Assembly: GCA_029261035.1 (NCBI GenBank)
Contig: JAJDCD010000010.1
Span: forward strand, 1-64,000
DNA length: 64,000 nt
From: Candidatus Omnitrophota bacterium
GTDB taxonomy: Bacteria; Omnitrophota; Omnitrophia; Omnitrophales; JACROU01
Direction of reading: 5' to 3'
Positions within the stretch are counted from its first letter, which is position 1, and each line of letters starts with the position of its first letter. Both the position numbers and the translations under genes were made by a program. Under the pieces are notes generated by a model. The model had not been told where the DNA came from. It saw only the letters and a list, made by a program, of their open reading frames with translations, and did not search any database. This document shows positions 1-64,000 of this stretch, one piece after another.

Positions 1-455
1 CCTTCGGACTTTCTCCGCCATCCGGTTGAGGAAGTGTTTTTGGCTTTATTTGGCCCTTAGACAAAGCAATAAGACCATTCACATTTCCCATCCTTTGACT
101 CTTTCCAACTTCTAATTCTTTAAAGGCTAATTCTATCTTTCTCTTCGCCCTCTCCTTTTCTCTCTCATACTCTTTCCCATTCCAATAAAGCCTTCCTGTT
201 CCTTTCACTCCTCCTTCTTGGCGATACCTAAAGATGAGCTCCCATTCCGCCTCTCTTATTCTTCTGATCTCTAACTCTACTTCTTTTAAATTCGTTCCAG
301 CTCCAAAACTCATCGACTTCGGATTTTCGCCTCCATCCGGTTGGGGGAGACTTTTCTTCTTAATTCGGCCATAATGCAAATAAATAAGACTACTCACATT
401 TCCTATACTTCGACTCTCCCCAACTTTTAACTCTTCAAACGCTTTTGCGATTTTC
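1..455 (-). repeat. In-frame tandem repeat, 315-bp (105-residue) period, in the left-edge gene
   Basis: Two units are visible, the second cut by the window edge. Each holds an AF(E/K)ELxVG helix, then a GNVxxLI block, then LPQPDGGE(N/S)PK. The 'ccatccgg' core of the last motif lies at 18-25 and at 333-340, exactly 315 bases apart. Between the units is a basic, aromatic spacer (WELIFRYRQEGG, GRLYWNGKEYERE). More units may follow outside the window. Confidence 0.8.
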
Positions 456-2164
456 ATCATTTGAGTTTGTTTATTCATTTGGATTCCCAAACTAAACCCT
501 TCTGCTTCGACTGATGTGTTCATTCCGAGAGTTACCAAATCAAGAGTTTGGTAGAGTTGAGGCATGGTTAGCTGTCCAGAACGCAATGCTAAAAGAATAG
601 CGTCAATACCCCAGGAAAGTGGGTTTGTCGCTTGAACTAAGTTTGGAGTTAATACGGTATAAAGTCCCAACCTAAGTTGAGTCGTTGCTAGAACGGGGGG
701 TTCTTTAAGTAAACTCAGCTCTGTTTTTACTTTTTCCATTTGTTGACTGTAATTTGATTGAGGATCTAATTTAAATTGAGGGCTAATGCGAATGACTTCA
801 AAATTCTTTTTTAGAAACCCTTCTTTTAAACCTTCTGTGTGAAAACCGCCTACATGAATCGCTACTGTCTTTAATCGATTTTCTTTAATGGCTTTAACGG
901 AATTTTTAAACAAATAAGGTTCTCGTTTTAATGCTAATTCGTAATAACGATAGTGGAGATTAAGATCTGCGCTCCATTGATTCATCAACAAGGTTAGTTC
1001 TTTTAAGTCAGAAGGCATATCTTTGTACGAAACAGAAGTAATATTCTCTTGTTTTTTAAAATCATGCCGGGTTAATTTAAGTTGGAATAATTTTTTAAGA
1101 TAAGAAAGTCTTTCGCCTATTTTTAAAACAGCTTGCTCTTCAGTGGTTTGTGCTAATAAAATTTTAATTTGTCTGATATAACTTTGAAGATCTATAAAAA
1201 GCTGAGGAGTCCAATCTGGAATTTTTACAAACAGCTCATCTCTTATTTCCTTTTGATTATCTTGAAGAGTTTGTTGGTTTTGCCTTAAATAATGATAAAG
1301 TTTCTGGAAATAAAATGGAGCTTCTAATAACCCCGTCTGATATTGATTCCTCCACTCTCCCAACATCTTTTGTTCATTAGGAACAATTTTGATGTTACTG
1401 AGATACTTATTAAGTATTTGAATTTGATTTTCATACTGCTTTTTTCTCTCTATTGAAAGGTTAGAAATATGAAATAGCGCTTCTAGGTTTTTAGGTAAAG
1501 AAACTTGATCTTTAAATTCTGAGAGTTTTATTAGCTCTTTCAAGAAGTTCTTTTGGGTTTGAATATGTTCTTCTATAACCAACACTCTCTTTAAGTCTTC
1601 TGAAATATATTGATCTTGAAGAAACCTGAACTGTTCTTCCAGTTGAGCGTATTCCAAATTTAAAGTAACTTGTTGTTCTTGAATTTGAAAGTAGGTTTTG
1701 AGGTTTTCTTTATACAAAGATTCTTTTTCGATTCCCTGGTATTGAACTTCTACAGGGCTATGAATAGCTGCAACATCAATCCCTGAAAGTTCTCCCTTTT
1801 GCAACAGGTCATCCAGTAATTTTTCTCGATACTTTTTATTTGGGTACGACGAAAAAAACAGTGTTTCGAACTCTTCAGAACTCCCCTCTGAACCAACCCA
1901 CTCAACATCCTTATGACGTTCTAAATAATCCAGAATCTCTACAATTTTTTTCTGTGCAGAAAAGTAACCATGAGCATCTTCTACAATATAGACAGTCCCA
2001 ATAGGGTTAGAAACTGAGAACGTTTCTGTTTTACCTAAACTATCAGGGATTACAATAGAACCAGAGGGTGTTGAAATTGGAATATTTGCATACAAAGGTT
2101 CAGAAGGCAGTAAACTAGAACAGAAGAGAAATAAGGTTATTAGTGAGATGATTTTTCTTATCAT
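1..2164 (-). CDS. Secreted protein of Tiki/TraB/ChaN-like type, C-terminus beyond the left edge
   Basis: The frame is open from an ATG at 2164 to the window edge (721 complete codons, no stop seen). The first ~26 residues form a signal peptide (basic start, Leu/Phe/Ile core, small residues before LYA/N), so the product is probably exported. The mature start reads IVEDAHGYFSAQKKIVEIL, then a GSEGSSEEFE stretch. About 430 residues in there is HVGGFHTEGL. An early 'DAH..AQ' block plus a late 'vGgfH..G' block resembles the Tiki/TraB/ChaN/EreA superfamily, and I recall similar uncharacterised proteins in Omnitrophota; that assignment is inference. The middle is helical and Gln/Lys/Glu-rich. The end carries a 105-residue tandem repeat. 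The only cysteine I see lies in the signal peptide. The Shine-Dalgarno is weak (AGAG). Function unknown. Confidence 0.75.
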   Translation of the reverse strand, partial: MIRKIISLITLFLFCSSLLPSEPLYANIPISTPSGSIVIPDSLGKTETFSVSNPIGTVYIVEDAHGYFSAQKKIVEILDYLERHKDVEWVGSEGSSEEFETLFFSSYPNKKYREKLLDDLLQKGELSGIDVAAIHSPVEVQYQGIEKESLYKENLKTYFQIQEQQVTLNLEYAQLEEQFRFLQDQYISEDLKRVLVIEEHIQTQKNFLKELIKLSEFKDQVSLPKNLEALFHISNLSIERKKQYENQIQILNKYLSNIKIVPNEQKMLGEWRNQYQTGLLEAPFYFQKLYHYLRQNQQTLQDNQKEIRDELFVKIPDWTPQLFIDLQSYIRQIKILLAQTTEEQAVLKIGERLSYLKKLFQLKLTRHDFKKQENITSVSYKDMPSDLKELTLLMNQWSADLNLHYRYYELALKREPYLFKNSVKAIKENRLKTVAIHVGGFHTEGLKEGFLKKNFEVIRISPQFKLDPQSNYSQQMEKVKTELSLLKEPPVLATTQLRLGLYTVLTPNLVQATNPLSWGIDAILLALRSGQLTMPQLYQTLDLVTLGMNTSVEAEGFSLGIQMNKQTQMMKIAKAFEELKVGESRSIGNVSSLIYLHYGRIKKKSLPQPDGGENPKSMSFGAGTNLKEVELEIRRIREAEWELIFRYRQEGGVKGTGRLYWNGKEYEREKERAKRKIELAFKELEVGKSQRMGNVNGLIALSKGQIKPKTLPQPDGGESPK

Positions 2165-2357
2165 AATAATCTCTATATTAGTTATTTTATAAAGTGTTTA
2201 GTTTTATATAATTTTAACATCTCTTCTAGGTAATTACAAATAACGAAATAGGTTTTAAGTGATTGATATCATTAGACTTAAATAAAATAATGGAGATAGA
2301 CCTTTTATCGGCCCTTCCCACCCAACAAGATGGCAGACAAGCGCAATGACAATTTAA

Positions 2358-2409
2358 GTGCGGGATGACAAGGTTTTAAAAGTGCCAGGCCCAAGGGCCT
2401 GGCACAAAA
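2358..2409. repeat. Composite repeat unit, copy 1
   Basis: The unit reads 'gcgggatgacaagg', a short AT spacer, then a hairpin at 2382-2405 with perfect 11-base arms (gtgccaggccc / gggcctggcac) around AA, then a run of A. It matches the unit at 2495-2548 in order and spacing. Confidence 0.75.
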
Positions 2410-2494
2410 ACACGCTTCACCCTTCACCTATCGGCAGGAAGGCAAAATAACGATTTTTTAATTAACTAGTGTTTAACACATGGACCCCATATCA

Positions 2495-2548
2495 AGTACG
2501 GGGTGACAAGACTTTAAAGTGCCTGGCCCAAAAGGGCCTGGCACAAAA
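2495..2548. repeat. Composite repeat unit, copy 2
   Basis: The unit reads 'acggggtgacaaga', an AT spacer, then a hairpin at 2519-2544 (gtgcctggccc / gggcctggcac, one mismatch, loop AAAA), then a run of A. The stretch 2485-2505 also forms its own small dyad (cccc...gggg). It lies directly downstream of the anti-sigma gene and may serve as its terminator. Confidence 0.75.
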
Positions 2549-2574
2549 GAATACTTCACGACTACTAAGGATAA

Positions 2575-3543
2575 TTAAGCGGATCCCGCTAGGTACATGG
2601 GGCCGGATGGGGCTTGGAGGCCGCTGGTGGGTTCTAAGGTTACTGCAAAGGTATCGATAATCATGTCGCTTGGTACATTCTCAACGTTAACGTAAGCCAT
2701 TCCATCTTTGTCTACCGTAAAACTACCTACAGGAACGGGTGCATTTTCTCCGGCAATAGCCCACAGTTCATAAATTTCTGTTCCTTCTACTTCAGGTAAA
2801 CCTGTAGACATCATCATTCCTTGCTTCATACCAGGGTGCCAATACACTTGAGCTTTTGCATCAACCCCTTCCATGAGAACATCCATAGAAACTTTCTTTA
2901 CTCCAGGACTTGAAAGCACTTTCATCATATTATTTTTCTCAGCCCAACCAGATTTCATCTCTTCTTCCATTTTCTGCATTTTTATTTTTTGGGCGTCCAT
3001 ATCTTTTAAGGATTGTTGTAACGTTAGCAACTCGCTCTTACTTGCTTCTCTAAACTGTTTTAATTGCGCTTCAAATTCAGACTTAACTTCCTGATTTGCG
3101 CTTTTAGCTTGTTGTAATTCATCTTGAAGAGTAACAACTTGTTGTTTTGCTTCTTTTAACTGCATTCCAACATCATTTAGCTTTTGCTCATTGTTTTGGT
3201 TTAAAATAAAAACAGCACCTGCCGCTAATGCAAGAACACCAAAGCCAAGACCAAAAACCCAGCCTAAAGAAGGTTTAGGAGGTGCAATCTCGAAAGCCCC
3301 TTGAGGAGCTACATTCGGATGAGCTTCAATCTGAGCCATCACTTTGGTCTCCAAACCAACAGGCGGAGCTATTAAAGATAACGATTGAGGCAGAACAGAC
3401 AAACTCTCCCTTACCTCTTGAATGCGCTCTTTGCAAAGATTATCCCCTGCTGCCAAATGAACTTCGAAATCTTTCAGTTCTTGGCCATCCAAGGCATCTA
3501 TCGCATAAAGCTCAGCTAATTCTAACCATTTTTCTTGATCCAT
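2575..3543 (-). CDS. RskA-type anti-sigma factor
   Basis: A membrane anti-sigma factor expected to hold the ECF sigma factor encoded just upstream. Residues 1-60 form the cytoplasmic sigma-binding region with the RskA-like LAELYAIDALDGQELKDFE pattern. A membrane helix spans about 93-115, followed by a Gln/Lys/Glu-rich coiled coil (about 118-195) and an extracytoplasmic RskA C-terminal domain (about 215-322; YELWAIAG, PVPVGSF, FAVTLEP). I chose the ATG at 3543: it forms a TGATG overlap with the sigma stop, with GGAG about ten bases upstream. A TTG three bases earlier is the alternative. The TGATG overlap implies translational coupling. Signal sensed unknown. Confidence 0.9.
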   Translation of the reverse strand: MDQEKWLELAELYAIDALDGQELKDFEVHLAAGDNLCKERIQEVRESLSVLPQSLSLIAPPVGLETKVMAQIEAHPNVAPQGAFEIAPPKPSLGWVFGLGFGVLALAAGAVFILNQNNEQKLNDVGMQLKEAKQQVVTLQDELQQAKSANQEVKSEFEAQLKQFREASKSELLTLQQSLKDMDAQKIKMQKMEEEMKSGWAEKNNMMKVLSSPGVKKVSMDVLMEGVDAKAQVYWHPGMKQGMMMSTGLPEVEGTEIYELWAIAGENAPVPVGSFTVDKDGMAYVNVENVPSDMIIDTFAVTLEPTSGLQAPSGPMYLAGSA

Positions 3544-4103
3544 CAATTCGTCTCCGACTCTTTTGTCGTCAATACGCCTCTTAGTTTTTTTAAGGCGGAT
3601 CTTACTCGGGTCTTAACCGTCCCTAATGGGATACCCAGCTTCTCTGAAATCTCTGTTTGTGTATAGCCATCAAAATAGGCCAACTCCACAACTTCTTTTT
3701 GTTCTGCATTCAGCTCTGTTAAAGCTCCTGACACCGTCAACTTCGCTAAACTTTTACTCGCAACACTCGACTCACTTGCTTCCGTAGCCGTTTTTACATG
3801 ATCTTCAACTTTTTGAACACCTTTATCCGCTCTGCGCTTAGAACGAACCTTATCAATCGCTCGACTCCGTGTTATGGTTATCAACCAAGCTTCTGGATTT
3901 CCCCGTTCTTTGGAATACCGAGAGGCCTGACGCCACACCTGCATGAAGACCTCTTGAAGCAAATCTTCAGAGTCAGAGGGCGACTGCAAAATACGCATAG
4001 CAAAGGTATAAGCCAAAGAAGCATGTTTTTGATAAAACTGACGGAATGCTTCCCTACTGCCATTTGCCATCTCTTTAATTAATGCAATCGAATCATGTTC
4101 CAA
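3543..4103 (-). CDS. ECF-family RNA polymerase sigma factor (SigK/RskA-linked type)
   Basis: A 186-residue sigma-70 family factor that should direct RNA polymerase to a stress or envelope regulon. Region 2 is clear (FRQFYQKHASLAYTFAMRIL, DLLQEVFMQVW, WLITITRSRAIDKVR). Region 4 has the helix-turn-helix core YTQTEISEKLGIPLGTVKTR. The start appears to be TTG at 4103, with AAAGGAAAA upstream; the nearby ATG at 4096 is out of frame and the next in-frame ATG, at codon 12, would cut into region 2. The anti-sigma gene follows with a one-base overlap, so the pair is one operon. I did not identify the autoregulated promoter. Confidence 0.92.
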   Translation of the reverse strand: MEHDSIALIKEMANGSREAFRQFYQKHASLAYTFAMRILQSPSDSEDLLQEVFMQVWRQASRYSKERGNPEAWLITITRSRAIDKVRSKRRADKGVQKVEDHVKTATEASESSVASKSLAKLTVSGALTELNAEQKEVVELAYFDGYTQTEISEKLGIPLGTVKTRVRSALKKLRGVLTTKESETN

Positions 4104-4241
4104 TATGTTTTCCTTTAAATCTACGTCACAACTACCAAATAGGTTTTAACTCTATTGGTTTAAATAAGTTAGGTTTTATTAAATCCAAATCTTAAGTCTA
4201 TTCGTAATAACTATATTAGCAAGATCCAGTTTGCCAACAAA

Positions 4242-4279
4242 GCCCGGGGCGACTCCTCCAGATCCACTCCGTCCCGGGC
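4242..4279 (-). terminator. Possible terminator after the chlorite-dismutase-family gene
   Basis: A GC-rich dyad (gcccggg ... cccgggc) with a loop of about 24 bases and only a short T-rich tail on the minus strand. It sits between the end of the haem-protein gene and the sigma-factor gene. The long loop makes it a weak call. Confidence 0.35.
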
Positions 4280-4304
4280 GTCCCTTTTGGAACACCCTCA
4301 ACGG

Positions 4305-5015
4305 TTATGAACTCTGCCAAATAACTTTTCCTACAAAAAAAGGACCCAAAGAATCTATATATTTTGCTGTCTGTTCTGTCTTTCGCATATCTTGAACCAA
4401 ACGAGAGAGTGGGTATAATTCTTTTCCTAAAATACCTAAAACAAACTCATTATCGTTTTTATCTAATCCATAACAAGCCAAACGAATATCACTTGCAAAC
4501 CCAGCTTCTCCAAAAGAGCGACCAATCATCGCATGCTCGAACAAGATTTTTCCTTGATCTTTTTTTTCTAAAAGCTCAAACTCAGGCTTTCTTCTAATGG
4601 GGTACCAAACAGCCCATGGGGTTTCTGGATTAAGAGCATATCGTTTTGCTTTCTCCAACATCCAATCCTCCAACTCCACCTCTCGGCCTGAAGAATAGGT
4701 ACGTCCAATCATTGTGTATTCCGGCTTATGCTCTAGCTGTGAAAAAGGTTCGCTTAAATATAAGTCTCTGATTTTCTCAGCAAACTCACTTGGGTCCTCT
4801 ACAATAAAAAGAACTCCTACACCTTTAGGGTTGTTAATATCTTGATATAGAACGCTGTCCAAACCCGTTTGTTTTAATTGATTAACAAGAGAGTCTGTAT
4901 CTCCAGCTCCCGAAAATACTTGTAGTTGACAGTAAACTCTCCTATCTAAAACTTGGCCTTCAGCCCCTTTTTCTTGGAGATCTGGTTTTTCGATTTGAAC
5001 TTGATGGTGAGACAT
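4305..5015 (-). CDS. Chlorite dismutase / HemQ family haem protein
   Basis: 236 residues, normal for the family. Members bind haem and either decompose chlorite or, as HemQ (coproheme decarboxylase), carry out the last step of coproporphyrin-dependent haem synthesis. Family signs are WYPIRRK (137-143), FEHAMIGRSFG with the probable proximal haem ligand His161, GLDKNDNEFVLGI (183-195), RLVQDMRKTE (205-214) and GPFFVGK near the C-terminus. The N-terminal ~24 residues look disordered. The start ATG has AAAGGATAT upstream. No haem-synthesis genes lie beside it, so I cannot tell which reaction it performs; the absence of a perchlorate cluster makes a HemQ-like or uncharacterised role more likely. 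Confidence 0.85.
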   Translation of the reverse strand: MSHHQVQIEKPDLQEKGAEGQVLDRRVYCQLQVFSGAGDTDSLVNQLKQTGLDSVLYQDINNPKGVGVLFIVEDPSEFAEKIRDLYLSEPFSQLEHKPEYTMIGRTYSSGREVELEDWMLEKAKRYALNPETPWAVWYPIRRKPEFELLEKKDQGKILFEHAMIGRSFGEAGFASDIRLACYGLDKNDNEFVLGILGKELYPLSRLVQDMRKTEQTAKYIDSLGPFFVGKVIWQSS

Positions 5016-5036
5016 TTTTTATATCCTTTGTCTTAG

Positions 5037-5063
5037 ATCCTTCGACTACGCTCAGGATGACAA
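5037..5063. repeat. Short dyad element
   Basis: ATCCT and AGGAT arms around 'tcgactacgctc', followed by 'gacaag'. The 'ggatgacaag' tail is shared with the unit at 2358-2409. Sequences of this type recur between genes in many uncultured-bacterium genomes (recollection, not tested). Confidence 0.55.
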
Positions 5064-5141
5064 GCTTATAAAATAAGTGAAATAGAAGATGTATTTTCTC
5101 AGAATTTCGAGGAAAGTAAAGGGAAGAAATCCCTATCTACC

Positions 5142-5244
5142 GTCATTGCGAGGCAAACGACCTTAGGGCCGCGGCAATCTCAGATGAAAGACTTCCCTCT
5201 GCTTGAGATTACCACGACTCAATATGTCAGCGCCTCGTAATGAC
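5142..5244. repeat. 103-bp MITE-like inverted-repeat element
   Basis: Terminal arms gtcattgcgaggc (5142-5154) and gcctcgtaatgac (5232-5244) pair at 12 of 13 bases. An inner pair of arms (about 5171-5183 and 5202-5216) also pairs. The right half matches the element at 6485-6528 on the other side of nrdB. It encodes nothing. Confidence 0.8.
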
Positions 5245-5260
5245 ACAAAAAGACACTGGA

Positions 5261-5281
5261 TTACCGCCTTCGAGGGGGTAA
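5261..5281. repeat. Imperfect dyad
   Basis: Arms ttaccgcct and agggggtaa pair at 8 of 9 bases around TCG. It lies directly after the 103-bp element and before the 24-bp palindrome. Confidence 0.5.
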
Positions 5282-5290
5282 CGCAAAAAA

Positions 5291-5314
5291 GGGACAGTCC
5301 CATGGGACTGTCCC
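5291..5314. repeat. Perfect 24-bp palindrome (gggacagtccc family)
   Basis: Two copies of the near-palindrome gggac-N-gtccc are fused head to head around CATG-like sequence, giving a perfect 24-base palindrome. It is the same family as the elements at 15802-15828 and 18639-18665. REP-like. Confidence 0.8.
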
Positions 5315-5337
5315 CTGCACTTCACAGACATAAAAAA

Positions 5338-5362
5338 GGCCCGGGTCCATTGGACCCGGGCC
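5338..5362 (-). terminator. Rho-independent terminator of the nrdAB operon
   Basis: A perfect hairpin with 12-base arms (ggcccgggtcca / tggacccgggcc) and a one-base centre. On the minus strand it is followed by six T. It starts 20 bases after the nrdB stop. The A/T-rich tract on the other side could also let it work in reverse. Confidence 0.9.
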
Positions 5363-5381
5363 TATAAATAAATTTAATACC

Positions 5382-6425
5382 TTACCACTCGAGAGTTCCA
5401 CCTACTTGATATTCGGTAACTCGGGTTTCAAAGAAATTCTTTTCTTTTCTAAGGTCAATAATTTCACTCATCCATGGAAAAGGATTATCAGAACCGTATT
5501 GCTTTGGTAAGTTTAGTTTCTCCAAACGTCGATCTGCAATATGTTGAATGTATTCACGAATCATATCGGAGTTCAATCCCAACACACCACTTGGCAAACA
5601 ATCTTTTGCATAAGCACACTCGAGTTCTACAGCTTCCTTAATCATATCAACGATTTCTTTCTGAAATTCTTCCGTCCAAATATCTTTATTTTCTTCGATG
5701 ATTGCTTTAACCATATCCAACCCGAAATTCATATGCATACTTTCATCTCTAAGAATATATTGAATTTGTTCACAAGCACCCACTAAACGATTTGTTCTGT
5801 TAAAAGAAAGAAGCATCACAAAGCCGCTGTAAAAGAAAATTCCTTCCATGATTGCATAATAACCAATTAAGTTATTTAACAATTTTTTCTTACCCTCTGT
5901 GGATCTAGATTCGAAACCATCCCGAGTAATATCCTCTGTTAGTTTCATCTCAAATTCATCTTTGTCATAAATAGATTTTACTTCTCGGTACATGTTGAAA
6001 ATCTCTCCATCATCAAGAGAAAGAGATTCAATAATATATTGATAAGAGTGAATGTGAATTGCTTCTTCAAATGCCTGTCTAAACAAATATTGGCGACACT
6101 CTGGGTTATCAACAAATTTAAAAATCGCAAGAACTACATTATTTGCAACAATAGTATCTGCTGTTGAAAAGAATCCTAGATTTCTTTTAATGACACGGCG
6201 CTCATCATCCGTAAACCCTTTAGGGTCTTTCCATTGTTCGATATCTTTTTGCATTGAAACTTCTTGAGGCATCCAGTGATTCGCACAAGCATCCAAATAA
6301 TACTCCCAAGCCCACTTATATTTAATTGGAACAAGCTGGTTTACATCAACAATTTTATCATTGTTAATGATTTTCTTTTCGTCTACAGATACTTTATCCG
6401 ATGTCTTTCTGATGCTTTCCGTCAT
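5382..6425 (-). CDS. nrdB: Ribonucleoside-diphosphate reductase, beta (radical-generating) subunit
   Basis: The small subunit of class I ribonucleotide reductase. It holds the dinuclear metal site and makes the radical used by NrdA to convert ribonucleotides to deoxyribonucleotides in the cytoplasm. By analogy with E. coli R2, ligands are Asp90 (STADTIV), Glu121 and His124 ([10 protein letters not shown]), Glu194 ([10 protein letters not shown]), and Glu228 and His231 ([10 protein letters not shown]); Tyr128 is the candidate radical tyrosine. 347 residues, full length. I chose the ATG at 6425 because GAGGTGA sits eight bases upstream; the GTG at 6434 lies inside that site. It follows nrdA by 169 bp, a gap containing half of a MITE-like repeat, and ends at a strong terminator. 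Confidence 0.96.
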
Positions 6426-6484
6426 AATCTTCACCTCTATGAAAAAATTTAAATTTTAAAATCAAAAGTAAAAAACTCAATTTG

Positions 6485-6528
6485 CCTGAGATTGCTTCGG
6501 CCCATTTATTAGAACACCTCGCAATGAC
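6485..6528. repeat. Half-copy of the 103-bp MITE-like element
   Basis: This stretch (ctgagattgcttcgg ... cctcgcaatgac) matches the right half of the element at 5202-5244 with several substitutions. It lies in the nrdA-nrdB gap. The two copies bracket nrdB. Confidence 0.7.
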
Positions 6529-6594
6529 AGGTTTTTTGTTGCTTTAAACTTTAAATTATGGTTTTTAGCTTTTACTTTTTACTTTCAAATCTCT

Positions 6595-9500
6595 CTACTG
6601 ACAAGCTTCGCACTCGTCTCCGTTATCAATGCGGCATTGTTCAGCTGCTGCATCTTGAGACTCTTCCTCTTCTTCTTTTTTACGCCCTAACGGATCGCCA
6701 TATTTATTTGCATCCAAGGTGCTTTTTTCAATACGTGTTGCCCCCAAAGATCGAAGGTAATAAGTAGTCTTCAAACCTCTCTCCCACGCAAACATATACA
6801 TATCATTAATTCGCTTACCACTTGGCTTTTCTACAAATAAATTCAAAGACTGCCCCATATCAATCCATTTTTGGCGCCGACTTGCAGAGTCAATCAACCA
6901 TTCATAGTCAATTTCAAATGCAGTGGCATATTTATTCTTAAGATCTTGAGGAATTCGATCTATTTCCTGAACGCTTCCATCAAAATATTTAAAGTCGTTC
7001 ATCATTTCTTCATCCCAAAGATCCAAGTCTTTAAGATCTTGAATCAAAAACTCGTTCACAATCGTAAACTCTCCGGACAAATTACTTTTAACGTAGATAT
7101 TTTTGTAAACAGGTTCAATTGTTGGGAACACTCCAATAATATTCGAAATCGTTGCCGTTGGAGCAATGGCCATTGTATTACTATTACGAATACCGTATTT
7201 CTTAAGCTCTTCCCGAACCTGAGTCCAATCCATTTTAGAAGATCGGTCCACATCCACATACCCACCCCTTTCTTCTTCTAAAAGATCTAAGGTATCAATA
7301 GGCAACAAACCTCTGTCCCACTTAGACCCTTTATAAGTAGAGTAAGCCCCTTTTTCTTTAGCTAGCTGGACAGATCCTAAAATAGCGTAGTAAGAAACAG
7401 CTTCCATACTTTCGTCTGCAAACTCAACACACTCTTTTGAAGCAAAGCTAATATTCTTAGCATAAAGAGCATCCTGATAACCCATCACACCCAAACCAAC
7501 GGGACGATGTTTTAAGTTAGAGTTTTTAGCCTCGATTGTAGGATAGTAATTAATATCAATCACATTATCCAACATCCTCATCGCTGTAAAAACCGTCTTC
7601 TTCAGAAGCTTGTGATTAATGCCTTCACTGGTAGTATGCGCATGTAAATTCACAGACCCCAAATTACACACCGCTGTTTCATCTTTAGATGTATTCAATA
7701 AAATTTCGGTACAAAGGTTAGAACTATGAACCACACCCACGTGGTCTTGAGGGGAGCGAATATTCGAAGGATCCTTCCATGTAATCCACGGATGGCCTGT
7801 TTCAAAAATCATTGTCAGCATTTTTCTCCACAACTGAACTGCTGGGATTACTTTGAAGTTCTTAATATTTCCTTCTTTTGCCATCTTTTCATACTCTGCA
7901 TAGCGCGCTTCAAATGCTTTTCCATAAAGATGATGAAGATCAGGAGTTTCTTGCGGAGTAAACAAGGTCCATTCCTGATTTTCTTTAACTCGTTTCATAA
8001 ATAAGTCAGGAATCCAATTAGCCGTATTCATATCATGCGTACGACGACGATCATCTCCCGTATTTTTTCTTAACTCTAGAAACTCCTCAATGTCCATATG
8101 CCATGTTTCGAGATAAGCACACATGGCACCTTTTCTTTTGCCGCCCTGATTTACAGCAACCGCCGTATCATTAGCCACTTTTAAAAAAGGAATAATACCT
8201 TGGCTCTTCCCGTTCGTGCCCTTAATACGAGAACCCATAGCTCTCACATTGGTCCAGTCATTCCCTAACCCACCACTCCACTTAGACATCATGGCATCAT
8301 CTTGAATACATTTAAAAATGTGATGCAAGTCATCTTCAATGGTTGTGAGATAACAAGAAGAAAGTTGAGAATGGTTTGTTCCTGAATTAAATAAGGTAGG
8401 TGTAGAAGAGACAAATCGGAAACTCGAAAGCAAATCGTAGAATTCGACCGCACGTTCATTCTTTTGATCGCCTTCTTGCTTAGCAAGCCCCATGGCAACA
8501 CGCATCCAGAAAACCTGCGGCAATTCCAAGCGACGTTCTTCCCAATGAATAAAGTAGCGATCATATAAAGTCTGAAGGCCTAAATATTTAAATGAAAAAT
8601 CTCTTTTTGCTTCGATCTTGCTACTTAAAAAGTCTAAATCAAACTCCAACAAATCGGGACTCAACAACTCTAATTCAACCCCTCTTCGAATATACTTAGG
8701 AAAGTAATTCGCATACTCAACCGTCATCTGATCAAAGCCTGTTTCATCTCCCAAAGCTTCCCAATAAAGCTTCAACAAAAGCAAACGCGAAGCAACATAG
8801 CTGTAATTAGGCTCTTTTTCAATTAAAGTCCGGGTTGCCATGATATTAGAAAAACTCATTTGATCGGGAGTGATACCATCATAATAATTCTTTAACGACT
8901 CTTTTAAAATACGTTCTGGAGACACATTATCAAATCCTTCACAGCAAGTCTGAAGGATAAAACGTAAATGGTCCACATTCAGTTCTTTAGTGGTCCCATC
9001 ACTATACTTAACATTTAGAACATTAGGAAGTTCAAACAACAAATCTTCAGAATCACTTTGAAGACGCGCTTTACGCCTTTCCTCACGATAAACCACATAT
9101 CTTTTAGCAACGTTGTAATGCCCCGAAGACATCAATGTCTTCTCAACAATATCTTGTATTTCTTCAATGTTAATTTCTTTTCCGTTTGGCCATAGGTTCT
9201 TAACTTCAGAGATCACCTTATCGGACAACTGCTTTGCCTCTTCCAGCTTTTCTTCTGTTAGAACACCACCCTCAATAGCTTGAAATGCTTTAGCAATAGC
9301 AAAAGTAATTTTCTCTGGCTTAAACGAAACAGACTTACCATCTCTCTTAACAGTTTTGTAAAGCTCAAACAGCGCTCTTTCTTCAGTATGCTGACGTCTA
9401 TAGTTAGCATAAGTTTCAGCAACATCTTTAAATCCATTTTCATAAAGTTGGCGCACAACTTCATCTTGGATGTCTTCTACTTCTAAAGTGTCTTGGGTTA

Positions 9501-9720
9501 AAGCTTTCTGATTTATAACAGTAAAAACTTTAGCTGTCAGCATCTTCGTATCATTAATCCACTCTCTAGCAAGCTCTACTTCCCTAGGAAGTCCTTGAAC
9601 TTGTTTAAAAGCATTTCCAATCGCATTTTCAATACGGGCCATATTAAAAACTACAAGTTGCCCATTTCTTTTTTGTACGTGTATTTGTGTTCCCTTAGCT
9701 TTCTCAGCTTCCTGCGCCAT
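6595..9720 (-). CDS. nrdA: Ribonucleoside-diphosphate reductase, alpha (catalytic) subunit
   Basis: The catalytic subunit of class I ribonucleotide reductase, 1041 residues. It is longer than E. coli NrdA because it carries two N-terminal ATP-cone domains (about 10-105 and 120-220), the allosteric dATP/ATP sensors. The active site is intact: NLCTEI gives the thiyl Cys670 and Glu672, the redox pair is Cys456 (SSCYLT) and Cys685 (VCNLGSVNL), and the radical-transfer tyrosines are 987-988 (TTYYLRSLG). The C-terminal tail has Cys1029, Cys1037 and Cys1040 for reduction by thioredoxin or glutaredoxin. The ATG at 9720 follows a strong Shine-Dalgarno (AGGAGGAAAT). It is co-oriented with nrdB and probably in one operon. 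The 811-bp region upstream may contain a long leader. Confidence 0.97.
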
Positions 9721-10531
9721 ATTTCCTCCTAATAATAATTTCGAATTGTAATTTCAACCAAAGACAACAATCCCGTAAGGGTTTTATCAACTTTATAAAA
9801 TAGTATAATTAGTTAATTGTTTTTGTGTGGAGTTTAAAAAACGTGAAAAGAAAAATAATTGTGAAGAACACTCTCTATTTTTCATAATAAACCCAATAAG
9901 TTTTATTTTTCAAAAATTCACGAAACAACTTCCCCTTATTCTCTCTCCTCCAAAAACCCAAGAGAAAAAGGGCCTCGATGACCTACTTCCAAAACTATCT
10001 CTAGACGGCAGAACGACCCTCTTAAAACAGCTTTGGGGTGAGTAACTTATGCGACGGAACTAAAAGCTATAAACAACTTACTATTACCAATATCTCAGTA
10101 GATGTCGTACTTGGCAAGCAACACTCATACTTAAGAATAAATAAGCCCTAAAACACCTCGTAAACAGCCTAAAAAACTACTATTTAACTCCTGTTTGGGG
10201 CTTTCGCATAAAACACAACCCGTAGACCATCAGAAAACAACAACGTCTATATCTTGTGCATTCTATCTAATATATCGGTCAAATGTAAAGACTAAATTAC
10301 AAAAAAATTGAATTTTTTTTATGACAAAAATGTTATCGCGTGGAAACGCCTGATAAACCAGAAAAACTAAAGAAAATAAATATTTAAGAAAAATAAATAT
10401 TTAATATTCTTCTTTCAAGTGTCGATAATTATACAGTTAATTTTATCATTAGAAAGAGTTATTTTCGTTTTATTGAGAATAAAAAATAATTCTTTTTAAG
10501 AATTGACTTTTCCATTTTTTCAAACAAAGTT
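9721..10531. other. 811-bp gap between nrdA and the receiver-protein gene, no gene recognised
   Basis: The flanks are very AT-rich, but roughly 9950-10250 is more mixed in composition. I found no convincing coding sequence and no tRNA, tmRNA, RNase P or cobalamin-riboswitch motif. A minus-strand promoter candidate at 10260-10289 would give nrdA a leader of about 530 bases. The stretch 10290-10531 is AT-rich with T/A runs and could contain the terminator of the two-gene signalling operon. Confidence 0.5.
10260..10289 (-). promoter_or_regulatory. Candidate sigma-70-type promoter for nrdA or a leader RNA
   Basis: On the minus strand TTTACA (10289-10284) is followed after 18 bases by TAGAAT (10265-10260), close to the TTGACA / TATAAT consensus. 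The expected start near 10253 is more than 500 bases from the nrdA ATG. Chance matches are likely in such AT-rich DNA. Confidence 0.3.
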
Positions 10532-11359
10532 TTACGACAATTCTTCAATGGCCTTCAGCAACTTTTTCGGGTCTTCATCTTTAAGAATAAACTTTTCTGC
10601 GGTGTGCGCAAACACCGAACCCTCGTATCGTTGAAACCCAGTATAAATAATAATTTTTATATCCATCGACATACTTCGAATCGTATCAAAAACCTCTGTC
10701 CCATCTTTTTGCGGCATCATCAAATCTAAAATTACAATGTTAGGTGTGCTCTCTTTCAGATAAGCAATAAGTTCATATCCATTACTAACGGTATCTACTT
10801 GATAATCACTTTCAGTTAAAATATCTTTTAACGTTTGGCAAATCCCTGGATTATCGTCCGCAATAACAATACGCACTTTTTGCCTTAAATCTTTTGGCAA
10901 AACTAATATGAAATGATTATCATCATTCTCTCCCATTTCACAAAAAACTTGTCCATGATGCATTTCAAAAATGTACTTCGTCAAAGAAAGATCTTTATAA
11001 ATAGACTCCCCTTCTTTGTCCTTAAAATTTTCTGTCTGATTAAAAATAAAAGTAACGATTTCTTCAGGAATTCCAGGGCCTGTATTTTGGATATGTAAAT
11101 GGATTTCATGTTCTGTTTCTTGCAAAAAAATACTTACTTCCTCTTTATAATGCATATGTTGAAGCAAATGTTCAAAAATGTTTCTGACCGCTATTTCAAG
11201 ACGTTCCCGGTCCCCCCAAATTAAGCTCATTTCGGAAGGGCACTTTTGATGAATCTGAATTTGCTTCTCCAAAAAAGACTGTCTCATGGAATCAACTACA
11301 TTGTTTAGAGAAGACAAAACATGACATTTTTCTCTTCTTAAATGATAAAAAGGGAACAT
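10532..11359 (-). CDS. Fusion of a decayed GHKL (histidine-kinase ATPase-like) domain and a receiver domain
   Basis: 275 residues in two parts. Residues ~15-158 look like a histidine-kinase ATPase domain without its phospho-acceptor helix pair. Its N-box (RNIFEHLLQHM) and G1 box (QNTGPGIPEE, Asn where Asp normally binds adenine) are altered, and the G2 glycines are missing (KDLSLTKYIFEMHHG), so ATP binding is doubtful. Residues ~162-275 are a complete receiver domain: acidic pair Asp168/Asp169, phospho-acceptor Asp212 (VILDLMMP), Thr in IIYTGF and Lys in FILKDED. No output domain follows. The ATG has TGAGGA upstream, overlapping the stop of the kinase gene nine bases away. It is probably the partner of that kinase, perhaps as an adaptor or phosphate sink. 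Confidence 0.85.
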   Translation of the reverse strand: MFPFYHLRREKCHVLSSLNNVVDSMRQSFLEKQIQIHQKCPSEMSLIWGDRERLEIAVRNIFEHLLQHMHYKEEVSIFLQETEHEIHLHIQNTGPGIPEEIVTFIFNQTENFKDKEGESIYKDLSLTKYIFEMHHGQVFCEMGENDDNHFILVLPKDLRQKVRIVIADDNPGICQTLKDILTESDYQVDTVSNGYELIAYLKESTPNIVILDLMMPQKDGTEVFDTIRSMSMDIKIIIYTGFQRYEGSVFAHTAEKFILKDEDPKKLLKAIEELS

Positions 11360-11368
11360 CCGCTATCC

Positions 11369-13939
11369 TCACCTCAAAGGTAATTCAATGATTACCTCTG
11401 TTCCTTTCCCTAATTTACTCTCTATATCAATAGTACCACCATGTGCCTCAATTAAAAGCTTTACCGCAGCAAGACCAAAACCGGCCCCTCGAGCCTTAGT
11501 GGTAAATAAAGGCTCGAAAATTCGCTCCTTAATCTCACCTTTAATTCCAGGGCCATTATCTTCAAATACCACATGTACAAAATTTTTAAAAGATTGAAGA
11601 CGAATGCAAATTTCCCCTTTTTCATCCATCGCTTGAATAGCATTCAATATGATATTAATAAAAACACGCATCAACTGAATCTCATCCGCCTTCACCTTTG
11701 GGACAGGTTCTTCAATTTGTGTACTAACCTTAATACCCTCTGGAATTTTTAACTTACCTATACTTGAAAAAATTATTTCCTTTAAATCTGTTTCCGAAAA
11801 CTCCGGTCTTTTTGTTTTTGCAAATGTCATAATATTTTCAATAATTCGATCCGTTTCCTGAATCCTCTGATCCAATATTTCCAGATGTTTATTTACCTTC
11901 TCATTCCCTTTATCCACCTTCATACTCAGAAAGAATACGGCATTACGCATCACGCCCAGCTCATTCCTAAATTCATGACTAATCACGCCTGCCAATTTTC
12001 CTATCGTTGCGAACTTCTCTTGTTGAATCAACTGAGTTTGGGTGGATCTTAAGTCTAAATGGGCTTGCCTTAGCTCTGAGAGCGCTTCTAAGAGCCTTTT
12101 TTCATTCCGAACGAGCTCTTCATTACTTTCCTTCAACTGCTTCTGAGAAAGCCTTCTTTGCGTCACATCTCGCAACGAACCTGCCATACGAATAAACACA
12201 CCTTTTTTATCATAAACAGCTTGCCCTCTAGCCTGGAACCAGCGATATTCTCCCGGTTTAGTTAGAATTCGATACTCAATATCATAAGGCTCCTTTTGAT
12301 CAATATGACTTTTCAACGAATTCATCACCTTCTTCTGATCCTCAGGGTGAACTTTAGAAAACCAAGACTCCAATACATTAGGAAACTCCTCCTCCGAATA
12401 ACCAAGCAGCTCTCGGAAACGAGAAGAGTACCAAATATATGTTTTAGGTGAGTACCACGGAAATTCTGGAGAAACATGGCCGTCCCACAACCCATCATGA
12501 GACCCTTTCGCAGCAAACTCAAAACGGCTCATACTCTCTTTCAGAGCCTCTTCCACCCTCCTTCGTTTTGCAATATCAATAGTTAGCAAAATAGGAGTAA
12601 AAATAGCCAGCACCGTTAAAATGAAAATAAGAAAAGAAGTTTTATATTTAGAAACAGCAATCTCGGAATCTAAACGTTTTTTTATTTTTTCTTGAAAGCT
12701 ATTAATGGGTTTCAAGAGAAAATCTTTTTCATAAGCATATTGCCCTGAACCTGAAATTAAATTACGAGACAACTCTCTCTTTTCTTCATCGGTCAACTGT
12801 GCATCTAACGCGGATAAAGGGTTTTTTAATAAATCAGGCTGCGTCATTTCCATCTTAATACCACGAGTATATGCGATCAAACTCATAGCTCTGCGCTCAA
12901 CATCAACGATTTGATCTGATCTCTTTTTTACTAACTGGATTAACTCCAATTCTTCTAGAGTTACATCTTCTTTCTCCATTTTTTGAACAATTTTTTCTCT
13001 TATTTTTTCTTTATTGATTAGATACCAATACTGATCTAACGCTTTTTCATCTTGATACTCAATATAAGCTTTAGCCAAACCGGATAACTTATTAACAGAC
13101 ATTAGTAATTGATTACAGTTCTCCACCAATCGTACTTTTCTTTGATTCGCTAACATTTCGTTATTTACAGACATATCCATAAGAAAAACACTTAACCCCA
13201 ACGCCAAGGATATCAAGACGTAAATAAAAGCCGACTCTACCCAAGGGGCCTTTCCCTCACGGTGGATCCATTGCGTTTCTCTTTCCATTAACTGAACTGT
13301 CGAGAGCTTAGATTCTCTCAAAACCAAAGTAATCAGCCCTAAGGAAAAAACAATAAACCCTGTTGCAGTTTGTAAAACAGAAAATTCTATTTGTTTTAAA
13401 CTTAAGATAGACTGAACTAGAGAAGCCCATCCCAAAGGAGCATTAAAGAAATCAAAAAATTGATAAATATTTAAAGCCATAATCACAGACGTGAAAAAAA
13501 CAATACAAATTCTCATAATAATAAATCGTTTAGCTTGAATAAGAATACTCAAAGTAATTCCCAATAAGAAAAGTGAAACGGGTACTTGGATGGGCACATC
13601 TTTCATCTGAAAAATAGTGCTAAATATATTGATTTGGAATAAATTAGAATAAACACCAAAACGAAAGTAAAAGTAAAAAAATACAAGTCCGTATAAGCCT
13701 AAAAAAATAACAAGCATATTTAAAAAATATACTATTTTCTTACTATTGTAATTTGTCAGAATAAGAGAGGAACCTAAAAGAATAAAACCTATAGCCGTAA
13801 ACAACCTCATAGGGAGAAACACGCCCTGCTCTTTGGACCACCCCAATGAATAAAACACAAACCCCAAAACACCAATTAGGCCTAAAAGAAGCGTAAAATA
13901 GCCGCAAAACAAAGACAAACGGGACTTCTGAACAACCAT
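11369..13939 (-). CDS. Membrane-bound PAS sensor histidine kinase
   Basis: 856 residues. About six membrane helices fill residues ~5-250, a MASE-like integral sensor. An extracytoplasmic helical segment (~265-430) lies before a further membrane helix, resembling a CHASE3 or four-helix-bundle sensor. Then come a PAS domain with PAC tail (~470-605; YRWFQARGQAVYDKKG), a coiled coil, a HisKA domain with phospho-acceptor His near 655 (ISHEFRNELG) and a complete HATPase domain (NIILNAIQAM, EDNGPGI, GAGFGLAAVKLLIEAHGG). No output domain; the next gene supplies a receiver. I prefer the ATG at 13939, preceded by GGGAG at seven bases; the ATG at 13957 has no ribosome-binding site. Signal unknown. Confidence 0.9.
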   Translation of the reverse strand: MVVQKSRLSLFCGYFTLLLGLIGVLGFVFYSLGWSKEQGVFLPMRLFTAIGFILLGSSLILTNYNSKKIVYFLNMLVIFLGLYGLVFFYFYFRFGVYSNLFQINIFSTIFQMKDVPIQVPVSLFLLGITLSILIQAKRFIIMRICIVFFTSVIMALNIYQFFDFFNAPLGWASLVQSILSLKQIEFSVLQTATGFIVFSLGLITLVLRESKLSTVQLMERETQWIHREGKAPWVESAFIYVLISLALGLSVFLMDMSVNNEMLANQRKVRLVENCNQLLMSVNKLSGLAKAYIEYQDEKALDQYWYLINKEKIREKIVQKMEKEDVTLEELELIQLVKKRSDQIVDVERRAMSLIAYTRGIKMEMTQPDLLKNPLSALDAQLTDEEKRELSRNLISGSGQYAYEKDFLLKPINSFQEKIKKRLDSEIAVSKYKTSFLIFILTVLAIFTPILLTIDIAKRRRVEEALKESMSRFEFAAKGSHDGLWDGHVSPEFPWYSPKTYIWYSSRFRELLGYSEEEFPNVLESWFSKVHPEDQKKVMNSLKSHIDQKEPYDIEYRILTKPGEYRWFQARGQAVYDKKGVFIRMAGSLRDVTQRRLSQKQLKESNEELVRNEKRLLEALSELRQAHLDLRSTQTQLIQQEKFATIGKLAGVISHEFRNELGVMRNAVFFLSMKVDKGNEKVNKHLEILDQRIQETDRIIENIMTFAKTKRPEFSETDLKEIIFSSIGKLKIPEGIKVSTQIEEPVPKVKADEIQLMRVFINIILNAIQAMDEKGEICIRLQSFKNFVHVVFEDNGPGIKGEIKERIFEPLFTTKARGAGFGLAAVKLLIEAHGGTIDIESKLGKGTEVIIELPLR

Positions 13940-14138
13940 AGATTTCTCCCAAGTCATTGAAATTAAATAAAATACGTCAATTTAATTGTACCTGGTGAAT
14001 TTGGGAAAAACAAATAGCACGCAAGGGCCTATTTACCTTCTTGCGAATGCAAAATCAAAGAGGAAAAAGTCAAAATATGAGGTCAATCCCAAATACTTGT
14101 GATTGCACAACAATTTATAATTTTAAATTTTTATATAT

Positions 14139-14516
14139 TCAGACTTGTTTAGCTAGAAGATAGCCAAGAATAACGAAGGAAATACATAGAACCAACTGAA
14201 GGAAAATATTAAGTAACGCTGTACTCATCTGATCGGAGCGCATCAGTGCTAAAGTTTCATAACTAAAAGCAGAAAAAGTCGTAAAACCCCCAAGCAAACC
14301 AACAAAAAGAAAACAACGTAACTGAAGCGTAAATAACTGACGAACTTCTAAAACTTCTCCAATAAATCCAATTAAAAAACAACCTAGAGCATTAACAATC
14401 AAAGTTCCAATAGGAAACCCAGGCTTATCCAAAACCGTATGAACCCAGCCTCCCAATAAATAACGAGACACAGCACCAATAAATCCACCTACACCTACCA
14501 ACAAAACATTCGACAC
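14139..14516 (-). CDS. crcB: CrcB/Fluc-type fluoride ion channel
   Basis: 125 residues with four membrane helices. These channels let fluoride leave the cell, working as dual-topology dimers. Family signs are GGFIGAVSRYLLGGW near the N-terminus, GTLIVNALGCFLIGF in the second helix and the signature GGFTTFSAFSYE with its conserved Phe/Thr/Ser. The start is GTG at 14516 with AAGGAG six bases upstream; an ATG at 14509 is out of frame. The gene stands alone, 58 bp downstream of the DUF423 gene. I looked for a fluoride riboswitch upstream and did not see one, though two 13-bp palindromic repeats are there. Confidence 0.93.
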   Translation of the reverse strand: MSNVLLVGVGGFIGAVSRYLLGGWVHTVLDKPGFPIGTLIVNALGCFLIGFIGEVLEVRQLFTLQLRCFLFVGLLGGFTTFSAFSYETLALMRSDQMSTALLNIFLQLVLCISFVILGYLLAKQV

Positions 14517-14532
14517 TTTAGTCTCCTTTGTA

Positions 14533-14560
14533 GGTGACTGCCACTTTAGTGACTGTCACT
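14533..14560. repeat. Two tandem 13-bp dyads upstream of crcB
   Basis: The sequences ggtgactgccact (14533-14545) and agtgactgtcact (14548-14560) are 15-bp-period direct repeats, and the second is a perfect palindrome. They lie between the DUF423 gene and the crcB start, 17 to 44 bases before the crcB GTG. This could be a two-site operator or a chance repeat. Confidence 0.5.
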
Positions 14561-14574
14561 ATATCTCAAGCTCA

Positions 14575-14955
14575 TCAGCCATTAGCTTTTAGCTTAAAAC
14601 TTCCTAATATCAAAAATATCCAGCCGAGAATAAACATCATTCCACCCACCGGCGTAATCATTCCAAACTTTGTAATACCAGTTGCAACCAACAAATAGAG
14701 ACTGCCCGAAAATAAAAGAACACCCCCTGAAAAACAACCTGCCGAAATCATCACAAGCTTTGAGCTTAATTTAAATGAAATCAAAACGACAAGCAACAAA
14801 GCCAATGTGTGATAAAACTGATATCGGACCCCCACTTCAAAGACACTAAGCATATCCGATGAAAGTCGATTTTTCAAGGCGTGCCCCCCAAAAGCGCCCA
14901 ACACAACTCCAAAAAAACCATAAACCGCCGCCAAACTCAAAAAAAATCTCTGCAT
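14575..14955 (-). CDS. DUF423 family small membrane protein (YgdD-like)
   Basis: 126 residues with four membrane helices. The family is widespread and its function is unknown. Family signs are GVVLGAFGGHALKNRL after the first helix, a VGVRYQFYHTLALL block (the second helix begins at the conserved YHTLALL), SGSLYLLVATG and ITPVGGMMFILGWI. I chose the ATG at 14955 (MQRFFLS) because TAGGAG lies just upstream and the family starts here; an open frame extends to 15099, but those 48 extra residues are encoded through the 42-bp palindrome and overlap the divergent methyltransferase gene. It probably shares a transcript with crcB, which follows after 58 bp. Confidence 0.88.
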   Translation of the reverse strand: MQRFFLSLAAVYGFFGVVLGAFGGHALKNRLSSDMLSVFEVGVRYQFYHTLALLLVVLISFKLSSKLVMISAGCFSGGVLLFSGSLYLLVATGITKFGMITPVGGMMFILGWIFLILGSFKLKANG

Positions 14956-15008
14956 AAGAACTCCTAACCAATTTATCTGAAACAACTTAAAAACAAAACC
15001 CTCTAAAG

Positions 15009-15050
15009 AGGCCCGGGCCTCTTTTTTTCGAAAAAAACAGGCCCGGGCCT
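15009..15050. repeat. 42-bp palindrome of palindromes between divergent genes
   Basis: Two perfect 12-bp palindromes aggcccgggcct (15009-15020 and 15039-15050) flank a perfect 16-bp palindrome of seven T, CG and seven A. The whole is self-complementary except for the C at each junction. It lies between the DUF423 gene (minus) and the methyltransferase gene (plus). Confidence 0.85.
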
Positions 15051-15052
15051 GT

Positions 15053-15078
15053 TTGATGGACTTGGGTGGTATTATACT
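15053..15078 (+). promoter_or_regulatory. Candidate promoter of the methyltransferase gene
   Basis: TATACT (15073-15078) is a good -10 element only seven bases before the ATG at 15085. A TTGATG (15053-15058) is upstream with a short 14-base spacer, so the -35 is poor. If this -10 is used, the mRNA would begin at or next to the start codon (leaderless). No Shine-Dalgarno is present. Confidence 0.35.
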
Positions 15079-15084
15079 GCAATC

Positions 15085-15786
15085 ATGGATATAACCCAAC
15101 GCTCTTTAGAGCCTGAACTTATGGATATTGAAACTCGCAGTGATGAGGAGACATTTGAAGCTTATCGTTTCCTTACTCGTGTTAACCGCTATTTATTTGC
15201 AAGCCGAGTCATTTTCCATCACCTCAAACAATGGTCCAAACAATGGCCTAAAGATAAAACCATTCGAATCTTGGATATTGCCTCAGGTGCTTGCGATATA
15301 CCTAAAGAAATTATTCGATGGGCTAAAAAGAAAAATTTTAAAGTTGAGTTAATCGCTCTTGATTTGAGTCAACAGGCATTAAGCTTTGGTCAACAAACCT
15401 ATAAAGAATACCCTGAAATAAAATTTATTCAGGCTAATTGTTTTCAAATCCCAATTAAAAAAGTGGATTATGTAATTTCTTCTGCTTTTTTTCATCATCT
15501 AGATAATCAAAGTATTATTCAGGCTCTTAAACATTTTAATACAATTGCTCAAAAAGGCCTTATTATCAGTGATCTCCAACGGAGCAAAAGAGCCTATTGC
15601 TGGATTCGCTTATTCTCCTTATTAACAAAAAATGAACTCGTTCGATACGATGGTCCTCTTTCGGTTTTAAAAGCTTTAAAATTAGAAGAAGCCAAAGACC
15701 TCGTTACACAATCTTCTTTAGATTATCTTCACGTAAGAACTCATTTTGGACATCGACTTTCTTTGGCAGGAGTAAAAAAGGAGTAA
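15085..15786 (+). CDS. Class I SAM-dependent methyltransferase, substrate unknown
   Basis: 233 residues and the only plus-strand gene in the window. Motif I is ILDIASGACDIP (62-73), a variant of the usual LDxGxGxG. Asp93 in IALDLS fits the acidic residue that binds the SAM ribose, and VISSAFFHHLD matches motif IV/V. The N-terminus (ELMDIE, FEAYRFLTRVNRYL) resembles small methyltransferases seen near lipid or polyketide pathways, but I cannot name the substrate. The start could be 15085 (no Shine-Dalgarno, possible leaderless message) or the in-frame ATG at 15121. The stop falls inside an 11-bp tandem repeat, followed closely by a terminator shared with clpB. Confidence 0.85.
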   Translation: MDITQRSLEPELMDIETRSDEETFEAYRFLTRVNRYLFASRVIFHHLKQWSKQWPKDKTIRILDIASGACDIPKEIIRWAKKKNFKVELIALDLSQQALSFGQQTYKEYPEIKFIQANCFQIPIKKVDYVISSAFFHHLDNQSIIQALKHFNTIAQKGLIISDLQRSKRAYCWIRLFSLLTKNELVRYDGPLSVLKALKLEEAKDLVTQSSLDYLHVRTHFGHRLSLAGVKKE

Positions 15787-15801
15787 AAAAGGAGTAAAAA
15801 A
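15769..15801 (+). repeat. 11-bp tandem repeat, three copies, across the methyltransferase stop codon
   Basis: Three exact copies of ggagtaaaaaa (15769-15779, 15780-15790, 15791-15801). The TAA stop at 15784-15786 lies in the middle copy. The period is not a multiple of three, so loss or gain of a unit would change the C-terminal residues. Confidence 0.85.
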
Positions 15802-15833
15802 GGGACAGTCCCCTTTGGGGACAGTCCCTTTTT
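15795..15833. terminator. Bidirectional terminator between the methyltransferase gene and clpB
   Basis: The core at 15802-15828 is two gggacagtccc arms around a CTTTG-like loop, with one central mismatch. Runs of A on the left and T on the right provide a U-tract for both converging genes. The same 27 bases occur again at 18639-18665. Confidence 0.85.
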
Positions 15834-15836
15834 GCG

Positions 15837-18449
15837 TTATGCTTCTAGTAGTTGTTCTTTGGCTTGCTTAAACAAGAATTCTTTTTTGCTTTTAGAATAA
15901 CCGACCTGAATCTGAGAGCCTTCCGTAATTTCACCTTTTAGCAATTTCAAAGCTAACACATCTTGAATTTGTTTTTGAATTAATCGCCTTAAAGGACGGG
16001 CTCCATAATCAGAGTCAAAACCAATTTCAGACAATGCCTTTTTAGCTTCAGTACTCACTTCAATTTCGATATTCTTATCACGAAGCTTGGAAGCAATATC
16101 CTTCAACTGCAAATCAACAATTTGAACCATATTTTCCTGAGTTAATTTATTAAAACAAATAACTTCATCCAAACGGTTGATCAACTCAGGTCTAAAAAAC
16201 TTCTTCAACTCTTCTTGAACCCGAAGATCCATCTCTTCTTTCTTTAACGATTCCTCCTGAAACAAATGGCTGCCAATATTCGAGGTCATAATAACAACTG
16301 TATTTTTAAAACTGACCACATGACCTTGACCATCTGTCAATCGTCCATCTTCTAGAATCTGAAGCAAGATATGAGATACATCTGGATGTGCTTTTTCAAT
16401 CTCATCGAGCAAAATTACAGCATAGGGACGCCTTCGAATCCTCTCCGTTAACTGACCTCCCTCCTCATAACCTACGTATCCTGGAGGAGCTCCCATCAAT
16501 CGACTCACAGAATGTTTCTCCATATACTCCGACATATCAATACGCACAAGCGCATCTTCATCATCAAAGAGAAATCCCGCTAGCTTCTTAGCTAAATACG
16601 TTTTCCCAACACCCGTGGATCCTAGAAAAATGAATGATCCCATAGGACGATTTTGATCTGAAAGACCCGAACGAGATCTGCGAACTGCATTCGAAATCAT
16701 TTCTACAGCTTGATTTTGCCCAACAATATCTTCTGTGAGACGATCTTCCATATGAACCAGCTTTTCCACCTCACCTTCGGCTAAACGATTAACGGGAATT
16801 CCTGTCCATTTAGAAACAATCTCTGCAATATCCGATTCATCCACTTCTTCTTTCAACATCTTTTCCTTTACCTGAACCTTCTTCAACTCTTTTTCTTTAT
16901 CTTTGAGCTCCGCGTCTAATTCCAGAAGTCTTCCATATTTAATTTCTGCAACTTTATCCCAATTAGACACCCTTTCAAATTGCGCTTCTTGAAATTTTGC
17001 TTCTTCCATCTTCTCCTTTATCTGAGTCATTTGATCAATAATATCTTTCTCATTCTTCCAATGAATTTTTCTCTCCTTTAATTTTTCTTTTATCTCAGAA
17101 AGCTCCTGCTCCAACTTGCCTAATTTTTCTTTAGAAGAATCACTTTTTTCTCGTTTCAAAGCTTGTCGTTCAATTTCAAACTGCATCACCTTACGTTCTA
17201 ATTCATCAATTTCAGTTGGTAAACTATCCATTTCAATTCTCAGCTTTGCTGCAGCTTCATCAATTAAATCAATCGCTTTATCCGGCAAAAAACGTTCTGC
17301 AATATAACGCTGAGAGAGAGTAGCCGCAGCAATCAGTGCTTCATCGTTAATTTTTATGCCGTGATACAATTCATAGCGTTCTTTCAGACCTCTAAGAATG
17401 GCAATCGTATCCTCTGTGCTGGGTTCTCCAATAAAAATTTGCTGAAAACGCCGCTCCAACGCTTTGTCTTTCTCAACATATTTTCGATATTCATCCAATG
17501 TTGTAGCTCCAATACATCGTAATTGGCCTCGAGCTAACGCAGGCTTCAACAAATTAGAGGCATCCACAGCACCTTCAGCCGCTCCAGCTCCAACTAAAGT
17601 GTGAAGCTCATCAATAAACAAAACAATTTGACCATCTTTAGATTCTATTTCTTTGAGCACTGCTTTTAAGCGCTCTTCAAACTCCCCTCTAAATTTAGCC
17701 CCTGCTAAAAGCGAACCTAAATCAAGCCCAATAATTTTTTTGTCCTTCAATGTTTGAGGAACATCCCCGCTAACAATACGCTGAGCCAACCCTTCAGCAA
17801 TTGCCGTTTTTCCTGTCCCCGGATCTCCGATAAGAACAGGATTGTTTTTGGTACGGCGAGACAATACCTGAATGGCTCGACGAATTTCATCATCCCGTCC
17901 AATAACAGGGTCTAGCTTTCCTTCAGCCGCTAATTGGGTTAAATCTCTACCATATTTCTCTAGGGCTTTATATTTTTGTTCTGGATTTTGATCGGTTACG
18001 TTATTCATCCCTCTGACCTCCTGTAAAATAGAATTTAATTTTTCTTTTGTAATTCCGAACTGCAATAAAATTTGCTTCACTTTCTGCTGTTGTGTTTGTG
18101 CAATTGATAACAATAAGTGTTCTACACTAATATATTCATCCCCTAATTGTTGCGCTTCTTTAAAAGAAAGATCTAGAAGCTGTTTTAAATCATTGGATAA
18201 ATACTCTTGCCCTTCAACTCCTTTAATTTTGGGTTTAGATTTAATTAAGTTATTCAATTCTACTTCTAAGGCTGCAACATCCACAGAAATATGCTGCATC
18301 ATTTCACGAACAATGCTTTCTTCAACAGAAAGAAGCCCTAAAAATAAGTGCTCCACATCTACTTCTTGATGCTGTTCTTTTTTTGCTAACTGAACAGCAA
18401 ACTCCAACGCTTCCTGAGATTTTAAGGTTAATTTCTCAAATGAGAACAT
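15837..18449 (-). CDS. clpB: ATP-dependent chaperone ClpB (protein disaggregase)
   Basis: 870 residues, normal for ClpB. It is a hexameric AAA+ machine that, with DnaK, pulls apart aggregated proteins after stress. The N-domain covers 1-145. The first AAA+ module has Walker A GDPGTGKT (208-215) and Walker [16 protein letters not shown] Glu/Lys-rich coiled-coil middle domain follows, which separates ClpB from ClpA and ClpC. The second AAA+ module has Walker A GSTGVGKT (about 608-616), Walker [12 protein letters not shown] and the D2-small domain ([15 protein letters not shown]). There is no ClpP-binding loop that I can see. The ATG at 18449 has GGAGGTG upstream. No CIRCE element is visible. 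It lies downstream of the giant gene but is probably transcribed separately. Confidence 0.97.
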
Positions 18450-18638
18450 AGTGACACCTCCATAACATACAAAACTACCTATATACCTACATATATGATG
18501 CCAATATTGATTTAAGATTCAATATATGTAAGTTATTTAATTATAATGATTTATGATATTTTTTAAAAAAGGAGAAATGATCGGTGTGTATCAAATTGTC
18601 TCAGTTGGTGCCGTTTAGATCCATGTATTTTGTATTTT

Positions 18639-18665
18639 GGGACAGTCCCCTTTGGGGACAGTCCC
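18639..18665. repeat. Second exact copy of the 27-bp palindrome
   Basis: Identical over 27 bases to 15802-15828: two gggacagtccc arms with a short loop. The two copies bracket clpB. Here it has no long T-tract directly after it on either strand, so it is a weaker terminator than the other copy. Confidence 0.85.
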
Positions 18666-18683
18666 GGGTATACCGGGTATATA

Positions 18684-18717
18684 TAAAAAAAGGGCTACCT
18701 GTTTTAAGGGTAGCCCT
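18684..18717 (-). terminator. Rho-independent terminator of the giant gene
   Basis: On the minus strand the arms agggctacc and ggtagccct enclose a short A/T-rich loop, followed by seven T. It lies 168 bases after the giant gene's stop codon and in front of clpB. Confidence 0.85.
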
Positions 18718-18720
18718 TGA

Positions 18721-18774
18721 ACCCCAAAGAGAAGCTGGGGTTTAGTCCAATAAGGTGACCCAACCTTACTGGAC
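18721..18774 (-). other. Two further hairpins in the giant gene's 3' untranslated region
   Basis: Hairpin A (18745-18774) has 12-base arms, gtccaataaggt on the plus strand, with one G-U type mismatch. Hairpin B (18721-18741) has six-base arms accccA/Tggggt. They stand directly before the terminator hairpin with almost no spacing. Such a stack could protect the 3' end of a very long mRNA; this role is inferred. Confidence 0.6.
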
Positions 18775-18884
18775 ATCTGAATAAGTTAAAATTTGAAAGT
18801 AAAAATTAAAAAATAGGGTGCAAGTTCAAATATTTGAACTTGCTCATTAATTTTGACTTTTTCCTTTTAACTTTTAAACCTTTC

Positions 18885-19700
18885 TTATGCGGCTTGTGCG
18901 ACCTGTCTTGCTGCTAGTTCTTGTGATAACAGCTTATCAAGTAACTGTCGTACAGAAGCAACGTTGAAGAAGAACCGGTCTTCTTCACGGGCTAATCCGC
19001 GAGATACAAGCTCGTTAGCTACCGCTTCACCATAGCGTGCAATTTCACGGCCTGTTCGGAGAACCACAGGTTTAACCCAATCATAGCGGTCCAGAGCCTG
19101 TTTATCGTAAACCACGTGGTAAACTCCTTTAGCACCTGTTACTCGATCACTTAAGTCGGTTTCTTCATTTGAAACAACTGTCATTGCTTTATTTGTATAT
19201 TCTGGTTGTTGTCTCAAGTCGGTCACAATTCGGTTCAAGCTTAAACCTTGATCTGTGATCAAGATTACTTGCCCTCTAACACTCTCTGGAATAGAGATAG
19301 CTACATCTTCAGGAACATTAGCTATAACGAGTTGATGATTCTGGGTTCCAGAGAAGTAATTGATAAAGGCATCATCTTCATCTGGTGTTCCAATAAATGG
19401 CAAGTAAACTCCTGTGTTCCAATCTACAACCTGAACCGAAGGTGCTGGGGAAGCTCCAGAACCTACAATCATTTTATCCAAAGCTTCATTAAATCCAGTC
19501 GAAACGAGATCTGCCGCTGCTCGAACATCGCCCAACTGTGTTTGTAATTGTGTTAAAGCAAACTGCCCTTTTAAACCTTGTATAGAATCTAAAGCAGACA
19601 ACAATGCACTTTGTTGAGAATCTGTCAAAGGAGCTTTTGCTACAGGAACACCTAAACTCTCAGCTGTAATTTCTGGAACAATTTTTTCTTTAACAGGTTT
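18885..19700 (-). other. Giant protein: C-terminal alpha/beta domain
   Basis: About 270 residues after the last membrane helices. Alternating hydrophobic strands and helices (HQLVIANVP, RGQVILITDQG, KAMTVVSNEE, GVYHVVYDKQ) suggest a Rossmann-like or receiver-like fold. It ends in helices rich in Ala/Arg. The basic sequence right after the membrane segment (SKRRIDVKKW) places it in the cytoplasm by the positive-inside rule. I do not recognise the family. Confidence 0.6.
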
Positions 19701-22700
19701 TTCACCTAAAGAAGATCCATAAATATCTTTTTCTTTAAGCGTATACAATTGAGCTATGCGTAGTTTATCTGCCTTTGAAACTAAATTATAACGTTTTCTT
19801 GGTAAACCAAAACGTTGAACTGATTCACTTCTACCTGTCTTCTCAAAAACTTTTTTCAAGTATCCCGATTTGTCTCTTTTAGTAAAATCAGAATCCGTCC
19901 ATTTTTTGACATCAATTCTTCTTTTACTGATTTGAAAAACCGAAAGAATCACTGAGCCAGCACCGAACACAACATAACCCAAGACAGGAATCAACGTTAA
20001 TGTTGGCATAATTAAACTAACAGCTGCCAGGATAAGGCTGAACGAGCCTAATCCAAATAAAAGATGATACCCGTATTGCGTCATAAAGGCTTGCTGGCCT
20101 TGTCTGCGAGAGATTTCACCAAGCAATTGGATCAAATCATCGTTATAATGAACTCCTTCAAAATTTCGAAGGTACGTAATATAAAGAAGTGTTTGTTCTC
20201 TATCATTCAATGCAAAATTATTCTTACTTCCATAATTGACAATACGTTGAACAACTTCATCTCTCATACCTGAAGTCCAAGCCCCTCTTTCCTCTTCCTG
20301 TTGTCTTAACCAGTACATAAATTCTTTCATAGCACCTTGATAACGCGCTTCTTCGTAAGATTCCCCTCTTCCAAACGAAGCCATAAACCAAGCAATTAAA
20401 GGTCCAAAAATAAAGGAGTAAAGAATAATACCCCCAATAAAAATAAAGAGTGGGTCAATCAAACCAAGCATAACACCTGAAGCTATGATTAAACCAATAT
20501 AAAGAACATTAATCAGCTTCGCTTCACCCACTTCAAATTTATACGCATCCATCGGACTCAAACCTTTTTCCAACTGTTCTGCAACAGTCGCACTGGTAAT
20601 CCACTTAAAGCCGATACCATAAAATGCTGCATGAATCGTTTCTTTAACAAAGTCAATTGAGATACGAATATTAATCAAAAGAATCGAAGTTGAAACAAAC
20701 GTTTGGAATATAGAGTCCTTCACAATTTGTTTTAAATCTCGCCCTAACTTAAACGTATTAAAGAAAAACAAGGCTCCCAATATCCACAAAAGATACGGTT
20801 TTACAAATTGAGAAAATAAATCCATCATCACCACGAGGGATTCTGCCGATTGATACTGAGATAAAAATGTATTAAATTCTGTCACCCAAACATTAAGAAA
20901 ATTAATACTTTGAGAAGGGAGCGCTACATAAAAGACAAACAAAGCTCCTAAACCATAAAAAAGGTAGGATTTAAAACGATTAACATAATAATCTGGGTCT
21001 CCTAAACCTCTAAAGGTAAATTTTTCTACAATTTCATGTCTCCACCAAGTAACCCTATCGTGCTGCCCTAATCTATGTCCTATATGATACTCATTCCCTT
21101 CGTTGTCTGTAGCATAAAGACTAGACCAATTCAAAGGAACCCACCCCCACAACCCTTTACTTGGATGAACAATACTCACAGGCATCTGAGAAGACATCCC
21201 TTCCCAAATACGTGCCATTGCAGGTTTAATAATTTGAGGCACTGCGATCATACCGGCCATAATACTTCCAAAAAGCACATACCCAATATAACGCGCTTTA
21301 GCAATCAACAAACCTGGAATATTGGCAAACACCAAACCAAAAATCAGCCAGAGACCAAAGATTGATTCTCCCAAGAATCCATATAAAATGGTAGATAATT
21401 GAGGTGCAATTCCTCGAGGCAAATCACTCGGTTTTGCCAATCGTTCCCAAGCATCTTTAAATGTAAAAAGTCGAGGTTCTGCACGGAAAATACGGCCTAA
21501 ATGTAGGGCATGACTCATACGCCACAAAGTACCAACAAAACGATGCTCCTCAATTAATTGTGCTAAGTCACCTGTATCCCAACGAACCTTACGAGGCAAT
21601 GCAAAGAAATAACTATGCGGCAAAATCTCTAAAATAATATCTTTAAAATTAAACAGATCTATGCCTAAAATATGCATTAAGAAAGAAACATCTCCCAATT
21701 CTTCTTTTGTGAACCACTCTGACTCTGGTTTCGGTTCCCAAACAGCTCCATCATTTTGACGAGACCATAAATCTACATCTACCGGCTTCACCACACCTCG
21801 GTTAATAAAATCATTCTCTATTGCTCTTTCTTTTAAGATTTTACGCGCTTTAGAACCATCTACTTGAGCTTCACGGAATAAACGAAATGCCATTGGAATC
21901 ATGTAGTACTTACGAATATATTCTCTCAACTGTGGGTTTCTCATATAATCAACCCAACGTTTTCTCCAAAAAATACGTCCTCCCCCACGGAAACCTTCTT
22001 GAATATCATGACTAATAAAGTGTGCTGGAACCAACTCTTTAAAAATTACTTCTCCCATATAAAAAGGTGTGAAGACCATTTTTCCAAATGCAGGTGCTTT
22101 TGGTTCTTTTGGCGTACTTTGAATCCCTGTTTGAACCAATAACAAATGCCCTAATTGCCTCAATGCTTTCGATTCAAAACGAGAGTGGGTTGAAGTATGC
22201 GAATCTTCTTCTAATGGAGACGATTGATTATCATATGAAATTTGAGGCTGATGTACAGAAACTATATGTTTTGCCTTCATAGCAGCTATTGCATGCGCAT
22301 AAACTTCTTTAGCTGCTCCAAACGTATAAGGATTCTTATTATCCCCTTGTAATTTAAATTCTATTTTATGATCAGGTTCAATAGGTGTTCCGTATTGATC
22401 TTTAATTCGCTCACCATTAAAATTAAAGTAATCCAAGTCTGGCATTTCATATTCACTCTCTTCGCCCTTAACTTTATCTAAAGTTTGAATGTCATCTGAG
22501 GAGATCAATTCTTTTTTCACAATACGAATTTGGCCCTGATCATCTACTTCAATCGTATCAAACTGAATATTTCCATCATTATCAATATGAAGCCGAGGAT
22601 CATTTAAAACATCTTTTGAATTTAACATCCACCCTTCTTCATATTGACTTCCATCCCAATAGTAAATCTTACGAAGCGTTGATTCTCCTCGTTCATTTTC

Positions 22701-25700
22701 AAAAGGTTTGACATCAATGTCTTTTTTCAATAGATAACTTTTTTCACGGCCTGTTTTTCCAATATGCAATCCGGCAACATCCGCAAAAACACCTGTTCTG
22801 ACAAGTTCCGCTTCTTCCTCAGTGATATCCCCACTTTTTAACATTTCATCAATAAAGCTTGGGTCTTTAAAACCAAAATAACGATCAAATGGATTTCTTC
22901 GTTTATTCACTCCTGTAAAATAACCTCTCACAACACGTTGAACTTTGATTCCATCGAGAGTATCTGTTGCTGTCACCCACTGATCATTTTCATCGATTAA
23001 AATCTGGCCATGCTCTGAAGTGGTACTCGCATTCATGGAGAAGTCCGTCAATGTTCTTGCTAGAATAGGAACATCTGGGTCTTTTTGAGTCAATTGAAAA
23101 TCAGGGATTATCTTTTCTTTTCCACCCTGATCTTTTTTGAGTGTTCTAAAATCACTCACCTTTTCTAAGGTGACTATCTGATCAGGATCCGATATTAATT
23201 CAGCACCCTCATAAGATAAAGCTCCTGTCACCTCACCAACGGTATAACCGTCTCGACTATAAACCAACAATGCTTCACGGTAATCATCCGTCACCGCAAC
23301 ATGACTTGTTTGATTTTGAGCAAGTATATAATTACCATCACTCGTTGCATAATCTATGGAGTCTCTAGCCACATCCTCTTTGCTCTTCAAACCTTCATAG
23401 TCCACATCTAACTCAATAACAACTCCATCTTTGTCAAAAGTTAACTTACCGTTATTAACTTCAAAACCATCTTTTTGGTGAACCAAAATGCCCGAAACCA
23501 AATTGCCCCCTTCCATATAATAAACATTTTGATAAAACTGCTCTCCACGATCACCTTGAAGTTGGGTTACATCCACAGGACCTTTAATTAAGTAACTGTT
23601 TGCATTTGCATTGTAGTGAACCTCAGTAGCATGTTCTTCCATAGCTGCTTTTGCAATCGCATCCGCACCTTTAATCAAATATCCTTTTTGTTTTTTGAAG
23701 ACATTGGCCTCTCGCTCAATTTCATCCACAACAACAGCGGTACCTTGTTCTGCAGCTTTTAATCGGGCAGCATTCTGAATATCTTGTTTATTGGCAATGC
23801 GAACCCCTCGAATTGGGTCTGCTTCGATATTTTCTCTAATCGTAAAAGTTCCGTCCATTTCACGCTTAATCGCACCTTGGTTACTGGCAAGACCATGAAC
23901 TTTTAATATAACTGTTTGTCCAGGCTGTATTTCATCTAAGGTAATATTTCTACTCACCCTTCTTTTTTTGGATCCTTTTTTGCTCAACCTTGAGAAAAAC
24001 CCTTCTTGAGAGAGAAAAGAATATTTTCCATATTCTAAAGCTTCTCCGAAAAGTTGAATCCTTCCATAATCACTATCGATTAAATCTCCTTCAACCAAAA
24101 TCTGTTTTCCATCTTTTGTTGCCATGTCTCCACGAGAAATATCAATTTCAGGCTCTTCATAGAGAACCGCTCTTTTTTCTTTTTTCAAAGCCTTTCCATG
24201 TTTCTTTAGTGGCTGTTCCATAACCACAAAAGTTTTAGCACGTTTTACTGATTTTTTTGTTTGCCTGTTATTTTCTGTTACAGTAGCAGATCTACGAGTT
24301 AAAACACCAAAGCCAGGACGACTCATAGAAAAAACAGATTCTTCAGATTTTGCACGATAAAGAATCTCTTTCTTATTCAACTTATATTTTTTTCTAGGAA
24401 TAACAACGCTACCTGTTGCGTCTAGTAAATTTCCTTTTTCATCTAAGTAATACACTTTTTTTACAACTTCATTTGTATTTGGATCTAATCGTTTTAAGAT
24501 CACTTCCTGCTCAAAAACAAGGTCTGCTGTTAATGGCATTCTTCGGCCTTGATTATCATAAACAACTTCGTCTTTACGCGTTCTGAGCGTACCATCATCA
24601 TTCCACCATACCCATTGATCTTTTCTTAATATTGGCTTAGAGCTCGATGGTTTTGAACCTGGCTCATAAACATCTCCCTTAAACACAGGGTATCTTCTTT
24701 CAATCATTTGACCTGGGTTTTTAGGATCTTCTGCCATACCCACAATAAAACGTTCCGTTTTAACTTGCTGAACATCCCACTCTTGCTTACTATTATCTGG
24801 ACGTGTGATTTCTAGCGCATTTTGCTGTTCAATATAAAAACCTTCATCGTAAGCACCAAAAAGAGCCGCATCAATATCTCGATTATCTGTTTTAATTCGT
24901 TTATCTTCTCCATAAGCCGTATAGGTTCTTGGATGCGTAACACCATATTCTAAAAATTCAAATGCGTTCTGTAACTGCCCCCATTTCACACCAAATTTTT
25001 CCAAGTGTTCTTGAACATAAATAATACGATCAGCACCAAAACGATCTCTCAATCGCTTAATTTCTTTAATTTCTGCTTTAAGAACATTTGGCTTACTCGT
25101 TCTAGAAACAAGCAATAGTTTTAAATGATCATTCGGATCCAGGTCTTCATGATCAATTACTTTTCTATCTTTTGTTTTAGGATCATAAACCTTATAAAAA
25201 GCAAGCTGAGCTAATTTAGAAACTTTATCTACAGGAACATAAGGTTGAAACAGAATGTGAAGGTCTGAAATCAAGTCCTCTCTTGCTAAAGTTAAAGCTT
25301 CATCTGCTTCTTCTTGAATCTCTTCTATTTGAGCTTGCATATCTTCTAACGAAATAATCCTATCTTCAAATCTTGATTTGGTTTCTGTCACTTTCCTTCT
25401 TTTATCAGAATCGATTGTTTGTCTTCTTTTGACTAACTCCAACTTCGCTGCTTCTACGTTTTTTTGCAATTGGCGCACAATATCTTCTTGCACTGCATCA
25501 TCCATGTTAATAAATCGATCTTTAACGTCAGGAATCAAACTATCTACATAATCAATCCAAAAGGCTCTTGTCTTCTCATCGTAAGTACGCAGGTTCACTG
25601 TGTTCAAGAAACTGGTTTTACTGTGAACCATCGCACTTTGCGCTTCTGATGGAGATTGCATCAAAATAGGAGTTGCCATTGCAGCGCTCCATCTCATTGA

Positions 25701-28700
25701 TGCTCTATTGCTCTTCAACGCATACTCATCATAATCCAGTTTTTGTTTGCGATAAAAAATATTCATCAGAGTAAACATCATAATCTGTCTAAAAGGACGG
25801 TTAATATAGACATAGAAAAAGGAAGTCGCCCAAACAATCATTCCAGCAGACCAATTCGCATCCATACCCACAATCATATAAAAGTAAGCAGGAGCTGTTA
25901 AAAGAATATTATCCAAAAGATTTGAGAATGTGGTTACAACATCTCTTTTGGCTTCAAAATATGCTATCTCTTTCGTTTCTGTAAAATAAGCCGTTGGAAT
26001 CCAAGGAATATATCGAATAACAGCAACAACAAACTTTAAAGCACTGAATGCCAAGAACCCAGCAACAAAGGAGGCAAAAATGGCATAGCCCCAGAAATTA
26101 AAAGCGGTCATGTTAACCACAGCAGCAAGCATCGGTTCTAGGTGAAACAAAGTATATAAACCACCCATCAAAGGAACAATAACAAGTGGACTGAGCCAAA
26201 CCAAGAAACTCTTAACATTTCCAATTTTTATGGATTTTGAAGTTGGTTCTCTTTCAGGGATTTGAGGAAGATCTTCTTCAGCCACATCACCGTGAGGTAA
26301 AGACTGACCCACACCCAAACTAGCACCTTCCGTCAAATCCTTTTGAGTTTGAGCAACAAGTTCCGGACGTCCCAAACTAGAACCACTCCCTGTCTCAGGA
26401 CCACCGGCACTCCCACTAGTTGCAGTCGACCCTGTATCATCTTTTTTCTTTTTCGTACCAAAAATTAGAAGGCTAAATAAAGCCCAAAGAGCTGCAAAAG
26501 CACCTAAAATCATTCCCAATCCGCTCCAGAAGTTTTCTTTAATCCAACTTCTCCACTCGTCGGCTCGCGTTTCTCCTTGATCTACTGTTGGTAAACGCTT
26601 TTTAATTTCTTCCAATCCTCTTTCAGCGGCTAATTGGTCAATTTTTTCTTTTACCTGTGTTCGAATTGCTCCGTCCAAAGCATCTCTTAAGTACTCTGGA
26701 GAATAACCCATAATTTCTCTTAAGTTTATTTTCTGATTCAAGTCTACTTGCGCTTCGTCTAGAAGAATCAACAACATTTGGTCATCTAATTTACCCTTTG
26801 TTGGTGTCACCTCTTCCTGAATCCGCTGAGCTCTATCGACTAATAAAATAAAGTTCACCACATCCAAATTACGTTTTTGAATTTGATCTAAAATCTGCCC
26901 TGCAGCTCGCTGCCTAGCAAGTATGATCGTTTCACCATCTTGAACCTGAACAAGCGTAGACATAGTTAAACCTTCTAAACGACTTGTTATAATACGAATA
27001 TCTCTTTCTCTATTCATATCCAAGACAGGAAGCTCAACTGGAGCTGTAATACTTGTTTTCAAAACCAAACCTAATCGACTGAGCAAGAATTCATTCACTT
27101 TAGATTTATTACTTCCACTCAATGTAATCCCGAGGCCGCCGTTGCTTGTAGACGCTTCCATCACTTCGTTCACATTCTTAAGCAAACTAACCAAAATAGC
27201 AATATCCCCTGTTTGAACTTCTGCCTGCGTTCGAGATTTATCTACTTCAAGACCCGTTTCCAATAATCGATAAACCACATGATCTAAAGCATTGGTTACA
27301 ACAGGGATTTGACCTTGTTGAATCGCTTGATTTAAGAAAATTTTAGCACGCTCTTCCAAAGCCTCTTCTCGAGCTTCGGCTGTTCTACCAGGAACCGGCC
27401 CTAAATCTTTTAGGATTTCTTTTACGTATTCTTTTAAAACAAAGAAACTGCGAAACTGTTCCAAAGTCCAGCCATCATTGTCTTTTTGAGTCACATAAAA
27501 AGCAATTTGTCCCTTTTCTTTCTCTGTTAAATCACTCAATGTTCTAGGAGTCTGGCCATCAGGTACATTTCGATTTACAATTTCAAGGTAGATATTTCCA
27601 ATTTGAATTCGATCAATATAAGAAATATTAATCGCATCTCTAGGGGTAAAACCATTGGTCAATACTTGAGAGTATAAAAACCCTAATACCTTACTACCAA
27701 TTTCCGCTTCTGCTTGACCCAGGTCCAACTGCTCACGAATAGTGTCAATCTCTGCTTTTCTCTCAACTGAAGTTCCTGCTGCTGCATATTCTGTATTTAA
27801 TTCTCCATTTAAGTTGATCAACTCTGCTCGAATGTTAGCTTCGATTTGAGTTTGAAGCACACGGCTATCTCTTTCATTTTGCTCTTTAATTTTATACTCC
27901 GTTAACCGTTCTAAACGATTTGCTTTTTCTTGATCTCTCAGTTCTTTACTCTCTCTCAATGCTTTTCGGTAATTTTCAGCATTCTGCTCGTGCGCTGCTT
28001 CCGCTCTACCCATACCCGTTCTGTCTCTTAAAATTCGGGCCTCAATGCGATCCAAAGACCTCTGTAACTGAGCAGAATCAATACTGCCGTCTCGTTCAAA
28101 CATTTGTCGTGCTAAAAAGAATTCTAAAGTGCGTCGAATACCGCCCACTTCTTCAATAATCGTTTCTTGTTCTCTACGCACTTGCATATTGTAGTAAGCA
28201 TGATCTCCACGCTCTTCAACCAAATTTGAATCTGTCACTTTCTTTGCATACTCAAATAAGTAATGTTGATAGTATTCTGCACGAGTAACAGGGGTATCAC
28301 TTCCAGGAATAACAAAGTACTCTGATTTATCTAGAGCACCCCCAAAAGTATTAAATTCTGTTGTTAATTTTCTATAAATCACACCATAGAGATTTACAGT
28401 GTCATTAATATCTCTTAAGGTAATATCTCCTTTAAGACGAGATTCAAAATTTCCACTCATCTGAAAATCTTGAACACCTTTTTGCCAATAAAACTCAGAC
28501 CAACGAGACCAGTCCCCTTCATAGAAATCATTAATCTGTCCTCCAATTTGAGCAAAATCCAAAAAGTAAACACGGCTACTATTGGCCCGTAAATTTCTGT
28601 TGGTTAATTCTTGAATCTTACGCACCGCATTAAAGTAAACTTGAATTTTCTTTCGAACATAGTCTCTCTTGATATTTAATTCTTGCTGATAGCGTTGATT

Positions 28701-31700
28701 TTCATCTCCGGTATCGATTCCAACAGCTCTTTCGATGATATTGGCTCTATGCCTAAAAAAGTCTCTTTCAAAATCAATCACTAAACCGGAGGTAGCACCG
28801 TCTGTCAATCTTGGAATATCCAGTTCTCTGACATTGCCAAAACCCTCAACTTGAAGCAATTGCTGAACCACATCTCCTTCAAGACGTTTTATTTGTGCTT
28901 CCATTTCCATATAGAACGCCACTTGATCTCGTGTGAAACGACTACGCTCAATGGCTAACGCTCTCGCATCCGTAAGCGCCGGCGTTGTTTCTGTAGACTC
29001 AATCGCTGGCAACCCTTGAAACGCCCTATTTTTATTGATCTCTTCTAAAATAGATTGTTTTAATGCAGCAACGGCTGTAGGGTTATTGTCATAACGCTTC
29101 ATATATTCATCTGCTAAATCTCTAATACGGTCACTGTTGACCATACGATATCTCAAGAACCCAAGCTTACCATCATCTAAACGCTCTCCACGATACAAAG
29201 ACATATGAAGCACTTGAAAATAACCATCTAAAGCTAACCGTTCCATAAAGTCCGTAAAAGCAACCTCCCCGCGATCATACTGAGCAAGTCGACGAGCTCT
29301 TTCTTCAGGAGAAATATTCAAACCGTCCAACTGATTTACGTAAAGCGTTCTTCGTTCTTGTTTTGCCGTTTCTGATAAATCCATCCCCATCATAAACCGT
29401 TGACCAAAGTAAGTAGCTCGACTGTCATCCATTGGATTTTGAGTTTCTCTCAATATACCAATCATAATACGTTCTTTTTGTATCGCTTCATTCAAAGCAA
29501 ATAAATGGGATCTAAACTCTAAACTACGTCCTTCGGATTCAATCGTTTCTAAGATAATGTTACGCATTGTCTCTACGGATCGCAAACGAGCTTCTCTATC
29601 CGTTATTTCTGCACCCATTCGTCTAGTCACTGCTTGATTCATATTATCGATACGCCCCAAGAAACGTTCTAAGGTTACTAATTTTAAACGTCGTCCAATT
29701 TGACCTTGACCAAAAATAACACTCGTAAGCGCTTGTTTTACCTGAGCTCCCAATTGAACAAACTCCGTTGCTTGAAGGCGCAGCGCTGCTAATTGCTGAG
29801 TCTCCACATCCGTACGAGCAGCCCCTTTACGATCTAAGCGAACAATTTCTCTAATAAAAGCTGTTCTTACTGCTTTAACTTCATCGGAATCCAAAAATGC
29901 TGTAATTGCAGCTTTGGTTGCGGTCTCTTTTTGAGTTGCATTCAAACGATCATTATGATCAATCACAGCAAGACTTCTAAGTAAATGATCTTTCTTTAAA
30001 TTTAATAGACGAATAGGCTGTCTCATAGCTCTATCGGAAGTAAATTGAATCTCTAGAGGTTGAGATAATCGTATTGCTGCTTGTATGGGTTGAAATGCTT
30101 TATCTTGCCCTTCGAAATCTAAGTTTCTAAAACCCATCAACGTTTCATGGAAACGGCTTTCGGTAATTCCAAAACTACGCTGTAAACGATCATACTGCTC
30201 AATATGAGATTCTTTTAATTGTGCAATATTTCTAAATGTGGTTCTGATATTACGAGGCAAATCTACTTCCACCATCTGAGTTAAACGGTTCTCAGCATCC
30301 GTAATTTCTGCTGTCAAACGTGCAATCACAGCTTGGTCTGTATTTGGCTTATCATTTTCAGCTTTCATTTCACGTTTTTTCACTTCAACCAATAAAGCCT
30401 GATCGCGAATCGTTCTCAAGAAATCACGAATCCAAGATGCTGCTTCTCCTTGCGCCACATCCAGAAAACGCCATTCTTCCACTGCAATACGAGAAACAAG
30501 GTGACGTGTCCTCATTAACCGATTCACTTCTTCTTTAGCCGCATTGTAATCTGAAAAACTAATACCATCTTTAGTATATAACTGAGAAACTTTACCCAAA
30601 ATGTCTCTCATACGATAATCTCGAGCAAATGTTGTTGCATGTCCTTCAAAGTATCTGTTTAAAACATCTTGTGGTAATTGCAACCCTAACTGCGTTAATG
30701 TTTGATTAATGATCACTCGTTTCGCATCTCGATCTCGATCTAATTCACGACGGAAATCTTGAGTATCCGTATCCACTTTTACATATTGATTCATTAAATC
30801 ATTATCTGTGATATAAAGTGCCATTCGGATATAATTTTCTAAGTCGCTCAATTGAACTTTTCCATCACTTACTTCTTTCATCATACCAAAAGCAAGAGAA
30901 TCAACAATAGAGCTTCGGTATTCCAAATTAAATGCGCGACGATAATCATCCATAACCGTATCCACATTAATCATACCTTCAGCCCCCAACTGTCTTAAAT
31001 CCCTTTCTAACGAAAGTCTCTTTACAGGGCCTGCAAAATTATTCCACTCATTGTCTCGAGCAGCAATAAGAGCAGTAGCAACCGCAGCACCTTCAGCATC
31101 AAAAGCTCGATTAATACTTTGTTTCACTTGGAAAAACCGCGTAACTGCCGCGCCAAGTTTAGAAACATCTGTCGTTAATTTACCATCGTCCTGAGCTTGA
31201 AGGAAAGCTCGGGTGAGACTTGAGATGGCACTTTCATAAAAAATCTTTCCGTATTCTGTAGAAAGTTTTGTATTTAAAGCTGAACTCATCTGAGTTAAAT
31301 CCCTTAACCATGCATTTCTTTGCGCAAGTGTAATCGAACCTTCCCGATGGAGTTGAATCAAACGTCTTTGTTTAAATAAATTAAGTTCATTGTTAAAACG
31401 AGCTTGATTGTCCAGAATATAACGATCCATTGGAATGTTAGCTTTAAAATGCCTTAAGATAGCCATTCTCATTTGAAGATGTCGTCTAAAATCAGTTCTC
31501 AACTGTTCCGGATCAGAACTACGAACACTCGACTCTAAGAAATCTTCAGAAATACTTACGATACGACCCCAGACATCTTCTTCTTGCAACGGACGATACA
31601 CTTCTGTTCTACCATCCACAACACGAGTGGCTCTCGTTAACGTTCCTCCTTGAGGAATAACCCCTAATAATATAAAGTACTGCTCTAATTCTCCTTTTAC

Positions 31701-34700
31701 ATTACCGGTGTAACTATCATCAATAAGAAAACGGATTTGCTCTGCTCTGTGTCTGGATTTGACTAACCCAGCAACAATACGGTCAAAAGTGTATGAGGTT
31801 AAGAATCCACTATGATTCGGATTTCCAATATAATCAAAAGTGAATGTAGCATCATTAGGGTCTGCTAGATTACGTAAACGGAATAACCTTTCAGCATCTG
31901 CTTTATTGTTTCCCAAAGCTCTAAGAATATGATTTTGCACATTTTTATCTGTAATATTGTTTCGTTTCATAAACTCGTGCCAGTTAATCAATATTCCTAA
32001 ATCAGAAGGGTTCAACACATCTAATGGATCAGCAGCAGTTCGTCCCAAAAGGTTCTGAACCTCTACTTTAATATCCATTACAGCCCTAAACCGAGCTTGT
32101 AATGAAGATGCAATTTTATCTCCAAAACTATTCGTCGATCTAAAATTCGTTGTCCTAAAAGTTTCTATTTCTCGATTGACAGCTGCCAGCTGAGTATCAT
32201 ACGTCGTTCTATCAATGGCTTTAGTACGATAGTTCGCTTCAATGGTTACTTTTCGATCTTGCAATACTTTCAACCGGGTACTTAAAGTATTAAATTGATC
32301 TACCATTTCTTCATTTTCAATTGCATACAATACCCAATAACTCAACGAACCATAACGTAAACCATTTTTAATACTTGCTGACAATGTTCTGATTCTCTGA
32401 TTAACATCTCCCAACTCAACTCTAAGACGATCTCTTTCGGTTGCATCGGAATCACTGGCTAAAGCTGCAATCTGAGCTTCAAGCATCTTTTTCATCTCAA
32501 CATAGGTTTGCAGCTCAACAGAACCTGAATACTCTACTAAGTCTTGAGTGCTAATTCGGAAATCATTGTAAAATCGATTAAACTCAAATTGAGGATCTAA
32601 CACTCGATTCATGGTATGGATTAAATTAGAAAATGCAGCAAAGTCATTCGTTTGACCCGCTGTTACAGTCAAATTCGTATTTCTTCTTAAAAATAACCAA
32701 GCTGTTAAATTACCTCTACTCTGGTTATCTCCAATCATTTGCATCGCATTTTCACTACTCACACGAGTCAAAACACTAATATCATCTCTAATCAAATAAC
32801 GTTCTCTTTGTAGTTCATCTGGACTTAAAGAGGCATATGACAATGAAGAGAAAGAGCTATTCAATCGAGGTATCCATGTATTTAAGAAGTATCGATATGT
32901 TCTCATTCGTTCCGTTCTTTCTGTTTCATCTGCAGGGTCTTGAGATGGAACTCCCGCAAAGAGATGGCGAATGTAAGGACGATCTGTTGTTATATTTGCG
33001 CGGACGGATGTTAAGATTTCTTCTAAGATTCTTGTTTTTTCTGCTTGGTCTGTAATTCCCTGGCGAATCACTCTGTCGTGATAGGCACGATAAGCTTGGT
33101 TACCAAAGTAATCCAAAAGACCTAATTTTCTAAAATCCACTTTTTTATCATTAGCCGTATTCACTGCCTTTTCACTCAAACGGTTTCTTTGAGCATACTG
33201 ACTCAAACTAGCCCAATCTCTTTCCCAAGAAAATCCCCAAGATCCACGACCTGAAACAGCTTGGTCTTGTACAATTTCATTCACTTGTGGAGCCAAAGCA
33301 ATCATCATCTGAAGCTTCACATCCGTTTGCTCTCCTCTAGGAATATTATGTCTCATAGAGTAGGTATCTAACATCACAACCCAATCTTGCAAATTAAAAA
33401 CATCGCTGGAATTAAAAGCAGTAATTCCAAATGCAGCTCTGTTTAATTCTGCTGCACGTGTTTCTAACATCGTTTTATGAGAAGTAAGTGTTTGCAAACT
33501 TGGAGTTAGCTCAAAGTGAACCGCTTGATATTCTGACTTTGGCTGTCTTCTTGCCAAAGGCCCTGCGGCCTGTGTATTCAACGCAGTTTCTTGCTCGGTA
33601 GAAATTACTGCAGGTCGAGCTGAACGCAATAGCTGATTAACCCTCTCAACAGCATCTTCTTTTTCCTTTTGCCACTCTGCTTGTTTATTTGGTTCCTTTG
33701 GCTGAAGTTCTTTTGTTAATTCTAATTTTAAACGCTCTAAAGATGCCAATACAGGATCCGACAACCTCAAAGAAGCTAACTCTGCTACAGGAATATTTAA
33801 TTCCCTTAATTGATCTTCTGTCATTTGAGCTTCTTTAATCAGATCTATAAGAACAAGACCTTCGATTAAACGAGATCTCTCAGAGTCCACAAAACCTAAA
33901 TGTTGTAATACGCTTTTTAGCTGCCCCAACAAGTCCATCATTCTTTGAGCGCGTCTCAATTTAGTATTAATTGTTTCATACTGAGACTGAACTTCTCTTA
34001 ATTGTTCTCGGTTGGTACTTTGTTCGACTTGTAATGCTCGTTGCCTTGTTTGTTTTACCCTTTTCTCTTGTAAGGCTGCTTGTAACGCTGCTCTGTTTCG
34101 TTCCAGCTCAGCGCGCACTTCTTCAACTTCTCTAGGCGCCCCTGCTGGCAACGTCAAAACCTGAACTCCAGGTCTTCCTGGAGCTGGTAATTGTGACGTT
34201 CTTGCAGGCTGTGATGTTGGTTGAGTTGTTGGTCTAGATGCTGGACGACTTGCAGGTGCAGCAGGTCGAGTAATAGACGAAAACCAACGTGTTATATCGT
34301 CATTTTCATAACCCCAATGTTTCAAATGAAGAATGAGTCGTTGTTTCGAAGCAGCGTAGTCAATCAAGGCATTTCCTCGACGAGTACGTGCATTCAACCA
34401 CTCTTCTCTTCTTTGGTTAACCGGAGTAAAGGACTCTCCGCTAATAAAACGCTGCCTTGCACTTTGATAAGCTGTTTGAGTTCTTGATACATCAAATACC
34501 GCATTTGCTGCTGTTCTAAAAGTTCTATTGTAATCCAGTAACAGTTCTTCCATTTTATAAACAACTTCAATCATTCTTGCTTTCTGAGTTTCGCTCAATC
34601 GAGATGCTTGGATACGCGCAATAATCACACGAGCATCGTCTTGTCCACCCGCATAAATATTCTGTCTTATTTCAGCAAAAGCATTTGGAAGATAACTGAC

Positions 34701-37700
34701 AAGAAGCCCCACTCTTACTTCAGGTAAAATCCTTTCCCATTCCGCTTGATCTAATTGAAGCTGACCAATTTCCGCTGTTTTCTGCATTACTTCAAGAAGA
34801 GGGTCGTTGAGTTGAACGCCTAAATTCCCCTGATTAACAACATAAACATGACTGCGATCCATACGCGCCATATAACCTCGGTCCGTAGTTGTCTGATCAT
34901 ATCGAGATTGAGCTTGGATATCATCATAATCCGGATGTTCTGTTTCTGTTGGCATAACAACTCTTCCACCGGTATGCCCCAGAACAATAAGAAAACGTGC
35001 TTTTGCCGCTTCTAAGTTTCTTCTTGCCCGATCTCGAGCCAATTCTTTGATACGCAATACGGTTAAGGTCCCGCTCGATCCTCTTTGAGCTTCTGTGTGT
35101 CCTTGCGCATCCTTAATTCCGCCACGGCGATTGGCTAACTCATTATCACTTCTAATTTCATCATAGGCCAACTTAGCGTCTTGATAAGTTAAATTAGCAC
35201 GACGTAATTCTTGATACGCTTGAGCAATTCGAAGTTGAAGATTAAACCCTGCTCTTCTAATCTGAGGGCCTCTAGCAATATCGGCTCTAATTTTTGCAAT
35301 GTCTGCATCATTTCTCATTAACGATCTTAAAAATTCATAGGATAACTCTAACCCAACATCGCCTTGCAACGGATCTCTTCCATCTCCAAATCTCTGAGAA
35401 CGATCAAATAAAGATAAAATATTTTCTTGAGATGTTTTTTGAACAAAGCTACCGTCATTGGTTAAATTCTGGAACTCTAAAGGCATAAAGTCATTATTAA
35501 AAAACTGCCAACCTGCAATCAGTCGTGCTCTAAAGCCTCTCCAACCATAATTGCCACTTTCGATACCCGAGATACTCTCTGCAGCATTCGCTCGAATCAA
35601 TGCTTCTTGAAAACGTGCATCTTCTAAACCACCTGCTTGCTGAGGGTCTACTGCCTGCCTCATTACACCCGCAACATAAGCTTCTGTAATATTAATTGTA
35701 GGACCATAATAAAGAATCTTTTCCGCCATAAAATCTGCGATTATACCCGCATTTGCTTCTGGTAAATTAAATTCTGATTGAAGGATTGATTTAAACTCAT
35801 TACGAGTTTTACTGAGCAATTCGGACCTATTACTAATATTTGCAATTAACCGTTGGTAACGGTTTCCGATCAAAACAGGCTGAACCACTGTTCCAATCAC
35901 ATTTCTCCGAACATCCACATTTTGAGATAAGTAGTTCATAAGAATCAGTTTAATTTGAGGGTAATCATTTTGACGATTTAGCTCAGGAAGATAGTAGTCC
36001 ACCAGATGAACAGGATTCGTTCTTCCTGGCATTTTAAGCTGCACACCTTCTGTTTCCTCCAACTGCATTTCTCGTTGGTTAATCAATGATGCTAAATAAA
36101 GGTTATTAACCGCCGTACCAAAAACTTCTTTAATCTTTACATCCAATTCTCTCATTCGTTGATCCAACATGGTCGTTCCTGCTGTCAAAGAAGCTAAATC
36201 TTGAATTGTTTTTTGAAGGTCTGATCGAGAAGCAACCAAAGTAGCACCCGCAGAATCAACCTGGTCCTTTGCATTATCTACTCTGACACGCGCAAGCATT
36301 CTCTGACTATGAAGCCCTCGAAGATGCTCTTTTAACTGAAGCTCTGCTGTTTGAAGCGCGAGGCGCGTTCTAGCACGAGCAATTGCAACTTTACCATTCG
36401 TATCTAAATAAGGAGTCAGGTCAAATCCTGCAAAAAGGCCCACAGAAGTTCCTAAAATAAACCCATCAATTCCAATACGCTGTCCTGCAAGTTGATCGAG
36501 CACTCGAACCGTATTCACATGAGCCACACGGTAGCGAGTTTCTGCATTAGGAGTTAAAAATGGACGCAACGACTGCCACTCACGATCAGCCTGAGCAGGT
36601 GTCATCCCTTCCACAGAAGCTAATGAAGAGTAAGAAATACTTAATTGATCTCGAGGCCCTAAACCAAGAGAGGACTTATAATTCTGTTTCGCACCTTGAC
36701 GCTGAGCACGTGCAAGCTGCAACCGATCTCTAGATTGAGCAATCCCTAAATTAGCTTCAGCAATACGAGAAATCGTAGAAGACAATGCCCCTCTCATAAG
36801 AGACTCTAACTGCGCTTTAATATCATTATGTTTTTGCGCATTAATTCCTTGAGCTTGAAGAGTGGCTGTATAACGTGATTTGACAAGCCTAACCGCTTCA
36901 TCCAAACTTGTAAATTCAATTTGACCTAAAAGGTCTCTTAAACCATTGACTAAGTTGGTTTCTATTTCATCTGAAGGAACACCTAAACTAACACGATTAT
37001 TTTGAAGGTACGTTCTAAACTGAACTAACATATCAGAACGTAACTGTGTTGAAAGAGTCGAAATAATTTGAGTTCTCTGATTAACCACATTTGTATAACG
37101 TGTGACTAAATCATTTGTTCCTCTTAATTCTAAATGAGCTCGGTTTGCAGACAAAGTTAATCGGTTACGAATCGCATCTCTCTCTGCTTGTAATTCTTTA
37201 TATCGAGCAATCAAGAGTTTGACATTCCCCATATAAGAACGTCCCTCTTCGGTATCCAGCGCTTTCAAGGTAATACCTGCTCCACCCACAAGAACACGTC
37301 GTCTTTGGCCTGCAGCTACATTCCCATCATAATCTTGCCCCACAGCTCCTTCAACACCTGGAGCAGTTACAGAGCGTAAACGTGCATCTCCCCAATCCAA
37401 AGTCACAACATCCCAGATCCAATCACCCAAACTATAATGAACTTCCTCCACATTTTCTAATTGTGCAATCAAAGGTTCACTGAGCATATCCTTATCTCGA
37501 CGGATACGTTCAATTTCTTGGTTGATGCCAATAATATACTCTGCTTCCAAAGAGCTTTGTTGCCAATAAGAGTCATCAACAAAATCTCTCAACTTTTCTT
37601 TTTCATCTGAGGTCATTGGTAACGCATTAATAATTGTATTCACACGAGCTTTATATAAATCAACCGCATCAGACATAACTGTGTTACGGAAATTAATGAT

Positions 37701-40700
37701 ACTTCCGCGTTCTCTGGTTTTTTCATTCACATAACTTTCAATAGCATCTTTCTGAGCATCAGATAAACCACTAACACCATTAACTCTAGCTCTTACAAGA
37801 GCAACCAGTTCGGTTCTAAAAACTTCTTTTGTTTTTGTATCCTCATCAAACCCGCTAATCGCAGAACGAACCGCTGTCATAATTTCTGTTCTCTTCGCTT
37901 CATTAATTGGAGTATATTGGCTTAGATGGTAATTAACCGAATCGATAAAATGTTTTACATCGTCATCATCCACACCATCCTCAAAATCAAGTATATCTCC
38001 TACTTCCGCAACACTCACCTCTTCCGCTGCAGTAGCAAATTGAGCCATCACTGCATCAATTCTTAAATTACCCATCATATACGTTCTAAAATTAGGACCC
38101 GGAGTAGCAATAACACCGGATTGAGACAAAAACGTAGGGAAATAAATTTCCAATTCTGCCGTTGCTTGGTTTAATTTAATATTCCTTTGAGCCAAACCTT
38201 GCAGATAAGCTTTAAACCCTCTTTTAACTGTTTCTACTTGTCTATCATTCAACATCACGGCTAAAACAACACCTTCTCTTGTTGTTACACTTCTCATAAG
38301 GCTCGCTCTATTTTCATCGACCCACTTTGAGAAAGTATCATTCACTGGACCCACATGAGATTGATTAAATGTGATCCGTGTTGCTGGAGGTAAAAATCGC
38401 CCAATCTCTGTTCTTAAATGAGAAGCTTCTTTAGCAGAATAAGCACGTCTAATTCTCCAATCAAAAGCCTTTACATGCAGATTGACTTGATTCTCTTTTG
38501 TTTCTTGGGTAAAAACACGGCGCCCTTCTGAGTCAATTGAATATTGTCTTTCCGTTACTCTTTCTGTAATTTCATAGTCCTTATCTGTTAATGCTTCTTT
38601 AAGGGTGTTTAATTTATTTTGAATTTGTTCTCGGATTTCATCTAGCTCATCTTCTAACGGTCCATCTCCAATCACATCTTCATGGTCATCCAACGCATCA
38701 TTTAACCCTTCTAAATATTGTTTTGCTGTATGACCTGCTTGACGAGAGTAACCTGCTATTTGTGCTAATCTTGTAATACGTTGATGGTTTCTAACTAAAC
38801 GATCCCGGGCTGCTTCTTCAAATTTATTGACAATACTTTCAGAAAAATTACTACGGCTAATTTTATCGCCATCACTGTCAAAAACAGGTTCCCGACGAAT
38901 AATACGAAGTAGATCTTCTTGAATATTTCCATGCAAAGTACGGTTAATACCTAAATGCGTCAGTACTCGAGATAATTGAGCTCTTAAAGTTGCTTCATCC
39001 AAATCAGTGCTGTACATAATATCCAGTTGGTTACGACCTCGAAGCAAAGCTTTCTTTTGATTGAAAAACGTTTGTTCTCTTTCGACCAAAGTTTCTAATC
39101 GATCTGAAGTCAAAGCCCCAGCCTGAGACAATTGTTGTTGAAGCTGTGTTTTTAAGGCCAACATTTGAAGATCATTTGCTTTCATTTCAGGATGTTCTTC
39201 AATTCGATCTCGAAGGTCTGATGCCAAACCACGAGACGTCATATTCACCGAAGGAATACGGTTCATTCGTTCAATAAAGTTCTGCAAACGAACAATCTGA
39301 TCTTCAACCACTGTATCCCCACCTTCGGTCTGAACTTTACGAGTTACTTGCGTCACGTAGCGGAAAAGAATGGCTGATTGATCTCGAAGTGTTTTTTCGG
39401 TTTGATTTTCTTGTCTCAATGCTTCTTGATATTCTCTAAAAGCGGTCTGCAATTGATCATAAGAAACAATCCCTGCAGGATCTTGATAACGAGCCGTTCT
39501 CTGGTCTAATAATTCTTTAGCTCTTGCTTTCGTATTTCGAATACGGAGCAATGCTTGCATGGCTTGTTGCACTCTTAACTGGGTCGCTGCAAATTCGGAT
39601 TGCTGAGCATTTAAGTTTCGAATTAACTGAGAATTTTGATGAGCCATTTGTGCCGCAAAGGTAATTTCATTAATTGGGTTATCTCCAAATAGACCTGCTA
39701 TTTGATTCCAACCTTCTTCAAAGCTAACAAAAGGTGAAAGGGATACACCTGACAAACCTGCTTGAATACGAAGACGCGCTAATAAACGCAACCGTGTAGA
39801 AGCACGTTGATAATCCTGATTTAAATGTTGAAGTTCCGTTGTTTGCCATTGAACTAATTGATCTAAAGTAACTCCATCCGCATCTAATTCAAAACGATAC
39901 TGTCTTAACATTTCAGTTAAAAACTCTCTAGCTTTTGCCACAGGCAAACCAGAATTCGTTAACAATACCACAGGGCTCATATTTAAAATTGGACCACCTG
40001 TTCTTGTAATAGCCCCTGCCCTAAATTCATTGGCTAACCGAATTTCTTGACTTGGAAGAACTCCCATCATTTCCTTGATTTGAGATCGAACTTCCACAAG
40101 TTGATAGTTATGCACCAAGTTTCTTTGATTCACAAGTCGGCGTAAATCAGACTCTGATCGAGCCAAAACTTCTGCACTTTCAACATTGCGACGAACACGA
40201 TCTCTCTGAGTTTCAACCTGCTCTTCTTTTTCTCTAATTAATTCTGTTAACTGATCATATCTACTCTTATATTGTGTGTATTGAGAAACTAAACGAAGAA
40301 CCGTAATAGCTGTATCTAGAGCATCAATCGCTCCATACGTTTGTTCTAGCTCTATACGTGTTCTCGTAATTTTTTCCACAACTTCTTGTCTTGGATCCCA
40401 GAAGTAATAAGTGACGTCCATTCCAACACCCACACCTCGCCTTAAGTCTGCACCCAAAAATAAATCAACACGAGGGAGGCCTGTAGCTGCATCAATAATA
40501 CCTCTCTGTCTTTGGATTTCGACAGCAGCTCTTCTAACCTGATTTCTCCAACGAGTTCCCTTAAGAATGTCTTCTGCTTTTAAATTATTAAAGTCAATCC
40601 CACTATGTTCGATTAATCGCCCTTGATGTGTAAAGTTAGCAGGAACAGAGTTAATACCACCAAAAACCATACGAGCAATATTTTCGCTACGTCCTACAGC

Positions 40701-43700
40701 AACGGTCGCTGGACGACTGCTTGGAGTAGGAGCAGGATCTTCTGGGCTCACCCGCCCTTCCCCTGCAGCAAGGAGTATATTTCTAACACCTCTTGGCAAG
40801 GTCGCTGGTAAGGTTGTTGCACCCCAAGTACGACGATCTCCTAAGCTCACTCTTCTACTAGTTCTTCTAGGAGTAGGTTGTTGAGCTTCTTCTCCCGTGC
40901 CAAAAACTTCTCTTGCTTCTTGCAAGAAAATATCATTCATGATGTTATAAATTTCAAACTGACGATTAATTTGTTCTAATGTTCGTGATGGCGCTTCAAG
41001 AATGTCTACACCCGCTGCACGCCCTCTTTCAACTTCACTTTCTTGCATCTGAGTTTGAAATCGAACAGCACGATCTTCCGCAACACCTGTTTGAGGAGAA
41101 TGACCATCTAAAACGCGGCCACTCGCATGTCTCATATGTAAATAAAGATAAGCTTCATTGGCTTTACCAAATCCATTTGGAGACAACGTTCTTTCATTCA
41201 AAATCAAAGATGGCATCAATCCTTCAAACAAACTTCCACCCCATGAAGGAACATAATGAATTGTGCGGTTTTCACCATTAACACGAATTGTTCTCTGGTA
41301 AAGTCCATTTTGTGGTGTTTGAGCTTGACCCGTCGTAGCAGGTTGTGTTCTTGGTGTATTTGTCCAAACATCTGCGGGAACCCCTCGACCCATTGCAACA
41401 ATCAAATGAGGTCTAATTTCAGTATAAATCAAACCATAATGTGTTGGATTACCAAACTGGTCTGCTAATGGAGCATAATTACGTGTTGTTGCGTTGTAAT
41501 CTAAACCGGTATACATCTGCTTTCGAGTTGCATCATAAAGTTGTGTGAAATTCATTGCCTCATACAGTCTATTAGCAGAACCTTGAATTCGAGTGTCCGT
41601 TGCAAAAGCCTGTTTTACAACAATCAAACCAGAAGCCAACCAACCATTGTCTACCGTAGAAATTTTACGATCTGAGGTTTGTCCATTAGCAACTGTAATA
41701 CCATCATGAAACAATCCATTCACTTTATTCATTGCTGTAAGTGTACGAAGCACTTTATTAACTCTAGACTTCGCTTCTGCTTCTGTAATAATTCCTAGTT
41801 CTTTGGCAGAAACAATACTCATCAAATACAAACCAATATTCGTTGGTTTTGTATACGAAGCTCGAGTAGTTCCATCACTCGCCAAAGAATCTGCAGGCAA
41901 TCCTGTTGTAGGATCCACAACCGCTTCGAAAAATGCCCACGTTCTTGTTGCAATCTCTCTCAATAACGTTTGATCCGCTGGGGTCAATGTTTGATTTGTA
42001 TTTAAACCCTGTGGCGTACTTAATCCAGAAAATGTGGTGTTCATCAAACGTAAGTGAGGCTGAATCGATGCATCCGTTTGAAAATGGTTTTGAACTGCAC
42101 CATTTCTAACCGCATTCGCAATCGAGATCATAATCATACCTTGATCTAAACTCAACATCGTTTGGTCGACAGAACCTGTTTCTAAATGGACCGCATCATA
42201 AAACCCTTTAGGACCATAAACAAGAGATTGATCTCTTGCGTCCTTTAAAGCAGCTAATCGTCTAATGTTGGCCATGGCTTCTTGAGGCGCTGTTGACAAA
42301 GCTAAGAAAGTGGCGTGTGGCGTTATCACAGGCTGGTCACTGGTATAACCTCCTGAAGGCTGTGATCCTAGAGGAGCACCAAATTCAGAATAACGTCCTG
42401 AAGTACGTGGATCGCGAGAAACTGAAAGTCCCCAAGCAGTAAAGTCCCCTGGTAGCTTGTTTGGCGCAGCCACATTCGCACCCGTTCTATAAACTTCAAC
42501 TAAACGTGTAGCTCTTCTTTGAATATCCGTAATGTTAGGGTTCGGAACCAATCCACGATATAGAGCAACAATATCTGAAACTTTCTTTGTGTCCACATCA
42601 GTGCTTGCAAGTATGGTACGAACTCTTCTAATCGTATCCAAACTTTGTACCTGAGTTGGAGACCAAAAGTTGTTCTGAGAAGCGACTCGAACCACCCCCT
42701 GAATAGATGTTGTCAAATCAGGGTAAATAGCTGTGATAACTTCGTTCAGTTTTTGATTACTAATTTCATCACCACTCGTACCGGCGGCAGTAACTGCTTT
42801 TGCTCGAAAAGCAACTCTAATAGCATCTGCACCTGAAACTTCAGAAGGAATTAAACCCACTAGAGCATTGACTAAAGTTGCACTATCCTTCTTATGAAAA
42901 TTTAAATAATTTCTAAGAGATGTTCTCATAGCCGCATTCAATGGTGCTCCGGCATGAATTTGACGCGCAAGCAAACGTCTCATATCTTCTAAATTAGCTC
43001 TTTTATATTCATATAATGTCCACTGAAGAGCTAAATTAGTCCTCCACTCATCATTACCCCATAAATAATTAAATAACGCTCCTGAATTACCACCCATCGC
43101 ACGCATTGCAGAAGGCATTCCTCTATAGTAAATTTCAACGAATTTCTGTACGAAAGCTTGATTTTCACTTAAAGCAATCAATTGGTCTTTTACATTTTGA
43201 GACAATGTTGCTCTATTGCGTCTAATATATTCTTCAACCGCTTCAATCAACTTACGTCTTAATTGAGCAACAGTTCTTTCTTGTCCTCTTCGATTTAACT
43301 CGCCTTGATGTCTGTCTAGATTATCTGTCAGACGACCTAACTCGACTAATTCACGATTAACCGTCGTTAAATCTCCTTCAATTCGCGTAGCGCCTACCTG
43401 TAAACCGCTAATCTCTCCTCCTTTTTCTCGAGACAATTGGTCTAAAGAACCTCTCATAGAATCCAAACCGCCCTCCCCTTGCGCTGTGGTAATAGACTCT
43501 ACTAATAAAGAAATAATCTCACGCTGTACTTCTGGGCTACGTCCTTCTAAAGTACGAAGGATTCTTTCTATATCTGCTTGAGTCAACGGAGTTTCTGGAG
43601 AAGCCGTATTTACTGCTGCTTGGAAAGTGCGGGCTCTCTGCTGGATTTCTGCACGTTGATCCACTTGATATTTTTGATTTAGATACTCCCCACCAAAAAC

Positions 43701-46700
43701 CATTCCAAAAACCAAAGTAAGAATCAGTATGATTTTACCGAAGCTCTTCATGCCTTTGGCTTTATTAATGGAAAGCATAAAACTGATAGAATCCCAAACC
43801 CTATAAAAACTCCAAAGAGCAAAAGAACCTATTCTTCCGATACCGCTAATTGGTTTACCAATGGCTAAAAGTAGACCTCCTACGACAGAACCCACAATCA
43901 GAGGAACTGAAGAAGGTAAAACACTTGCAGAAGAACCTAAAGCTTGCATCACAGTGCCTACCGCTAACGTTTCAGGGAAAAGTGCTGCAGCACTGAGCAA
44001 ACCAAAACCTATAATCAAAGCACCCGCAACAATTCGAACTCCCGTAACAGGTTTCTTAAACATCCAATTCGTCCACTTCGTTGCTGCCACTTTGCTTTGA
44101 ACATACATCGAAGCTTCGTAGTACACAGAATTTGTTTTAGCAAGCAAAGGAATCATCATACTAACAGAAGGCTTAATCACAAAAACAATCAATGCCGTTG
44201 CCCCATAAACAGCACCCATCACAAAAAAGACACTAGGCAAGAATCCCGTAGGGACAGTAATTCCTACAATAGGAATAACCCATGAAGGAGTTGCTCCTGT
44301 TATAACTGCAGTAGCAGCGGTAGCAACCCGAAGCATCGCACCAAAAAAGAGACTCGCTAAAAGAGGAGCAAAAATAAGGTTAGGAGTACGTTCAAACATT
44401 CCCAAGATAGAGCGCAACGGCCTCAGAGAAGCTCCTCTTTCTAAAGAGGCTTTAACTTCAACTTCTAGTTGCAGAACGTCCACTTTATTTTTAGCTACAA
44501 GATCAATGCCGCGAGGATCTCTACTACCTGAGTAAGAAGAGGCCACTTCATTTTGTAGTCTTTTCACTTTATCAAAAGCAGCAATCAATTCTGCTCGAAT
44601 GGCTTTTTGTTCTTCATGTCTATGCTCATGAATAGCTGTTGCTGTTCGGTTGTATTTTTGCAAATGATATCGAGTAGTATTAATTGCTTCACTCAATTGA
44701 TATTGAGTAAGTTGTAAGAGTTCTTCTTTGACAGAGGCTAAATCAGCTTCATAAGCTACAACTTCCGTATTTACTTCCTGATAATAATCATCAACTTTCA
44801 CCTTTAGAGTGCCTGTTCTAGAACTAAAAGCTCCTAGTCGAGCTTCTGCATTTAAAATTTGCTCTTCAAAAGGGTAGTCTACATAATCTCTTTTTACTGG
44901 AGGACCTCTAGCACTCAGCTCCGTAGATATTTCTTGAACACTGACCAGATGTTCTTTAACAACTGCAATACGATTTCTAAATCGTTTCATTTTGTTCTCA
45001 TACTCAACAACGGCATGGTTTTGTTTAAGACGATCTTCTTCAAGCTGTCTTTTGTCGCTTGCCATACCCGCTCTTAAACCAGAATAGTCAAATTCCGCTA
45101 CGTTAAGAGTAGATAGCCTTTCCGTTTTCGTACCTATTGTTTCTTCAAGGTTCTCGTGACGCCCTCTCATAATACCTGTGTATTCATTCAACACAGAATC
45201 TTCCAACAAACTATAAAAACCCAGCAATGCCTGTTTCGCATATTCTGTCTCTGCTTCTGCCCCTGTTTTTATTTGATTAATACGTGCTATATCGGAATCA
45301 CTAATTTCTAGGTTATTGTCTTCTTTTTGCTGCCTCAAACGCTCCGCTGTCACATAAATCGTATCCCAATATTCCCTTAAGTCTCCCTGCACTATTTTGA
45401 GCAAATTCACCAAAGCGTTCGCTCGAACAAGAGCATCATCTTCACGATTAACAATTTCTCGCACCGTCTCAACCCAACGATCTAAATGTAATGCCTTCAT
45501 ATTTTTCAAAGCCGTATCTGCTGCTGCAATCATCGCCGCCACTTGAGGCTCTGTTAAGGGTTGACCTGGATCCACAGGGATCATTGGTGGCGCCGCTGCT
45601 TCAGGAAGCATAGGTAATTCATCTGACTCTTCACCCATTTGTTTCTTAGCACGATTCATCGCAAAGAAAGCCCATTCATAATACCCTTTGGCATCTTCCA
45701 TTGCTCTCTCAGCTTCTTCTTTTTCCAAATTGGCTTGATCCCATTGCTGAAGAATCTCTTCTATTACCAAAGAATCTTCTGCTTTGCTATCAACATTCAG
45801 AAGAGCCGTATTAAGCTCCTCAAATTTTCGCTCAACACCGACAAAAGCTCGTGCAAGGTCATTAGAATCTTGACTTAAACCTTCTAATCTTGTTTTATAA
45901 CTTGCTTCATTCCCATCAAAATCGGTTTCTTCATCCAAATCTTTAACAAAATCCTGAACTTTCTTTTCAAACGTTTCAACACGAGAACGAAATGTAGAAG
46001 TTTCTTTCAAAGAGGCTTCATCTTTCCTCAAAGCATCCAAATCGGATTGAACTGTATTTATTTCGTTCTCCAACGCCTCGAGCTTCCCATTATAATCTGC
46101 AATAAACGCATTTAACTCATTAATACGCTTATTGGTTGCTTCCATAAATTCTCTAATCTGCGTTTCTAATTGTCTTAAATTTAACTGCTCTTCAGAACCA
46201 TTAACTGTTACTGTTATCGTACTACTCTTTGTAGCTAATATTACTTTTTGAATAAGCTCAATACTTTTAGCAGCTCTCGTTAAAGGTTCTTTAGAAGTAA
46301 ATGCTAATGTTTTTACTCTAGCAACCCACTGTTTCGCTCTAAGAACACTATCTTGATCCTTTACTTCGTTAAAATCAAACAGTTCATCAAATTCGTAATC
46401 CTTAGCATTAGGCAGACCAAAAGCACTTCCCAACTCTTCTTTAGCTTGTAAAAATGCCTCATCAACCGCTTCTCGATCCTCTTCAAATTGACTTGGAACA
46501 TTCTCTAACAAAATTGAAAACTGTTCTTGTTGCATCTTTTCAATTTGAGCAATTTGCTGTCTCTTCTCATTAATAAAATGTTTTATCTGTAATTCAAACT
46601 CAAAGTAGCTTCCAGTGTAATCTGATTCTTTTAAATACATCGTATTTGCAAACTTCTCTATTAGCTTTACAAGCCTTTTAAACATAACTTTGTAATCAGC

Positions 46701-49700
46701 ATCACCCGACTCCACTAACGTATTATCTTTAAATCCTAACAAAAGTTGCCCGGGCTTCGTAGAACTCGTTTTGAATACTTTTTCAAGCTCTTCCACATTT
46801 TCGCCTAATAAGCTTTCTGCCTGAGCCAAGACTTCTAAAATCTGTTTAGGGTCAGAGTTAGCATCAATTTCCAAAGCAAATAAATCCCCCAAAATATCCA
46901 AAAGTACCGTAAGAGACTTTGCTTTGCTTTCAACGACATCTTCTATCGTTGCACGATATAAATCCACATCTTGATCATCAATATCAGAATATTTCTCTGA
47001 AACTTCTCGTTGCTCGATCTGCGCATCAATCAGTCCTAATACAAGCTCCACCTTCAACAGCTTTAACTTTTGAAAATCCAAAACCAACATTCTTATATCT
47101 ACATTCGGAAAATTATCAATAATCTGCGTTATTAACACTTTTTCAATTTCATCTACAACAGTTTCTCCTGCTCTCATCTGTAATCCAGTCAGGTCCTTTA
47201 TCTCTGTTAAACGACTTGCATCTAAAACAATTTCTTGTCTTAATGCTTCTAAAGCATCCACATCCAACGAATCCGTTTTCAGAGCCTGCGTCGCTCTATC
47301 AACCCACTCTTCAAGCAAATGCATTCTCTGTTTAATAACATCCATACCCACTTCTTTTTCTTTTTCCGCATTTAAAGTCACTATGAGTTTCGTTTTGATC
47401 TCTTCACCTTGAGGTGTTAGCAGTTTTTCGAAGAATTCTTTTCTTGCACGGTCAAACAAAGCCTTACGTATGCCCTGGTGCAAATCAGAAAACTCAAATT
47501 TCAACGCTTCAATTCTAGAATCTAACAATTGGGCAATATCATCTAATTGACTCTGAACTCCTGTGTCTGAAATCAGTTTTTCTTTACTCTCATTTTCTAA
47601 TTTTTCTTTTAGCTCTCTAAATTTCTGTCTCAACTCTTCTTGAAGCGCTCTTAATTTTTCGTTTGCCGCTTTAACTCTTCCTTTTCTCCAATTCAATGCT
47701 TCTTGTTTTTGGTCTAAGCGTGCCTGAATAGTTTTTTGAAGCGAAACCAAACTGTCATAATGCAAGCTCGCCATACCATCCCTCTGCTCCGCATCTTCAC
47801 CAACAGTATAAAATTCTCTTAACTCTGAATAATAAGTTACATTTTCGTCTAGTTCCGTTCCATCTAAACCTTCTGCAACTAACGTTTGCCGAACAATAGA
47901 TTCAACCCAAGCATCTACATCGTCAGGAATCTTGGTTTCCACTTCTTGCTGTGTTTTGATAACATCCAAAACTTCTTGTTTCTGAAAGTTAGGCTCAAAA
48001 CCAACAACCTGTGATTCATAAGCCTTAAGACGAGAACCATAATTAACTCTTTCTGCTAATAAAGCCGTCTTAACTCTCTGAACACGTGCTTGGTGAGCCC
48101 CTAGAATACCTTGCACTTCTGCCATTTTCTCTATTAAATCATTAATAGCCTGCTCAGAACCCTGAACTCTACCTTCATATTCTATTCTTGCTTCAGCTAA
48201 ATCAAGATCGGGATCTAAAGTTTGAATCAACTCAAATTTTTTCTCTAAAGACTTCAACACTTCTTCGGTCTCTCTTAGACCTGTAAGTAACTTTCTTGAT
48301 TCCTTTAATTCTTTCTCCAACAGCTCTAAATCACCATCCACTAGCATAAACTCCAAATTTGATAACATCAAAACAGACTCTCTGTCTATTTCAATGTGTA
48401 ATTGCTCTGCTAACTGCAATAAGCCTTGTTTTTGTTGTAATGCCAATTCTTTTGGATTTTGTTCTAATAACTCCAAAATGCGCTTCAACTCGTTAAGATA
48501 TCCTTCTAATAACCCTTCAGATACTGTGTCTATTTTTTGGTTCAATAGATCTAAGGCTTTTCCCTTACCATCAGAAACAGCCGTTTTAGCTTGATCTGCA
48601 ACATCTGTTAGATCAAGCCTAATTCTTCCAAGAATTCCTATCTCTTCATCTGCACCCTCTTTAACAACCAACATCTCAGCATCCGCTAATGCCAGAGTCT
48701 TAACCTTAATGCTTTGAATTTTATCTTGAGCTACCGCTTGACTCGCAGCCCCTTCCATCGCTTTTTGTAAGAATGTATTTTTAGCTTCTTCTAATTCAGA
48801 ATCATCCACACTTGGATCACCCTCTTCCAAAGCTTTTTTAGTTCTAAGAATGATGAGCAACCTTTCAGAGAACCAAGGTTCGTAATCACTAGGCATCCCC
48901 ATAGAACCCTCAAACTCATCTTCAAATTCAACAACAGAGCCTTCCACAATCTCACCAAAAGATCGAAGAGCTTTATCTCTCTGATCCTCAATTTGATTTT
49001 CTATAGGCAGTTTCTTCTTAACCTCATCTAATTTGCGGTTAAGATCCTCAAAACTTGATTGTATATACTCTTGCATCACTTTTACAGTAGTACTGACGCC
49101 TGTTCCATTCATATATTTTAATTTTGGCTCAATGCTCCTAATACTACTTAACTGCTCAAAAGAACTTGCTCTAATTACCAATAACTGCGCATCTAGTTCT
49201 TGTATCATAGATAAAAGATCGGTGGACCCCACATCTAAGCTTTCAATCTTGCCTTCCTGCTCTGTAAAAGCTTGGTCCACAACAGACTTTAAATAAAGTA
49301 AATACTCTGCTTTTACCATTTGCATTTCCCTACTCTTCTGTTTAAAAGTTGCTTCTAGTTGTTCTCTAGCTCTTGTCACAACAGAACTTTTTGAATCTAA
49401 TTTTTTATCTTTAACTAAAGCATTAAAAGTTTGCCCCATAAATGTTCTAGCTTTACTCATGATAGCGATCAAACTCTGATCTGCTTCTTTGCTATATTCT
49501 TCAAAGGTAAGTAACGTTCCAATGCTCTTTGCTCCAACACGTCCCAATTTTCTCCTCAAAGAATCTGCTTTCTGATCTGCTTCTCTTTCAAATTCTTGAA
49601 GAAAGTTTTGGATCTCATTTTCAAAAGCCCTTTCATTCGCTGCTTCTAATATTCCTGCCAAATCTTTATTTCTTGTTTGAGTCCACAACACTCTTAGTTT

Positions 49701-52700
49701 TGATACTAAATCCTGCGCTCTGTCCAAAAGATCTCCAAAGGCTTCATCCCCAATGCGTGTTTCATCCATATTCCATTGCTGTATAGTCCTCTTGCTTGGA
49801 TCTCTAGGAACAAAAAAGTTAGCTGTCTGCACAAACTCAGCAGAAGACGCTATATTTCTAAAATTTGACCCAACGGTCTGACCCCTAAGAGGAATATCAC
49901 GAAGCAACTCTTCTCGATCGTTGTAATAAGGCTCTACTTCCTCCACATTTAAATCTTGAGGCCTCTTTGCCGTAAGCTCTTCTAACTCTCTTAACCTTTC
50001 TTCAAATTGAGCAACCTGAGAATCTTTATAAGCAATAGCGCCTTTCATATCAGCTATCACTTTCTGTCGAGCAAATCGATCTATATCTTCCAAATCCGGC
50101 TGTGGGTCACCCTCTAAAATGGACAGAGCTCTTTCAACCTCAGCTGCTTGACTTACTAATTTTTCTTTAAGAGCTGTATATTCATTAGAAACATCCTCAT
50201 TAATTTGAGGAAGAGTGGATGTATCTACACTAGAAACCTCTAAGTCGTCGGAACGCCCCCAACCTTCAGAAATAAACGTTTTAATAGAAACAGGAGTTAA
50301 ACTTGGAGCTTCATTACCCAAAGCCAATAATGCTGCACTCAAACGACCTTGAAGTTTAAGGTAGTAGGTCTTTTCCTTTTCTTCTAGATCCAATTCCAAA
50401 GCTTCAATCCTTGCATCAAGAGCTGCCAGTCGAGGTTGATTGTCTTCTTTTAACTGATTTAACTGCTCTTTTTGCTCACGCTTTTCATCCGCAGACAAAC
50501 CTTCACCATTAAGATAATCGAGGATTTCTTTTTTAGAAGCCGAGAGTTTCTCTTTCGCTTGTTTAACCACTTCAATTACTTCTGCTTGCCCTTCCAAACC
50601 CTCAAGGATTCCAGCATCCAAAGCAATAAATTGATTTAATCTCTCTTCTTTCCACGCAGCTGGATATAAACCAGAAAGCATTCGAGCAATCTTAACAAGC
50701 TTTTCTCTAACAGATGTTGCACTGGATAAAACGTCTCTATTATTTCGACTTAGAGAAGAAACTATGTCTGAGTTTGTAGCAACGTCTTCAAATTCATCCG
50801 GAAGCTGGATAGGTAAGCGATTCTCAAAAACATCTCCCAATACACTTTCTTGTTCTTGTAGCAACTGACGTGTTTTCATCAAAACTTCTAAAGATATCTT
50901 GTCAATTCCATCTAAGGATTTTTCTAAAGGATCTATCTTTTGAAAAACGCTTCCATTGATACGTTTAATATCTCTGCTTTCTTTGCGAATAAACACTCTA
51001 GCTTCTCCAGCCAATTTTTCTAGATCAATTCCAGAAAAAGCTCGAGACAATCTACGACTAAGTCCTTTTAGCTTTAATGGCTCAAAATCTTTATCCTGAC
51101 TCCACTCTTCGTTAATTTCGTCAACTACCTTGCTATGCCTAGCTTCTAATTCCGTATTCGCTCTACCAATCTCTTCTTTTACAAGGTCAAATAAATTAGC
51201 ATCATAAACACCCAATGAACTAATATCAATTTTAGGAGATCCTGGAAGCTTTAGATCTGTAACGTATTTTACTGTAAAGTCAAACTTAGCCTTTTTATCC
51301 CTAATATCATCAAGCTGAACTGAATAAGTCTCTCGTTTCAAATCTAGCTGAGCCATCATTAACTGCTGTTGAGTTCGAATTAATTGACGCACAAAATCAA
51401 GCTTTAATTGAGAAACACTCACACCACCGATTTCGGCTGATTCGTAATCTTCTTTGCTTCCCAACAAATTCAAAACACCATCTAACTTTTGTTCAAAGGC
51501 AGTCCAAAGCTGTCCTGCAGATTCAATTCGTGATCTTTGTTGATCAATATCTTCTGTTGTGCTTTGAGTCCCCAGCTGTGTTGTCATCAAACCATCCACA
51601 CTTGCCATTTCGGATTGAATCAAATCAAAAGCATGAGTGACTTGAACTTCAATAAATGTTTTTTGGAAATTATCAACGGCTTTTTCAATCATCGCTGGGA
51701 CAGCAGCACGAATCGCAGCTAACGTTTGCGTTTTCTCGTCCCCATCCTGCATACCTGTTTCTATTGGTGCAATAATAGAATTATTAATAATGGTTTCGAT
51801 TTCACTTCTTTTTTGCTCAACTAAACTTATCTGAACCTGATCTAATTTTTCTATTTTTTCAATAGAAATAGTCCCCAAACTCTTTGCATCAGTCACACCG
51901 TCTTCAAGGGCGCCCTTAACAGCTTTTGCAATTCTTTCCGCATCCCCTTCAGCAGATTTTTCCAAAGCCCCTGTTAAACCCGCTAACAAACTTTGAAGGT
52001 CCATCGCTGGCGCTGATTGCGCTGATTGCGTCGATTTATCTCCGACATCAGAACCCAAAACTTCATCCACCGCAGCTGTGGCAACCTGCTCATCGGTAGT
52101 TGCCGCTGTTGCCAATTCAATGGCAGTGTCTAGCTCTAATATTTTGGAATTCAATATATCTGCTTTGCTTGAAATTTCTGCAGCCGCAGAAGAAGAGACC
52201 AACTCTAACGCCTCTTTTACAACTGGGTTATCATCTTCTTGAATACGTTGGATACCCGTCTTTGCTTCTTCCACATCAAAAGGCCTGTAATCATTATTAA
52301 GTTCATCCGCAGCTTGTTTCTGCAGATCTACATCTGTCTCAATCAAAGCTTGATCTGCTTTATCAATAAAACCCTGTAGCTTTTCTAACATTTCTTTTTG
52401 AAGTTCTTTAATTGCAGCCGTCTTTTCTTCTATCGTCAGCTTCGCTTTATTTCGATCTTCAATAGTAGAATCCAAAGAACCCAAAACTCCATCCAGGCGA
52501 TCCATACTCTCTTTTACTTCTGAAATAGCCGTATCAGCCACCGGAGATAAAGCTGCTTTTACATCTGCATCAGGATCATCTGCTAAATCTCGAACTGCTG
52601 CTTTGTAAGCTTCCATTTCTTCTGTAATTTCTGCAGAGCCTTGACGAACCTCCCCTTGCTGCACTTGTTGCTCATCTAAGTCTGTTTCTGTAAGCGCTGA

Positions 52701-55700
52701 TTCAACCCGATCAATTAACGTATCGATTTTCGCAATCATTTGTCTTTGAAGCTCAGCGATTTGACGCGTTTTTTCTTGAATAGTTGCTTGCTGCTCTTCT
52801 TTCTTCTTCACTTCTTCATTTGCTTTATTAGAAGTTTCAATTAATTGAGCAATTTGATCCATAGATTCGCCGTAATGATTAAAATGCTGGGTCAAACGTT
52901 CATTTGCAGTATCAATATAAGATGCTACTTCTATCTTATCTACATTCTCCGCACGATTTTGTTGTTCAAATGGCAGCTGCGCCTCAACCGCTTGACGACC
53001 TTCCGCCAATTCTTGGTGAGTCTTTATAATTGTTGCTTTCTTCTCTTCACTTTCTGACAATCCGTTTTTAATCACTACTTCAAAAAATAGCTTTGAATAA
53101 TCTGACGATTTTAAATGAATTTGTTGAAGTATTTTTGCCTCTTCAGAAATTAATTCCTTAATAAGAGTCAAATTGTTAAAACCTTCTCTCCAAGAAACCA
53201 GCTTTTCTTTTAATTCCGGGATATCTTTGTCCTTTGATACTCTTTCTACTGCTTGCAAAGAACCCGTCACATTCAACTTCAAACTTAACAAACTTATCCC
53301 ACGCTCTTTGACCAATTCAACTAATCGCTCTCCAACATAAGCATAAGCAGCACTATCTCTGCCTTGTTGTTCCGCTTGATCATAGGTGTTATTAACCGCT
53401 TCTTGTAACTGTTCTATAGCTTCTGCGTAAGTAGTGTATGCCGCTTCTGCATTTTTATATTCCTCTAACTGTTTCAAATCTTCGCTAACAGCATCCAAAC
53501 CTAAATCTGATGCCAAATCCGCCACTCCCGTTTGAGCATCGTCAAAAGACGCTCTCTTTTCAGTAATCAAATCATTTAAACGTGTTTGTTCTGCAGCCAA
53601 CTTATCTTGAACTTCTTGTTCATTTTCAACACGTTCTAACTCAGGGGTTTTTGCTGATTCCAAAAGCCCTTCAACACTTCCTTCTAATTGCTCTAATCTT
53701 TCTAAAACATTTTTCACTTCTGTTTTTGCTTGTTCTAAGCCTTTTTCTGTCTTTTTGCTTAAAGCAATACGAATAAGTCCAGAAGCCTCGGAAACAGCAT
53801 CGTTAATTTCTTTTTCCAAAGCATGGGTACGCTCTCCAATTTTTCGAACAAGCGTATCAACATCATTTAGAAAAGCTACTTCGCTTTCATTGAGCTGTTC
53901 AATAATAGAAGCGTAGAACTCACTTGCCTCTGTCAAACGTGAAGCAAACTCCCTTTCAACCTCATTTTTTCTTTCGAGAACAGACGTATATTCTGATGGG
54001 TTTTCTTTAATTGTTTCGAAAGATGAATCAATAACAGCTAAATCAATAGGAGCAACTCGACCCCGCACTTCAGAATGAGTTTTTTGAGCCTCTTCCAATA
54101 AAGCCCTGGCTTCAGCATACCCTTCTCGTGTTCCCAACTCGATTTGCTCTACCGCTTGGTTTCTAACACGATCTGTAGCAGAAACCAGAATTTCAACCTG
54201 TTCCGCTCTAAAAGATTCTAACGCTTCCAAAGCTTTTTCACTTAACTGCTGCTGCTTCTCCGTCGCCACTTCCGCACTACCAAGAACATCTTCTAACTGA
54301 TCAACTCTAGATTGAGTCTCTTCAGCACGGTATTCCAAAGAATCATTAACATCCCCTAAAATAGCGTTAATACGTTCATTGTCTTCTGGTGCATCATCCG
54401 ACAGTTCCACTCGCTCTAATTTTAACTTATTATTAATTCGCACTATATCAGCAAATTGCTTACCTGCTTTTGTTAACTCCTTAGCTTCAATTTCTGCGAA
54501 GGTGTCATCAATCAAGACATCCAATTCATCCCACTCGGATTCAATACGTTCTCTTTGAGATCGAATTTCGGTAAAATAATATTCTTCAACACCCACACCT
54601 TTATCTTTTAAGAGCTTTCTAAGGTTTCTCATCGCTTCAATAACTTCTAATCTTCTCTCTACATAGCCTGTATTCAATTCTTGTTCTGCAACATCATATT
54701 CTTCGGCCAAATAAAGTTTATAATCCTTCTCTACCCCAACTCGGTCGGGTATCGGACCTTCCTCTCCTTCAACCAATCCTATTTCTTTTTCTAGCTCAAA
54801 CAAATCAGAGCTAATGGACTTCCATACACTTTCTTGCTGAGTCGCTTCTAAATCTTCTTTTGCTTCTCGAATAGAACGTTCGATTCGATTCAGAAACTCC
54901 AGTAACTGATCCCGTTTAGCTACATGTTTAACTGCATACGCATCTTTGATCTTAGTTTTAACGGCAGTTGCTTCAGGATAAAATTCCGCAAGAGCTATAG
55001 AAACTTCTCCAAGAGCTGCCGTAATACCTTCATTACCATTTAAAATTCTCTCAACATCTGCTTCTTTATTATATTTACGCACTAACTCTTCAAACTCAGG
55101 TGCCAATAAAACACGATGAGGAATTCTTCCGGAAGCCGCTCTTTTTTCAATTTGACCCACACGCACCATCGATTGATGCCATGCATTGTAACTTGGGAAT
55201 TTTTTCCTCTGTTTTGCAAGACCCAACTCATGAACTCGAGTCTTTTCTTCCCGAATCTCTTCAGCCAAACCACGAAAACGCTTAACAATTCCATCTCTTT
55301 GTTCAATGTAAGGAACTAAACCTTCTTTAAGAATTTCGAGCCAACCTTTTAACTCTTCGAACTGCTGCGTCACCGCTTGACGTCTTAATTCTGTTTGAGA
55401 AATGCGCTCTCCCACTTGTGACTGAACTTCAAGAATACCACTTGTAACTTGATCTAGAAGCTCTCCTTCAGGCAATTCATTACGAGCACCTCGCAATAAA
55501 GTCAAAATACCTCTATACTCTCCTTCACCTACCAAAGCAGGAACATCTGTTACTGGATGAAAACGATAACCCGCAACGGTATACAAACGGCCCCGCGGTC
55601 CTCTCTCAATCTCCAACGTTTTTTTATTTGTTTGCTCGTCCTTACTCCATACATTTTTGGAACGTCGCTCATCTTCTAACTGCACTTCTACCGCCTTCAA

Positions 55701-58700
55701 CGTAGCTTCTAATCGTTCCACATCTTGCAAACCTTCTAACTCTTGCAAAGACTGTTCCACACCTTCAAACACACCCTCGCTTTGAGCTGCTGCATTTGCA
55801 GTCTCGAGCTCAATTGCTTTAACACCCAAAGCATATATCTCTGGGATTTCTTGATCTAAGATCTGAAGACCTTCTTGCCTCATGGCTAATAACTTTTCAC
55901 TGTATTCCGCAATCAAAGAACGCAACTCTTCATTTTGTTCTAAAATTCTACGATCATACACCTTGGTATCTTCAGCTTTGCTTTTAAATAGGTCTGCTGT
56001 AATTCCTTCCCTTGAAACTCGAGAAGATTCCGATAACTTTTTAAGTTGTGTTGTAGGGTCTGATACAAAGGCATGCATTAAATCTTTAGCATAACGTCTT
56101 TTGTCATTCAAAGCATCCATATATCTTTCATAACTTGAATAGGTGCTTGGAGAATTAAAAAACTGGTGAGAATTTCCTCGAGTTAACTGTTCTTGCCTTG
56201 CCCCTTCAACGATACCAGGGGTTTCTATAGGTGTTTTTTGAGGCAATGTTTCCCGAGCTTGCTTTAATCTTTTTTCGTAAATTGCTTTTTGCTCGTCAAA
56301 AAGTTCTTTTGCTTTTCTTTTAGAATCTTCTACCTCTTCATAAACAGAATCTCGTTTTTTCTGAACTGCTGAACGAGCTTCTTGTAAGCTTTTCTTTAAA
56401 TCAACCATAGGTTCTGACAATACTTCAAGAAAACTGAGAACACTTTCTACGAAAGAGTCCGAAATCACAACTGGAGGAGAACGTTCTGAAGCGGACTCAA
56501 CAATCCCTTCAAGTCTCTCAATTAACCCTGGTATCACATCGGTAGAAACTTCATCCGCATTACGAATAGCTGCAGCCAACTCACTTAAAATGCCGTCCAA
56601 CTGCTGCACACTTTGTGTCTCTAAAGCTTCTTTTCGAGAAAGATCTATCCCTTGCTCGGTTTCATTTATATTAAGTACAATATTCTTCTGATCTTGATGA
56701 ATTCGATCAATTTGATCTAAAAACAACATAAGCTCTTCTGCTTTTTTTAATGCCGGCTGATACTCTTCTTTTATAAGCTCATCAATTCCCTGAATCGCAC
56801 CACTCAAAGCGTCTTCAAATTTACGATCAACCACACCGTTAATAGCTTGAATTGTTTGCAACTTTCCTTCAGCCTTAGCTTGATCCCCCTTATATTCAAA
56901 ATCCAAAATATCTTTTGCACGGGTCCAATTCTTACGAGCTTCCTCTAAATCTTCTATAGAACTCACTTCTAAAATACTTGTCATTAAACGGGTCGCTTCC
57001 CCAATTTTTTTCCTAGCTTCAAAAACAGCGTCATTTCCTTCTTGAGCCAATCTCTCTACCTCTACTTCTCGCACCTGTCTTTCTATAAGCATTTGATTAA
57101 AATCAGCCATTCGGTCCAAAAGATTCTTGAAACGGCCTTGAACTGCAAACGCCCCTTCAACCATCTCACGCACTTCACTAATCACATCTCCATAGCTATC
57201 TAACTCTGACTGGGTCACATTTTGTCTAATTTGGATTAAATTTTCTTCAACTTCTCGGGAAGAAACTAACATTTGTTCTTTTAGCTGAATATGTTGAAGT
57301 CTTGCAGCGCTTAAACTAAGTTGAGGATTTTGAATCATTCTCTCAAGATCCCCAACAACAATTTCAAAATGAGAAGGTTCTTCATCTTCTTCCAAATCTT
57401 GCTTAGGATCTAATTTTTCTTCAGCAATTGCAGCAATACGACTAACATAAACTTCAATACTTCCTTTAATTTCAGCAACATGTTGTTTTCTTGTGATTAA
57501 GGTCAACTTATCATCAATCGCGTCATCTAAAAGATCTACTTCCTGTTTTAACTCTTTAATTGCATTATATTTACTCTGTAAATCCAACTTCAATACTTGA
57601 GCGGTATCTAATTTCTCTGTTTCTGCTTCGAATGCTGCCAAAATTCCTTCTAATAAACGAAAACGTTCATTCGCTTCCTTAAAATGGCTTCTTAGCTCTT
57701 TAATATCCTCTGTTTGCTTAGCTTCATCACTAATTGCTCTCGCTTCTTCTGTTAATGCGCGCGCTTCTACAACTTTAGCTTCTAAACGCTCAACAATTTC
57801 TGCTTGATCCTTACCCTCTGTTTTATTAATAGCAATCGCACTCATAAGTTCCTTATACACAGTGCTACTTTTCTCGGATAAAGAAGTTAACGTTTTTTGC
57901 AATTCAGCAATACGATCTTGATCTACACCATCAATCAAACCCGCAGCATCCAAAATAATGTCTAATTCGTTCATTTCTATCGTTACAATACTTAAATCTC
58001 TTTTTGCATCCGTCTCAATTGCATCCAAAGATGGAATATCTTTTTTTCGTTTTGCTCGACTCAACATCCGTTCTAACTCATCAATTTGAAGCTCCAAACG
58101 GCCTTGATGCGTTTCAAAATTAGCCTCCAAGGCTTCTAATCCTAAATTTTTCTTTTCTTCCAAGACTTTACGTCTTGCTTTAACTTGACCTTCCATCTCT
58201 TTAAAAGCTTGGTCTATACTTTCAACCTTTTTTTCCAGCCCTTCAATCTTGGTTGACATTAACGCTCTTACTTGTTCAACATCATCCCCTGCTTCATCTC
58301 TAAAGTTTTCAGGAATACTATCACTATCTGTCAACCTCTCCGCAATCTCTCGTAAATCATCTAATTCTGCACGAACACCTTCTAACTCTTCTTGTTTCTC
58401 AATCAAGACTTCTTCCATTTCTTTCAAACGCCCCAAAGAACGGGCTTGAGCAATTGCCTCTCCAATACCTTGAACTTGACCCTCCAACTCTGCTAAAACC
58501 AAATTCAAATCTCCAAACATTGAATCTAAAGCTGCTGAACGCTCAGCAACAAAGAGACGAGCCTCCTCTTTTTTTCTAGCTTGCTCAACTTTATCTGCTG
58601 CTTCAGTAATTGTTTCTTGCAATGATGGGATGCGACCTTTCTGAACCCGATAAGCTTCCATCACTTCTTCTACAGCCGAAACAACCTCTCCTTTTGCTGT

Positions 58701-61700
58701 CTTAAAAGCAGAAATAACGTCATTCAAAATAGGCTCAAGTTGATCTGAAGGAATTGTCTTTATAACTGAAATCTGTTGAGTGTATTTATCTTCTGTGTAA
58801 TTCGCATCTACACTTTCCAACCCCTCTCTTAAAGGCGCTACTGTAGCATCATTAAAGTTTATTGCAATTTCAAGGCGCGATGCTTGCGCGGCTAAATCAT
58901 CCGTCTGAGTTACAGCATCCAACTTTTCTTTCAGAACGTTCGTTTTAACATCAAGTTCTTTAGAAGCTGCAACAATTCCCTCTTGCTTAAGTTCTAAATC
59001 TAAAATTACTTTGGAGCGCAACAAACCTAATCCCGTTTTAATAATATTTCCTTTAAGCTCTTGAATCTGCTTTCCTAAGCCCCGCAATTTTTCAATTACA
59101 GAAACAAATTCAGAACTTTCTGTAATTTGAGTTGATAAAGAAGGGTCTGCAGACAAAGCTTTTTCAAAAAGCTTTTTCTCTTGTACATTTTTATCCAAAC
59201 GAACAAAGCTGTCATAAGCAACCCGCAAATAGCCTAAACGATCTTTAGGCTTAATATTGTTCTCACTCACAATATCTAAAGCTTGAGTCACAGCTTTATA
59301 ACTTGCATTCATTTCTTTTAAAATGCTTCCTATCTCACTCGATGCCTTATTTACTTTTTCTACTTCATCAGATATTCTTTCCGCAAGAAAGTCTGCATCT
59401 AACTCTTCTATTACTTTATTCACATCTGAATTTCTACTATCAATCTCACCCATTGCTGCTACTGCTCCAGCTTTTAAATCAGAAACTTCCGTACGAAACC
59501 CCATGAAAAGAGCGTCAATTTGATCTCTGGCTAAGTCTATTGCTTCAGGATAAGAAGCCCCCGCTTCACTCCACTTAAGATCAACCTGATCCACACCGGC
59601 CAAAACACCGTTTGCCAAATCTAAAAAGTCATCCAGTTCTGTTTTAGCCTTTTTCCTCGTTTCTAAATCGTTATTCGCATCCTCAACTTCTATCAACCGG
59701 CCTTCAATAGGGGTCAAATGTGCATTTTCAAAATCAAACAAGCTAATAAAAGGTTCTCTTTTCTTCAAACTCGTAATCTGTTCTTGAGCCTCTTGAACCA
59801 AAACATCTTTTTTAGCTAACTGAATACTTCTTTGAACATCTTCAACCTCTTGATATTTTACTTGAATCAACGCTTCTACTTCATCGCGAGCTTCAGCAAT
59901 TAACCTATTAATCGGCTCTTCTATTTGAGCAACAACATCATTAGCCGCAACCGTTGTTGATAACACAGTAATTTCATATGCAATCTGATCTAAATCCAAT
60001 TCTCTTAGCTCTGTTTCTAGCGCTTCTAAAGCTCCAATTGCTTGCTGAATTGAAGGCTCATTAGCTGCAACAACTACATCTGTAACTACAATACCTTCAA
60101 GTTGAGTGATCATCTCTGCTTTTTGAGCAGCAATCGCTTCTTTTGCCAAATCTAGTTGAGCATCAACAACCCTTTGAGTTTCTTTTTGTTTTCTTTCTTC
60201 GGTTTCTATTTGTCTTAAAAGATCTCCATGTTGTTCCGCCAATTTTAATTGTGTGAATTTTCCGGCAAGCTTTGCTTGAGCTTTTAAATTTATATCTGCG
60301 GGTTCAGTGTCTAACAAAATAGAATCAAACTTAGGGTCTAAAACTAAACCGGTTCCAATATAACCTTGAACAGGTTGAAATTGAGTTGTTGTCAAACTAT
60401 CAAAAGACTCTCTTACAATCCCAATATCCGCTCCACCCAGAAGCTCCTGCTCCAAACGGTTCATTGTCTGACTAAGAGTATCTAATACAGTAAGTTGAGT
60501 TGCTAAGGTTGAAGACACCGCTTCTTCGAATTCACGCATCAGCGAATCTGAATCCTGAATTTCAGGTATTTCATTTTCATCCAATAGAGCCCCATTTAAA
60601 TCCACATAGTACCGCACCAAATCTCCAGCAACCTCCTCTTCCAACACTCTAAGAGCCCCTAAAATTGCAGAACCAGCAACAACACTCTCTTCATCATAAA
60701 CCCAAGCATCTCTAGATTTAGGCTCTAAAACATCCATCAGAGCACCCACAGCGGCCACCTCTCCTGATTCTCCAATTTGTATTGCTGTATCTCGAGCCGC
60801 CTCCCAATACTCTGCACCCCATTGAACTTCCAACTGATCAATTAATTGCGCCGTTTCATCCGAAAGAACTTCTTCAGGTTCTTGCGTTGCAGCATCTCGC
60901 TCTCTTTCCAAACGCTTTTTAGAGGCTTCCGTTGCCGCTCTCACAGTGCCGAGTTTTACCATATTCGCTCTTAACAAATCTTTCGCGGTATCCAAATCAC
61001 CTTCCCAACGAACCAGCTTTTTCAATTCTCCAACACCTATATCCACAGCGTCATCAACAACCATCTCAATAGCAGTGTCAATACCCATATTAGGCTCATA
61101 AGAAATCTGACCTAATGTAGGAATTAAATTATTTTTAGCTAATCTACCTGCCTCCACTACAACATCGTATCGCTTTGCTCTTTGAGTTATCTCATCATCT
61201 TGAGCTTGAGCTAGTTTTCCTAAATCAACCATACGTCTTGTGGCTTGACCCAACATAAAATTATAAACTTTAGAAACAAGCCCTTCGAGATTAAAATCCC
61301 CTTGATTCTCCTGTTTCATTTGTCTCGTTATAGCCTGAAGAGCCTCTTCGTCAATCTGGTACTTCCCTCTTACCACGTACGTTCTAGCTTCGACAATCAT
61401 TGCGTTAGCCTTACTTAACGATTCGTCAGTAGCCCTTTCAATTTGTGTGTCAATGAGATCTAAATCCAAACGATTAAAAGCACTCACCCCATCCAATTCA
61501 GGACGTTCTCCAATAGGTCCCTCCCAAGCAAATTGCGCATCAAACTCTTCTCTCAATTTTCGAATCCATGTCAGAGCATTTCGGGCAACTTTTAATTTTT
61601 GCATTCTCTTTTCAAATTCGGCTTGAACGGCTTTTTGAACGCCAGGATTATTCTCAACAATACCTTCGTAAGAAGTAAAAAATGTTTCCGCCTCTTCCAT

Positions 61701-64000: not shown

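Follow-up and report, generated by a model that had tools for sequence, protein, structure and literature searches.

The window, by which we mean the whole 64,000-base stretch of DNA analysed here, cuts through one real bacterial gene whose product belongs to the giant proteins of Omnitrophota. This gene (gene A) lies on the reverse strand at contig positions 18885-67481, measures 48.6 kb from ATG to stop, and encodes a predicted product of 16,198 amino acids with a mass of 1.83 MDa and a pI of 5.2. From its sequence we propose that this product would be exported by the Sec pathway, span the envelope and process glycans at the outer membrane, a reading to which we assign a probability of about one half. 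The window comprises bases 1-64000 of a 207,495-bp contig, with window coordinates equal to contig coordinates, and the genome is a 2.70 Mb draft in 26 contigs (94.8% complete, 1.9% contaminated). The features discussed below are as follows.

18820..18843, reverse strand: terminator-like hairpin, 10 bp, 42 bases past the gene A stop (consensus match)
18885..64000, reverse strand: visible part of gene A, the rest of the gene lying beyond the window
20082..22874, reverse strand: conserved C-terminal module with membrane helices, residues 14870-15800 (homology to other giants)
25863..26531, reverse strand: membrane-helix cluster 2, residues 13651-13873 (hydropathy only)
34272..35414, reverse strand: TolC-like outer membrane efflux (OEP) domain, residues 10690-11070 (PF02321, E 3.9e-8)
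41094..42464, reverse strand: circularly permuted beta-1,2-glucanase-clan (GH-S-like) domain, residues 8340-8796 (sequence and model)
43689..44387, reverse strand: membrane-helix cluster 1, six hydrophobic segments, residues 7699-7931 (hydropathy only)
44412..63998, reverse strand: visible part of an alpha-prone rod, residues 1162-7690 (helix propensity, periodicity, pI)
65802..67481 of the contig, outside the window, reverse strand: ATG, signal-peptide-like segment (residues 1-38) and head domain (residues ~60-560)

Within the window, the frame of gene A (18888-63998, reverse strand) runs for 15,037 codons without a stop and is still open at the last base, exactly as the first-pass annotation had claimed. 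Base composition predicts approximately 843 stops over this length (log10 P of zero = -377), and each of the other five frames contains between 852 and 1573 stops over the whole gene. In-frame codon usage correlates with that of neighbouring ORFs at r 0.93-0.96 in every full 2000-codon block of gene A, with lower correlations in the remaining two frames of the same strand. Tandem Repeats Finder detected no tandem repeats inside the gene, and a protein-level comparison run in pieces found only three internal duplications, all of them weak. The annotation had also described a single gene of more than 45 kb that leaves the window, and had taken the GTG at 63917 as merely the first start-like codon in view; both statements hold. 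The contig continues to the right, where it had proposed to look for the true start, and the frame runs on to position 67484 with its first ATG at 67481, 3.5 kb past the window. Approximately 290 bp upstream of the gene lies a sigma-70-like site with an extended -10, of a kind no commoner here than in shuffled sequence. Together with the hairpin directly after the stop, this site suggests that gene A may form its own transcription unit. No RNA families were found in the window with Rfam.

Giant genes of Omnitrophota are already known. ORFs above 20 kb are common in the phylum (Seymour et al. 2023, PMC10066038), so that the description of such genes as extremely rare in the first-pass annotation is overstated for this group. 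Its pointer to Omnitrophota is borne out by the head domain, for which 76 of 80 named relatives carry the names Omnitrophota, Omnitrophica or Omnitrophus. The giant of Ca. Velamenicoccus archaeovorus has 39,678 amino acids (PMC10066038), and lengths of up to 85,800 are cited in PMC12057145 from a preprint (West-Roberts et al. 2023); the product of gene A falls far below both. PMC10066038 characterises these giants as poorly conserved and sparsely annotated with domains, considers their functions hard to assess, and suspects surface or symbiotic roles. The product of gene A (hereafter A) resembles these proteins in its phylum, its single ORF of more than 20 kb, its several membrane helices and its few annotated domains. 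It departs from that description in that its head domain is conserved, a homologue from another family is colinear with it, and TolC-like and permuted glucanase-clan domains are identified. The adhesion domains reported in those giants (discoidin, laminin-G and dockerin) were not found in A.

A begins MYIIQKYKKTIKTICSVIAFTFIVTTVSWVGSENVLAQ, and residues 1-38 are judged by inspection of the sequence to resemble a signal peptide; similar starts are seen in its paralogues and relatives. The N-terminal head domain that follows is present in 170 of 384 genomes of the phylum, including all 47 genomes of the order. Among 29 relatives examined it lies near the start of the ORF, nearly always after a hydrophobic segment. 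Its best named relative is on a contig of Ca. Omnitrophus fodinae, and by this domain A's genome groups with relatives bearing Omnitroph- names. A profile search of A's own genome finds the domain in 45 ORFs of 503-16,199 codons, which together amount to ~140,000 codons or ~15.5% of genome bases, these being open-frame lengths and hence slightly high. The longest ORF in the order to begin with the head domain has 23,964 codons (G025), a 35,113-codon ORF in G018 having been left out as mostly N. Two further head-domain ORFs lie on A's contig, at 2-2197 (the left edge of the window) and at 165184-172092.

By sequence, the head domain reaches no Pfam cut-off and has no relatives in the PDB. PF04187 (ChaN/Tiki) scores 14.3 bits against it, under the cut-off of 27.7, and is matched below cut-off by four of 19 head-domain members (best E 0.0012). 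An AlphaFold model of the domain has a mean pLDDT of 83, and Foldseek on this model alone gave a weak match (EreC, E 0.07). The top five VIA matches all belong to one superfamily, TIKI/EreA/ChaN: HopBA1 (Z 9.9), ChaN (8.9), EreC (8.8 and 8.6) and BcR135 (8.0), with the next row at 6.8. The predicted core fold is thus like that of EreC, ChaN and HopBA1, and the conserved motifs HIQDAH, VEG and TGGFHT are reminiscent of the active-site motifs of the superfamily. A large helical insertion (residues ~175-470) and its place at the N-terminal end of large exported proteins set the domain apart from known members. We consider it likely that the head domain is TIKI/EreA/ChaN-like.

The enzyme domain near the middle of A is matched by PF10091 (E 3.6e-17) and DUF3131 (E 8.8e-11) in adjacent stretches, and by cyclic glucan synthases with an E value of 7.5e-21. 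Its model aligns with 8wy1 over 260 residues at 3.0 A (VIA Z 21.6). Against 8wy1, 8rf9, 8rf0, 8xuj and 4gl3 (8rf9 and 8rf0 being cyclic glucan synthases), query residues ~150-284 align with the C-terminal part of the reference and ~287-570 with the N-terminal part. This swapped order indicates a circular permutation. The permuted order is common to homologues in G053, G063, G093, G108 and G129; stand-alone relatives of ~700 amino acids in the phylum mostly have the ordinary, unpermuted order. Such stand-alone unpermuted proteins occur in most genomes of the order, with up to several per genome.

The SGL clan of beta-1,2-glucanases comprises GH144, GH162 and GH192-194, and GH189 is the cyclisation domain of cyclic beta-1,2-glucan synthases (PMC12102758, PMC10834661). 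The domain in A is like these enzymes in sequence, in its predicted (alpha/alpha)6 fold, and in its general acid and VDNG Asp motifs. It is unlike them in being permuted, in having Val in place of the nucleophile, and in sitting within a chain of 16,198 residues that lacks a GT84 or GH94 part. Residues E8688, D8611 and E8753 are kept in A, and E8688 (YTEIRP) and D8611 (VDNG) are invariant among seven homologues. E8688 would fit the general acid of the clan, its equivalence to E1356 of TiCGS and E221 of EeSGL1 being set by motif and not taken from a printed alignment, and D8611 would fit the Asp that is essential in EeSGL1. The GH189 nucleophile (E1442 in TiCGS) aligns with V8354, a position occupied by P, V, A or S in homologues, and GH189 transglycosylase membership was rejected because this Glu is missing. 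With the general acid apparently kept and the GH189 nucleophile missing, the domain probably works by hydrolysis, not as a cyclising transglycosylase. By analogy with its relatives, the substrate may be a beta-1,2-glucan-like polysaccharide.

Further along the chain, PF02321 matches A in two stretches with 33.8 bits against a cut-off of 22. Two OEP stretches within 381 residues recall the TolC protomer; unlike TolC and related OEP factors, the unit in A is part of a 1.83-MDa chain. TolC-like domains also occur in the giants of G053, G063 and G032, all of which have the same N-terminal head domain. No separate efflux operon or partner pump was found beside gene A in the stretch read. Extra TolC-like repeats that had been noted by eye near residues 9013, 9248 and 10345 were unsupported by Pfam or by custom-built HMMs, and were discarded.

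Much of the remaining length of A is an acidic, alpha-prone rod of ~7,000 residues (~600-7690, pI 4.74), with strong 3.5/3.6-residue periodicity in most blocks beyond residue ~2500 and no Pfam families. The 'coding-like helical sequence' of the first-pass annotation fits residues ~600-7700. Hydropathy predicts three clusters of membrane helices. The conserved C-terminal module was detected by profile in 21 of 384 genomes, several of these matches being short stretches with modest scores, and has no PDB relative (by profile) and no NCBIfam or Pfam family. Many of the ORFs that contain it run to several thousand codons (G025, 23,964; G129, 13,898; G047, 13,446; G063, 11,305; G006, 9,449). A contains one cysteine in 16,198 residues, inside the signal peptide, against ~190 expected at the ~1.2% of the contig's cytosolic ORFs. 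The product of the neighbouring giant gene B has two in 21,275 residues, the G025 giant none in 23,964 and the G032 giant two in 11,896; the giants of G053 (20 cysteines) and G063 (28) are less extreme. From general knowledge, this depletion in A fits an exported protein.

An independently assembled genome from another family (G053) contains a giant ORF, at least 10,168 codons long, colinear with A. Residues 17-535 of A correspond to 43-552 of this homologue, 8340-8796 to 3076-3518, 10893-10994 to 5065-5167, 11579-11721 to 5543-5676, 13244-13394 to 6923-7057, 14099-14207 to 7735-7849 and, in pieces, 14878-15787 to 8163-9092. The span between the glucanase domain and the final match covers ~7,000 residues in A and ~5,600 in G053, and the rod ahead of the glucanase domain is ~5,300 residues longer in A. 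A peptidoglycan-binding domain lies behind the glucanase domain in both G053 and G063, with an additional M15 peptidase in G063 and SecA-like domains in G053. Few relatives of A share more than the head domain. In G041 and G027 the head domain is on a separate ORF beside the giant ORF, so that linkage of all modules in one chain is not obligatory, and the module order is altered in G041. The G063 giant (11,305 codons) is 50-85% identical to the N-terminal half of the G053 giant, with similarity largely gone past residue ~4330, a pattern that suggests module swapping in giant genes. Near its end the G063 giant has a pyruvate phosphate dikinase-like domain.

In the mechanism we propose, the N-terminal signal peptide would take the chain across the inner membrane, and the cysteine-free mature chain would need no disulfides during export. 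The membrane-helix clusters predicted by hydropathy may serve as inner-membrane anchors. By homology, the TolC-like domain would put part of A in or at the outer membrane, such that the envelope is spanned; a single TolC-like domain is no proof of outer-membrane insertion. The acidic helical rod would then act as a spacer, and the glucanase-clan domain would hydrolyse a beta-1,2-glucan-like polysaccharide. The head domain may be a second hydrolase or a haem- or metal-binding head, common to dozens of large exported proteins of the same cell. Least certain is the overall role, in which polysaccharide might be processed or moved at the outer membrane. The envelope-spanning part of this reading is suggested by the signal peptide, the membrane helices, the TolC-like domain and peptidoglycan binding in relatives, with the C-terminal membrane module common to other giant ORFs also counted in its favour; the glycan-processing part is suggested by the glucanase-clan domain. 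It had been suggested beforehand that such giants attack or build cell envelopes. The signal peptide, membrane helices, TolC-like domain and the peptidoglycan-binding domain of two homologues support the envelope location, and the glucanase-clan domain fits both attack and building. Only tentatively do we suggest that a whole trans-envelope machine (exported head, helical spacer, glycan cutter, TolC-like outer-membrane unit and inner-membrane anchors) is carried on one polypeptide, colinear across Omnitrophota families, its head domain being the one found at the front of dozens of other large exported proteins in this cell.

Several other explanations were weighed. A could be displayed outward as a contact or predation weapon, gripping a cell that serves as prey or host and cutting through that cell's wall and surface glycans. 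This has been proposed for Ca. Velamenicoccus archaeovorus, where peptides of the giant are up three-fold when cells are attached (PMC10066038). The G063 homologue, with its M15 peptidase and peptidoglycan-binding domain, would suit such a role, as would the long array of 71-residue repeats in the giant encoded upstream, of a kind used by adhesins. However, adhesin domains were looked for in A and none were found, and the membrane helices and TolC-like domain suggest that much of A remains in its own envelope. We regard outward display as possible if doubtful; attack on other cells is a plausible role for A. Conversely, A might help to build the cell's own envelope as a scaffold in the periplasm, setting the distance between the membranes and trimming or exporting glucans of the cell itself. 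Among solved structures, the closest relatives of the enzyme domain include cyclic beta-1,2-glucan synthases, and a scaffold across the envelope would be consistent with the TolC-like domain and the inner-membrane anchors. No glucan synthase part (GT84/GH94) was found in A, however, and with so little shared beyond the head domain A is unusually variable for a housekeeping part; we regard this account as unlikely.

The chain could also be translated whole and then cut into separate exported and membrane proteins. The modules have stand-alone counterparts (~700 amino acids for the glucanase, ~450-550 for the TolC-like domain), and the head domain has its own ORF in G041 and G027. Yet neither a protease domain nor a repeated cleavage motif was found, and order and spacing past residue 8800 are kept in G053; we consider such processing improbable. 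The first-pass annotation had named a misjoin or collapsed repeat as what would refute the gene, and the genome is indeed a draft in 26 contigs. The absence of tandem or misjoin-prone repeats and the uniform in-frame codon usage speak against an artefact, and a colinear giant in another family excludes misassembly of A. We rejected this explanation and give it almost no weight. Sec export into an envelope-spanning position, with glycan processing at the outer membrane, is the reading we prefer.

In the literature searched, which excluded the West-Roberts et al. 2023 preprint, we found no earlier description of the head-domain family, the fused TolC-like unit, the permuted glucanase or the colinear homologue. 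Set against the 'poorly conserved' giants of PMC10066038, A offers a head domain shared across the phylum, modules in an order that another family retains, and an enzyme domain whose catalytic residues can be identified. These features provide a marker for finding giants and their paralogues, together with a testable enzyme activity and a testable envelope location.

The neighbouring DNA contains further large genes. Giant gene B lies directly upstream of A (contig 68177-132004, reverse strand) and encodes 21,275 amino acids (2.34 MDa) with a signal-like start, ~70 tandem repeats of 71 residues at residues ~1000-6050, and more helical sequence thereafter. Together, A and B make up 4.2% of the genome. 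A tandem-repeat adhesin was rejected for A, which has no tandem repeats, and fits B instead. By eye, the 71-residue repeats of B resemble RHS/YD-type repeats. Just upstream of B, a signal-bearing ORF of 683 codons (contig 132010-134058, reverse strand) has weak RHS-repeat matches. Paired palindromes, GGGACAGTCCC, lie between genes at window positions 5291-5314, 15802-15828 and 18639-18665 and at contig positions 68148-68170. With six exact matches in the window and none expected by chance, this sequence is an interspersed intergenic repeat. Finally, a nearly cysteine-free ORF of at least 1983 codons (contig 201546-207494, reverse strand) runs off the right end of the contig.
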